In this document: positions 1-64,000 of the stretch, piece by piece
Layout of the letters: every line of letters starts with the position of its first letter
How positions within the stretch are numbered: position 1 is the first letter of the stretch
From: Polychytrium aggregatum
Lineage: Eukaryota > Chytridiomycota > Chytridiomycetes > Polychytriales
NCBI RefSeq assembly: GCF_025602895.1
Contig: NW_026516344.1
Span: forward strand, 36,538-100,537
Length of the DNA: 64,000 nucleotides
Direction: 5' to 3'
Notes under the pieces: model-generated
The model's database searches: none
The model's input: only the letters and a program-made list of their open reading frames with translations
Told to the model about the DNA's origin: nothing
Translations under genes and position numbers: made by a program

Positions 1-512
1 TGATGGATGAGGAATACCATCGGGACAGTTGATCTATTCTCCGAACATCCAGTTGTGGTTGGCTACATAGCAACGACAAAATAGTTGCGAGTCAACATAG
101 CAAAGAAGGCCGAAGACGAGGAGGAAAGGGGAGGAGGAGGAAGAAAATGAGGAGGAAAGGGGGGGGGAGAGGTGTGGAGCAATATGAGCAGGAGGCAGGA
201 GTGTCAGCACCAGGAGCAGTATGATATGAGGATAGAGGCGTATTGGCAGCAACTCCATTTCCGGGGAGAAAAGAGTTCGATCCATGGCCCGGGTCGCGTA
301 GCCGAGCGTCACCAATAAATAGCACGTAGCAGCGGGCAAAGCAAATATACATAGAGGTGGCGAGCTGGAGCCATAGAGGGCAGAAATGGAAGTTGTCCTT
401 TGCGCTTGTGCATTCCAGAGGCCTGCGCAGAAGCAAGGGGTTACGGGAAGCGTCTCCATGGGAGTTGGTGAGCGGCATCTCGCTGAGGGGGGGGGAGATG
501 GAGATACACGCT
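1..512. other. Gene-poor edge, 3' flank of array gene A
   Basis: No supported gene. Purine-rich tracts (GGA/GAA runs near 118-180) and overlapping open frames without splice or family support. It probably holds the 3' untranslated region of the minus-strand gene that ends at 513. Confidence 0.4.
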
Positions 513-3500
513 CTACATCCGGGAGGCTGCGGTGCTGAGGAACTCGACGTATCGGGGCATCTCGATGATGAAGATGTCAAAGTTGTGGGCGATATCCTGC
601 GGGAAGCTGATGGGATCCTCGAAGTTGTACGAATCAATCTCGGGGTGATCCTTGCGATACTCTTGCAGCGGCACAAAGCCCTGGCGACGCAGCTGGATGC
701 GATAGGGGTCCACATAGGTCTTGGTGATGGTGTTTTCGGAGAGGTCGCTGTCGACGGTCAGGGGAGAGCCAATGTCGTCGTGGGCGGTCGTGGTCCGGTC
801 GGACGGCTTGCGGCTCATGAACCAGGCATACCGGCACGGTGGAAAGATGAATCCAGAACTGCGTGCCTGGGCCTCATCCTGCAGAAACTGCTTGATCATG
901 CGGTAGACCAGCGGGATCATGACACCTCCGGGGTCGTCGTGGCGCCGGTCGATGCGGTGGGTCAGCTGGAAGGTGCCCTCGAGCTGGCGCCAGGTGCCCG
1001 TGCAAAAGGCTCCGATGGCCCTCTCTGAGGATCGAGCGGCGGCGGAATCTTGCATCCGCTTGAGCGCTGCGGCTGCCGGGTTCTCACGGCGCGCCTTCTC
1101 GGCCCGGTACTTTTGCTTGCGCGACTTGATCTCAGGGATGAAGCCTAGCGTCAAATAGTTCTTGCGGTGGGGCTTGGTGGCCGTCAGCATCGGCAGAATG
1201 TCGTGGCTCCAGAGGGTCTCGATGCGGTGGCTGAGTTTCTCAAAGCTCGAAAAGTCGTCAAAATGCTCCATCACGCGCGACTGCCCGAGCTTCATGTACC
1301 ACATGTCGACCCACAGACACCGCATCTGGTCGATCAGGGCCTGGATCTGCCCTTGCGACATTGTCACAGGTACGAACGAGTATCCGTCCGAGTTGAAGGT
1401 GGACGAGCTCTCTGCGACCAGCGGCAGGTGCAGTGTCCGGTACTCGACTGAGTTCAGCTCGCCGACTCGGTCGTGCGGCAGCCGGCAGGTCCGGCGGCCG
1501 TTGCCGAACAGCTCGATCGGCCGCCACTTGCCCGTTCGCCAGTATCCACCGCCGCCGCAGTTGGTGCAAAACTGGTACTTTTTCTGGCAGACGGCGCAGA
1601 CCGACTATCGGAGACGCAGATCGAGACCGAGAAGAATAGAGAGCAGGAGGAGAACAGAAGGATAGCAGGAGGAGAGTAGAGGGAGATTCATCGGCCCGTG
1701 GACACGGGAGTATTAGAAGAAGGAAAGAATAGAGTTGGACCGGACACTGCTGCTGGTTTTGGGCATCCAAATACTCGCATTCATTTCAGTTGAGCGGGCT
1801 GGCTGTCCAGACTTACCTCAACGCCGTACTCGGCATGCTTTTCGTTCAGGTTGATGGCGGCAACACCTGTGCCGATGGACTGCTTGCAGACATGGCAGTC
1901 GATCAGCTGCGGTTGGTCCGGCGAGAAGGGCGCCATTCGGGCACGCTTGGTGCGCATAGCCAGGAGACCGGCGGACAGGACCACCGTACCCGAGGACGAA
2001 GCTTGCTCGTCTCCCCGGTCGCCATGCTCCGAGGCGGCACCCTCCGGCTGCGACTTTTGTGACTCGGTGGTGCAGATGAAGCACGAAAAATCACGGACGA
2101 CCGTTGGGGACAGATGCTGGATCTGCCCGTGGAATGTCAGGGTGATGCGTTGGACAGAACATGACTTGCACGCCAGCACCTCCTCGAGCTTGCCCTTCTT
2201 TTTGGAAAGGTCGTCGAGGTCCAAACCCTTGGGCGAGTCCGACACCGATGTCAAGGTCGAGCCCGAGGGATTGGGCGATGACTCTGGAGCCGAGGCCATG
2301 AGATGGTCCCAGCGCTTGCGCTTGCCAACGAGGCCGGCGGTCGGATCGAGTCCATCAGGCTGCGGCTCGTTGGCGGCATTCGGATCTGTGGCTGAGTTGA
2401 AGCTGGACGAGCCAGCAAGCATATGGCTCGATGGCGAAGCCTGGCCCAAGCCAAAGGGATTAGCGCCAAGCAGCTGGGGTACCGGTGAGCGGAGATCGGC
2501 AAAGGCGGCAGCGGTGACGGGGTGGCTCGATTTCGCGGGCTGGTCGGAGGCGAGCAGAGTTGTGCTGTGGGTGGGCTCTTGTTCAGGGTACTTGATGCCA
2601 AGGGTTTCAAAGAACTGCTGGCTGGTAAGGCTCAGTGGGAAGGACGGGCTCTGCTCGTAGCGGAACTGCGAGCTGAGAGAGAGGGAGAACGAGTCTTGGC
2701 TTGACGACCCATCGCTGTTGGCGTAAAAGTAGTACTCTGGATAGGCCGTTCTCTGGAGCCCTGCAAGTGGCCCTGCAAGTGGTCCCGCAAGCGGCCCTGC
2801 AAGTGGTCCTGCGAATCCTCGCTGGATCGTAATCATTGCGAGTGCGATTGAAATGCGTTGCGAGCGATGTTGCCAAATTGTCGAATTGCAGAGGTGCAGT
2901 TATCGAGAGATAGAAAATGCAGAGATACGTTGAGTCGTGGGCAATCGCAGGGCAGCCAAAAAGTCGTTCGTAAGAAATCAAAAGCAAAACAGCGAGACAG
3001 TGCGACTCGACATCAGGGCAGCTCGCAGCGGACTCGGTACATACCGCTGGATCCGAATTTGGCACGAGGACGGACGGCGGTGCATCGGAAGGAGCCCACA
3101 ACTGCGTTGGGGCCGCCTGGGTCGACAGCAGCACGGGGGCCGGATCGAGCCCCGGCAGTGGGCCAGACACAGGGAATTGCGACGACAGCCGATCCGAGAG
3201 CAGCGATGGTGCCAGCGACGAGGGAGGCGGCGGCGGCGGCGGCGGCTGGATGACGAAAGGGTGGTGCGTCGGGGCCGGCAGCGGCTTGGAAGCCGAAAAC
3301 GGCGGTCTCGGGAGGAAGGTCGGCGGGGCCGAGTAGAGATCGGACTGGGCCGGGAGGTTGAGGCCAGGGGCTCGCCCTGGCAAGGACGGCCACGATCCAG
3401 ACGGAGACGGAAGGGCCGGTTGGAACGGGGTCGACGACGAGAGCCTCGATGGGTCCCGCCGAGGCAGTGGCGACATGGGCTCCCGTTGCGGTATCGGGAG

Positions 3501-3767
3501 CGACGAGAAGCCTTGGCTCGGTATGCGCTGAAAGCCGGACTGGAACTCGGGCTGGAATTCGGATTGATATTCATGTTGAAAGTCCGGTTGGTACTCAGGC
3601 GGGATCAGGGGTCGTTGTTGATGCGGATATGGCAGTGCTGACGACGATGCTGCCGACGGCGATGAAGACGACGGCGGACCGGCCGAGGATCGGGGCTGCC
3701 AGGAGGCCGACGGGTTGCTGGCCGGATAGTAATGCGATTGCAGAGGAGGTGCGTTTGGATTGTTCAT
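513..3767 (-). CDS. Array gene A: Cys-rich paralog family protein (939 aa), function unknown
   Basis: Three exons: 3767-3045, 2821-1817 and 1604-513, joined in phase 0 through GTATGT and GTAAGT donors. Residues 1-455 are Pro/Ser/Gln-rich and probably disordered, including a GPLA repeat at the start of exon 2. Cysteine pairs follow: C459/C462 with C488/C491, C550/C553 (DCHVCKQSIGTG), and C579/C582 with C589/C592 leading into CGGGGYWRTGKWRP and RRTCRLPHDRVG (C616, H620). The C-terminal domain has GQSRVMEHF, YLTLGFIPEIKSRKQKYRAEK, FCTGTWRQLEGTFQLTHR, DDPGG, YVDPYRIQLRRQGF and FDIFIIEMPRYVEFL. The repeated CxxC pairs suggest zinc binding; that is inference. It is the last gene in transcription direction of a four-gene same-strand array. 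I do not recognise a known enzyme. The start is the first Met of a long open exon. Confidence 0.8.
2758..2815 (-). repeat. 12-bp tandem repeat coding for (GPLA)n
   Basis: About five copies of a 12-bp unit (CCTGCAAGTGGC-like on the plus strand), with point variants, lie at the beginning of exon 2 of array gene A and are translated as Gly-Pro-Leu-Ala units. The whole number of codons per unit keeps the frame when copy number changes. Confidence 0.8.
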
Positions 3768-5211
3768 CGAGAAATGTGGCTGCAGCGAGCTAAGAGGTCA
3801 AGTGGAAGGAGGTCAGGGACTGAGACAGGGCAGAAGTGGAAAAGGATCGAGGACACCAAGAGCGACGGCAAAATGAGCCGGAAGAGTTGCGAGATAGAAT
3901 AGGAGAGATACAAGGCAATTTGAAGGAATGGCGAGGGCACGCTGCAGGAATGGCGAGGCCAAGCGCAGAGAGAGAAGGCGAGCGATGCAGGCCGGGACAG
4001 CAAGGCGGGCAAACGGGTCCAAGGAGAGACCACAGAGCCGGACCAGCGGATCCAGCGAGGTTGTCAGCAGTGGATCCGCAGACGCAATGGGCGATCGGGA
4101 AGGACGGAGGCAATTTGGGTGGCCGAGAATGGTCGCGGAGGGCGAGTCGTTGATGAGGGCAGCGAGCCGGCACCGACCGAGACAAGCAGAACAAACGCTG
4201 GGTTAGATGCGAGTCCAGCAGAGGTGGCAGATAAGCAAGAGTATAACGACGAGCAGGAACGAGAGTGGGAATGGGGACCGGGACTGGAGCGGGAATGGAG
4301 TGGGAAATGAAGCGGGAAACAGAGCGCAACCGGGATGGGCCGTTTCGAACAACAAGCGAGTGCCGACTTGGAGCGGTTGTCCTGGTGGTCCTGGTGGTTG
4401 TCTGGTGGCCGACCAGTCCAACACAGCAGCGAAGAGCGAGACGGGCCCGGAGGCACATTTGCATGCTTGATGCTTGCATGCAAGCATTCTTGCACACCCA
4501 GCGCAGGCACATCCGGGGCTCGTCCCAAGGCACATCCGGCACAGCCATATCCACAGACACCTCCTGCCGAATGATTTGCACAACACCGACATACCAGACG
4601 AGCGAGACGGCAGGACGGCAATTAGGCCACTGCCATCAAAACCAGAGTATGAAGTGGAAAGGGCAGCAGGACCGAGGATGTCCAGCGAGCAGATGAAGCG
4701 ATAGACAGCAGCGCCGACCAGGCGCCTGGGTCCGGTGGCGGTGGGGCTGGTGGGTTTTGGCAAGTGGTACTCCCAGCAGAGGCCTCGTGCCGGCGAGGTT
4801 GAGGGCAGACTGGCCGGGATGCGGGAGCAGAGACGCAAGAGCAGGAGTGATGATGAGCAGGGGTGGGGAAGCGCAGGGCTGGCCGCTGGAACCGGACAGG
4901 AAGTGGTCGGTGGTGCTGGTGCTGCTGGTGGTGCTGGTGGTGCTGGTGGTGGACCAGGAGGAGGAGGAGGCCCGGCACACGGCGCGAGCGGTTGAATCTG
5001 CAAAGGCCCGCGAAGGAACAACCGGGCGGCAGCACTGCCCAGTCCTTGCTGCGGGTGTACCTGCCAAAGGCCGGGCTGGAGAGCGCTCTTGTCGGGCGGG
5101 CGCTTGTTGGGGGAGCGACTCCCACGAACGGCGGGTGGATGGAATGCCGTTCTTGTGCGGGCGAGTGCGCTCTGCTGCGCGGCGAGCTTGTGTCGGTTGA
5201 GTTTTTATTGT

Positions 5212-5290
5212 TGATGAGTTGGCGGTGGTGTTGATGAGTTGGCAGTAGTGTTGTTGAATTGGTGGTGGTGGTGTTGAATCGGCGGTGGTG
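5212..5290. repeat. Imperfect GGTGGTGTTGA minisatellite
   Basis: Repeats of TTGATGAGTTGGCGGTGG and shorter variants, in the spacer upstream of gene A. It produces spurious open frames on both strands. Confidence 0.65.
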
Positions 5291-5482
5291 TAATCCGCAG
5301 ATTGCTGCTGTAACATACATGTCGCTGCAATCGATTGAATGGCACTGGCGTTGGTCTTGGGACTTGGTCGCCCACGTCCAAGCGCCCCCTCTTCCCCATC
5401 CCGCCACGGCCGCGATGCCAAAACGTGCGCGGACACTGCCACGGGTGCTGAGGCTGCGGGCCGTTGCGCTGGCGACTCGGCC

Positions 5483-5562
5483 ATCTCCAAGCATCGCCGA
5501 GCATCGCCGAGCATCGTCGCTCATCGTCGCCCATCGCCCAACATCGCCGAGCATCATCCAGT
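5483..5562. repeat. CATCGCCGAG-type 10-bp repeat
   Basis: Around seven degenerate copies of a roughly 10-bp CATCGCCGAG/CATCGTCGCC unit in the spacer upstream of gene A. Confidence 0.65.
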
Positions 5563-6919
5563 TTCCATCCGGCTTCCATCCAGCATCTACCGCCGGCCTT
5601 GGCTCGAGTGGCCCTATATGCGCCAACAATCAATCTCGTGCTGCGACAAGGTCGCAAGCCCATGGGCGAGGACATCACCGGCACATCGTCTTCTCACCAC
5701 TCCCGCATCGGTGCTTGGGGGCAGCCCTTCGAATGGGCCAGCAAAGCCGACGCGCCTGGCTGCACGCAAGGAGCGCCGGCCTTTGCCCCTCGCAAGAACC
5801 AAGCGGGTCTGGGGCAGCCACGATTCCTGGCCGGGGGGAGAAGGGATGCACAAGGGGCCCCTGTTGGGTTGGGGCTGTCCTTGGGCCGATCCCGCAGGCA
5901 GGTTGCTTCCTGGTCGACCAGGACCAAAGCGGCTCCAAGAGGTGGCTCCGGGCTGTCGGGCTGCTCATGGGGGAGGGAGGAGAAGCGAAAGCAGCACGGG
6001 CGATCGAGGCGATCCAGCCCGGGAACCACTGTGGGCTCAGCTCTGTCAACCCGGCCGATCCAGTGTGCTCGGCGTTGCCACAGCGCAAGCGACGAGCGCA
6101 AATTTGCTGGCCGGGACCAGCTGTGCGTGAAAACCATGTGCCTTTGGACCCACCCACCTTGACACTCGGCCGCGACTTCTATCGAGATCTGCCTCGTCGC
6201 AGCGCTGTCCCGCCCCTTCCCTGGCATAGCGAGCGCGGCCTGCCGAGCATGTCCAGAGAGTGGGCGCCACCCCGGCATCGTTCCAAGCAGCATCGGCAGC
6301 ATCGGTCCGCTGTGAGTCGGCTTGGGACGCCCGATGTGTCCATTCGAGTGCGCGCCGTCTTGGCCAATGGGGCGAGTCTCGCCATCGTCCTGGACTCAGC
6401 TGCTGCGATCCCCGCACTCTATGAGGACTCGTATTCCTTTCAGCTCTTGTCAAGGTTATATGCCGGATGCTGACGACAAGCCAAGAGCAAAGTAAAGATG
6501 GGGGCATCTCGTTTCGTTTCATTTCATTTTTTCATTTTTTTCATTTTCCATTGTCTGGATAGACTGTACATGGGAGGCACCTCCCTCATCTTCCCTCCGT
6601 ACACCTGTATTCACACTCATCATCTAATCGCGACATTCACCGATCCGGATCTGGGTTCCTTATTAGATACATCAAAGGCCGTCTTGCACGAGGTCTCGGT
6701 AAGAGATCCAGACAACTATCCAAAAAAAAAAGAAGGCGGGGTAAGAGCACGACGGGGGGGGTGTCGTTCCTTCGACCCAAGATCGGGGGAGGGAAGGAAG
6801 CAGTTGCCAAGGTCGAAACGGTGGTGCTGGAGAGCGAGACCAGGATCAGGAGGGCTGCGATGGCACCGTCTGGTAAGACGTCCTCTCGCACTCTCCTTCT
6901 CCTGCTCCGTCCTGGCCGG

Positions 6920-9900
6920 TCAACTCTTGGCAATGTTTCGCCTCAGGTATTCAAAGTATTTCGAGATCTCGATCACAAAGATATCATACTGCTGGACTTC
7001 AAGGCGCGAGTCGGCGCCGTGGTCGTCGCAGAACCAGTACTGGTCGACTTCGGGGTGCTGCTTGCGGTACTCTTGCAGCTGCATAAAGCCCTGGCGGCAC
7101 AGCTGGATGCGGTACGGATCGACATAGGTTTTGGAGCCGGTGGCCCGGGCGTCGCCTCCAGAGTCGGATCGTCCCGCGTCCAGAGTATGGGCCGCATCGC
7201 CAGTATCGGCCGCCGAGCCCGTAGTGCTGCCTCCCGGAAGCATCTCGGCCTCGGACTTGCGGCTGGCAAACCAGACATAGCGGCAGGCCGGGAACGCAAA
7301 TCCAACCTCGCGTGCCTGGGCCTCATCCTGCAGAAACTGCTTGATCATGCGGTAGATCAGCGGGATCATGATGCCTCCCGGGTCGTCGTGGCGCCGGTCG
7401 ATGCGGTGGGTCAGCTGGAAGGTGCCCTCGAGCTGGCGCCAGGTGCCCGTGCAAAAGGCCCCGATGGTCTTCTCGGGAGGCTTTGCCGGCAGAGGATGGC
7501 CCCGCTTGCTGGAGGGTCCGCCGTCAGACTCGCGCAGGGCTTTCTCGGCACGGTAGCGCTGCTTTCTGTTCTTGTACTTGGAGATCAGCCCCAGAGTCAG
7601 GAAGGACTTGCGGTTGATCTGATGGGTGGTCAGCAGCAGCACAATCTCGTTGCTCCAGATGCGTTCGAGCTGCTGCGAGATCTTGCGGAAGGTCGAGTAC
7701 TCGTCAAAGTGCTCCATGACCTTGGGCTGGGCCACTTTGGCCATCATCAGCTCCAGCCAAATGTCCTTGAGCTTCTTGAGGAGCAGGTTCAGCTCGGGAT
7801 GCGAGAGCTTGGCCAGGTCCCAGTTGAGCCATTGGGTCGCATTGATGGGCTCGTCTCGCCGGGCGGCCACCGACGCAACCAACGGCAGGCTGCAGGTGGT
7901 GTATTCGATCCACTGGACTGGTCCGACTCGGTCATGCGAGAGGCAGCAAGTCCGGCGATGGCTGGCAAACAGCTCCTTGGGGCGCCATTTGCCCGTTCGC
8001 CAGTATCCGCCGCCACCGCAGTTGGTGCAGAATTGGTATTTCGCGTCGCAATGACTGCAAACCACCTGTGGCAATGGCCAAGTGTTGAATGTATCGCGGA
8101 GAGGAGCCAGACGGCATCGAGCAGATCAAACAGCACTGATTAGACAAGGTACAGCACCCAAGTGTCGCAACCATCACAATCATCACAACCATCACAGCCA
8201 TCACAATCATCACAACCATTACAGCCATCACAACCAGCACAATCATCACAACCATCACAACCATCACAACCAGCACAACCGTCGCCACCGCATTACCTCG
8301 ATGCCGAATCCATTGCTGTGCGAGTGGATCCGCATATTGAGCGCCGCCTTGGCAAACCCGATCGGCTGTTTGCACACATTGCATTTCAACAGCTCGAACC
8401 CCGGCGGCAGACCCGCGCCGGCTCGGGCGGAATGCGTTTCGGCCGGCGACTCGAGCTTGATGTGCTCTCGCCGAGGTGTCTCTGTTGGTATATTGCTCTC
8501 GGCCGCCATCGCCACCGCTGCTGCCGCTGCTGTTGCTGCTGCTGCGACCGAGCCTGGGATCGGGACACCTAGCGAGAGCACAAGGGTTGGGTCGGGAGGA
8601 CCTCGGGCCATCGCCGCCTCCAGTCGTGCGATGCGCTGTTCTTCGCATGCCTGGCACACAAACTGGACAATGAACGGCCGTGGCACGTTGATCGTCTTGC
8701 GAGAGCCCCCCAGGAATGTGATGCAGGCCTTGGTATCTTGGCAGGAGAGACAGACCAGCGACTCGACCGGATGCGTGGCAGCGGTGTCGGGCTCCGACGC
8801 AACCAGCGCTCCTGGCCCTGGCGAGAGCGCGTCCGGCGAGAGCCCCTGCGGCGGTGCAGACGCACAAGTAAGTTATCGTGGGAACGCACTCGGCCAGCCG
8901 ATTCCATGCTGCCGACGACTTGCAAACGCCAGACGCCATCCACTGGACAGTCTCCTGCTCGAAGCCGACCACACTTCACAGACTGCACGGACTGCACTCG
9001 GACACGTTCTCGTGAGAGATGACCGACTCCATCCCCGCCCCTCAGGTTTAAATCACAGCCGGGCTGCATCGCCGCCTGTCTTGACCTCGCCGACTGGTAC
9101 CCTCCGCCAGTCGGCATGAACCACATGCCGAAATATCCTGTGCCTGCCGTCCTACACTACCCCAATCGCATGCCCGATACTGATGACAGTGCTCTGCTGT
9201 GACTCCTGCCCCCGTCATGCCTTTCTGCCCGCATCGTTCCCCGCTCCGACCACACAGACCCATCCCCACACACACTCGCACTTACTTGGTCCTCGTAACC
9301 GACAGGGCTGGGGTGATCGGCGACGGGCTGGCCCAGCGACGAGCGCTCAGCGACCGAATACCACGGCCACGGCGCGACCGGAGAGCCGGTTAGCGCATCG
9401 AGCGACTGGGCAGGCGCGGGCGGGAGCTGCTGATGGACGAGGTGAGCCTGAGCCGCCGTCGGGCCTGGCGATCCGTGGCGAGTGGACGGCAGCAGCGGCG
9501 GCGGCCATGGCGTCCCATGGAGCGGCCTCGTATCTGACCCCGAGGGCAACACCAACTCGACGGCTTTGTTGTCCACTGGCAGGGGCATGTGATGGCTTGG
9601 ACCGTGGGACCCTTGTGGCGGGGTCTGCTCGGCAAGGTGGTCACGGCGGTGGTCCTGATTGACGGCGGTGGTTCCCATGTCCCGCGGTGAGGGCACGAGA
9701 GTCGGCCGCCGGTTTGCCGTTTCCGAGGCCACGGTTGAGAAGGGGAGGGGAGGCAGCAATAAGCAGATCCCAGACAACAACGACACAAAAAAAGGAAAGA
9801 GAAACAAGGGTTGGTTAGGCGGATGGACAGCGGTGAACGGCACAGACCCTCAAATGCCAAGATGGCGAGTGCCAGAACAGCGAAGCGCTGGCACGACCCC

Positions 9901-11695
9901 CCTCCCTACAAAGCAAACAAGCCCCTTCGCCAGGACGAAAGGACGAAAGGACAAATCCAACGAGCGATACAGCCGGGTGCTGGTTGTCGCCATGAGTAAC
10001 TCTTACCCAGTATGACGGTGTGTCTGGACGGACAGACTCCTGCCACCGCAGACCCGGGGAGGCCAGACCCAGAGGCACCAGCGGAAGCAGCTGCGGCTGG
10101 GGCTGCAGTGTGTGGAGATGCTGGTGCTGGTGCTGGTGCTGGTGCGGCCGAGGCAGTGCCGGATAATGATACTGAGACTGTGTTTGGGATTGGGGGTGAG
10201 GCTCCAGTTGCGGTTGCGGTTGCGGTTGCGGTTGTGATCGCGATTGCGGTTGCGGTTGCAGTTGGAAGGGTAACTGCGGCTGCAGCTGCGGCTGAGGTTG
10301 TGGCTGAGGTTGTGGCAGTAAAACGGAAGAGGATTGCAGTGGCGGAAGCAACAGCGAGTACTGCTGAAGAGGTGGGACCGGCGAATTGGACGGAACAGAC
10401 CCTGATTCGCGGCTGACGAGAGCTTCGCTGCCCGGACCGAGACTGAGCGATCGATAGTTTTGCCCAATCGACATGGTCTCGGGATAGCCGTAGCCCGGGC
10501 TGCTGGCAAAGTTGCGGTCGAGGGCAGGGTGCGGATGGTCCTGGGAACGAAATGAGGCGGTCGATGGCTTGTCTAGTCCTGGGTCGTGGTCTGAGCCTGG
10601 CTTGGATGCATACGCTGGGCCGGCGACCCACACAGACCCAGAGCCGAGGGTCGAGGAAGGATCCAGCGACTCTGATTCGTAGCTGCCCCTGACGGAACCA
10701 GCCAGTGCCGGCTGCAGATACGACGGTGGCGAATACGGCCACAGCGAAGAATTCCAGTTCAAAAGTTGGGCCTGAGAAAGCTCGAGCGGGCCGCCGGGCG
10801 GGGGCTGAACGAGTGCCTGGGCGGGATGGGCATGGTCCGGGTACTGAATGGATCCCAAATCGAGGGCGGGCTGGTACTGAGCCGACATCCTGCTCCGATC
10901 CCTCGAATAGCCAAGGCGATCGACTTGGCCGCGGAGAAGGAACGACGGGCTCGCCAGGGTGTCCAGCGACGAATCGGGCGTCACAAAGGTATTGACGGGC
11001 GCCGGACCGGCAAGGACGGAATTGCTGGAGACTGTGGCGTCGGGGGTGTATGCACCGTGCGAATACTCGGGTCCAAAGAGCGGATGTCGGTCCATGGGAG
11101 GAGCAGTTGGATGGATGCGATGCAGCGACGGCGATGCGTTTGTGGGGTGGTGTGCAGGCGACAGGCCGGTCGGAGCAAACGGGACAGCATCCCGAGTCGC
11201 AGCCAGCGGATAGTGCTGCTGGAACAGCGCAGCACGGCTGCCGTCCTCCCGAGGCAGCGGGTAGTGGGTCTGGCTGCTTACAGATGAATTCCCCCAGTGA
11301 GAGCTGGATGCATCGGCAGGGTCCTCTTCTGGGTGGAATGGAGATGGGTGCTCCATTGTCGGAGCCGATGCGACGGTGGGAGACGAGACGGACGCAACGA
11401 CTGCTGTGCTCTCTCTTGATGGAGGTGTATCCGGGACCTGCAAGCGAGGCAATACATTAGCACATGTGCCGGGAGACAAAAAGTATCCGGGCGGTAGATT
11501 GGGGAAGGGGGCGTGGACAGCCAGGTGCCAGCGATGGGGGGAGAGTGCCAGCGAACGAGCACCAACAGACAGGCGCCCGCAAATGGGTGCTGTACGATCG
11601 ACAGGCTCAGCGAGAGCCGAGATGCGCAGATTGGACGGAGACGAAGACGAGACCGAGTGCAGGCGGGGTGGGTGAATCTGCTGGGCCTGGGACAT
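6920..11695 (-). CDS. Array gene B: Cys-rich paralog family protein (about 1250 aa), function unknown
   Basis: Four exons: 11695-10007, 9654-9286, 8845-8297 and 8065-6920, all phase 0 (donors GTAAGA, GTAAGT, GTAATG). Exon 1 (563 codons) is low complexity, with HQ, PQ and LQ runs. Exon 3 has LVCLSCQ with VCQACEEQ, then LKCNVCKQPIGFAKAAL. The terminal exon opens with VVCSHCDAKYQFCTNCGGGG and GYWRTGKWRPKELF, RRTCCLSHDRVG, then the shared C-terminal domain (GTWRQLEGTFQLTHR, DDPGG, YVDPYRIQLCRQGF, YDIFVIEISKYFEYL). It is the closest relative of gene A, with a stretch of nearly identical DNA. The start is uncertain: TTGCAG just before codon VPDTPP (about 11425) could be an acceptor, in which case a short upstream exon is missing. 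The exon 2 acceptor at 9655 is supported by a long stretch without AG. Confidence 0.75.
8160..8285. repeat. CATCACAAC minisatellite inside an intron of gene B
   Basis: About 13 copies of a 9-bp CATCACAAC/CAGCACAAC unit. It lies wholly inside the intron (8066-8296) that interrupts the cysteine region of array gene B, so the SQPSQ-type open frame there is not a protein. Confidence 0.85.
10105..10330. repeat. Coding simple repeats (HQ, PQ, LQ runs) in gene B exon 1
   Basis: GCTGGT and GGTTGC hexamer runs on the plus strand correspond to His-Gln and Pro-Gln/Leu-Gln runs on the minus strand in the low-complexity N-terminus of array gene B. Confidence 0.75.
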
Positions 11696-12349
11696 GAATT
11701 GGTGCGGAAGCGTGGTCGGTGCGAGCGAGGGCGATGGGGGGGGGCGTGGAGGGAAGGGTGCGAACCGGGGACCAGACGCAGCAAGGGACCAAACCAGAGC
11801 GATGGGGGAGGCGGGTACCTATGCGATTGATCTTTGGCGACGATCCGAGACCGGTCCGACAGGGGGTGGAGCCGAAACAGGAACTTTATAGCAGATGCGA
11901 CGGAGCAGTCGACCGACAGCCGAATCGCGGGATTAGATGGACAGGCGGCGAATGGACAAGGACGGGCCCGAGGCGAGGAGGCACTACCATCGAGCGCTTT
12001 TTTGGGGAGAGGGAGGGCGAGCGAGCGAGAGGAGAGCGAGAAAGAAAGCGCCGACAAGCGGGAGGGGCCGAAGAAAAGATCTTCAGGAATCCGAGCCGGC
12101 ACGGAGTGCGACATAGTTAACGTTGTTACGCGCAGCAAGGGCGAGTAGGCCCATCCATGGCCTTGCTGCGGGCGGCGACGGGTATAGCGCGGGCGGCCAA
12201 TGGCATTGTGCGGCCAATACCGGCTCTGGCTCCGCGACACAGACGCAGCAGCAGCACGAGCGATAGAGATAGAGATAGTGATGGCAACGGCGACGGCAAC
12301 GGCAACAACAGCAGCGATGGCAACAACACGAACAAGGGCAGGAACAACA

Positions 12350-12362
12350 CCAGCATCAACAT

Positions 12363-12427
<65 letters not shown>

Positions 12428-12428
12428 A
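12350..12428. repeat. CAACAG hexamer tandem repeat
   Basis: About twelve perfect or near-perfect AACAGC units, upstream of array gene B and outside any supported exon. It gives an Asn-Ser or Gln-Gln open frame that is a repeat artefact. Confidence 0.85.
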
Positions 12429-15400
12429 GCAGCTGTGCAGTATTAAGAGCCGCCGGCAGTAACAACCCTGCAGCACGAACGAGGGCCTTTTGTTGGCCCT
12501 TTCCGCTTTGTCCTGTACCGCCAGCAACAGCACTTGACCACAACAACACTTGACCACAGCGCCAGTACTTAATCACAACAGCACTACTTAATCACAACAG
12601 CGGTTAATCGCAGTACTAACTGCGACCGAGCGTTCGGCGGTGCACATTCGCTGCTTTCCACCCCGCAGAGGCAATATACACACATCCCTGCCCCCCCCCG
12701 TTCTGGCCAAGGCCGGGGTTAATGCCAAGCGACGGTCTCGACATGGCCGTTGTTCGCACACCCGTCTCGGCGCAAAGCTTTCACCCCCTCGGTCTCCCCT
12801 CGGTCTCCCCCTCCCACGCACGATCCCACGCACCAGCCCATGCCGCCCATCCAAACCCATGTGCCGTCCTGGGTTCTCGCTCGCAGAGCCGCTCGACCCG
12901 GCTGCATCGCCCGGCCGCTGCCCCGACGACGGGCGCAATCGGCGCCCAGCTTTCCTCCCCACGGCTGCTTCGGCGGTGCTGGGCCGATCCATCTTGGCCA
13001 CGCAGCCCTCCCCCCCGGCAGGCAAGGCCCCGCGAGAACCGCGTGAGCCCAGGGCCGAGGCTTTGTCTCGGCCTTTATTGCGTCTTGTGCGCCCCGTGCA
13101 ATCTCGGCAGGACCAGTTCGATTGGTACGCCCTTGCATTTTGTTTGCGCTTTCCTCTTTTTTCGGGTCCTTGCCTCGTCGCAGCCCGCAAGGGCCGCCGC
13201 CGTCACCAATCAGCGGCTGCAGGCGGCTGCCTCCTGAGCCGGGGGGCGTAACGCACACAGCCAAGGCAACCAGCCGAGTGTGTCCTTTCCTGGCAGTCTC
13301 GGCCTGGGAGAGCACTCGACTGCCCATCGGAGAGCACCCGGCTGCGCCTGGAGTGCACCGACTGATACAGCTCGCATGGAGCGCACTCCCTGGGCCTGGA
13401 TACAGCAAGCATGAGCCCTGCTCCCCCCCCCCAGGCCGTCCAGGGCCTCGGATCCGACCCACTCGCAAACTGCCGCTGCCGTGGCCGGCGACCTCAGCAC
13501 CCAGCATGCGCGCCTGCAGGCCGTCCTCTACAACCTTGCTGGCGGATTTCAGTGTCTGTGGCTGCGGGTGGGAGCGCTGCGTCTGCTGTCGCCCTTGTGC
13601 ATTTCCTCGGCGCTCGCCCAGCAATCCAGCCAGCTCGGGTGTGCTCGCCCACGCCCAAGAGCCACCCTCTGTTCAGCCCTGAGCCTCCGCCTCGCCTCGC
13701 CTCGTCTCGCCAAAAGTGCTCACCCTTGCACAGCACAACACCGTGTCTGGTCGGGCTTGCCCTGGGCCCGTCTGCTGAACCGGCACTGGCCGTTGTTTCC
13801 CACGTTCGTCGTCGACTGGATAGCCTAAATCGCAGCCAAGGCGGCCTTCTTGGCTGAATGGCATTAACAGCCGGCCGCACACCTTGCTGCTCTCCAACCC
13901 GGCCGCAAGAACCACTCGTGGTAGACCGCCCGCGAGCAACAAGCCGCACGACGGGAATATGCTGGGTCTGGTAGGCACAAGGCGGGGAGCCTCGGCGCGA
14001 TTCGGCCGTGGACCAGCACGGGTCCGACAAGGTCATGGCGGGCGGTGGGGCGAGCGGGCGCAATGCGATGCAAGTCTGCCATGCGATGCGATGCAAGTCT
14101 GCCATGCGATGCGATGCGATGCAGTCATGGACAATCCTGTCACATACCGATCGACATCTTGCAGATAACGAACGGACACACTCCCCGTAGCCCTCCCGAT
14201 AATGAACTGAATCCCAATGCACCTTGGTCGGGATCATGTCGCAGCCGTGACGAGCACCAGCTTGTTGTCCAGTCCCATTCCATTGCGGCATGCGACCAAA
14301 GTGCCACTGCCTCCGTGGCTGGCTTCTCTGCAAACTTATCTGTCAGTCGTCTCCATCTCAAGCCGCTCGTTTGTCCTACCGGCAACTCTGTTACTGCCAT
14401 TCCCATCGCCTTCAGAGTTCAGCCAGTGCCTCATCGGTCACCCTCCTGCTCCTCCTCCTCCTCCTCCTCCAGACGCCACTCGGTGGATCCAAGATGGTGT
14501 CATTGCCCAGCCCGAGCCGGTGCCACCGCCCCAATTCAAGCGAGGCGCCGCGGTGCCGTTTCGAACAAAGTGCCACCCTTCTCCGTCCATGCGAAACCAC
14601 TCGGGCTGTTTCATCTCACTTCAGCACATTTCCGGCTACCCTTATCTCTAGCTCTTTGCCGCTGGTTGTTGGACACAGCCAAATGCCCATCACCAGGGCT
14701 TCAGCTTCGCCTCCTCCTCATCCCCCCCCAAAAAAAAGAGTGTCCTTGGGACAAGGCATCGCTCTCGCGACCAAGCAAACAAAACGACACATGCGCATCT
14801 CCCTTCCTTCGGCCGCATGGGCGAGGGCACACATCCGCCGAGAATCGTCCATGTCCATGTCCATCTGATGTCCATTCAGCACACACACCCCCTTGCGACA
14901 AGACGCTGGTCGTCGCGAACCATTGGTGGTGCTCGACATGTTTGCGTCGGGTTTCCTTTCTCCCCCCACGACGCCCGCGCTGCTATCCTTCCGGCTTCCT
15001 GGCGAGATACCGCTCCACACTGACGAAATGGGCTCTCGATACTCTCGCAGCGAGGTGCACATCGTCGTGGCTTCTGGTAGAGGCTCTTCGGGCTCTCGTC
15101 TCCCTCCTCTTCCTCCCCCCACACCAGATCTGCCCATGCGCATTTCGGGTGGGCAAGTGTCTGCTGGCCTCGTATGATCTCCGCGGCTTTGTGCTGGGTG
15201 GGCTTCGTCCCACACTCACCTTCGCCAGGAGCTGGTCCATGACCATTGTTGCTTCGGTCACATAGGCGTCGCCGCTTTCCGGTTTTGCTTCTCCTCCTCC
15301 TCCTCAAAACCCTCTTTCTCGCCATCGCACCCGCGATCGTTGTCGCCGGGATTGCGTGTGCCCCTCCTGCTCAGCGTCGTCTCTCGGTCCGGTCTCGCAG

Positions 15401-16711
15401 AGGCACACCGGATCAGTCCGCCTCCTCCTTCTCGTACCCGCTCCCGTGTGGCGGCCACTGGCCACACTCCACCGCCGTCGGCTTCTGATCGGCCAATGCT
15501 CAGACAAAGCTCAGACAAAGCTCTCCTCCTCCGTCCATCTCTGCGATCCACCCGCCCGCCTCCGAGCACATTGCGTGCACATCATGTCAGCTGTGCACCA
15601 CTTCCTCGTTCGTTTGTAAAGGTGGCATGTGCTGAGGCATAGGGCACTCACCCGCCCACCTTTATTTTCCTTTCCTGTCCTTTGGGTGATGAGGATCCCT
15701 CCCTTCCTCGGCTCGAGCACTGAACCAAACTACATTCTGTGTCGCCTTTCCCACAGACGTTTCATGACAGGGGGTGGCTCGATCGATGGGACCTGGCGAG
15801 GCGAGGAGGCCAGCGGTCGGGCGGTGCCGGAAGAATTGCAAAACTATGTACATGTGCGTTGCTCCTGCCGTCCAGCCCCACTGGTTGTCCACGAAACCCG
15901 CACGTCTGCTTGCACAAAGAGCCGGCTTATCCCTTGGCAAGGCCCAATTCACACGGTCCAGGGCGCTTGCGACCATGGGTCCCGCGGGAGAGGGTGCAGG
16001 CGAGGGCGAGAGACGCGGGGTGGGCTGGAGCCTGCCTCGTCTCGCTGCCGACGACATGGCCGTCTCGCCCACCCCGCTCCCAGGCCCTCTTGCAGGGCCC
16101 GGAGGGATGCCAAATGAGAAAGACTGCCATGGGTTCGTCGCTGCCGCGCTGTCGCAGGCACGCCCCGGCCCGGGCAGAGCGGCCGCCATTCCTCATCTTG
16201 ATCGTCACAGCACCCGGTCGGTCGATCGGTGCGGTGTGGTGCGGTGCGGTGCTGCACAGCAATCTGCCTTGGGTGCTTGTGCTTGCGCCGGAGGATCGTG
16301 CTTGGTCCATTGCAGGTTTTGCATATCCACGGTATGTCTCGCACGTCCATCGTATGCAGAGGCATTCTTCCAGACGAGTATAGATCGACGGATCCTGTCG
16401 AGCCATTGGCGATGTCGGCTGTCTGCTCGGGTTGCTGCTTTGGCTGTCCCATCCGACCAGTCGCGATCCCATTCAGCTGTTGGTTTTTGCCTTTGGGCCG
16501 CCGGCCATATTCCCACGCCCCTTCTTGATCAGTTTGCGGCCACTCGGTGTCCTGGCTTGTGCCGTGTCTTAATGCAGTCGTGGTCTCGACAGGTGCGACC
16601 AACTAGGCTCAGCTCAGCTCGGCCCAGCTCGGACCGGGGCCGAGTCGGCTCAGCATGCGGATGCGACGAACCGACCAACATGGGCTATGGGATCCTGTCC
16701 CTGCTCACCCG

Positions 16712-16768
16712 GCCAGCCAGTCAGTCAGTCAGCCAGTCGGTCAGTCAGTCGGCCAGTCGGTCTGCCTG
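16712..16768. repeat. CAGT/CGGC tetranucleotide repeat
   Basis: A run of CAGT, CAGC and CGGT tetramers in the B-C spacer. Confidence 0.75.
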
Positions 16769-17111
16769 TCCTCGCTCAGTAAGTCGGTCTTGACGCTGTC
16801 CTTCTTGGACGACCCAGCTGAGTTGGGTGGGCGCTGATGAGATAGATTGGGCTGAGCTCCTCCTTGGCCGTGTGCGACGCATCCACCCCTCCCGATTGGT
16901 GTTGTGCGGACGATACCCGAGGGAGGAGGGGCCCAGGTCGATCCCGGGCTGATATGGAGTGGGCCGGACTGCATTGGTTGCGCTGGTTGCTGGCCTTATC
17001 GGTGGCAGTTGGATCGCTCCGATGAGACACTGTTATCGTTGGGTGGGTTCTCATCTTGGATTCAGCCGTTCTTGCCGCCGGTGGAGAGCGAGGGAGAGGA
17101 GGGGGGGCGAG

Positions 17112-17141
17112 GAGAGAGAGAGAGAGAGAGAGAGAGAGGCG
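17112..17141. repeat. AG dinucleotide run
   Basis: About 14 AG units shortly downstream of the 3' end of array gene C (minus strand), so probably transcribed as CT in its 3' region. Confidence 0.85.
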
Positions 17142-17259
17142 CGATTGGAACTCCTCGGAATCCAACCGAGCATGTTGAGATGATGGAGTCGGGAGTTGCG
17201 AGCCGGGGAGACCTCTCAGTGCCAAGAGGGAGGAGCCGCAGACTCACCGCACCCATCCT

Positions 17260-20200
17260 TCACACCATCATCGACACAGCCGAGTCCAGATAGTCCACAA
17301 ACTTTGCAATCTCGACCACAAAGATGTCAAAGTTGTGAAGCACCTCAGGTGGATAGCTGTCGTCTTCAAAGGTATAGTCGTCGGCCTCGGGGTGTCGGAG
17401 ACGGTATTCTTGTAAGGGCAGAAACCCTTGTCGGCGAAGCTGGATCCGATACGGGTCCACAAAGGTCTTGGCCAGATTGCTTTCGTTCGCGGTGGGGGGC
17501 ATGGTGGCATGGGCCGCGGGCGCTCCCGAGGCGATGCGTTGTGGAACGGGCTTCTTGAGCGAGCTTGGGGTGGACCGAGGCAGTTCCGATGGACCTTGGC
17601 TCTGCCCGGCGTCATCGTTGTCGCTGGCGAGAGCGGCGACGGTGGTGGTGCTGGTGGTGGTGGTGGTGGTAGGTTGGGCAGTGGCTTGCGACGGCAGACC
17701 AGGCACCTCGGGCTCGCTGCATATCGGCTGCATGTCACCCGAATGCTCGGTCGCCACGCCGCTCTGTGCATCGGATTCGGTGTCGTCGCCAAAGATGGCC
17801 GAGGTCAGATCCGAAGACTTGCGGCTGACAAACCAGGCGTACTTGCACACCGGGAAGATCTTGCCCCCAGCTGCTTCGTGGCGAGCTTGCTCCTCGTCCC
17901 GCATGAACTGCTTCATCATCCGCTGCAGCAGCGGCACCATCATGCCGCCGGGATCCTCGAGTCGCTTGTCGACTCGATGGGTAAGTTGGAAGGTGCCTTC
18001 GGTCTGCCGCCAGTTGCCAGTGCAAAAGCCGCCGATGATCTTGTCGTGCGACTTGCGACCCTTGTTTGCCGCCGACAGACCGACGGCCGATGACGAGGAC
18101 GAGGACGAGGACGGGCCCAGGAGAAGCGACCCGGCCGATGACGACGACGCCAGCGACGACGATGACGACGATGCCATTGCCGACAGAGTCTTCTCGCGCT
18201 GGGCCTTCTCGGCGCGGTACCGCTGCTTGCGCGAGATCAGCTCCGGAATGAAGGCGATCGTCAGATAGCCCTTTTGGTTGTCCTTGCGCTGGGTCAGCAG
18301 CGGCAGGATGTCGCGGATCCACATGGCATCCAGTCGCTCTGTGATCTTCTCGAACGTGGAGAAGGACTCAAAGTGCTCCATCACCCGCGACTGCCCGAGC
18401 CGAAGCAGCCCCACGTCCGTCCAGATGCCATGCATTTGCTCGAGAAGCAACTGTCGCTGCCACTGCATAAAGTCTTGGTCCGACGACAGGCCCGTGATGG
18501 TCTGGCTCTGGACATTGGCAGTGAGTGGCAGCGCCCAGGTGACGTACTCGATCTCGTTGACTTCGCCGATGCGGTCGTGCGGAAGTCGGCAGGTTCGGCG
18601 GGCGTACCCAAACAGCTCGGCCGGTCGCCACTTGCCCGTGCGCCAGTGGCCGCCGCCACCGCAGTTGGAGCAGAACTTGTACTTTGTGGTGCACGGATCG
18701 CACACGAGCTGCCAAAACGGAGAGAGGGTAAGTGCAGGACGGCGGTGTGAGAGGCATGGAGAAAGCAGTACGCGCTGCCGGGGTGGCGATCGACATGGGC
18801 GGCGATGCAGACAGCAGCTTATCGCCCACCTCGATGCCGACGGCGTTCTTCTTGGATCGCAGGCTTTCTTCCTCGATGGCAACCCGCCCAAACCCAAAGG
18901 CTTTCTTGCACACGTCGCAGGTAAAGTACTGGTCTTGGTCATGTTCGTATTTACGCTTCCGCTTCGAGGCGCCGATCAGCCGCGAGGCGAGCGGCTGCCC
19001 AGACCTGTCTGGGTCGTCGAGCCCATGGTCTTGATTCAGATCCTGCGGGACTGCTTGGCTGGGCGCTGTTCCGTTGCTTGCTTGATGGCACGACACACAG
19101 TCGAACTGAGAGATGATGCTGTGCGAAACGAAGGCTCCGGACGCCTTGCCGAACAAGAACGCCTGGCCTTTCTTTTGGTTGCATCCGCGGCAAAGCAAGG
19201 CTTCCTCGAACTTGTTCTTGCGGGGCGCCGACTCGACACCCCCGGGCGGGTCGCTCTTTGTGGACGCCGAACCTGGCACTTCGGCACCGAGGTAAGCCGC
19301 ATCGGGCGGAGAGGTTCTCGCGGCATGTGCCAGAGTCGGCCGGACATCGGACTGAGGATCGGAGACTGTGGACGGGTGGGGTGCTGGTGGTCGGGCAGAG
19401 TCGTGGGCGAGGCTCTTGGTCGACCAAGATGGCGGCACTTGCGATATGGCCTGGTTCCGGAGCTGGCTTTGAGAGTGAGGATCCGGGTAGACGTCGGTCC
19501 AGTCGGAGCGAGTACCCGAATACGATGCAGATGTTTGCGGAGGCTGCAGTGCCGAGAAGATGCCGGGGCCGGCCGCTCTCTGAGAAATGAACCAACAGAT
19601 GAATGAACGAATGAACGAATGGATGAATGGATGAATGGATGAATGGACGAACGGATGAATGGATGAACGGGCAGAGGTGTATGTGCAAGACCAAGAAGCA
19701 ACCTCGATCGCAATTCCCCCGCCTGGCAGCCTTCTCGGAATCAACTCGGAGCCCAAGAAACACTCCTGCTGTCGACACCGACTTACATGTTGCGACGGAG
19801 CCTCGAATGCGTCCCGAGGATCGGCCAGATTAATCGGATGCAGCGGCTCTCGTCCCGAGCGAGGTGCAGGAGCGGCATACTGTGCCAGAGTGCTCCAGGA
19901 TGCCGGAGGAGACGAGTGCAAGCCATCGCCAGCAGCCGGACCCGAGGGCCGGGCAGCGGCCAGGGTATAAGACGACAGGCCCGGTGGCAGGGCTGACGAG
20001 GAAGGGCGCAGGTCCGAGGAGCCATGGTGGTACGTTTGCTGATACGGAGGCTGGTGCGGCGGCGGATATGGCTCCAGCGAGTACTTTTGCGGGTGCTGGT
20101 GGAGCGATGGCGGACGGCCAGAGCCGGATGTTATCGGGTCGGCCAGTGGCGGAGGCAGCCGCCTCAGCGTCGAGGATTCGTTTGCAGGCAACGGACGATG

Positions 20201-20554
20201 GGCAAAGGCATCGATCGAGTACGCCGAGAGCGACGAGGCCGGCGCTCGGTCCCGGGCATAGCTGGCCGGGCGTTCGGAGATCCGTGGAGGTGGCAGAAGA
20301 GGAGGAAGGGACGAATCGCCGGGTCGGCCAGGGCCGAAAAAGTCTCGAGCACGGAGAGGCAGCAGCGCGGACGGAGGCGAGTCGCCTGGATAGAAGGCCG
20401 GCGGATGCTGGTCGTCTCGCCGGAAGGGCAGCTGGCCAAAGGACAGAGGATTACTCGGCAGCGGGGCGGCCGGTCGGCGATGCAGATCGTTGGGTACCTC
20501 GGCGGGATCGAGCGGGCCGTATGGGTTTTGATAAGGGTGGTTTGGGATAGACAT
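17260..20554 (-). CDS. Array gene C: Cys-rich paralog family protein (988 aa), function unknown
   Basis: Three exons: 20554-19787, 19579-18830 and 18708-17260, all phase 0 (GTAAGT, then GTGGGC, donors). The start chosen is MSIPNHPYQNP at 20554, which resembles the start of gene A; the frame is open to 20644. Residues 1-256 are Pro/Ser-rich. Exon 2 carries LLCRGCNQKKG with DCVSCHQ and FTCDVCKKAFGFGRVA. The terminal exon carries LVCDPCTTKYKFCSNCGGGG, HWRTGKWRPAELF, RRTCRLPHDRIG, GQSRVMEHFESFSTFEK, AFIPELISRKQRYRAEKAQR, GNWRQTEGTFQLTHRVDKR, DPGGMMVPL, YVDPYRIQLRRQGFLPLQEY and NFDIFVVEIAKFVDYL. A polyserine insertion (about 18100-18180) and a Thr/Ser-rich loop separate conserved blocks of the C-terminal domain, which suggests flexible linkers there. 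Function unknown. Confidence 0.8.
19597..19680. repeat. GAATGGAT octamer/tetramer repeat in gene C intron 1
   Basis: ATGAATGAACGAATGG-type repeats fill much of the intron between exons 1 and 2 of array gene C (19580-19786). On the minus strand they read as an Ile-His-Pro-Phe run that is not coding. Confidence 0.8.
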
Positions 20555-22698
20555 GGCGGCGGGGGCGGCGGGAAAAAAGAAAGGATATACAGCGGCGAGT
20601 TGGATCTTGGATGGCGGGATGAGTGTCCAAGGATAGGGGGTCAACGCACAATCAGCAGCGAGACCACCAGGGGTGGATTGTGGGGAGGGACGCCAGCTGG
20701 GCGAGAAGAACGATTGCTGGCTGTGGAGAGGGGCACTGATGGAATCGCAGATGAGCGGGGGAGGTCGCAGGACTGGTTCTCCAGCAAAGGTGTGTACTCA
20801 GCCCAAAGAAGGAGAGGGGCGACAGACGGGAAAGAGTGGGTGCGAACGGAGGTAAAGAAGCGGATCGGCTGCAACAAGCAGACTAACGGACGGAGCAGGA
20901 CAGCAGACAGAAGCGGGGGGGGGGAAATCGACTGCAGACGGTGCCGTGGGGCCGAATCGTCAGTGGGGATGGGCAATATACAGCCGCAGAATCGGAGCAG
21001 AGGCGAATGGGGACTGGTGTGGGAGACGGGGAAGGGCAGGACAGGGGAGCGTTGCAGGTCAGAAAGTCACGACTGAATGCCCAATCCAGGAGACCGAGTG
21101 TTCCAGAACAGAAGAGCACAGAGGAGATGCTGTTGGTGGGGCTTTATACCGCCGTCGCGGGGGGGGGCACTGGAGTATGAGGGTGGTAGGAGCGACCAGT
21201 GGCCGGCTGGAATGCTGAGGATCGGCGATCGCGAGGCGGGTGAGCCAGGCGAGCGACATGGGGGGAATGGGGCAGAGCGGCGGAAGGGAATGGGATGGGG
21301 ACGGGGGTGACGAGCCGAGATGGGCCCGGAGAGGCCGTGGTCGGTGCAGCAAGGGATCGGGCGGCGGACGGCAGTTGAACGGCAGTTGAACGACAGTTGA
21401 ACGACAGTTGGACAGAGGGGGGGGGGATCGACCGTGAGAGGGTGGGGAACAAGGCTGGCAACGGGGAAGGAAGTTGGTCGAAAGTGGCGGCTGGGGTGGG
21501 GTGCGGCGCCGGAGATGGGCATTGGTGGGAGGGAGATGTTACATGTTGCAGCCGGTCGTTGTCGAGCTGCGGGTGGTTGTTAACTTGCGGTCTCGCAGCA
21601 TGCAGTTGTTAAATTGCAGGTAGGACGCTGCTGGGGTGGTCGTTGGTCGTTGGTCGTTGGTCGTTGGTCGTTGGTCGTTGGCAACATGTGCTTGTCTTCT
21701 GCCGCATGGACCAAATTGCCGGGGGGAGACCACGCCGAAGGATTTGCATCTGAGCCAGCGCCGTCAACAAACACTGGACGGGGGAACGGCGACGGGGATG
21801 CGGTGGACGAGGGCCACGCAGGTACCAAAGGCACATCGTGGGGGGGGGGAGGGAGCGAGATGCTGTTATACGGCGGGACAGACCGGGTGGCTCCTTCCCC
21901 ACTTTACCCCGCTGGGTCCGCTGGGTCCGCAATCGAAGCGGCATCGTTGGATATACATTCGTTTGGGAGTAATCACATCGCCTTTGAGAGTCATTGCATC
22001 GGATGCACCTCGATGGAGGCAAACAAGGCCAAATGCTTCCTCCGGGGAAATGCACCTCCGACCGCTGATGTCGGCCTGCCCGTGGTGCAGCCGGCCTTTG
22101 GTGGTTCAGAGCACAAGGACTCCATGGCGACCATCCTTTGGCTGTCCTGTGTGCACCGGCATGCCGCCCGGCCCCCCCCCCAACATCCCCGTCGAGAGGA
22201 TGAGGGGTGGAATTGCCTTGTGGTTGTGCATCCACCATGGGCCTTGCCGATGCCACCGACGGATCACCTCAACCGAACGGCCGAGCGATTCAGCGGCATT
22301 GCAGCGTTCACGAAATGGTACGTGTGGCATGCAGCGTTCACGAAATGATACGCCATGATTATCCGCACTTGTGTTTTCCTCTGTGGTTGCCAGTTGCGGG
22401 ATTGGTCGTGTGTATTCGGTGAACCAGAACGAAGAGCCACCAGTCCTCGACCGGGTGTCGCATTTGCTTCGCAACTGCTCACATATACCGACAAAGACAG
22501 TAACAAAAAAAAGGACCTATTTGGGAGACGGAAGGACCCGAGAAATAGTCGGAGCGATTTTAGGGACTAGGCCAACAGTCGTAACAATTTTTAGGGATCG
22601 AGAGGTGGTCGGAATACCGATGGGCGGAAATAAAGGAAAGAAGTAGAAAAAAAAGAGGAGGGAGGGGAGGGGAGAGTGTCAAGCAACCAGGCTCGAAA
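20555..22698. other. Gene-poor spacer between array genes C and D
   Basis: No supported gene. It contains GTTGAACGGCA repeats (21370-21415), a TTGGTCG heptamer array (21633-21685) and a direct repeat of GCAGCGTTCACGAAATG at 22303 and 22339. The right end (22500-22698) is A/G-rich and likely the 3' flank of gene D. Confidence 0.4.
21633..21685. repeat. TTGGTCG 7-bp tandem repeat
   Basis: About seven head-to-tail copies of a heptamer in the spacer between array genes C and D. Confidence 0.85.
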
Positions 22699-22946
22699 TT
22701 AGGATAACGGGGCAGCGGTTTCTAGGAATTCAAGAAAGCGAGTCAACTCAGTCACAAAAATGTCAAAGCTCAGCGGATTCTGGCCGGCATAGGACCCGAG
22801 ATCGGCCGTAAACTTGTACTGGTCCACCTCGGGATGCTCGAGCCGATATTCGTGCAGCGGCAGAAAGCCCTGGCGTCGAAGCTGGATGCGGTACGAGTCG
22901 ACATAAGACTTGAGCGACTCGGTTTCTTTGGCGAGCACCGACGACG

Positions 22947-22978
<32 letters not shown>

Positions 22979-25900
22979 TGTTGCTGTTGCTGGATTTGCA
23001 GTTGGTGCTGCTTCTCCTGGCAAGGCTCCCAGCTGGCGGTGCTTCCGGTCTCGGAGCAGGACGGGTGCTCGCACGACTTGCGGGCCATGAACCAGACGTA
23101 GCGGCACTTTGGGAGGCCGTGTCCGGCACGCTCCATCTCGGCTTCGTCTTGCAGGAACCGTCGGAGCATCCGGTGGATCAGCGGCAGCATCATGCCTCCG
23201 GGGTCGTCGTGGCGCCGGTCGATCCGGTGGAAGAGCACAAAGGTGCCCTCGAGCTTCTTCCAGTAGCCCAGGCAGAACCCGCCGACGATGGTCTCGGACC
23301 GCTTGCAGGCATCGGGGCTTCCAGAGCCGTCGATGGTGCCTTCGACCTCGCCATCGCCGCCCTCGCCAGCGATTCCTGCTGCCAGCGAGGCCGTCGCCGC
23401 CCCCCGGGTGATGCCTGAGCTGACCGTCGTAAGGCCGTAGTTTTCTCGCTTGGCCTTCTCCAGACGGTACTTTTTCTTGCGCGAGATGATCTCGGGGATG
23501 TAGCCGAGCGTCAGGTAGCCCATGCGGTCGGCGCTGGAATCACACAGGAGCGGATCAATGTCGGCTCGCCAGAGATGCTCGATCTTGGTCTTGGTCTTGT
23601 CAAAGGTCGACAGCCGCTCGAAATGCTCCATCACACGGGACTGAGCCAGCCGGACGAGACCGAGCTCGATCCAGAGCTGGTTCATCTGGTTATAGATCTC
23701 ATGGTGGGCGCCGGCGGTGGTGCCCTGGCCGCTGGCCATGGCCAGGGGCAGCTGGTAGGTGCTAAAGTCGACGTGATAGCTGTTGCCCATGCGGTAGTGC
23801 GACAGTGCGCAGGTCTTTCGGCCGTTCTGGAAGAGCTCGGCTGGCCGCCACTTGCCGGTGCGCCATTGACCACCGCCGCCGCAGTTGGTGCAGAACTGGT
23901 ACTTTGACTGGCACGGGGAGCAGATGAGCTGCAGCCAGGGATGGGGGGAGGGCGGGCAGGTTAGAGATGGGATCGCAGAACGATGGCAGCGCTGACGATG
24001 TGTCTCGGATCGAGACGAAAGGAGTGCCCGGTTGCTCCATGGCGCCGTTACCGAAACCAGACGATTCCCCAACGAACCAACAGCACACCTCTGCTTTGGC
24101 TCGACGATCCCGTTCAGCCGCACAAGCACCCAGCACCCAGCACACATGCATCCGCCCGCACAACCCACCTCGACGCCAAACTTGTTGTTGCGGTGGTAGA
24201 TATCAAAGGAGAGCCGGCCCGAGCCAAACGAGCGCTTGCAGATGCTGCAGTCCAAGACCTGGTCGCGATTCGGGTAAAACTTTTTGCGACGGGAGGTCCT
24301 GCGATGGCTCTTGACGGGGGTATGGATCATCGGCAGGGACAGGGACAGGGACGACGCCGACGACGTCATTGTCGATGCCAATGCCAATGCCGATGTCGAT
24401 GTCGATGTCGATGCCGATGCCGATGCCGATGCCGCCTGGGTATCGTACAGCAGCTCGGGGTCCATCGGGGGCACACGGCAGTTCGAGCAGTGGAAGCGGC
24501 TGATTGCCGGCTGCGGGAATGACTGGGCGTCGCAGTGGAGCAGAAAGAGTGCCTGGTAGCTGCAGCTGCCGCATCCGAGCACCTCCTCGATCTGCTTGTT
24601 TTTCTTGCCGGGGGTCTTGGGTCCGCGCGGCGCCGCGGCGGCAATGGTTGTGGCTCCTGTGACTGCTGTGGCATCGTCGGGCGACGACCGGGTCGAGAGA
24701 GGAACTGTCGGGCTCTTGACCATGGCATCGATCGCGGATGAGGACGAAGACATGGAGCCACGCTTGGCGCTCTGCACCAGGACGGTGTCGCCGTACCAGT
24801 CGACGAGCCGAGGCAGTTTGTTGGAGCCCTGGATGGACGGCTCGGGCCCGCGCTTGTGCAGACCCGTCTTGAGGGCCTCACTCCCAAGAGGATGGCCGAA
24901 GGAAATGAAGCTGGGAGGATCCAGACTGGACATGCACGGCGAATGGTACTTTTGCTGGACTTGACCGACGACGGCGTGCGGGGAGCCGGGATGGGGTGTC
25001 TCGACTGGTGAAGGAAGCGGCGGTGTTGCAGGACGGAAGCCGTACAGATGCCGATGGGAGGAGCCCGAGGGCGGCGAGTCCAGCGGCGTCGCAAAGGAGC
25101 CGCGGGGATAGCCAGTGGAATAGCCGGTGGAATAGCCGGTGGGGACAGGGAGCGTGCGGGCCAGGTCCGAGGGCGAAGGCGAAGGCGAGGACGATGCCGA
25201 CCAAGAGAGTCTGTAGGGATGGTGCTCGGGCTGGGACGAGTATCTTGGTCCATGTGGATCTGTTGGGGAGCCACCCCCATAGACAGGATCCCACGGATGG
25301 CGAGTGGGCCGAGGATGGGCGGAATGGGGCGACGGCTGAAGGGCGCAGGATGAAATCGCGAGTGTGGCATGTCGGTGCGGGGGGGGGAGTGTATGTCCCG
25401 ATGGGATGCAAGAGCGGTTTGTGAGATGCAATGCAAGAGCGGGATGCACAAGACATGCATGCAGGCAAGCGTGCGGATACAGGTCGAGCTAACGACACCA
25501 CAGCCGAGCAAACACCACAGCCGAGCAGGCGAACAAACACAAGCGAGTAACCGGGCGATCGCAGCGGCAAGGACACCCAAAGGACCAATCGTCGCCGCGA
25601 CTGCAGCCTCGGAAGCGATTCCCACCCTGGTCGCTCCTGGCCCACCCCCCGCCGCTTCCCATGGCTGCCCCTCCCGAACCAGGACGGGCCAGCCCCGCTC
25701 TGGTTCGTCCTTCGCGGCGACAACCCACCCAACACACACGCAGGCATCATATGGCACCGCCCCGTGGTCTTACCGAAATGGCCGGCAGCGTCGGCGCCGA
25801 GTCGTGGCCGGGGTGTGGATGGTGGGGCAGTCCTCGGGCGAGGTCGCCGCCGTCGTTTCTGCCGGCAGAAACGGGGCTATGACTATGGCCATGGCCATAG

Positions 25901-26370
25901 CCATCCGATCGGAACACCGGGGCACCAAAGAGAGGCTGGCTTCGATCGACAGGCGACGCCAGCTCGCTGTCGCGGAAAGTGGCCAGGTCCGGGTAGTTGT
26001 GCGAGAGCCGGGTTTCGGGCTGGATGGCCGGCGGGCGCATGGACTCGGGCGACTTGAAGTCGCCGTGCCCGGGATAATACTTGTGGTCGCCAGAGACAGG
26101 ATACTCGGCGGGATATCCCGCCGGCCATTTGGGAATCACAGCGGACTCGGGCGAGGGCAGCGCCGAGTTCTGGTGATGGTATGCTGGCCGATAGGAGGCC
26201 GCAGCCGCAGGAGGATCCCGGGAGACAGATACAGACTTGAACGAGAGAGGCGGCGGACGCAGGTGAGACGATTGGCGATACTCATCAGCAGACCGGACCG
26301 CAGGTGAGAGCGAGCCCAGGGATAGCCGGAGGCGAGCGGGCAGATCCTCTGAGGCGTGGGAGGGAGGCAT
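22699..26370 (-). CDS. Array gene D: Cys-rich paralog family protein (997 aa), function unknown
   Basis: Three exons: 26370-25774, 25335-24169 and 23928-22699, all phase 0 (GTAAGA and GTGGGT donors). The N-terminal 200 residues are Pro/Ser/Tyr-rich. Exon 2 has repeated TGYS units, then LGCGSCSYQALFLLHCD with FHCSNCRVP, an Ala-Ser-Thr run, and LDCSICKRSFGSGRLSF. The terminal exon opens LICSPCQSKYQFCTNCGGGG, QWRTGKWRPAELF, RKTCALSHYRMG, and continues AQSRVMEHFERLSTF, YIPEIISRKKKYRLEKAKRE, GYWKKLEGTFVLFHRIDRR, DDPGGMMLPLIHRML, YVDSYRIQLRRQGFLPLHEY and SFDIFVTELTRFLEFL. A run of about 15 glutamines splits the conserved C-terminal domain. It is the first gene of the same-strand array in transcription direction. 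The start Met at 26370 is the first in an open exon and could be extended. Confidence 0.8.
22942..22998. repeat. CTG trinucleotide repeat coding for polyglutamine
   Basis: An uninterrupted CTG run followed by TTG/CTG units on the plus strand, read as CAG/CAA (Gln) in the terminal exon of array gene D. The pure CAG core makes length variation likely. Confidence 0.9.
24365..24440. repeat. GATGTC/GATGCC hexamer repeat coding an Ala-Ser-Thr run
   Basis: About twelve 6-bp units in exon 2 of array gene D, translated as alternating Ala-Ser and Thr-Ser in a linker between two cysteine modules. Confidence 0.8.
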
Positions 26371-29300
26371 GGAGTAGGTCGGGGAGGCTGACGGCGAGGA
26401 TGGGCAACTCCAGGGTCGGGGCGAGTTGTTACGGAGGGGGCCACTCTGGAGGAGCGACGCACGACTCGACGAGAAGGGGGTGGGGTGAGACGCAAATGAG
26501 GAAGCACTTTCGATGGCAGTCGATGGCAGTCGATGGCAGTCGATGGGAAGGCCGGCAGATGGAAAATGATATACAACGATGGAGCAGTGGCGAGACGCAG
26601 TATCCGCAGAGACAGGGCAGTGCCAAGATGGAGCAAACGGGTCGGGCGATCTCGGGAACGACGACGCAGGCAGACTTTGGGGGAAGGGTGGCCCTTTGGG
26701 GAGAAAGCTGGGGGGTGGTCTCGCGGGAAAGAAAAAGTAGTTTGGTCAGAGAGTGGTGTTGCTCGGGCCAGGTGCAGGCAGGAGCAAGCAGCGGACTGGA
26801 GGACCAGGAAGCGGGCTGGTTAACGACGGGGTGGCTGATATATCTCTGGAGGCGGCGGGGGATGTGGCAATGGGCCTGCACCAACCCCCCATGTCGGCGA
26901 CGAGGCCACAAGGAACGTTCGACATCCTGTGTCGTCTGTTTGGGCGAGGGGCAATCGGAGGACAGCCGGGCGAGCCGCTTTCTCCCACCCCCGCGACAAG
27001 GCCAAGGCGGCCAAGGCGGCCAAGGCGAGAAAGAAGGCCAGAGTTGGACCCAGCCGACCTGCCGCGCGTGGGCGCCTGGGGTGGGGAAACCAAGTCGTGC
27101 CGGCGGGGAAAGATGGGAGGGGGAGAGTGATCGGCCGGAGCAGTGTTGCCGGGGCGATAAGGCATGGGCAAAGCAGAAAGATGTCGCCGGGGGGGAACGA
27201 TGGGGGACGAGCGAGCAGTCGGGGGGTGTGAGATTGTGGGTGTACTTGTGGTTGTACTTGTGGTAGTAATTGTGGCTTTGTGGATTGGATTCACTTGCAG
27301 TCGATATACCATTGCATTGCTGCTGAACTGCCGTTGTATTGCCGTCGCATTGCCTCGGGGGATGCACATTCGCTTCCCAGCGGCCACTAACGACTCTCGG
27401 ACGCTGCGGTGCACATCGGACATGCCCACTATCGCTTTCCACGAACGACTGCCTCTGTCACAACGCTTTGCATTCAACGACCATGATCTGCAAGGCCGGT
27501 GTCCCTGCATCTTCCCCCCAGCCCAACCAACCGACCAACCGACCAACCAAACCAACCAGCCGCGTCCCACAGCCAGGCGCAAAAAGAAAGGACGTGCTGC
27601 CGAGCCCACCCGAGCCGGGCCGCGATGCTTTGTTGGAGGTGTCGCCGCGAGAAGCAGCGGCTGGCGCGGTGGGAGGGTGGGTGCAAATCCGGCCGGCTGC
27701 TGAAGGGGCTGGGCTCCAACGTGTGTGTACCAGGCGCGGGCAGCAAGGAGGAGGGAAGCGACGGCTGTGGTGAAGGTTGTGGTGGTGGACACGGATGCTG
27801 GAGCGGTGGATGTTGACTTTCGGATATCGAATGAAGCGCTGAATGCAATACTGAATGCAGTACTGAATGGGGTATCGAGTGGAGTATCGAGTGGAGTATC
27901 AACACCACTATCAACACCACTATCAACACCACTATCAACACCACTATCAACACCACTATCAATACAGGTATCAACACAGGTATCAACACAACTATCAACA
28001 CCACCATCAACACAGGTATCAACACAAGTGTCGACTCCACAGCGCCGGTGCTTTCCCACCGAGCATCAGTGTCAGTAAACACCACCAGTGCACACCGCTA
28101 AAACACCACCACTTCCCACGATCAATGTCGTTGGCCCACAGACCCCCCGCCCCATCGCATCATCTCCATCCGCTGGTCGCCCATGCTTGCATCATTCCGT
28201 GGCGCCTGTCCATCGTCCTTGCGTCTTCCTGTCCATCCATTCCACCACTGCCGATGTCACCTCCCGTCGATACCACTCGGCCATCGTCACCTCTTGCCCA
28301 TCAATGCCACCCAGTGACCCTCCTGGCCGACTGGGCACCTCGGCCCACGCATCCACGCATCCAGCACACGCATCCAGCCGTTGCTCCACAAGGCCCTGTC
28401 GTCCCCTGCCGGCTGCTCAGCACGGGGACGGCCCTGCTGGCCCATTTGCTGCTGCGGCCACATGCACCTTGTTCCATGGTGCGGTCCCACCCGCTCGCAC
28501 CACCCGCCACGACATCCGCTCATCTCATCGCATCGCTTCTTGTTGGTCTCCCGTTCCGGTGCTGCAAGAGGACAAATTTGCCCGCCTGGTCCTGGATGCT
28601 GTCGGCCCTGGCTTTCCCACGGCCAGGATACTCGCTCGCACCGGTCGCACGCCCGTCTTGCTCCTCCCCTCACATCCATGCTCCTCCTCCCGTCCATGCC
28701 TCCTCGAGCTGCTTGCCTCGTCTCTGCTCTTTCCCAGAGGCCTCGCTGTCCATCGCCACCCTGTGTTTCCGCTGGCGCATCCCCACCCCCAGTGCGAGAT
28801 GGCTTGTGCCCCGACCGGGATCGGCCTGCCGCTCTGGGCCTTGCTGCCAACAAGCAGCCCGCCACGGCCTCATGACAGCATCATCCCCCTTGCTCTTCCA
28901 TCTCATCTCTTTCCTTGTCGCCTCGGGTAACGCCCTGATGGCCGCATCACGATCGTGGGGAGGGCGCCCGCGCTGCCTGGACTGGGCCATCGCCGGAGCC
29001 ACTTTTCTCCTGTCGCGGCTGGTGCGCAGGGTGGGTCCTCGCTGCCCACCTCCCGTTCTGCCCTTTCTGCCTGTTTGCCATGCCGCAGGGCTGCCGTGGT
29101 TCCCTCGCCCACCCTTTTTGGTTGTCACAGCCCGGCAGCGCCCAGACAGAGCCAGTGTATCGCCCCGCGACATCGCCCAGGAATCCCCTTGGGACATCAC
29201 CAGGTCGTTCGCGGCTGGAGGCAAAGGATCCCCTCACGTCCTTCCTCTTGCTTTTGCGCTTCCCTGCTCTGGGCAAACGGGAAAGGCTGGGCCAACTGCA

Positions 29301-29762
29301 CCTTGCGGGTGGTGTCGAGCCCGAACCGCAGCGCAAGAGATGACTCCCGCTGGAGCCGGGGGAGAGAGATAAGCCCTTGCTCTTGCAAAGGCGAAGGGGG
29401 AGACATGCGACCCGACTGGGCAGATCATGGCGCAGAGCACCCAGCATCGGGGCCGCAAGCAAAAGGTCCAGTGCTGCCGGGGCGCTTTGGGGGCTGGCCC
29501 CTCGAGGCACCCCCTCGAGGCACCCGCTTGCCGCAAGTGTGTGCAAGTCCTCCCTCCCCCGGCAGCTCCAGGCCAGCCTTCCTCCCCCAAACCGCCCCTC
29601 CTGCTTCTCAAACTGCCTCCCATACCTGCCATTTCGCAGATGGATCAACATGTGTGAGGCACATACTCGGAGGTGTATCGCCGGGCAGTACCGACTGGCC
29701 CTTCCCACGTCGTTCTATTCGGTCCATCAACCCTCGTCTTGGGCCACCCGCGTCTGCCGCTT
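26371..29762. other. 3.4-kb gene-poor spacer between the array and the PRMT gene
   Basis: No supported gene. It contains GGCAGTCGAT 10-mers (26510-26548), TATCAACACCAC 12-mers (27890-28030) next to GTATCGAGTGGA units, and a pyrimidine-rich plus strand from 28.1 to 29.6 kb. The promoter of array gene D should lie just right of 26370. Confidence 0.4.
27865..28030. repeat. TATCAACACCAC 12-bp minisatellite
   Basis: About ten copies of a 12-bp unit with the variant TATCAACACAGG, preceded by GTATCGAGTGGA copies of the same length. No spacers are present, so it is not a CRISPR array. Confidence 0.85.
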
Positions 29763-32294
29763 TCACACCAGGCGCCCAACGTCGCCGCCCCGGGAGGCCA
29801 TGTCGGGTTGGTACAGATTGACGAGCTCGGGCCGGTTCTCGGGAACAGCCGGCTGCAGGTGCGGGTCATAAGCATACCAATAAGTCTGCTCGTGCAATCC
29901 CCATTTGCCGCCGCGCCTCCGGAAGCTCTGTGGGTCGTGGCGTGAGAGCGAGCCGTCCGACTCCATGTCGTCGAGAGCCACAATGTCGCTATGGCCAGCG
30001 TTCTCGTCCACAATCGTCACCTCGGCCGTAATGTCGTACGATCGGTGCTGGTTGACAACCAGCTTCATGTGCCCGACAATCGTCTCGAAGGCGTTGACGG
30101 CCAGCGGCTCCTTGAACAAGAACCGCACTTGCTGCCAGTGCGTGCGGTCTGCGCCAGGCGCCGTCGATAGGTTGATTCCGCCAAGGTCAATGTCGAACCA
30201 GCCTGCGATGCCGTGGATGATTCCTGGGACAGACAAGTAAGGTCAGACCCGCCTCGCGTCAACCAAACCCGACGCCGTGAATCTGCTGGTCGCAGCGGCG
30301 CCTGGCTCGAGCTGGTGGGCAAGAGAGCGACGCACTCACCCGTGTAGGGAATCTTCCACTTTATCGGGATCGTCATGTTCTGCAGCTCCTCCATGGAGAT
30401 GGTGCGAAAGTCCACTGGCAGTGGCAAGCGACGGGCACCGTTGAGTGACTTTGGCGAAGGGGCATCGACGTTGCCAACCGTGCTGATATGGTTCTTGCTG
30501 GTGCTCACTCACCGATATGACGCACGGCCTCGCCGAGCACCGAGCGCGGGTCAAATGCACCGACAACCGGCTGGCGGATGTGGATGTGGATGTGGATGTG
30601 GATGTGGATGTGGATGTGGATGTGGATGTGGATGTGGATGTGGATGTGGATGTGGATGTGGATGTGGATGTGGATGTGGATGTGGATGTGGATGTGGATG
30701 TGGATGTGGCCGGGTGGTTAGTCTTCGCTGTCGAGGTTGCAGGAGCACACGGCCTTTCGTTCCCGTTTCCCGTTGGATGGCCGTCCCGGCTGCATTTCGG
30801 GTCACGTACCTGTCCAAAGATCTCTTCCCGAGCGTCATCGACCAGCGGGCTAAAGTCGACGCCGTAAAAGTTGTCCTGCTCCCAAAACCGGACCTTGGTC
30901 ATGGTCGTCAGCCACAGGTTGTGATCGGTAAACTGCAGCAGAGCCAGATGGTGTTGCACACCAAATCCAAAAACGTCAGCCATCCATTCGCTGGGTGCAA
31001 GGTCGCCCAGAGCCACATTGTCCTGCTGCCCTGAAAGCCTTGCTTGTTGTGACGGAGGATCGAGCATCTCGCCTTACCGGTGCAATTGCGATTGTTCCAG
31101 CACTTGGGATCAGGGTTCCTCCGGGCTTCAGGAAGCGGTCGCGGGCCACCAGATACGACTCCAGCATGCGTTCATGGACCAGCAGCACGCCGATCGGCTC
31201 GCTGATGATGGTGTCGACGAGCGGGATGTCTGTCACATCCTCGATCTTGCCTACAGAGGGTCCAGAGACAAAGCAGGATATCGATTGGAACATGGCGAGC
31301 CAGACAAGTGCGAGCCCAACGCCGAGTGCGGGATTGATGGTGGATTGCAACCAGCCATAGTTACGCCCTCGTCGCCATGCTACCGTCGCCTGTCTGCGTA
31401 TCCACTCTGGTCTCTGGTGAGCTGTGCGTGGGCTGCCGATCCTCTGTCTGTGATGGCTCGACTATCCTCGAGTGGTATGTTGCTGGAAGCTGACCTCACC
31501 TTGGATCACCTTGATCCGGCCATGCATCCATGGATTCTTCGTGATGGCCGCGTCGACCATCTTCTGGATCCTGGTCGCCATTCCAGATGCCTCGACTGCG
31601 TACACCATTTTGGCTCCGGCCTGGAGGGCAAAGTACGAAAGGATGCCTGTCCATCGTTCCGACAACCGATCGTCCCCGAGGCAAGCATGAGCATATGTAC
31701 CCATACACATACAGACAAACCGTTCCCGGCAGCCGGCCAAGCCAACAACTCAAGGGCAGCGGGGGCCGCTCTGGCTCGATCGAATACACATCCGGAGCCA
31801 CCCTCCCCCCGAGGCGGAGAGACGATCGTCGACATTACCACTTCCGGCTCCGACGTCCATCACGATCTTGTCCTTGAAGTGGTCGGGTCCATTCTGGGCG
31901 ATGGCCGACTGGTAAAACGACGTTCGCACCGTGTCCTGCAGCATATTCTGCTGATGGACAAACTGCGCTGCAGTTCCAGAGAAGCGATCGTGCAAAGCAG
32001 AAGCTGGGTGTGAGTGCGCTGACTGGCGGCTGCAACAGTGCCGATCTGCAGGGCGGCACCGAATCGAGCCGACCGATTGCCCAGGACATTCATTCTTTGG
32101 TGCTTGCTCGGCTGGCTGGCTGGCTGGCTGGCTGGCTGGTTGTCTGGTTGCGATCCGGGTTTGGATCGGATAGCGCCCCTTGCCGGTGCATCCTGGTGTC
32201 GTGAGGCTCTGCAGACTTGGGCCTGCCGCAGCGCCACAGCACGCAGGTACTCACCGTAGTATGCAAAGTATGCCGGGTCCTTCTCGTTCGACAT
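29763..32294 (-). CDS. PRMT4/CARM1-type protein arginine methyltransferase (401 aa)
   Basis: Eight exons: 32294-32255, 31967-31839, 31646-31500, 31250-31078, 30932-30810, 30570-30513, 30414-30340 and 30223-29763 (1206 nt in frame). Class I AdoMet-dependent type I arginine methyltransferase, expected to make asymmetric dimethylarginine on histone H3 or RNA-binding proteins. Visible are motif [10 protein letters not shown] (49-57), YAVEAS, the double-E loop [17 protein letters not shown] (E123, E132), the beta-barrel with [15 protein letters not shown], and the THW loop (276-278). Sequence order and wording follow CARM1 rather than PRMT1 (for example [12 protein letters not shown] and HGIAGWFDI). 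It lacks the N-terminal domain of animal CARM1: the frame starts about 20 residues before the catalytic core. CCTGCAG sits immediately before the ATG, so an unseen 5' exon is possible. Divergent from UGGT. Confidence 0.85.
30576..30710. repeat. GGATGT hexamer array in a PRMT intron
   Basis: About 22 uninterrupted copies of a 6-bp unit, lying in the intron between exons 5 and 6 of the PRMT4-like gene (30571-30809) and ending within a few bases of the acceptor. It creates Val-Asp and His-Pro open frames that are artefacts. Confidence 0.9.
32105..32145. repeat. GGCT tetranucleotide run in PRMT intron 1
   Basis: About eight GGCT units inside intron 1 of the PRMT4-like gene (31968-32254). Confidence 0.8.
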
Positions 32295-32615
32295 GCTGCA
32301 GGATGGCCGCTGGAATCCGCTGGATCGCTGGCGATCAGTCGCAAGATCAGGCTGGCTTCCGGCTGGGTGCCAGGGCGCAATCGATTCCAAAGGCAGCCCG
32401 CGTGTGTGTGTGTGCGTGACTGGGGCGGCGCTGATTGGCCGGGATCGCGGCGAGACGAGACCGTCCTCGGTCGGGCGAGAGCGTGTGGCCAGGGGCTCTC
32501 TTGGGCTGGCTCGGATTCGACACCAACGGGCTCTGACCATCATCACCCGGCCTTGCGCGATCGTCGAAAGCAGCCCTCTGCTCCCGCTGGGCCCCTCCGT
32601 CGCAATCGCTCCGCC
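32295..32615. promoter_or_regulatory. Shared divergent promoter region, PRMT4-like gene and UGGT
   Basis: The 321 bp between two divergent start codons must hold both promoters, unless the PRMT gene has an additional 5' exon. A TG run (32401-32416) is present; no TATA box or named factor site was recognised. Confidence 0.5.
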
Positions 32616-35600
32616 ATGGGCTCTGCCAGATCCTTGATGCGTCTCTGTCTTCGCAGCTGCCTACTTCTGTCGCTCGCGCTCTTTGCAGCGCCGGCGCAGG
32701 TGTGGGCCGACTCGCCTCCCGTTCGCTCGGCGCTCCTTGCCTGGGATGCTCCCCAGATCCAGCTCGAGCTTGTGTAAGCCGTCCCAGTGCAATCCAAGAG
32801 CATCGAGCCGCATCGCTGGAGGAGGAAAGGGCAGACCGACGATGTGTCCGACCTGCAGCGAGTACTCTGGCGCATTCACCGACACGATTGTCTGATGATG
32901 CTCACGCTATCTTATCCCGCATTGCCGTCGTCATGCCTGTGATTACTCATCGACGATACCCGCTCAACGATGCCCTCTCCCCCTCGGCGATGCATGCTCG
33001 ACGGGATCACACTTGGAAACTCAAACGCATTGACATGTCTCCAGCGAGCAACTCTATGCCACACAGGGCTCTGCATTTGTGTTTCCCCTGGTCTCGCAGT
33101 GGGCAGAGTCGGGTCTCTTTGCCTCGCAGGACTCTCCCAAGCACCTCTATCAGCGGCTGATCGACGCCGTCGCTGAGCTGATCCCAGAAAACGATTTGTC
33201 GATGCTCAAGCTCTCGCTGGCCATCCATGAAGCCGCCCCCGCCATCCAAGCGTACCACCACTTTTACAACAACACCGTGCTGCCTGCATTCCAGTCGCGC
33301 GGTGGGCAATCCAAGTTTGATCCCGAGTGCGCTGTTTGGGCCGATGTCAAGGGCCGCCAGGCATGCTCGGTCGCCGCCTTGGATGACCTGATCAAGAACG
33401 TCGGGCAGCTCAATGGACATTTGTATGTGCGGCATGTGGACAGACTCTTTGTACTGCTCCTTGCAGCGCACAGCCGATTCCAGACTTGTCGCCAGCCAGC
33501 TAACTAACCCGATGCAAACTCGAATTACTCGTCCAATCTGCCATCAAAAACTCGTGCCGCCGCTCTGCCCCTCCACCAGCCCCGAGGAGCTCCCCCTTGA
33601 CCATATCTACGGCAAGACAGGCTTCCCGCTCGTTCTCTACGCCAATGTCGCAGCCGAGAGCTTCGCCCCGCTCCACAAGCGACTGATCCGCCTTGCCGAC
33701 TCGGGTGCCTTCCGGTACATCCTGCGGTACCGCCCACCTGCGCACTCCACCGCCGAGCGGCTGCATCTCTCTGGCTATGGAGTCGAGCTGGCCATCAAGA
33801 GCACCGAGTACAAAGTCACCGACGACCGCGATGTCGCCGAAGGTGTGTAGGGAACTCATGGGCCGATGCCGATGGGTGGCTGTCGGTGCTGATCAACATC
33901 CGTCCAGGCGAATGAACGGCCGCTGAGACCAAGGAAGCACTCGATTTGCCGAGCCCGTGCTCCGAATAGCAATGGCCAGAGCCGTGCATGTCATGGATCC
34001 AAAGCTTTCCCTCCTCGGAACCTGAACTGACTCTGTGCATGCGTTTGCAGGCACCGAAGCCAGCGCAACACCGGAGCGCGTCGATACTTCGAGCGAGCAC
34101 GCTCTTGATCTGGACGAAGAGACCCCTGTCGTCAAGTCGCTGACCTCCAAGGATCTGCGCGGTAAGCTCCCTCGAACCAAGCCGCCATTCACGGTTGCTC
34201 CAGCGCTGGACAGCCACCTTCCGTTGATCGACTTGCTCGCGCATTCACTCCTTTATACAATCTGGCGTTTCTGACGATCCATTTCCGCGCCTCGGCGGAC
34301 TGCTCGCCCCTCCTTAGAGCTGGGCCTGAAGACGGCTCAGTACATTCTCGACAGCAGCGACCCTCTGTCGACCCTGGCCAAGGTCAGCCAGAACTTCCCA
34401 AAGTACTCTCACCGACTCGTCGGCCAGGCTATCAACGACACCCTGCGTGATGAAGTTGGACAGAACCAGGTCACGATCATGAACGGCGGAACCAGCGCCT
34501 TGTGGCTCAACGGAATCGAGCAGGACATTGAGCGTCTTGACATCTATCGGTAGGTGCACCTCCAGCCTCAACGGTGTGTCCATATATGTCTCTGGCACGA
34601 TGGCTGGGGCGCCATGAGGCAGATCCAATTCGGCGCCTCGTTCATGCTGCCTCTTCCCATCGGCGGACTCCTTTGCTCCGTCTCACTCGCTCGTCCTGAC
34701 AACCCCTCCCATCGTTCCTACCTTGGACCCCAAGCCTGATCAAAACCATTCGATCCGAGTCCAAGATTGTATCGAGCCTCAAGTCGCTTGGCCTGACCTC
34801 CAAACAGTCGGTCGACCTCCTGACGACGTCGCTGGTGGACACGTCGACCCCACAGGGTCTGCCTTGGGGCGAGAGCTTTGACGTGCGCGATCCCAACGTG
34901 CTGTGGTGGAACAACCTCGAGAAGGACTCTCGATACATTCACTTCCCCAACTCTCTTCGAGAGGTACGACCAACCTCCAGTGGGCAATCGATGTCGACTT
35001 CTGGATCGTATGGCCTGGCGACTGGTTGCATCGAGTCAAAGCCGAGTGAAACGTGCCTCCGCTCGAAGCGAGATCCGGGGCGGCCTCTCTATGCCACCCC
35101 CCCCCGACAAATCACCCCATCTGGTCACTAACTCAACACTGTTCTTGTATGCGCCGGCTCTAGCTTCTCCACCCGTCCTACCAACAGGGTCTCCGGTACA
35201 TCCGAAAGAACATTTTTTCCGTCGTGATCTGTGCCGACCTCTCCTCCACCGACCACCTGCACATCCTCAGCGAGACCCTGGACTTTGTCGTCAAGGGCGT
35301 GCCTCTCCGATTTGGCTTCATACCACTGGCAGGCGACGACGAGACTTGTAAGCAACGACTCGGCCTTCAGTCCACAGCAGCGTGATTGAGACTCTTGTTT
35401 TGGCAGGAGAAGGGCGGAGGGACCAAGGTGGGAACGTGCGCGTCCGCGGACACCGTTTGCTGACTCGATTGTACTCCTTGTGCTCGCTGCGCCAGCAACC
35501 CTGGCCGTCAAAGCTTTCCAGGCCCTCTGGATCGCCAACCGCAAGAGTCGGAAGCATCAGCGGCACTATATCGAGCAGGTGCGATCGCTATTTCACTAGC

Positions 35601-38600
35601 TGGTTGCTTGTATGCAGCCTTGATCGGCAAAGTCGTCGCGGTCGGCAGGATTGGACGACCAGAGCTAACTTGTACCCACTGTCGTGTGTCTGATGCCGAT
35701 CGGCTGTATCCCTACATCTGTACCCATGGGTGCATCTCATACTACTCCATGATCTGGCCTGAACGCACCAGTTGCACAAGCATCTGGTCAGTGCAGCCGC
35801 CGGATCAGTGTCGAAGGACGAGATTGTCGACTCGATCCACGCCATCTTCAAGGACATGACCGGGACCGCCCTTTCCAGCGCGCTCGCTGAGCACAAGGAT
35901 GAGATTGACGCCTACATGAGCCAGATCCACGAGTTCCAGTCCAAGTTTGGACTGTCGCGCAAGGGCGGTATGTTCTTGAATGGAAAGTATATCGACCTGG
36001 ACGAGGTAAGCAGCACCGCCAGTTGCGAGCCGGCTCGGGGGCATCGTTGACTCGAGAATGACTTTATTCATTTGTCCTCCTTCGCCTCTGATCGCTCTCC
36101 GCCCCCATCTACAGTCCTACCAGCAGGCCATGATGCAGGCGTATTTTACCCAGCTCGAGTGGCTGACCCAACAGGTTCGTTTCCCTCTCAATGTTGCACG
36201 GCGTCGGCATCGATGTTCTTGACCTTGTCCAAGCGTGCCGCACCGCTCTAGCCCCTCATCTTGTCCGGTGCAGGGCTGACGCTTCGCATGTGGCCATGTA
36301 GATCTACACCCGCCAAGTGAGCGACAGCACAAAGTCTCTGTACAACTTCTTCCTGGGCCTCCCCGGCGTCTTCAAGCGGCGCAACCCATACATCTTCACC
36401 TCCGAGGCGCATCCGCTCCGAATGGTGAACCTGATGGGTCTCAAATCCGAAGAGCACACCAATCGCTTCGATAAGCTTGTCTATCTTACCGGCGTCGAGG
36501 CGCCTCAAGCTGACGACAGTGCTGAACAGCCCGAAGCCAAGGCCCCGAGCAAGAGTGGTAGCGATGTCTCCCTTGTGATCATCTCTGATCTGGAGTCTCA
36601 GGATGGAGTTGACTTGGCTCTCGAAGCACTGGAATATGTGGTAATGACTCGTTAGAACCGGTACTGCCGCTCCCGCTCAAGCCAGTTGCTGGCATTTCTC
36701 TGGCTGGGGATCCGATTTGCTCCGTTGTCTGGTCTGCTCGCCTTGATTGCTCACGACGATTTGCATCGACTCTGCCCCGTTGCGCTTGCTCTCAGCGCGG
36801 TGCACCCGACGTCCGCGTCAGCTTCGTTCACAACCCTCGGCAGCCCACCAAGGTACTCAACATCAATCAGGCTCTTGGCCGTCACGACGGAGGCGCGCTG
36901 GAGCGTATCAACCATGCCAGCGAGATTCTCAAGCTTGGTCTGGCCTCGATTCGCGCCGACCACGATGACGCCGTGCCTTTGCTCAGCCAGAGCTTTGTGA
37001 CGGAGGAGTTGGGCCTGAACTCTGGCGATCGCGCCATCCTGATTAACGGTCGAGTAAGTGTTGCTGAGAGAAGCCAATGGCCGGGACGAGTCTGTTTGTG
37101 GCTGCCTCAAGAGACAGCTAATCTGCCGGGTCCAGTATCCCGGGCAGCCAATCTCGGCATGCATTGGTTTGCCATACCCTGCCTTCGTTTCTGATGCGCC
37201 TTCATTGGATGCTCTAGGTGGTCGGACCGCTCGCTCCCCAGTTCCAGTTCGCGGCCGAGGACTTCAAGACCCTAGTCCAGGCCGAGCTCCAGCAGCGCAT
37301 CGGCACGGTTTCCAAGAAAGTCCGTGGGATCCTGGGCGATAGCAGACCTGCGTAAGCAATGATACGGGTCTGGCTCCTGCCGTCCCTTTGCACCATGATG
37401 GAAATGCAGCTTGGACTTTCTCGCAAGCGCCAATGACTCACCAGATCGTCGCCTCGCTTTGCATTCTGTCGATCGATACGCGGTTGCGTGACTCTGCAGT
37501 GATGAAATCTCGTCGATCATCCAGAAAGTGACATCCCTGGCTGGCGCTGTTGCTGCCGAGCCCGCCGGACTCTCCGCCACAGTGCAAGATCGGGCCTCGG
37601 CTGGAATTCTGGTCCAGTGGAAGGACAATCACTCGTATGTATCTCTCGCCCATCAGGTGGGGATGGTGTGCCTCTGCAGCGTCGCTGACACTTTCTCCGT
37701 TGTGACTCGCTCGCGCGTGGCTGCCTCAGTGCCTTCCAAGTCGGAGATGCCGATTCTGCCTCAATCCACATTATTGCGGTCTTGGATCCGGTCAGCAAGG
37801 AGGCCCAGAAGGTCTCGTCGATCCTGAGCGTGCTCTCCAAGCTCGGCGGGATTCACATCAAGGTCCGGATGAACCCGCAGCTTAAGCTTGTGGATGTGCC
37901 CCTGATCCGATTCTACCGCTACGTACTCTCGCCCGAGCCTGCTTTTGACGACTCTGGCGCCGTCGCCAGGGTCTCGGCAGAGTTCTTCAACATGCCTGTG
38001 GATCCCCTGCTCACGCTTGGCATGGACGTTCCCGGGGCCTGGCTTGTCACCGCCGTGGAGTCTGTCCACGACCTCGATAACATCAAGCTCTCCAAAGCCA
38101 GCTCGGTCGAGGCCACCTTTGAGCTCGCGCATATCCTGACCGAGGGCCACGCGCGGGAGATTCCTGGAAATCGCCCGCCCCGTGGCCTGCAGTTTATCTT
38201 GGGAACCGAGTCGAGTCCGGCTATGGTCGACACCATCACCATGGCCAATCTGGGCTACCTGCAGTTCAAGGCCAACCCGGGTGTCTGGCGGCTGGGTCTC
38301 CGCGAGGGCCGCAGCCACGAGCTCTACACGATCGAGGGCGCCAGCACCAGCAGCACCTCGACCTCGACCGGAGCCAGTGACAAGAACGGCGTCGTCCAGG
38401 TCGTTCTCAATTCGTTCGAGGGCGTCACGATCTACCCTCGAGTGCGCAAGCTTCCAGGGAAGGAGAAGGAGGATGTTCTGCAGCCCGAGAAGCAGCCCGA
38501 GGCAAACACTGGCTTGTGGGCATCGCTCAAGTCGCGGTAAGTGGCATCGCGAGTCGATAGGCACAATGTGCAATGTGCAATGTGCAATGTGCAATGTGCA

Positions 38601-40539
38601 GTATGCAATGTGCAATGTGCAATGTGCAGTGTGCAGTGTGCAGTGTGCAGTGTGCAGTGTGCTTCGGTCATATTTCGCATCCCCAGCCCCTCCCCGCTGG
38701 AGTCGGTGATGGCATGACATCTGATCGGCTCGGTCCTGCATGGTACTCTCAGGGTCTTTGGCGCCCCCGCCAAGAACGCAACGACCATCAACGTCTTTTC
38801 GGTCGCCTCTGGTCATTTGTACGAGCGCTTCCTCGGCATCATGATGCTCAGCGTCGTCCAGCAGACACAGAGTCCCGTCAAGTTCTGGCTGATCGAGAAC
38901 TTTTTGTCTCCAAAGTTCAAGGTAGCATTTGCGACTCTGTTTGAGCGAGCGAAGCACATCATGGTCTTGGAAGATGCAGCATGATGCAGTGTCGCTTTTG
39001 TGGATCCTGCATGGTGGAGGGTGGACTGCATATCGAATATCGAATCCATGGTTGGTTGCGATGCTCATCAGCTTCGACATTCACTCCTACCTCCCGTCGC
39101 ACTTGCGCTATCCGACAATCAGAACTTCCTGCCTCATCTCGCGCGAGAGCACAAGTTCGATTACGAACTGGTGACATGTGAGTGTTCGTCCAGACAGTCG
39201 CTGTTGTTGCACCCCCCCCCTCAACGCTTTGCTGCGAGTGCACCGATCCGACGGTGCTGCAATCCCGGCCCTCCGAGCTGCAGCATTTGGTAGCCAATAA
39301 CTCATCCTGGCCGCACGTCCCCTTAGACAAGTGGCCCCACTGGCTCCGAGCGCAATCCGAGAAGCAGCGCACGATCTGGGGGTGAGTCGATGGATTGTGT
39401 GGCTGGTCTGAAGGTGTGCTGTCTCGGAAGCATCCGCGACACTCGCCTATCCCGACTAAATCCGTCTTTCTATCGCCCTCCCATGCCCGGCACCGCACAA
39501 GATACAAGATCCTGTTCCTGGATGTCCTCTTCCCCCTGAGTCTCGACAGAGTCATCTTTGTGGACGCTGATCAGGTATAGCCGCTGTCGGTGTGGTGTAT
39601 GTCTCGTTTGCAATGGGTGATACTGCCAGGTCGCTGAGCTGCCTCTTTGGTTGTGTTGCTAGGTGGTGCGAACAGATCTCAAGGAGCTCGTCGAACTCGA
39701 TATGAACGGCGCCCCGTACGGCTACACCCCCTTCTGCGACAGCCGCAAGGAGATGGATGGCTTCCGGTTCTGGAAGCACGGCTACTGGCAAACGCATCTG
39801 CAGGGCCTGCCTTACCACATCAGTGCCCTCTACGTCGTCGACCTGGTGCGCTTCCGCGAGATGGCGGCGGGCGACCGCCTGCGCCAGCAGTACCAGATGC
39901 TCAGCGCCGACCCCAACTCCCTTGCCAATCTGGACCAGGATCTGCCCAACAGCATGGTCCACCAGATTCCGATCTATTCTCTGCCTCAGGAGTGGTAAGC
40001 TTGAGTGATTCGGCCGGCGATATGTGGGATGCAAGTGCATGTCGGTGGCAGGAGCCTGCTGGGCTGCCGTTGTGTGAGAGCAGACTTCGGGGTTCTGACC
40101 CATATGCTCGAGTTTGCTGACGATTCCGTCGGCTTGCTAACAACTGTCTGTTTGACTGCAGGCTTTGGTGTGAGACCTGGTGCAGCGACGAACAGCTCAA
40201 GACGGCCAAGACCATCGATCTGGTGAGTGTTTGGCATCGACGTCACGGGCGATGTGTTGGCCGACCACGACGGCTCTCCAGACATGGCCGAGGCAGCAAA
40301 GCCGACGCAAATGATGCACCTTGATGCACCATGGCCGTTTTGCGGTGCTGTTCTAATCCGACGTGTGAATCTGTAACCGCCAGTGCAACAACCCGCTGAC
40401 CAAGGAGCCCAAGCTCGAGCGAGCCCGCCGGATCCTGCCAGAGTGGGAGGGCCTTGACGAACAGGTGCATGCAGTCGAAACCAAGGTTGCGACTGCACAG
40501 CAGGACGGCGGCGGTGGCAAGTTCAAGGACGAGCTGTAG
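32616..40539 (+). CDS. UDP-glucose:glycoprotein glucosyltransferase (1501 aa)
   Basis: ER folding sensor that re-glucosylates misfolded N-glycoproteins for the calnexin cycle. 22 exons: 32616-32773, 33045-33422, 33580-33842, 34051-34161, 34318-34549, 34735-34963, 35164-35347, 35496-35578, 35772-36005, 36115-36174, 36302-36640, 36796-37053, 37218-37351, 37500-37634, 37730-38536, 38753-38921, 39123-39177, 39327-39381, 39502-39574, 39663-39994, 40162-40222, 40384-40539; 4506 nt in frame. Signal peptide 1-31 ([16 protein letters not shown]). Long luminal sensor region with [39 protein letters not shown] and [12 protein letters not shown]-terminal GT24 catalytic domain: [28 protein letters not shown], the metal-binding DAD of VDADQVVRTDL (D1316, D1318), [17 protein letters not shown] and LWCETWC. 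Ends in KDEL, an ER-retention signal. Length matches the family. The exon 3 acceptor is the only one chosen on phase alone. Confidence 0.95.
38562..38662. repeat. CAATGTG/CAGTGTG 7-bp array in a UGGT intron
   Basis: About 14 copies of a 7-bp unit, with the variant base changing from A to G along the array, inside the intron 38537-38752 that follows the large exon 15 of UGGT. Confidence 0.9.
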
Positions 40540-42605
40540 GCAGACCCGATTCTCTTTGAGTTGGTTGGTTGGTTGGTTGGTTGGTTGGTATGCGACGGCT
40601 CGTCCGTTTGCAGTACAGCCAGCTCCGCTTTCCTCTGGGATCAATAGAACTCGCACCAGCGACTCTATCTGCTGCTGCTCGTGCACGGCAAAGTGATAGC
40701 GGACGTGGATGCCGTCGACATGCCGGGCTTGCCCTGCATTCCCATGCCAGATGCAGCATGGTTCTGCGGATTGCAGCGACAGCGCGTGCTGCGGAACCGG
40801 GGTTTGAGCGGATCGGCACCGACCTGGAAGCGCCTGCCCCCACTCCGTATCGCCAGGCACGCCCTATCTGCTCGTGATCAAGCTTGTCGCTGCAGCAGAT
40901 CCGAGGCAAAGGCCTCCCAGAAACGAGCACAAGCTCCCCTCCCCTGACACAAGCGAGGGACAGGCTGGGAGCACAGCATCACATGCGCTGTCGAGACGAT
41001 GCAGAGCAGGGTTTCGGCTGCAGCAACGCACTGAGGCGTGGTGCGCTCCAAGGACATCTGTATAAGATGGACGCCAGGCGCAGGATGCTGCAGCCGCTGA
41101 TGCCGATCGACGACAGCAGGTGGATGCAGAGCCATGAGGGAGGGGGAGCATGTCTGTTTCTGCAAGACACGGCTGGCACGCACTGCGGCCGCACCACACG
41201 CAATATTCCCGCGAGCGCAACACAAGCACCGAGGACAGGAGGCGAAAACCTTGAGCCGCAACAGCTTCCCGACGAACCCAGAAAGCGAATGCTGAGCAGC
41301 AGGCACAAGGATGCGATCGCTCCGCCTTTCTTTTTCTTTGTTGGCGGGAGGGGGTGCGCCACCGCCGCATGAGCACCGACAAGTTCGCGTGGGCAGCGAC
41401 GATCTCTGGCAGCGAGCACGGACAACAGAACGGGCAGAGGCGCACCGTGGCGACCCGGGGGGTGGGAAGGGTGGAAGGATGGGAGGCGGAAGCCGCCGAC
41501 GGACAGATGCCCGAGCATGGGGTCGGCCTGTAGCCACATGAATCGCAGCGAGCGACGATCGCCTGATGCGCAACGGCAGCAGAGGCAAGAGCGGCAACCG
41601 CCCATGCAGCCAGCCGAGTCAGGCGCACAGAATGCAGCGAGGAATGCCGCGGGCTGGGCGATTGCCCCGGGCATCAGCAACAACAGCAGCAGCAACAGCA
41701 GCAGCAACACCAGGCGGCTGGTAGTCGGCTGCCGCTGCCGCCAGTGCGCTTTCGCTTTGCATCCATCTGCTTTCTGCATTTGCCGGCAAGGCAGATGCAG
41801 GAGCAGGACCTGACCCCTGTGGACTGGCCGGCTGAGCCAGTGGGGGGGGGGACGAGGCGGCAGCCAAAGCAGAAAGGCGCTGCAGCCCGACCAAAGCCGA
41901 CAGGACCGAGGCCAAGCCGGAGGCCGAGCGGGAGGCCGAGCTCGACAGGGAGGCAGGACGGCGGCGAGACGGACACGTTCGAAGGATTGCTTATCGCCCG
42001 AGGGGGGGGACGACGGAGAGCGCAATCGGTCTCCACCACACCCGCCACCCGCGGACACGGATAGACGGTGCTCCTGCGGCTTCGACTGCCGGCATAACTG
42101 GCTGGTGGTTCCAGCTGGAACCCGGTGGTGGCGGCCTGATGCGGTGGGCAGCGCAGACGCCCGGCGATGCTCGCACCAGACGGCCGCAGAGCAGTGGCGC
42201 GCCAGCGACAAGCACCCTGTGGTGCACACCAACCCACCGGCGGTTCACACGCACCTCAAGGCCTGCAACAAGCGCAATTCGCACTTCCATTTGCACCGAC
42301 ACTCGCATTTGCACCGACACTCGCACCGCCCGGCCAGGTGGCGGCCGCCCGCGCTGGTCGCACCGGCCAGGAGTGGCAGCCGCCTGCCCCGTCGCTGGCC
42401 CAATCGATCTCGGGTCTGTATGGAGGAGCGCTTGTCGTATCGCCGCAAGCTCAGCAGGCTCGTCGGCCGTTGCCCATTTATAACGGATGCTCGCTGCGGG
42501 CCTGCGCCGCCTCGTCTTTCCCCGACCGTCTCTCGATCTGCCTCGGCCCTCCAACCTCCCCCTCTCGCCCGTGCTTGGCCGGCGCTTTCCTCTTTCTCTT
42601 CAGCA
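40540..42605. other. Gene-poor interval after UGGT
   Basis: No supported gene. A GGTT run (40560-40588) directly follows the UGGT stop and is probably in its 3' untranslated region. Long open frames on the minus strand (40.9-42.2 kb) are Arg/Pro/Cys-rich, overlap one another and show no family motif. Repeats: AGCAAC runs (41680-41715), AGGCCGAGC units (41920-41945) and a TTTGCACCGACACTCGCA pair (42288-42322). The last few hundred bases should hold the promoter of the next gene. Confidence 0.4.
40558..40589. repeat. GGTT tetranucleotide run
   Basis: Seven to eight GGTT units about 20 bp after the UGGT stop codon. Confidence 0.85.
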
Positions 42606-43908
42606 ATGGGCTCTCCGATTGCGTTCCTGGCCCGGTCGGTGGTTTCCAACTTCAAGGACCGGGTCCGTCCCCACAAAACCGAGCCGCTCGAGCTTGTTCT
42701 GCGGCCAGCCGACGGCAGCGACCAGTCGCCGATACCTGCAGTGCACGACCACGACCAGACCGTCTGCATCAAGCAGGCGCCAATCCCTGCGAGTCCCCGA
42801 CCTTCTCACAGCCTGCCTATGCGGCCCACGAAGCTGCGTCGCGGCTCGGACAAGAAGGCGCCGATGGACAGCAAGTCCAGTAAGTCGCCTTTCTCTTTTG
42901 CGGTGTGTCTGAGGAAAGAAAAGATGCGTGGGATCCCTCCATGTGCGATCCCTCCATGTGCGATCCCTGCGTGTGAGATTCTCCGTGTCTGTTCATGCAC
43001 ATCCGCCACGCTTGCGTGTCGGGGCTTGAAAAGGAGCACACCCCTCCCTCGGAGTGCCCCAGGCATGATCAAAAGTGCCGCGGCCGATATCGTGGTGGTT
43101 TCGGGGCCTCGGTGTTGCTCAACCTTCCTTTCTAATGGCAATGCTCTCTGCCTTTGCAGCACCTCCTTACAAAGAGGACATCAAGTACAAGTACGAGGCG
43201 CCCACCACCATCGCGGATGAGCCCCTCGAAGTCACCCTCGTTGCCGGCACCATCACCATCGCTCCGCTACCACCCGTTTGCTTCGATCCGTCCCTCAGCT
43301 TTGAATCGGCTCTCGAGCTGCTCAGGAGGCTTCCCATCCAGCGACTGACCGACCACAGCATGACGCCCTTCACCGATGCGGCCACTGGTCTGCCTCGTCT
43401 GCGACTGGACTACGAAGCCTGCATCTACATCCTATCAGCCCTGAAGCTCGAACGGAGCAGCACACCCTTTCGCAACCAGGCCCTCATCTGGCGGCTCAGA
43501 TCGCGCATGCTCGTTGCCGATCCGACCATCGATGCCGCTGTCCAGCTGTCGCAAGAAGTGTTCAAGGTGTGGCCGCATCTGCAGTCGTATTTCCCACGCA
43601 ACATCAGCAGGACGCTAGAACTGAATGCCGCCGATGAAGTTCACTCAACGCCATTACTGGTGGCCTCGGTACGGCACCGCCAGAGCAACCGCATGTCCTC
43701 GCCGCTGTCACAGCCGCCAGATGAGTCGATCGAGGACAGAATCCTGCAGGAAGTGTCGTGCAAACTCTCACTCCTGATGGGCGACGAGGCCACCCTGCCA
43801 GCCGAGAAGCAGCCCAGCAACCCCAGTCCGTCGTCCACACCCCCGCCCCAGCCTCCAGCAAGCAAGCCTGGAATGTGGGCCCATTTTGGTCGAAACCGAC
43901 ACCTGTGA
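42606..43908 (+). CDS. Unknown two-exon protein (340 aa), paralog of the gene at 52683
   Basis: Exons 42606-42879 and 43160-43908, phase 1, with a GTAAGT donor and TTTGCAG acceptor; 1023 nt in frame. The start MGSPIAFLARSVVSNFKDR resembles a short amphipathic helix followed by a basic segment. Exon 2 carries a folded core of about 170 residues (YKYEAPTTIADEPLEVTL to VWPHLQSYFPRN) and a Pro/Ser-rich tail ending MWAHFGRNRHL. The 69-residue block from GLPRLRLDYEACIYIL to WPHLQSYF aligns over its full length with GYIRMRIDEEVLVYLL to WPHLRRHF of the gene at 52683. There is no signal peptide or clear membrane segment. I do not recognise the family. Confidence 0.75.
42931..42978. repeat. GATCCCTCCATGTGC 15-bp repeat in an intron
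   Basis: Three copies of a 15-bp unit (the last degenerate) in the single intron of the gene at 42606. Confidence 0.75.
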
Positions 43909-45046
43909 ACCCTCCCCGGACGGGTCCATACATCCAGGATGACGGCGATGCTCTGGCCTGTCGAAAGGACCATCGATCGAAAAACTACCACTGTCGAGCA
44001 GGCTTCTCGTACATCTCTATCCTCTGTCCTCTCCGGGAGAGCCACAAAGAAAAAAAACGAAACCCCCCCCCAAAGCATATCCAGCCAAACCTGCGACCCT
44101 TATCTTGCTCACGGAGTGGGCTTGACTCTTCTCTAGGATACATCTCATATCTGCAACCCTTCAGCCCGCTGCTCCCGTCCCCATCCGATCCCGTACTGGT
44201 GATTAATCTGGTTGCTCGGCTCAGCCGTTCCGGCTCCATGGCCCAGATCCCCTCCTCTGCTTTGGCCTATCACCGCCACCTTTTTTTCTCTCTCTTGACT
44301 TTTCTTTCCTTTTTTTTTTTCCTTTCTTTTTGGTTTCGGTGGCTGTTTTCATCTTTCACAATGCTTGCTTGGGCGGGCTTGACCTGCCCACATGTTCTTG
44401 GCCGGTCCTGACACGGCCACTCCTCCCTCGGTTGTCTTGGTTTCTGTTCCGCATCCATGTTCTATATATATTCGGGACCCGCTCCAGCAATATCGCTATG
44501 CGACATCGGAGCGGTCGTGTCTCGCTTGTCAAATACAGCCTCATTTCAATGACATATGGCGAGAACGCGACACACCCACCCGTTGACCGTCTTCGGATAC
44601 CGCCGATGCCAGCCACCAAAACTCAGCAGAGCAGAGCCACCGTCGTGGACATGGATATCTCAGCGAGGGCACATGCGGCACACACCGCCGCACGCTTTTG
44701 TCCATTCATGGCGGTCGGCCGGCTGAACCTGCTCATCCATGGCGACGCGCCCAGCGAGCAGCCGATCCACCGTGTGCGACTCGGCGTGTGCCTGCCACAA
44801 ACAAACGCGACGCGCGGCACTCTGTCCAACGACACCCGCGTCTGTGCAACCAGAGCGCGCCAGCCACTCCAGCCACTCCAGCCAGCCTGGATCGATCCGA
44901 GATCGGTCCCGGCTTCTCTCCTTGGCATCGGCCTGGCTTTCGTTGTCGGGTCCAGCATCCCCTGGCGTCTCCAGCATCCCCTGGTGAGCCCAGCATATCC
45001 CGGCGTCTCCAGCGTCCAGGACACTCAAGTGCGCACGATCGTCGAC
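43909..45046. other. Intergenic region before the calpain gene
   Basis: Contains a pyrimidine/T-rich tract (44280-44345) and CTATATATATT near 44461-44471, about 580 bp upstream of the calpain ATG. Either could be part of a promoter, but the distance is long. Near the right end are repeated CCAGCATCCCCTGG-type units (44950-45010). No gene supported. Confidence 0.4.
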
Positions 45047-48000
45047 ATGGAGGAGCGCTTTGCAGTTTCGTCCGAGTCTCAGCCGGCCCCGCCGCAGACC
45101 CGCTCGCTCAAGGAGATGTACAAGGAGGCCTTCCGTCTCGCAAACATGGCCGTCGCTGCCGATCAGGCTGGCGATATGGGTTTGGCGACGACCTTGTACA
45201 AGGAGACTGTCGAGGTGGGCATGCGGACGGCATCTGGATGAACATGGCGCTTCTGTGTTTGAGCGGTGCCGGTCAACCTGGGCAATCAGAGCAGCGGCGA
45301 TCCAGGCCGCACATCTCTCCCATCCAACCAAGACCATGACCAAGACCGTTGCCATGACCAAGATCATGGCCATGATCATGCATGCCTTCCACAACTCACA
45401 TATCGACCATGCCGCGCTCTGTTCCGCCCATCCGACTTGACGCCAAATCAATTATAATCAATCGACGCTCTTGTCCCAGCTTCTCATCGAGATCTACGAA
45501 GGTAATCGCTGGGCTTGACATTGGATGGCATGGTGTCGCCGCTCACCCCCCGATTGAGGGCGGCTTTCCAGTCGCTGACCTTGGACCCGGCCGACAGGAG
45601 AAAAGCCCGAGGACAAGAAACAAAAGGCTCTGTCGAGGGCAAACGAGTACGTCTCGAGGCTCGAGACTCTCAAGAGCATGGGGAAATGGACCAAGAGCAG
45701 ACCCTCGGCCACGCCGCTCGAGCACATCTGCCAGCAAGCGCAGGTAGGCAACCGGACGACATTCAACTCGCTCACGGCCGGCGCCCATTTCTGCATCGCA
45801 GGGTCGTAGCCGCTCGCTCGCTCGCTCGCCATTGAGATCCTTTGTTTGTTCATTCATCTCTCTGGCCTACCCATGTTCAGTTTGCTTACGAGCAAGCCAC
45901 GGAGCTGGACCAGTCCGAGAGCTTTGACGAAGCCGAGCAGTCGTACCTGGTCGCCATACAGATATACCAGAAGGCAATCGAGAGTACGTGCCATGTATTT
46001 CGACAGCAGACTTGCATCCACCGCATGGATGTTCAGCTGCCTGTGTTGCTTGCTGCAGGGGATTGCCACTGTCCCGAACCCGTTGCATCTCAGAGTTTGT
46101 TCTGCGGGAAGCGTGCACTCCCCCCCCCTCCGACCTGTGTCCGTCAATCCCCATTTCAGCTGATCGGTCCTTGATTCCTGTTGATTGCAGTGGGCCCCGA
46201 CAGTCCTGTCCTGAGTGATTTAGTCAAGCGGCTCGAGAATCTCCAGAAACGAGCCGCCGAGCTGGCACTGAACCGCGTTGTGGTCGATCGTAAGTCGGAT
46301 AGTGCACCATGATCAGCCGGATTCCCTTACTTCCTACTGCTTTTGCGCCGGAAGCCTGATTCCAACACGATCGCATGCTAACGACCCGCAATCTGGACCA
46401 GGCCTGGGCTCGCTGATGGTCTCCACCACCCTGCCGGTATCTCGGCATGCACCGCCGGGGAGTGAAGGCCCAACTCGCCTCTCCGAAGCCGAGTTGGAGG
46501 TCATCAAGGGCTCGTCCGTAGTCAACGGCCGGATCTATCCGCCCTGGCTCGAGACCGACAAAAAGGAACGCTTTGCCTTTTCCAGGGCTTTCGAGGACCC
46601 CGACGGCCTCCTGGCCATGTCGGATCAGCAGATCGACAAAGCCGCGGTCTGGAAACGACCGGCCGAGTTCATGTCCAAGCCGACGATCTTCTCGTTCATC
46701 TCCGGCACGACCCTCATCCAGGTATACAGCCCCTGTGTGTGTGTGGAGTCCTTTGGCTGGATGTGGTGTGGTGTGGCTCTGACTGTGGTTGAGGTGTGGT
46801 CTAACCTCTCTTGCCTATTTGTGCACACCGCGGGTGGACAGGACACCATCACGGACTGCTCATTTGTGTCCTCGCTCAGTGTCGCTGCCAATTACGAGCG
46901 CAACTTCAAGGAAAAGGTATCAGTATCGTGAAGCAAGCGAATCGGAACCTTGCCCCGGCTTGGTAGGATGCCACGACTCCCACCTAACCGCCCCTACTTG
47001 TTGTTGCCCAATCGACCCATGTCGCCGCTCGACATGTGCCGTCCAGCTCATCACCAGCTGCATCTTCCCACAAGATAAAGACGGGAGACCCATCTACAAT
47101 CCCTCTGGCAAGTATCTCATCCGACTGAGATTCAATGGCGTCGAAAGAAAGGTAACGCTGAATAACAGAATGTCTCCTGCAGGCCTCAATGGTCGCCGCG
47201 GCCGTCAATTAGGTTCGCCCCCACACTCCCAAACACAATCTCTGACGCTAGTGTTATCCGCCATTTAGATAGGTATGGTGCCCCTTGACTTCGCTGCTAT
47301 TGCCGATCAAATCTCGAGTGCCAACGCGGCGTGAGAACATGCCAAAAATCCAACCCCGTATCGCCCTGCGAACTTTACAGTTGTGGACGATCTTCTACCT
47401 GTCGTCGGTGACAGTAAGTACTGTCTGCGTGTTGGGCACCGTTGCGCGCCGCTCGTCGCCGATTTCGGCTCTGCTTTTGGCGGTTCGTGAGAGATGGCTT
47501 CGACGTGCGCTGATGCGCCAACGCATATGGGTTGCGATCTCAATAGGTGCGCTGGCGTGCACGTACTCGACAAACAAGAACGAGCTGTGGGCCAGCCTGA
47601 TCGAGAAGGCCGTAAGTACACCGGCAATATCCGAAACAGGATATGTGGGGGGGGGAGAATGGAGTGTTCCGTGCGGATGAACACTACTGCCTCGGCCTTG
47701 CTCACACATGAACGCCCTCAACAATCCTTGTGTCGATGCGACAGTACATGAAGCTCGCTGGTGGATATACCTTCCCAGGATCGTAAGTGCTTTCTCGTCC
47801 GCCACGAGCACCGATAGATGCCCAGGAGAAGGCTTGTCATTTGAGAATTCGGTACGGACACTGATTTCCATTTAACACCTGTATGTGTTTCTGCTGGCAC
47901 AGCAACTCGGGCATCGACCTCTATGGTATAATCGCGGCACCTGGACTGCTTGACTGCTAGGCGCGACAGACTACTACAGAATCATGCGATGCAGGTTCAT

Positions 48001-51000
48001 AAGATCGCAACTCACTCTCGCCTACGAATCCACTGCACAAATGAAATTCCCTACCCCGTAGCTCTGACCGGCTGGACGCCAGAGCATCTCTTTATCAACG
48101 AGTGAGTAGCGACGTTTGCAGTATCGAGTCCACCCCTTATCATGGCGACTTCAATCAGGATCGATATGCGAGCTTGGTGCTGTGGAAGGTTGCTGGCTTC
48201 GTCTCTCCCTGACTCACCCCTCCTGCGTCTGCATACGCTTCTTGCCGCTGCTCGTTTTACCACAGTGCTTCATTCGACCATGAGAAGCAGTGGAAGGCCC
48301 TCTACAATGGCCATGACAAGGGCAACATCCTTGTGACCATTGCCACGGTATGTGTGATCGTCGTGCTCAGTCGCTCGGGCACATCTAGCGCTCGTGGAGC
48401 ATCGGCACCGGCGCCGGAACTGGGCAGCTACGCCAACTCATGCTGCGATCTGGATCCTCATCAATCAAGGGAACCTACACCGAAGAACACGATACCATGG
48501 GGCTCGTTCCCGCGCACGCTTATGCTGGTGAGGGCCAACACTTCAGCAATCCATGAACGAGCAATTTTGCCCCATGTCCCATGATCTTGACTGATATCGA
48601 ATCTTCCCTGGCGGGAATGCACCAAAGTCTAGTTCTCAAGATCAAAGAAGTGCTCGGCCACCGCCTGCTCCAGGTGAGCACCACAGATTGCTGCTGGACG
48701 AGTTTCACCGACTCCATAAAAGCATTCTGACAAGCTAAACTCTACGTCAGGTCAAAAACCCATGGAGCCACAAGCGATGGAAAGGTATTTCCCGAGCACC
48801 AGCCGTGTCCGGATGTGCTGTGGTTTGGTCATGAGCGAGATCCACCGTTGCTGTTTGACACGGTTTAGTGTCGATGGGGAGAGGGATTCTATCGGCGCAC
48901 ATTCCCTCCGAAAAGGTTCGTCCAGTCCAGCCAACACCCCTTTGCTGCTTCATGCTCCGTGTCCAGGACCCTTCTCGCATATGGACCATGTCCGCTGGAC
49001 CGACGATCTCAAGCACGCCCTCAACTACGACCAGCTCGGTGCACGTCAGATCGATGACGGGCTGTTCTGGATCGACTTTGAGTCGGTGTGCCGATACTTT
49101 GAGTGTATCCACATCAACTGGTATGGGAGCCACTGGAGCAGTTTTGCCGCAGCCTTGCCGCAGCAAGCGAAAGCATGGCAGGGCATGGGCGTGAGCTTTC
49201 GGGCGGACAGTCATTCTTCCCCTTGGCTCATTGCGCTTTTGTCTTTGGCAGGAATCCCAAGCTCTATGCCTACAAGCATAGCACCCATTTGTAAGCGCCT
49301 GTGGGCCTGATGTGGGACTCGTGTGTATAACGGTGTGCCAGAGTCGCTGTGGCAGCTTCCCTCTCTCCCCTCCCCACTCCACTAACGCATCGATACCACA
49401 CTCTTCATCAGCACATGGTCTCTCGGCCAGGGCCCGTACCGAGACCGGTACAATCTGGGTGTGTTCTTGCGCATTTCTTGACACGCCATCAGCCTGATTC
49501 ACAATCGGCTTGTTCTGGATGGCCCTGTACTCACAGGCTCTAAGGGGGCCAGAGTCCTCATCCTTGTTTTCAACTGACGTGCTTGCTCATGTTGGCTCCT
49601 CTACGCTTGGACAGCCCTGAATCCGCAGTACTGCCGTAAGTATCCCCCCCATGTCGGCAGAGGTGTCGGCCATATTGCTCCTCATCGAGTACTGCGCCTT
49701 GATACTCGTTCGCTGATATCAATGTCCGGCCTGACGATAGTCAAAGTCAACAACTCTACTACCGAGCCTGTGGAGGTTCTCATTCTCCTCACCAAGCACG
49801 TCACTCGCTTGGTACGTTGACCCTCCCTTATCGTCCAACGAAGTTCCATGCCCAAATCCTCGATGCTTGCTCGGCAAACGCTCGACAAACGCTTGACCCT
49901 GCCGTATGTTGACTGTGATACCTGGGCGACAGGAGGACAACACCGACTTTATCGCTGCCCATGTGTTCGGCAACGGCAAGAAGAAGCGCATCTACTATCC
50001 ATCCAATACGGTGCACAAGGGCGTGTATATGAACAGCCCGCACAATCTGGTAAGGGGCGCGGAGTACCGAATGGACAGTGGTACACGACCGCCCCACGCT
50101 GCATTGGTTTCGAGGACGGTGCCGTCATCATTGGCGATGCCACGTAGAGCCGAAGGACCAAGCCTGATGCCGCCCACACTCTCGGCCGGGATTGGATAGG
50201 TCCGCCTTATGATCAATCCAGGCCCGCACGCCTATGGAATCGTCATTTCACAGCACCGCCAGACGCAGGCCCTCAGCTTCAGCCTGAAGGTCCAGAGCCT
50301 CTTGCCGTTCTCGATGACGACCATCTCCGACCCTCCGGGCACGCTGGAGCAGCAGGTGACCGGTAACTGGGAGGACGAGAATGCCGGCGGATCGATCAGC
50401 CACTGGACACACATGAACAATCCCAACTACCGCGTCTCGATTCCTGAAGCCACCTCGATGGTGGTGATGCTGGAAGGGCCAAACGACGTCCCGATCAACA
50501 TCAAGATCCTGCGTGGAGGGCAGCGAGCGGCGCAGTAAGTCAGGTTTCCGACGATGAATGGCCAATAAGAGAATGCGGCGCTGACGATTCGCATTCCTCC
50601 TGCCCACAGCATCACGAGCTCCAGCGACATTGTTGTGTCGTCTGGCGACTACCGCCATGGATTCTGCTACCTTGAGCTTGCAAACATCAACGGTGAGTGC
50701 CGGTTGCCCCTGCATTATTGTGCAGATTCTGTTGGTTCTGAACCTTGGCCCGATTGAGCACCCATATCTGCGATCCACCAGGGGGCCAGCAACGCTCCGT
50801 GGATGTTCGAGCAATGATCTGGCAACGCAGGCTCATCAACAACCTCGCCGACATACAGCGGGCGAGTACACCCTCATTCCGTCAACCTTTTCGCCGGGAC
50901 AAAAGGGGCTCTACGTGCTCACGTTCAAGACCAAATGCCCGTTGACGATCACGCCGATCCCGCTCGAGGGCCATGTAGGTGCCGGAGCGAGAGGAAGCGG

Positions 51001-51944
51001 CATCGGCACCTGGGCCGCTTCGCTGCTCCTGCTGCTTTTGTTGGCCTTGTCGCTCTGGCCAGACATATGGTTCGCAGACAAAGTTGCCTCTGTCACATAT
51101 CTGCCTGACGATGCACTGTCACTCCCTTTGCCAGGGCATGATCAAGCGAGTGTTCAAGTCTCAATGGTAAGTCCCGGAACGCCGGTCCTCTGTCATACCG
51201 AACAACTCGGACTGACAACAGCGTCCGGGCCTGGTGTCGCCATGCAGGATCCCCGATGTCAACGCCGGAGGCAACTCACAGAGCCCCAACTATCACAAGA
51301 ACCCAAAGCTCATTTTGCGGGCCACGAAGCCAATGATGTTCAAGTGAGTGTGCGGGGCGTGGGAAGGCTGTGGACGGACGCCAAGCACGGGTCCTGCTCA
51401 GCCAAGGCAGTCCATACAATCGATGCAACCGCCCGACCAGCGCCGTCTGCCCGCCTGGGTCTGGTGGCTCATTCACAGGCTCTTGCCAATCCACCCGATT
51501 TGTTGGGCAGGACTCGACTCATCGTCCCAAACGGCAAGCCGCCGCTGCCATGGATCAACGCCGCTGTGTTTGTCCGCGACCGACAGGCCGAGCATGGCCT
51601 GGGAGCTGAGATCGCCAACTCGGGCCCGTACGCCCAGCTCGCCCAGGGCGTGTCGATGCACTTTGCCGTCCCAGCCAGCCAACACGGTGGGTATCTGGCT
51701 GCTCGCATGTGGCTGATCGCATGTGGCTGGCCCAGCGCACGAGGACATTGCCCCGCACACCCATGAGACCCTCCAGACCACCGAAAGCTACTGACGCTGC
51801 ACTCGGATTCGCCGAAAATCCCACCTTCCCTCCCCACCCACAGAATGCATCGTTCTCTTTGCGACATGGGAGCCGCAGGCATCGCCGTTCGAGTGGTGGG
51901 TTTACACCGACAGCGACGAGTACGAGATTGTCGAAGTTCGATAG
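45047..51944 (+). CDS. Calpain-7/PalB-type cysteine protease (947 aa, 31 exons)
   Basis: PalB/Rim13-CAPN7 family: a calpain-like protease that binds ESCRT-III through MIT domains; in studied fungi it processes the ambient-pH factor PacC/Rim101. 31 exons: 45047-45214, 45480-45501, 45598-45743, 45881-45983, 46191-46289, 46402-46721, 46842-46916, 47047-47151, 47269-47272, 47381-47413, 47547-47611, 47745-47782, 47903-47925, 48062-48101, 48266-48347, 48470-48527, 48633-48673, 48751-48784, 48967-49120, 49252-49290, 49412-49458, 49615-49635, 49741-49811, 49933-50049, 50200-50534, 50610-50692, 50859-50974, 51135-51166, 51248-51343, 51511-51686, 51844-51944; 2844 nt in frame. Two MIT-like helical repeats (1-190), CysPc domain with C292 (ITDCSF), H457 (PAHAYAVL) and N477 (VKNPWSH), then two C2-like domains and an extra C-terminal module (WIPDVNAGGNSQSPNYHKNP, FEWWVYTDSDEYEIVEVR). 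The catalytic triad is intact. The acceptor at 48470 was chosen on homology. Confidence 0.93.
47269..47272 (+). other. Predicted 4-nt micro-exon (ATAG) of the calpain gene
   Basis: Joining exon 8 (ends RK at 47151) directly to the exon at 47381 gives the wrong frame for the conserved VDDLLPV motif. Four bases between CCATTTAG and GTATGG restore the frame and yield RKIVVDDLLPV, matching the RKVIIDDQLPV-type wording of the family. Both flanking splice sites are good. Confidence 0.7.
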
Positions 51945-52682
51945 AACGTTCCGGCTGCAACAAGGTGGGCTTGCCCTGTTGTACTCTGGTGCGACTGTGC
52001 AGACCGCGGTGGCAGCACGGCACAAGACGATGGCCGTGGACGCAAACGCCGCTTGGTGGCCGTGGCGCTTGTTGGTTCTGGCAAAACTGGGCGGGGGGGT
52101 ATTGTGCTGAAGAAGAAGAAAACATTGAACTGCAGCGCAACACGACCGAATCGAGAGCGAGCGAGCATAGAGTGCTGGAGGAGGAGGAGCGAGAGACCCG
52201 GCATAAATGCATCGATCAAAGTGCAATTCACACCGAATATCATCCGTAACAACACACCGAATATCATCTGCGACGATACAGTCGACACACGGTTGACTGC
52301 CAACAAAGCGCAATTTGCTCGCGCTGTTTGTTTGCCCCCCCGCCCGCTGCCCTGTGCCTCGGCCGCTTTCGTTGTGGCCGGTTTTCGGCTTGGGCAATCG
52401 CCTGTCCCGCCTCTCTTCCCTCTGCGCTTCCGTCGCCGTTGATCGACATCGACATCTGCATCGACATCTGCATCTGCATTTGCATTTGCATTTGCGTCGG
52501 CATCTGCATTGCGTCGTATCCGCATCCGCATTCCTGCCGGTATCCGTCGGCCAAGGCGCCTCACCCCGTCGTTCCACCGCCCACAATCCACACCGGCCCT
52601 CCAATCTGCCCTGGCGCCTCTCCAAGCCGTTAAGGTTTTACTCCCCCGTGCACGCTCTGCCACCCATCCCTCGCTCTTGCCC
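51945..52682. other. Intergenic region between calpain and the gene at 52683
   Basis: Holds the calpain 3' flank and the 5' region of the next gene, with a GACATCTGCATCTGCATTTG repeat (52443-52515). Overlapping open frames here are repeat-driven. No gene supported. Confidence 0.45.
52443..52518. repeat. CATCTG/CATTTG hexamer repeat
   Basis: About twelve 6-bp units (GACATC, TGCATC, TGCATT) upstream of the gene at 52683, probably in its promoter or 5' untranslated region. Confidence 0.8.
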
Positions 52683-53690
52683 ATGCCCAACATCATCACG
52701 ACGTTCATCAAGACGCTCTCGTCGAGGTCGGCGAGGTCCAAAGGCTCAGCCGCCTCCCGAACCTCGCCCGTTGGCTCGGCCGAGGCCGCCCAGAGCCAGG
52801 GCGCCGTCGTCCGGAAGATCTCGGCCCCCAAGAAGCGTCGAGTCAGCTTCTCCAAGGTCTCGTCCTCGCAGTCGTCCCAGGTCCGTCGCCGCCGCTCGGT
52901 TTCCAAGCAGAGCGACGACACCCTCGTCGACTCCCAGAAGCTGCCCATCGCCTCGCCATGCGTCGATTCCGACCTTGAGGACTTTCGGTTCTTGCATCCG
53001 TCGTCGTTCGACATCCATCTCGCCGCGATCGAGGGCATCCATGTCTCGTTCGTGGAGGCCATCAACATCCTGCTTGCCCAAGTCGCCAGAAGCAAGCAGC
53101 GCCGCCGCGAGCTGCCACCGCCGCCGCAGCCCTACTACGAGCCCATCTCTGGCTACATTCGCATGCGCATCGATGAGGAGGTGTTGGTCTATCTCCTCAT
53201 CGAGCGCAAAATCTCCCGGCAGATTCCGCTGCTGCACCAAGTCTTGCTCTCTGACCTCGTCAACCAGATGGTTGCTGCGGACGCATCCATCGTCGAGACC
53301 CTGGAACGCCGCAAGGACATTTACCGTCTGTGGCCGCATCTGCGCCGTCACTTTCTCTGCGCCCCTGCTGTCCCGTCCGGGCCAGCCCAGTCAAGCGATT
53401 CTCTGGCACCAGGCACAGCCCGTCCGTCGGAGACGGTGCTGCCATCCCTCGCAGCGGTGTCTCCTTCGCCGCCTGTCCCGACAGCAACCTCTGCCCCAGA
53501 GTCGAGCCCGGCCGCGACCATCGCTGCCAAGCCATCTCCATCCAACGAATCCGTGGGCGGACCCATCTTCCAGTTGGCTCAGTCGATAAGGCAGCGAAGG
53601 TCGTCAAGGATTCCGTCGCCCCTGCGCAACGCTGCGTTTTCGGATGAGGAGCTGCTTCTGATTCAGTTGGTGGAACTGGAAAGCTGGTAA
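52683..53690 (+). CDS. Unknown single-exon protein (335 aa), paralog of the gene at 42606
   Basis: Start MPNIITTFIKTLSSR was chosen over an upstream in-frame Met at 52509 because the intervening sequence is repeat-derived. The N-terminal 85 residues are basic and Ser-rich with RRVSF and RRRRSVSK, which look like phosphorylation sites or a nuclear signal. The core (about 95-220) has FRFLHPSSFDIHLAAIEG, FVEAINILLAQVAR, YIRMRIDEEVLVYLLIER, PLLHQVLL, ADASIVETLERR and WPHLRRHF. The C-terminal third is Ala/Pro/Ser-rich and ends ELLLIQLVELESW. Shares the IDEEVLVYLL to WPHLRRHF block with the gene at 42606 on the other side of the calpain gene. The stop lies within TGGTAATG, which also reads as a splice donor, so a further exon cannot be excluded. 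Family not recognised. Confidence 0.72.
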   Translation: MPNIITTFIKTLSSRSARSKGSAASRTSPVGSAEAAQSQGAVVRKISAPKKRRVSFSKVSSSQSSQVRRRRSVSKQSDDTLVDSQKLPIASPCVDSDLEDFRFLHPSSFDIHLAAIEGIHVSFVEAINILLAQVARSKQRRRELPPPPQPYYEPISGYIRMRIDEEVLVYLLIERKISRQIPLLHQVLLSDLVNQMVAADASIVETLERRKDIYRLWPHLRRHFLCAPAVPSGPAQSSDSLAPGTARPSETVLPSLAAVSPSPPVPTATSAPESSPAATIAAKPSPSNESVGGPIFQLAQSIRQRRSSRIPSPLRNAAFSDEELLLIQLVELESW

Positions 53691-54525
53691 TGAAGAGAGC
53701 CGGCCGACTGGGGAGCACCAAGATGCCGGCCCGATGGACATACTACCGGCACCCGTCAACAGCTGAACTCGATCCGGATCAGCACTGCATTCAACACTAC
53801 ATTCATATCCTCGCCGACATCACCCTCACCTGCACGCCATCGACATTCCTGGGTCGGATTGGTATTGTTCTGCCGACTGCCTGTTACCGGCCTGTCTGGG
53901 CTACCCATAGCACCACGGTCGACAAATGGCATCGACCGCCCTCACGAGGTCGTGGCCGCCAACCGCCCGCGGATTGACCCCGTATCGGGATCCGATAGCT
54001 CGGGCGGTGGCATTCGATTGCCCGGCGCTCCGCTCTCATCCGTTCTCGCAGACTCTCCGTCTCTGGACAAAGTCCGGGCCTGCGTGTTCTCGAAGCAGCC
54101 GATGGAAGAGCAGCTCCGTCGGCGCTACTGAGTATCACCATCATCCCTCCCTCCCTCCATCCCTCCGGCGGTTACTTCCTATTTTTTTCTTGCAAGCACA
54201 TCTCATATTCCAATTTGCTCGTTCGATTCGATGTACACACACACACCCTGCCCCCAACTTGAATATCCCGGCCCGTTGTCGATTGTCTCAGGTGTGGTTT
54301 GTCTTGATCCCAAGTGAATGATTTTCGTCCTTGCCCCCTCATCGTCATGCTTGTCGCTGCCTTGATACCATTGAAGATGCGCATCGCACCAACCCCGATG
54401 TGCATCGGAGCAATACACTCGACATTTCCGCAAACACATGGGCGGTGCAACGGGTCGACACGATAGGTCGAGGTAATAGGTCAAGGCGATCGACCTCCAG
54501 TTTGAAGTGTGTTCTAGAGCGATTG
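53691..54525. other. Intergenic interval between convergent genes
   Basis: Three-prime regions of the gene at 52683 (plus) and of the homocysteine methyltransferase (minus). A 90-codon plus-strand open frame (53859-54131) ends QPMEEQLRRRY and has protein-like wording, but no acceptor in the right phase connects it to the upstream gene. Confidence 0.4.
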
Positions 54526-55580
54526 CTAATCTCGACCCGACGAACCGGCAACGGCGGCATCGGGGACGACGCCATCGGGACCAAATATCCTTCGCAGCTG
54601 ATCGATGTGGGCCGGCGAGATGCCGCAGCAGCCGCCTACGAATCCAACGAGCTCGTATCGCTGGGCCCACTCCGCCGCAAAGGCCGCATAGACGGCGGGT
54701 GTGATCGTCTGGCGTACATAGGCAGGCTCGGGGTTGTCGGCCATCGTCCATCCTTCGGGCACAGGCTCGAGGGCATTCGCAAAGGCTCCCAGGGCAATGC
54801 CACTCCCCCGCAGGCCGTCGGCGAGGTCGCTTCCGATCGAGTCAAAGGCGGCAGCGACGGACTCGGGTGTGCAGCAGTTGACCAGAATCGCTGCGAGGAA
54901 GCTCGGGGGTCCCCGAGGTCGCTCCAAACGGCCAAAGCCGCCTGGTCAAAGCTCTCGAGACTCCGTAGCTTGCCCTCTGTCTGGATGGTGAAGGAGGCCA
55001 GGACGGGCCGGGCGGGGATGTGTCCAAAGGCCTGGTCAAAGGCATCCAGAGCCATCGCCATTTCGCCAATGGACGAAATCGTCTCGATGACGAAGCCGTC
55101 GACAAAGGGCGAGAGCGCCTCGATGATCGACACATAGATCGGGATGCACTCCTCCGGGGCCCCGACGAGGTCGGAGCGGTAGCTCTCCATCAGCGGCGGC
55201 AGCGACCCATAGATCGCAACGGAGCGGTGCGCCGGCGACGAACGATAGTGGTTCTCACGAGCCTCGACGGCGAGTCGACCGGCGACAGCGACGTATCGAG
55301 GAATGTCCCTGGGATCAAAGGTGTTGCCGGGGGAGATGCCATAGTTGTTGACGGTGATGATGTCGGCACCGGCGCTCATGAAGGCCTCGTGAACCTTGCG
55401 GACCTGCGGGTGGTACTTTTCGTCGGCGATGCAGAGGCCCGACCAGAGGATGCGGCAGCGAGGGTCTTTGCTGGGATCGGTGCTGGGATCGATCAGGGGC
55501 ACAGTGCGATTGTGGCCGAGCAGCTCCTCGCCGGTCCCTCCGTCCAGGATCCGGATCTTGCGCTGGACTGCGTTGAACAT
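54526..55580 (-). CDS. Homocysteine S-methyltransferase (Mht1/Sam4 type), frameshifted
   Basis: Zinc-dependent transfer of a methyl group from S-methylmethionine or AdoMet to homocysteine, making methionine. From 55580 the frame reads MFNAVQRKIRILDGGTGEEL, CRILWSGLCIADEKYHPQ, ADIITVNNYGISP, EECIPIYVSIIEALSPFVDG, FVIETISSIGEMAMAL and PVLASFTIQTEGKLRS, then LAVWSDLGDPRAS near 54900. The family then continues in a different frame with LAAILVNCCTPESVAAAF and, at the end, ELVGFVGGCCGISPAHIDQL. The zinc-ligand motifs NCC and GGCCG are both present in the second frame. The shift is consistent with one missing base near 54885-54925, next to GGGG/CCCCC homopolymers; no intron of credible length fits. 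Corrected length is about 350 residues, normal for the family. The frame is open upstream to a Met at 55643. Confidence 0.85.
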
Positions 55581-55892
55581 GGGGGTCGTTGGCGAAGATG
55601 GAGTTGGCGGGTGAAGTTGTTGATTGCGATGGTGAGTTGACACGATCGATGGATGCGCCGGTGAGATGGAGGGACGGATCGCGACGATCGACAGAGACGA
55701 AGTGAGTCAGTGATGATGATTTGGATCCGTGCAAATGATGAATTGAACCCTGCGAATGATTTGAATCCGTGCAATGATTTGAATCCGCGCGGACGCATGG
55801 CGCAATCGGGCTTGGTCGTCCTCCACATGTGCTTTCCCCCCCCTTGCTTTTCCTGTTTGTCCATCTCTCTCCCTCATCCGCTCAACCTCAGC
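55581..55892. promoter_or_regulatory. Divergent promoter region, methyltransferase and PanE-like gene
   Basis: About 250-310 bp between divergent starts, with a GAATGATTTGAATCCGTGC repeat (55725-55795). No named factor site recognised. Confidence 0.45.
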
Positions 55893-57390
55893 ATGTCCCA
55901 AACCTCTTCCAACCTCAAAGTCCTGATTGTCGGCGCCGGAGCCGTGGGCCAGGTTCGTCTCGTTCGTCGCTATGGGGGCAAGGCCATGGCTGTCTATCCT
56001 GAGCATCGACATGGATGACTTACCAGGGTTCTGCGGCTCTTCTTCCCCCCCCCCTCCACAAGATCTATGGACACCATCTGCACCTCGGTGGCGCCAACGT
56101 CCACTTCCTCGTCCGGGACTATCAGGCAGAAGGATTCCGCACCAAGCCGATGCGACTGCATCGCATCCGTGCTCCTGGGGAGGGCCTCTTTTCCAAGAAG
56201 GAGACCAAGACAACGCTCCTGGCCTTGCCGCCCGACGCAATCCACAGCCAGAAGGATGTGCAGGACAAGTCACTGCCCAAAGTAAGCCGTCGTTGCCAAA
56301 GGGCCGCTCGATGCATCCACTTGCTCGATGCATCCACTTGTTCGATGCATCCATGTGCCATGCAACCACCACTATCTCTGCTCTGCTCGCACACTTCCCT
56401 GGGGCAGAATACATCTCCAGGCGCATCGGTTGGCCAGCAGTGTCGCCCGGGTCGGCACCAATGCCGCCCCAGTTCTTCTCGCACCTACTCACCCAACGAC
56501 CATACTCTCGCTCCCGCCAGGACTTTGACTGTATCATCATAACGGTGTCGTCGAACGCCCTTCGTGGCCAATGGATCATTGACCTCATCAAGCATATCCA
56601 ATCCTCGGCCGTCATCTATAGCTTCGGCCCTTCCTTCCACGACGTCGAGTTTATCAAGCGCGAATGCAACATCGACACCGAGCGAGTCGTCCGCTCCTCC
56701 ATCAGCGTCGTCGCCTGGCAAGCCCCGCTCCCGAACGAGCGCTTCAGCCCGATTTCAGAGCAAGAGTTTCAGGTTGGAGCAGCGGAGGGCGCCAATGCCC
56801 TCATTGCCTACTTCTCAGGCGGCCCCCAGGGTCTCAGCAAAACCGACAACGCCGACACCGAAGCCACCAGCAAGCAGCTGATTTCGTACTTCAATACCGG
56901 CGGGCTCCCGACCCAGCCCGTTACCAACCTTCCGCAGCTCAGCCGATTCATGGTCGGGGTTCTGGTGCCTATCCTTATCGGACTGCAAAGCGCCGAATGG
57001 AGCTTCCAGAAACTGAGCCAGGACCGTGCTCTGCTCAACAAGACCGTCCGGGCCTCTCGCGAAGGCATCAACCGCATCCGCAACATCTACAGCGTGCCCG
57101 ATCTCGGATGGGCCCTGTGGTTTGCCCACGCCCTCATCTTTGCGACGACACTCCGGATCGTCATGTTTGTGCTGCCGCGCATCGCCAGCTTTGACATCGA
57201 GACCTTCCTGGGATACCATTTTACCAAGGTGCAAGACCAGACGATCCTCCATGCCGAAGAAGAGCTCGCTGCCGCCCATGCCGCCGGTCGCGATGATCTC
57301 GTCCTGGATCTGGTGACGCTCTTGAACACCAACCCGCGTTGGCTCGAGCAGCAGTCCCAGAAAGCTTCGGCTGCCTCCGACGAGCAGTGA
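55893..57390 (+). CDS. Ketopantoate reductase (ApbA/PanE) family protein (382 aa)
   Basis: Exons 55893-55952, 56063-56281 and 56521-57390, all phase 0; 1149 nt in frame. Exon 1 and the start of exon 2 form the N-terminal Rossmann NADP-binding motif VLIVGAGAVGQIYGHHL (G14, G16, G19), followed by GGANVHFLVRDYQ. DFDCIIITVSSNALRG matches the second half of the ApbA nucleotide-binding domain. The C-terminal half is helical, with a hydrophobic stretch WALWFAHALIFATTLRIVMF, unusual for a soluble reductase. Fungi often carry several paralogs in this family, so the true substrate may not be 2-dehydropantoate. Intron 2 contains a CGATGCATCCACTTG triplicate (56318-56352). Confidence 0.82.
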
Positions 57391-58210
57391 TTGCGGCGGA
57401 TTGAGTGGTTTGCGACACGATGTACACTTAATTCAGGCGGAAATGGGACACTTGCCCATAACCCATATGTCAGCGTAGTATGCGATGGCATGCGTCTAAC
57501 TATGCCATAAGAAATATAACATATCACTTTGGCAGCCTCCGAGTGAACACCTCCGGTCGCTTTCCGGTCTCCACAATCGACCTGCACACTGGTCTCGGAG
57601 TGCCAGCGGTGAATGGTGCTCTTGGACACAGGTAACGTCTCTCAGGCTATGAATGACAGTGTAACACCGCTTCACAGAATGACCAAGGCCAGCACGCGAT
57701 GGTATTGAGTAACAAAATACTTGATCAATGGTCATCATCAAGGGTGTCTCGTTTATAATTAAATCGCCTGTAATTGTGGTGTGGTGCTGCCGATGGGGCA
57801 GTTGATTTTGGCATCGCAGGTGGCAGCGGTGTTTTGTGGCAAGTATCGGTCGGCATGCGCCTTGGTGCTGGCAATATCAAACAGGACAGTGCCTTTTGCA
57901 AAGATCTTGAATACATGGGTCTGTTCAAGAACCGTTCCTGGTGGCTGTCATGGACGAATCGCACTTTGGAACATGGCCGCAGCGGTCCACACAGCGCCGC
58001 ATAGCCCCGGAATGGCGCACTCTGACTCGAGCGCTGTCCGACTGACTGGCGAACCGACTGGCTGGCTCCAAGGAGACGAAGCAAGAAAATAGCGGCTCTG
58101 ACGTTTATTTGAGACGGGAGACATGCAGAGAGAAACGATAGACACAAATACGCAGGCTCGGAGCTAGACCCTCGTCAAAGATGTAAAGACACCCACCGAT
58201 CCCAAGCGGC
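57391..58210. other. Intergenic interval between convergent genes
   Basis: AT-richer than its surroundings in parts (57420-57530, 57715-57780). Serves as 3' region for the PanE-like gene (plus) and the EF-hand gene (minus). No gene supported. Confidence 0.45.
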
Positions 58211-58783
58211 TTATTGCTCCGACTCAGCGAGGGGCTCAAGCTCCTCGATCAGCTTGGCAAAGATCTCGTAGGTGATCTGGCCGCTGGGGTTGGTCTCGAC
58301 CTGGTCCATGATGCGCTTGATGTCCTCCTTGCTGAACTCGGGGTTGGTCTTGAGGAGATGGCGGAGCTCCTTGTGGGTGAGGACGCCGTTTCGGTCCTTA
58401 TCGGCCATCCGGAAGGCATCCTCGAGGGTGACCTCGCGGTCAAAGTAGCCGTTCTCGATGCACGAGACAAGCGATGCGAATTCCTCAAAGTCGAGGACGC
58501 CGTTGCCGTCTTCGTCAAAGAGTCGGATGACGCACTGCACGGCGTAGTCGCCCGTCGAGCGGCCGGTGATGTTGGCGACAAGCTCTGTGCACTCGGTCTG
58601 GCTGAGGGAACCGTCTTGGTTGGAGTCATGGGCCAGGAACTGCTGGCGGAGGGACTCGAGACGCTCGGGGGCGAGGGAGGTGGACTGGCGGCAGATTCAA
58701 CGGGATATGGTGAGCCGGTATTGACGATCGCCGACGAGTGCGCAACCCAGCCGCGATGGCCAAGGCAGCACATTGCTTACCAT
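58211..58783 (-). CDS. Calmodulin-like EF-hand protein (158 aa)
   Basis: Coding exons 58783-58781 (only the ATG) and 58684-58211. The start codon is followed at once by the donor GTAAGC, and the acceptor CGCCAG opens the frame at STSLAPERLESLRQQF. Four EF-hand positions: DSNQDGSLSQTE (21-32), DEDGNGVLDFEE (58-69) and DKDRNGVLTHKE (96-107) have canonical calcium ligands. The fourth, around ETNPSGQITYE (131-141), lacks the first acidic ligand and is probably inactive. Length and layout are those of calmodulin/troponin-C-like sensors. The phenylalanines typical of true calmodulin are only partly kept, so it is a relative rather than calmodulin itself. The target is unknown. Confidence 0.88.
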
Positions 58784-59118
58784 CGTGCAAGCTGGCAGAG
58801 ACGGCAGGTTCGAGGTTGGACGGGGACAGAGTAAGATCCGGGGGGATGCTGCGAGCAAGATCAAACGAACGGCGAAACGGGCAGGGCGGGGAGACGAGCA
58901 GCAAGTCGGCTGGGTGGCGCAACCGGACAAGCAAGGCCCCCCCCCATGATGTGTCCTGGACACAGCGTTCATCTATCTGGGCTTTGGTCGCTTTTGATGA
59001 TAGATGGGTGTGTATTCAGGACTGCCGATACAGATGGCCCTCAGAAAGAAGTGTCCCGTTATTGATGTGTCGGCGACGAGCGTGCTGCACGATCAACAGC
59101 GTACGATCAACAGCGCAC
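58784..59118. other. Short intergenic region between same-strand genes
   Basis: Holds the promoter and 5' untranslated region of the EF-hand gene and the 3' end of the upstream Egt2-like gene, both minus strand. A GATCAACAGCG pair lies at 59091-59112. No gene seen. Confidence 0.45.
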
Positions 59119-60708
59119 TCAAGCCGACTTGCTGGCGAGCCACTCCTTGATGCCCTCAGCCAGCTTGACATAGTCGTCCAGGTCGTTGTAGACCTCGACC
59201 GAGATGCGGATCCACCAGCGACCGGCATGCTTGTAGAACTGGCCGGCAATCTGCTTGCTCTGGAGAATGTCGGCGCGCAGGGTCAGCATCGTCTCGTCCG
59301 AGACGCCGGCGGGAACAGGCAGAGCGATATTGGCCATGTTGGCGATCAGGCCGGTGCCGGCGGTGCCGTCGCTGCCCAGACCCAGGAGGACCTCGGTGGC
59401 AAAGATCTCGGCGACCTTGTGGGCAGCCTCGACGCAGAGCTTGTGGTTGCGTTCGCGGATGACCTGTTCGCCGCCCAGCCAGCGGCGGAACTCGAGTGCG
59501 GCCGGCACCGTCAGGTACGGCGTGAGGTCGGCGGTGCCAGTGTAGTCAAACTCGGAGCGGAAGCTGGGGTTGGCATAGCCAAAGGAGATGACGGTAGGAT
59601 GGATAAAGCTCTGGTATTCCTTGCGGGCATAGAGCACGGCGGCGCCGCGGGCGACATAGAGCCACTTGTGCAGGTTGGTGAAGAAAAAGTCTGGCTCGGT
59701 GGCTGCCAGATCGAGCTCGATCTGGCCGATCGCATGGGCGCCGTCGACGACCGACAGCACGTCGTACTTTCTGCAGAGAGCGCAGAGCCGGCCAAAGGGA
59801 ACAATGACGCCTGGAACCGAGGTGATGGCATCGAGCGATGCTGCAAAGACGCTGCCGCCCAGGCGCTGCTCGTCGAGAATGGCTTGCTCGACCCGGCCGA
59901 CGAGGTCGTCGTCCGAGATGGGATATTCAACAGGGACATCGATGACGTTGAAGCCAACGGTGTCGGCGACATACTGGACCACGGGCCGGACGCCACCGTA
60001 GACGGTCGAGAGACGCAGCAGCGAGCGCTTGCGTCCGTTGGGCAGAACCGAGCTGGAATGGCCCTTGGCAGCGAGCAGAGTGGGTGCAGAGCGCAGGACG
60101 GCGTTGGCACCGGAGGTGGCATTGTTGACAAAGGCTAGATCGGCAGCGCTGACATTGAGCAGGGGGGCAACCTGAGCGAGCGACTCCTGGAGCTTCTTGC
60201 GAACAATCAGCTCGAACCAGCGATCGGGCTGACAGATGGTGTTGTCCGAGGCAAGGCAATGGGAAGCAGAGTTCGATGGCGGTCCGATGGTGGTGTGATG
60301 GTGGTGTGATGGTGGTCCGATGGTTGTCCGATGTAAAATCAAAGTGAGAGTGAGTGGAATAGAACGTTGCATGTTGATGCACAAGCCCGAGCCAGATATC
60401 GAGTTGCAAATGTCAGGTGGCAAATGTCAAGTGGCAAATGTCAAGTGGCAAATGAGGATCGCACGTTCGAAGCAAGCGTTGAGCCTCGAGTTTGGCCAGG
60501 AACAGCATTGGCAGCGGATGGGCGAGGCGCTGCTTACGTTCTCCTCCATGAGATGCAGCAGCTTGATGCGCTGCTCGAGGACATAGGCCGGGGTGGTGCC
60601 AAACGAGCCGTTGTTGGTGGGGATGCACTCGCTGGCGAGGTGGAAGTACGGACGCAGGGCATGGCCAAAGGCCGGGGCGGGGACACTCAAGTCGGTCTTG
60701 GCGGACAT
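59119..60708 (-). CDS. Egt2/isopenicillin-N-epimerase-like PLP enzyme (426 aa)
   Basis: Class V aminotransferase-fold, PLP-dependent enzyme, closest in wording to fungal Egt2 (hercynylcysteine sulfoxide C-S lyase of ergothioneine synthesis). Exons 60708-60538 and 60228-59119, phase 0 (GTAAGC donor, CTGTCAG acceptor). N-terminus MSAKTDLSVPAPAFGHALRP, then the family signature NNGSFGTTP, VNNATSGANAVL, LSTVYGGVRP, VDGAHAIGQIELDLA (D219, H222 near PLP) and FTNLHKWLYVARG with the Schiff-base lysine K245. C-terminal part VEVYNDLDDYVKLAEGIKEWL is typical of the fold. No targeting signal; the protein ends in KSA. The specific reaction is inferred: related enzymes of the same family have other substrates, and no Egt1 gene is in the window. 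Confidence 0.85.
60275..60450. repeat. GGTGGTGTGAT and CAAATGTCAAGTGG repeats in the Egt2-like intron
   Basis: Two short minisatellites (GATGGTGGTGT units at 60285-60335; GGCAAATGTCAAGT units at 60412-60450), both inside the single intron 60229-60537. Confidence 0.8.
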
Positions 60709-61365
60709 TGGGAAGTGATCGAGACGGGTGGGTTAGAGGAGGCGAGTGCGTCGAGGCGAATCTGCTCCAGCAGGGGGGTGGTGTTGTTGCGATGCAGGAG
60801 AACGGGGGCCAAAGGACGGATGTCGCTGTCGAGAGTTTTATGGCGTGGGGGTTGGCCGGGCGGCTCCTCATGGGGTTTGGGGCCGCAGCACGGCATTTGT
60901 CAGGGGAGGTCGTTGGGGATGTGATCGAGCATGTGGCTTTGTGCGGTGTGGGTGTTGGTGGGTGTTGCCAGAGATATACCCGGTCGGTGCGAGCAACGGA
61001 CGACACAGACACCGCTGCCGAGAGGGTAGATTGCCCTGGTGAAGCAGCACCATGCATCGAGAGGTATCGACATGGGCATCAACATGGGTATCGACATGGG
61101 CATCGACATGGGCATCGACATGGGTATCGACAAGCCGGCATGGGACGGGTGCGCAGCACATACGATATGCGCAGCACTGTCACACACACGCGCGCAGCAT
61201 CATGGCTGCAGCCGTCCCCGTTTCTTGGTCGCTGCCGATTGATCATTCGTCTCGATCCTGGGGCCGGCACCACCCTGCACTCGCCTGATCCAGACGCACC
61301 CCAGCGACTGCGATCGCCCACGGAAACCGAGCACCAAAGAGTCTCTGCTCACCCGCTCTGGCGTC
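60709..61365. promoter_or_regulatory. Divergent promoter region, Egt2-like and WD40 genes
   Basis: 657 bp between divergent start codons, containing a GACATGGGCATC 12-bp repeat (61055-61130). No gene supported and no named factor site recognised. Confidence 0.45.
61055..61132. repeat. GACATGGGCATC 12-bp minisatellite
   Basis: Six to seven copies of a 12-bp unit (GGCATC alternating with GGTATC), upstream of the WD40 gene. Confidence 0.85.
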
Positions 61366-63618
61366 ATGTCGCTGCTTGTTCGAGCGTCGAAGCAAGGCGC
61401 TGCTCCTGGTTCCCGCTCCCGGCCCGATGCCAGCAACAACCCGCTGCCTCCCGACCCCATCTACGTCTTTCGCTCTCACGAAGCGCAAGTGCAAGCCATC
61501 TGTTTTTCCAAAGATCCCACTATCATGTGCTCCGGGTATGCCTCGGGTCTGTGGGGCTGTGGTGATGCTCCTTCGTTCGTATTGATATCGCCACTGACAG
61601 TGCTTCCGTCCTCCATTCTGCAGAGATTCCGATGGCGTCGTGATTGTGTGGAATCTGAAAATCCGCCGGCCGCTTTTCCGCTGGACACCACATCCAGAGA
61701 AAGGGGTTTTGGGTCTGGCGCTGGTCGAGATCCCCAACGAGCCAGTTCAGCTGATAACGTCCGTATGTCGAGGATGCTGCAGCTCCTCCAGCTGCCTCGT
61801 GCCCAATGTATACCACGACACTTTGGCGCTGTTTCGGCTGACCGCTGCGTTTCCATCCAATCGACAGCCACGGACGAGATATGTGTCTCCATATATGGGA
61901 TATGAGCTGGCTGTTACCCCAGCTCATCCACGACGACGACGAAAACGACGACGGCAGCACCGGCTCTGTGAATGCGGGCAATGACAAGAGCGATCATGTC
62001 GGTGGAGGCGACGGACCGGCGCTGCTGGATAAGCATATCGCCACCATCCCCGTGAACCCATACACATTCTGCTCGTTTTCTCTTCTCTGCATTCCACCGA
62101 GTCCGACTGGGGGATCGGCAGGCGATGGACAGGAGGGCTTCATTGGTATGTATTGGGCGCCCATGTCAAGCAAACCCGAATATCCGAGCAGCATCAGACG
62201 CACGAACAAGCTCGGGCTCAACTGCGTTCTCTCCTGGCAGGCGTCCCGGAGAAGATTATCGCATATCCGAATCTCCACGAAGAAACCAAGGTAGGCGTTT
62301 GTGACGAAAGCACTATCGTACCATCATCTTGTGGCTCTGTGGATCAAGCCCTGAACCCTCCTGTTGTCGTGCTGTCGATGTTGCGCGAGCCAGGTCGACG
62401 TTCTGGACCTTCGAACCAAGCAGCCACTTCATGAATCTTTCCACTTGCCGGACTCCAAAACAGGTGCGCATCCTCTCTAACAGCCAAAGCGCTAGGTTGG
62501 TCCAGGCGCACTAAGGTGATGCCTTGACCCTGAAATGAAGGAACGGTCATGGTCATCAAGCTCTTCGTAGACACTGCCAGCACCCCGCTGCTCATGACGG
62601 GATATGAGAGCGGAGCTGTGGCTGTATGGAAGGTCAAGTCCGGCGAACTGCTTTGGAAGCTCGATCTGCATCAAGACAGCGGTACGTTCGATTTCCAGTA
62701 GTTGTTCTTACATCCCCGACCCACTTCCTCCCCCGCGACCGCTCGGGGGCGCAAAGATGTCCAAGGCCAAGAGGCCAGTCATTGACGCTTCGCCCTGAGG
62801 GTTCACAGCGGTGGCTCAATCTGACTCGGCAGTGCGAGTGAAGGAAACTGTTGGATGGGAACAGCCTGCTCTCTGACTAATATGTTGGAATCCCACTATC
62901 TCATTGCCATGGATACATTCCCAGTGCTGTCGCTCGACATCTTTGATGGCGGCTCAACGGCTGTTTCGACGGGAGCGGACGGAAGGCTGGTCAAGTTCTC
63001 GCTCGATAGCAAGGTGAGGCAGTCCCCAAAGAGCATATACAACCGAGTGAGCAAACACCCTGACTGGCCAACTATTTGATCCAACCCCAGCAGAGCCCAC
63101 CCTCGGTTCTTGATCTGGACTCAAATGGCATCGCCACTGTGGCTGTTCGACCTGACGGACGCATTGTCGCCACTGGAGGTTGGGATTCAAGGTATGCTGC
63201 AAAGTTGGTTGGGTGTCTGGAGTTGTCGCCTTGCTGAATCACCGACAGAGCCAATCGCACATTCGCTGCTGTCATGCAGGCCGGTGTTTCGCAAATGCAG
63301 CGTCATCTCAAGGGAAGGCTGTGGTACTGTGCATATTTGGACCACCTTGACCATTCCTGCATATTGCATTCCTCACGACCACCAACAAAACCACCCACAG
63401 GATACGACTGTTCACTTTGAAGAAGCTGAAGCCCCTCGCTGTGCTGAGCCACCACCGCGAGTCGATCGTGTCGTGGCTTTCCAGGATCTGCGATGTGGAA
63501 GCGCAACCGAGGCGGAAGTTGCAGAGAACGGGGCCGCAGACCCGCTTGTTGGTTCTTGCTCTATGTTGGTGGAAAGGATGGACACATCAGCCTCTGGGAT
63601 ATATATGGCTCGGTCTGA
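61366..63618 (+). CDS. Asa1/GNB1L-like WD40 protein (about 417 aa after correction)
   Basis: Exons 61366-61535, 61624-61758, 61868-62145, 62241-62290, 62394-62463, 62541-62681, 62925-63013, 63091-63191 and 63401-63618. WD40 blades: PIYVFRSHEAQVQAICFS with DSDGVVIVWNLKIRRPLFRW, THGRDMCLHIWDMSWLL, KVDVLDLRTKQPLHES, VMVIKLFVD with TGYESGAVAVWKVKSGELLW, VLSLDIFDGG, VAVRPDGRIVATGGWDSRIRLF and VGGKDGHISLWDIYGSV. The RRPLFRW and GYESG wording fits Asa1/GNB1L, a subunit of the ASTRA complex that helps stabilise PIKK kinases. The last exon shifts frame twice after HHRESI, each consistent with one missing base. The donor at 61758 (GTCCGT) is non-consensus; GTATGT four bases on would break the frame. 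The 278-nt exon 3 holds an Asp/Gly-rich insertion. Confidence 0.8.
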
Positions 63619-64000
63619 GCGAGGAGGACTTGGCCTGACAGAGAAACAGCTTGGCTCACAACTGACATGATCGCCAACTGAGTTTCCTTGACTGGATCTG
63701 ATATGGGTCGAGTGACGATGTCGATTCAACGCCCCAATCATCAAATCAAACGATCACCCTGGACTTGTGCCGTCTGTTCTCATGTTGATGAGGGTTGGGT
63801 GCTGAGTTGAAGACGCTCACGCAATGACTCCTCATCTTGGTTTGTTGTGTGCTGAACAGGACGAGGGGGAGGAGGCATTGCTTTCGAGAGGCTGAGGTGG
63901 TGTGTGTGAAGGAAGCACACCGACTGCGACGAGATATGGCTCTACTTCCTCATGGGAGCAGCCATCAAGGCGTCCGTGGTCCCAACTGAGTGGTACAGTG
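63619..64000. other. Right edge, 3' flank of the WD40 gene
   Basis: No supported gene in the last 380 bases; open frames are short and without motifs. Confidence 0.4.

Follow-up and report, generated by a model that had tools for sequence, protein, structure and literature searches.

Among the closest described systems are the MYST histone acetyltransferases, which have one C2HC finger and a QRxGYG-type loop, and the Eco1/ESCO cohesin acetyltransferases, which have one C2H2 finger. In the wider GNAT superfamily the fold runs in the order b1-a1-a2-b2-b3-b4-a3-b5-a4-b6-b7. Here we describe four paralogs (A, B, C and D) that join three predicted zinc modules (M1, M2 and M3) to a C-terminal domain that may be GNAT-like. 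They lie head-to-tail, all on the minus strand, and span positions 513-26370 of the 64-kb stretch of DNA that was analysed (the window). The reading that we favour, while giving it somewhat less than an even chance, is that each encodes a nuclear zinc-module protein whose derived GNAT-like domain would bind acyl-CoA, acetylation of a target being its likeliest activity.

When the 64 kb were scanned in all six frames with the pattern C-x2-C-x-GGG-x-W, four matches were found, with first bases at 1568, 8029, 18672 and 23892, and each of them reads CxNCGGGGxWRTGKWRP. When the four spliced cores, which run from M1 to the stop codon (487, 538, 609 and 550 residues for A, B, C and D), were compared with the window by tblastn, the four loci matched each other with E-values down to 2.6e-123, and no fifth copy was found in the window at E<=0.01. 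The original prediction of four same-strand paralogs is thus borne out, since the motif scan and tblastn both give exactly four loci. Pairwise identity among the cores is 38-50%. The last exons of B, C and D are 54, 56 and 50% identical to that of A and can be aligned with it from end to end, as expected from the C-terminal domain that the four genes had been said to share. The four alignable cores therefore support the view that a Cys-rich protein of several domains has expanded locally and kept a conserved core, and the best explanation is that the tandem paralogs form one eukaryotic gene family. The recognised genes in the neighbourhood are ordinary ones (UDP-glucose:glycoprotein glucosyltransferase, homocysteine S-methyltransferase, an EF-hand protein and a class-V aminotransferase).

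All four copies have a phase-0 intron at the identical codon position, which supports their descent from a single gene. Exon 2 ends in each copy right after the Glu codon of G[VI]E, and a CxxC follows two residues into the last exon. The GT donors of this common intron are at 1816 (A), 8296 (B), 18829 (C) and 24168 (D), and its AG acceptors stand directly before 1604, 8065, 18708 and 23928, in agreement with the starts previously claimed for the C-terminal exons. The intron of paralog D has 240 nt and no in-frame stop, so that the reading frame continues through it. The N-terminal stretches examined consist of 53-67% P, S, Q, T, A, G and N, against 40-45% in the cores. A splice scan of this region in A, B and D gave several solutions, with multiple acceptors scoring alike in A and D and with candidate introns of more than 1.1 kb each in B. 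Because the N-terminal exons are of low complexity and several splice solutions exist, the predicted total lengths of 939, about 1250, 988 and 997 codons are plausible and no more. The features of the four genes are listed in the table.

Table. Positions in the window of the exons, open frames and modules of the four paralogs
Feature	Position	Strand	Content
Paralog A last exon	513..1604	-	M3 1473-1604; GNAT-like domain (low confidence) about 516-1448; stop 513-515
Paralog A exon 2, core part	1817..2188	-	M1 2066-2188; basic linker; M2 first half to 1817; donor GTAAGT
Paralog A candidate first exon	3045..3767	-	Pro/Ser-rich; ATG at 3767; splice site ambiguous
Paralog B last exon	6920..8065	-	M3 7934-8065, then GNAT-like domain (low confidence)
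Paralog B exon 2, core part	8297..8767	-	M1 8633-8767; linker; M2 first half; donor GTAATG
Paralog B candidate N-terminal open frame	9815..11695	-	Pro/Gln-rich; approximate exon limits
Paralog C last exon	17260..18708	-	M3 18577-18708; GNAT-like domain (low confidence); two long Ser/Thr-rich insertions
Paralog C open frame	18830..20554	-	Candidate ATG 20554; M1 19082-19210; KRKR stretch; M2 first half; donor GTGGGC; may contain an intron
Paralog D last exon	22699..23928	-	M3 23797-23928; GNAT-like domain (low confidence) with poly-Gln insertion
Paralog D exon 2, core part	24169..24591	-	M1 24472-24591; RRTSRRKK linker; M2 first half; donor GTGGGT
Paralog D candidate first exon	25774..26370	-	ATG at 26370; splice site ambiguous

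The three cysteine modules that the genes had been proposed to share are present in all of them, with 11 Cys and one His invariant across the alignment of the four cores. With spacings counted from that alignment, M1 has two C-x2-C pairs separated by 24-28 residues, the last two of which are F-x; in M2 a C-x-[VI]-C pair and a C-x2-C pair stand 25-28 residues apart, and the conserved intron falls between these halves. The FCxNCGGGGxWRTGKWRP block, also found in all four as predicted, is part of M3, a Gly-rich and basic module of the form F-C-x-N-C-GGGG-x-WRTGKWRP-x-ELF-x3-R-x-T-C-x-L-x-H. These invariant pairs (CxxC/CxxC or CxxC/CxLxH) have the ligand pattern of zinc-ribbon or treble-clef-like modules in each copy, and in our reading of the pattern the 12 ligands would pair into three sites, so that zinc binding is predicted for M1, M2 and M3. 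The predicted structure of M3 in copy A is poor (pLDDT <50 over residues 1-51). Between M1 and M2 are basic stretches, RTKRAR in A, SKRKRK in C and RRTSRRKK in D, that look like nuclear localisation signals. The corresponding stretch is weaker in B; the absence of a clear one from that copy counts against the favoured reading.

Structures of the C-terminal domain were predicted by AlphaFold from an alignment of the four paralogs only, for the last exon of copy A and for copy B without M3. The copy A model reached a mean pLDDT of 56.6 and a pTM of 0.55 (the other four models, 37.9-43.4), and that of copy B a mean pLDDT of 56.6 and a pTM of 0.59 (the other four, 44.1-50.6). In the copy A model the elements are b1 54-60, a1 84-107, a2 119-141, b2 147-157, b3 195-206, b4 211-217, a3 229-249, b5 259-265, a4 300-307 and b7 342-348; this low-confidence model follows the GNAT order, with b6 not formed, and inserts between b2 and b3 an additional basic helix around RKQKYRAEKARRE. 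Averaged over blocks of ten residues, pLDDT is 52-85 where a3, b5, a4 and b7 lie, and 71-85 in most of these blocks.

Comparison of the copy A model with the PDB by Foldseek gave 242 matches at E<=10, and all 50 among the matches listed are acyltransferases or GNAT-like proteins. The best by E-value was 4e2a (E 3.1e-3), the probability was 0.99 for 3owc and at least 0.72 in 42 of the 50 listed, and the TM-scores by query were 0.13-0.27 among these. The matches listed include 4e2a, PA2578, Naa80 and SpeG, with GCN5 in many rows; BjaI, PatZ, Rv0802c, OrfE, 2qml, Rtt109 and CBP, whose PDB titles do not say so, we take to be GNAT-like, and OrfE was named an acetyltransferase in a separate lookup. 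The copy B model gave 227 matches with a best E of 0.03 and probabilities of at most 0.66; GNAT proteins made up the first 13 and, in all, 33 of the 50 matches listed, the remaining 17 being unrelated and scattered (MutS, Ulp1 and others). Structure prediction and fold comparison, one of the checks proposed with the original prediction, returned GNAT-like matches from models of this low pLDDT, with no E-value reaching 0.001 in the PDB searches with either copy or in a search of a viral fold library. For the C-terminal domain this comparison points, with low confidence, towards an acyltransferase fold of GNAT-like type, and this lead is what is new for these paralogs. The domain combination had been called unassignable, and it is true that no named family matches it strongly, but with this low-confidence lead the C-terminal domain is not wholly so.

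At the place where GNATs bind the CoA pyrophosphate, as we take the invariant Gly pair of the b4-a3 loop to be, every copy reads HR[IV]D[RK]R[HL][DE]DPGGxM, and the canonical loop [RQ]-x-x-G-x-[GA] is absent between b4 and a3 throughout the last-exon alignment. An invariant IQL[RC]RQGF presumably corresponds to the GNAT a4-b6 segment Y..lGF and, like the Gly pair, speaks for a GNAT-like domain; against it, L or Q stands where, if we place it rightly, many GNATs carry the catalytic Tyr. In Pfam, no acetyltransferase row was obtained for the four last exons at a limit of E 10, and no family stood above chance for these exons or for seven open frames, a scan that took in modules M1 and M2 from copies A, C and D, with exon 2 of B and the spliced cores outside it. 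Weak last-exon rows (COG2_C, DUF7416, FAM199X, TFIIA, MINDY_DUB, VPS13_N and Med3), each in one of the four members, and open-frame rows (Ig_PDGFR_d4, VPS13_N, COG2_C, DUF7416, Glyco_hydro_52 and Trypan_PARP), all below the cut-offs, were rejected. The lack of both the usual loop and the usual Tyr in every copy, together with the lack of an acetyltransferase row, would suit a pseudo-enzyme, that is, a zinc-module transcription or chromatin regulator in which the GNAT-like domain is now a non-catalytic scaffold for a ligand or partner, and the Pro/Ser-rich N-termini and the KR-rich stretches of three copies would suit such a regulator as well. Against this, the replacement loop is highly conserved over four old duplicates, which suggests that a function has been kept at this site, and some true acetyltransferases lack the canonical loop. 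We regard a pseudo-enzyme as a possible, if distinctly less probable, alternative to acyl-CoA binding with target acetylation.

The other searches at the sequence level found no strong match to a well-described family either, as the original prediction had implied. In NCBIfam no family stood above chance (a beta-lactamase row for one member, E 0.023, was set aside). Profiles of the four gave no match to PDB sequences in a first search, and the two rows of a second (E 0.95 and 1.7) were taken as chance. When the family was compared by hhalign with 46 E. coli proteins, 43 decoys and three GNATs, SpeG ranked 16th, PanZ 28th and RimI 41st, and a six-row GNAT profile matched the family alignment with a probability of 0.08; this test has low power because the query alignment has four rows only. 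In keeping with this absence of profile support, the C-terminal domain might not be GNAT-like at all, the call being an artefact of an alignment only four rows deep and the true fold another mixed alpha/beta one. The low pLDDT, the weak E-values and the weaker second model would all fit such an artefact, as would the viral fold library, which gave no coherent answer (three of the 50 matches listed, from 110, were named acyl- or acetyltransferases). What argues against it is that two query paralogs converge on GNAT, with all of the matches listed for one and the first 13 for the other, even if models built on the same four sequences are not fully independent. A wrong fold call is unlikely in our estimate, and it is the main technical risk. 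Given the weak models, the E-values above 0.001, the DPGG loop and the want of profile support, we speak of a GNAT-like domain and not of a proven GNAT member.

The age of the copies and the constraint upon them were estimated by NG86 over 470-525 codons of the six core pairs. We obtained dN of 0.50-0.66, dS of 0.99-1.44, which is near saturation and imprecise near or above 1, and, with the same caveat on dS, dN/dS of 0.37-0.55; in each pair the fewest differences are at codon position 2 and the most at position 3. The copies are therefore old and constrained, with purifying selection on the core, subject to the imprecision of dS near or above 1. Among five stretches of intergenic and flanking DNA (10 comparisons) no inter-locus blastn match was found, and the 17 inter-locus matches at E<=1e-5 all lie inside the last exons. 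The description of the protein as fast-evolving accordingly holds for the N-terminal halves, outside these matches, but not for the core. The four copies would have arisen by old local duplication, the core being kept while the N-termini diverged. Extracellular or host-facing recognition proteins, expanded and under diversifying selection, which come close to one option named with the original prediction, would be in line with the local expansion and with N-terminal halves devoid of blastn matches, yet this reading, disfavoured by the little-changed position 2 and by dN/dS below 0.6 in every core pair, by the CxxC zinc-type cysteines and KR-rich stretches and by candidate starts in which no secretion signal is visible by eye, is very improbable.

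Relatives were sought in prokaryotes, viruses, plasmids and phages. In viral contigs 90 and 39 stretches fitted the peptide pattern, and in prokaryote genomes 63 and 65, none of them confirmed by tblastn; copy B alone gave no tblastn match to plasmids or phages at a limit of E 1, and a degenerate pattern of the CGGGG block had no occurrence in viral contigs. Sixteen loci that fitted a degenerate pattern of the DPGG loop were rejected as relatives (best tblastn E 0.36 with the four cores). Similar CGGGG-RTGKWRP-like blocks may occur in uncharacterised fungal proteins, and if they do, these proteins would be the immediate family. Neither WRTGKWRP nor TGKWRP occurs as a string in the literature searched, the titles and abstract openings searched contain no description of the family, and the word acetyltransferase is absent from the main text of PMC8778642.

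In the favoured reading of a nuclear protein that acts through acyl-CoA, a long Pro/Ser-rich and probably disordered N-terminus would be followed by M1, a linker, M2, M3 and the C-terminal GNAT-like domain. The linker, basic and similar to a nuclear localisation signal in three of the four copies, may direct the protein to the nucleus, where the zinc modules would anchor it on DNA, RNA or a chromatin protein. The GNAT-like domain could then bind acetyl-CoA or another acyl-CoA and either acetylate the nuclear target or read the acyl-CoA level. We infer that the paralogs may be acetyltransferases or acyl-CoA-sensing regulators, and the nuclear location, the acyl-CoA binding, the catalysis and the target are each to be taken in this conditional sense. 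That they stand for an unnamed eukaryotic, probably fungal, group of chromatin- or RNA-directed acyltransferases, with three zinc modules, a derived GNAT domain, the DPGG loop and a local expansion to four, is conceivable and in our view rather doubtful. The unnamed domain combination with its new structural lead is a real finding, a new system being unproven. If the favoured reading is true, a conserved family without a name in Pfam gains a hypothesis that can be tested, namely that it carries out acyl-CoA chemistry on a target in the nucleus; the DPGG loop would represent a new construction of the GNAT CoA site; and the array would offer a natural series of diverged copies in which to study how such regulators specialise.

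The likeness to the MYST enzymes would be a zinc module placed before or inside a GNAT-like catalytic fold; neither the C2HC finger nor the QRxGYG loop was seen in the paralogs, and the four last exons gave no Pfam row for the MYST (MOZ/SAS) profile at the limit of E 10. With Eco1/ESCO they would share an N-terminal zinc finger with a GNAT domain and a basic stretch, but the paralogs have instead two CCCC sites and one CCCH site, and no Pfam row for an Eco1-type acetyltransferase profile was found with the last exons or the open frames. The GNAT superfamily as a whole is resembled in how the predicted strands and helices follow one another and in the top fold matches, both drawn from low-confidence models. 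From it the paralogs differ in having no match at the sequence level, in carrying DPGG where the canonical CoA loop would stand, in a basic helix predicted between b2 and b3 and in the fusion of the domain to three putative zinc modules.

The core intron just before the last exon of paralog D, one of the four head-to-tail genes of the Cys-rich family, has a length divisible by three and carries no stop in frame. If it were retained, 80 extra residues would be placed within the putative zinc module M2, whose halves flank this intron.

Outside the family, some gene pieces were named by eye. The exon pieces on the minus strand look like a CARM1-type protein arginine methyltransferase, and no Pfam match was observed for the single 58-aa piece scanned. 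Those on the plus strand suggest an MIT-domain calpain; no Pfam match was found in the two pieces scanned, and the ORF at 44330-45241 gave a weak Pfam MIT row (E 0.0024), under the cut-off. Another frame looks like a 2-dehydropantoate 2-reductase, with no Pfam match for the piece scanned (56461-57387). The UDP-glucose:glycoprotein glucosyltransferase was recognised by Pfam in the two pieces scanned (8.5e-39 for 37788-38507 and 1.3e-52 for 39678-39977).

Features located in the window, with strand and basis
Feature	Position	Strand	Basis or remark
GGTTGTGAT-type short simple repeat	8150-8290	-	inside core intron of paralog B
Pro-Gln runs (short simple repeats)	9818-11695	-	candidate N-terminal frame of paralog B
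Paralog D core intron	23929-24168	-	240 nt
INTT run, short simple repeat	27898-28023	+	
Putative CARM1-type protein arginine methyltransferase, exon pieces	29781-32294	-	by eye
His-Ile run, short simple repeat	30523-30711	-	
UDP-glucose:glycoprotein glucosyltransferase gene, many exons	33046-40536	+	Pfam; outer limits judged by eye
Putative MIT-domain calpain, exon pieces	43168-51670	+	by eye
Homocysteine S-methyltransferase	54595-55586	-	Pfam 6.7e-20 on 54942-55586
Putative 2-dehydropantoate 2-reductase frame	56054-57387	+	by eye
EF-hand protein	58217-58696	-	Pfam 4.5e-25
Class-V aminotransferase	59125-60708	-	Pfam 3.8e-16 on 59125-60252
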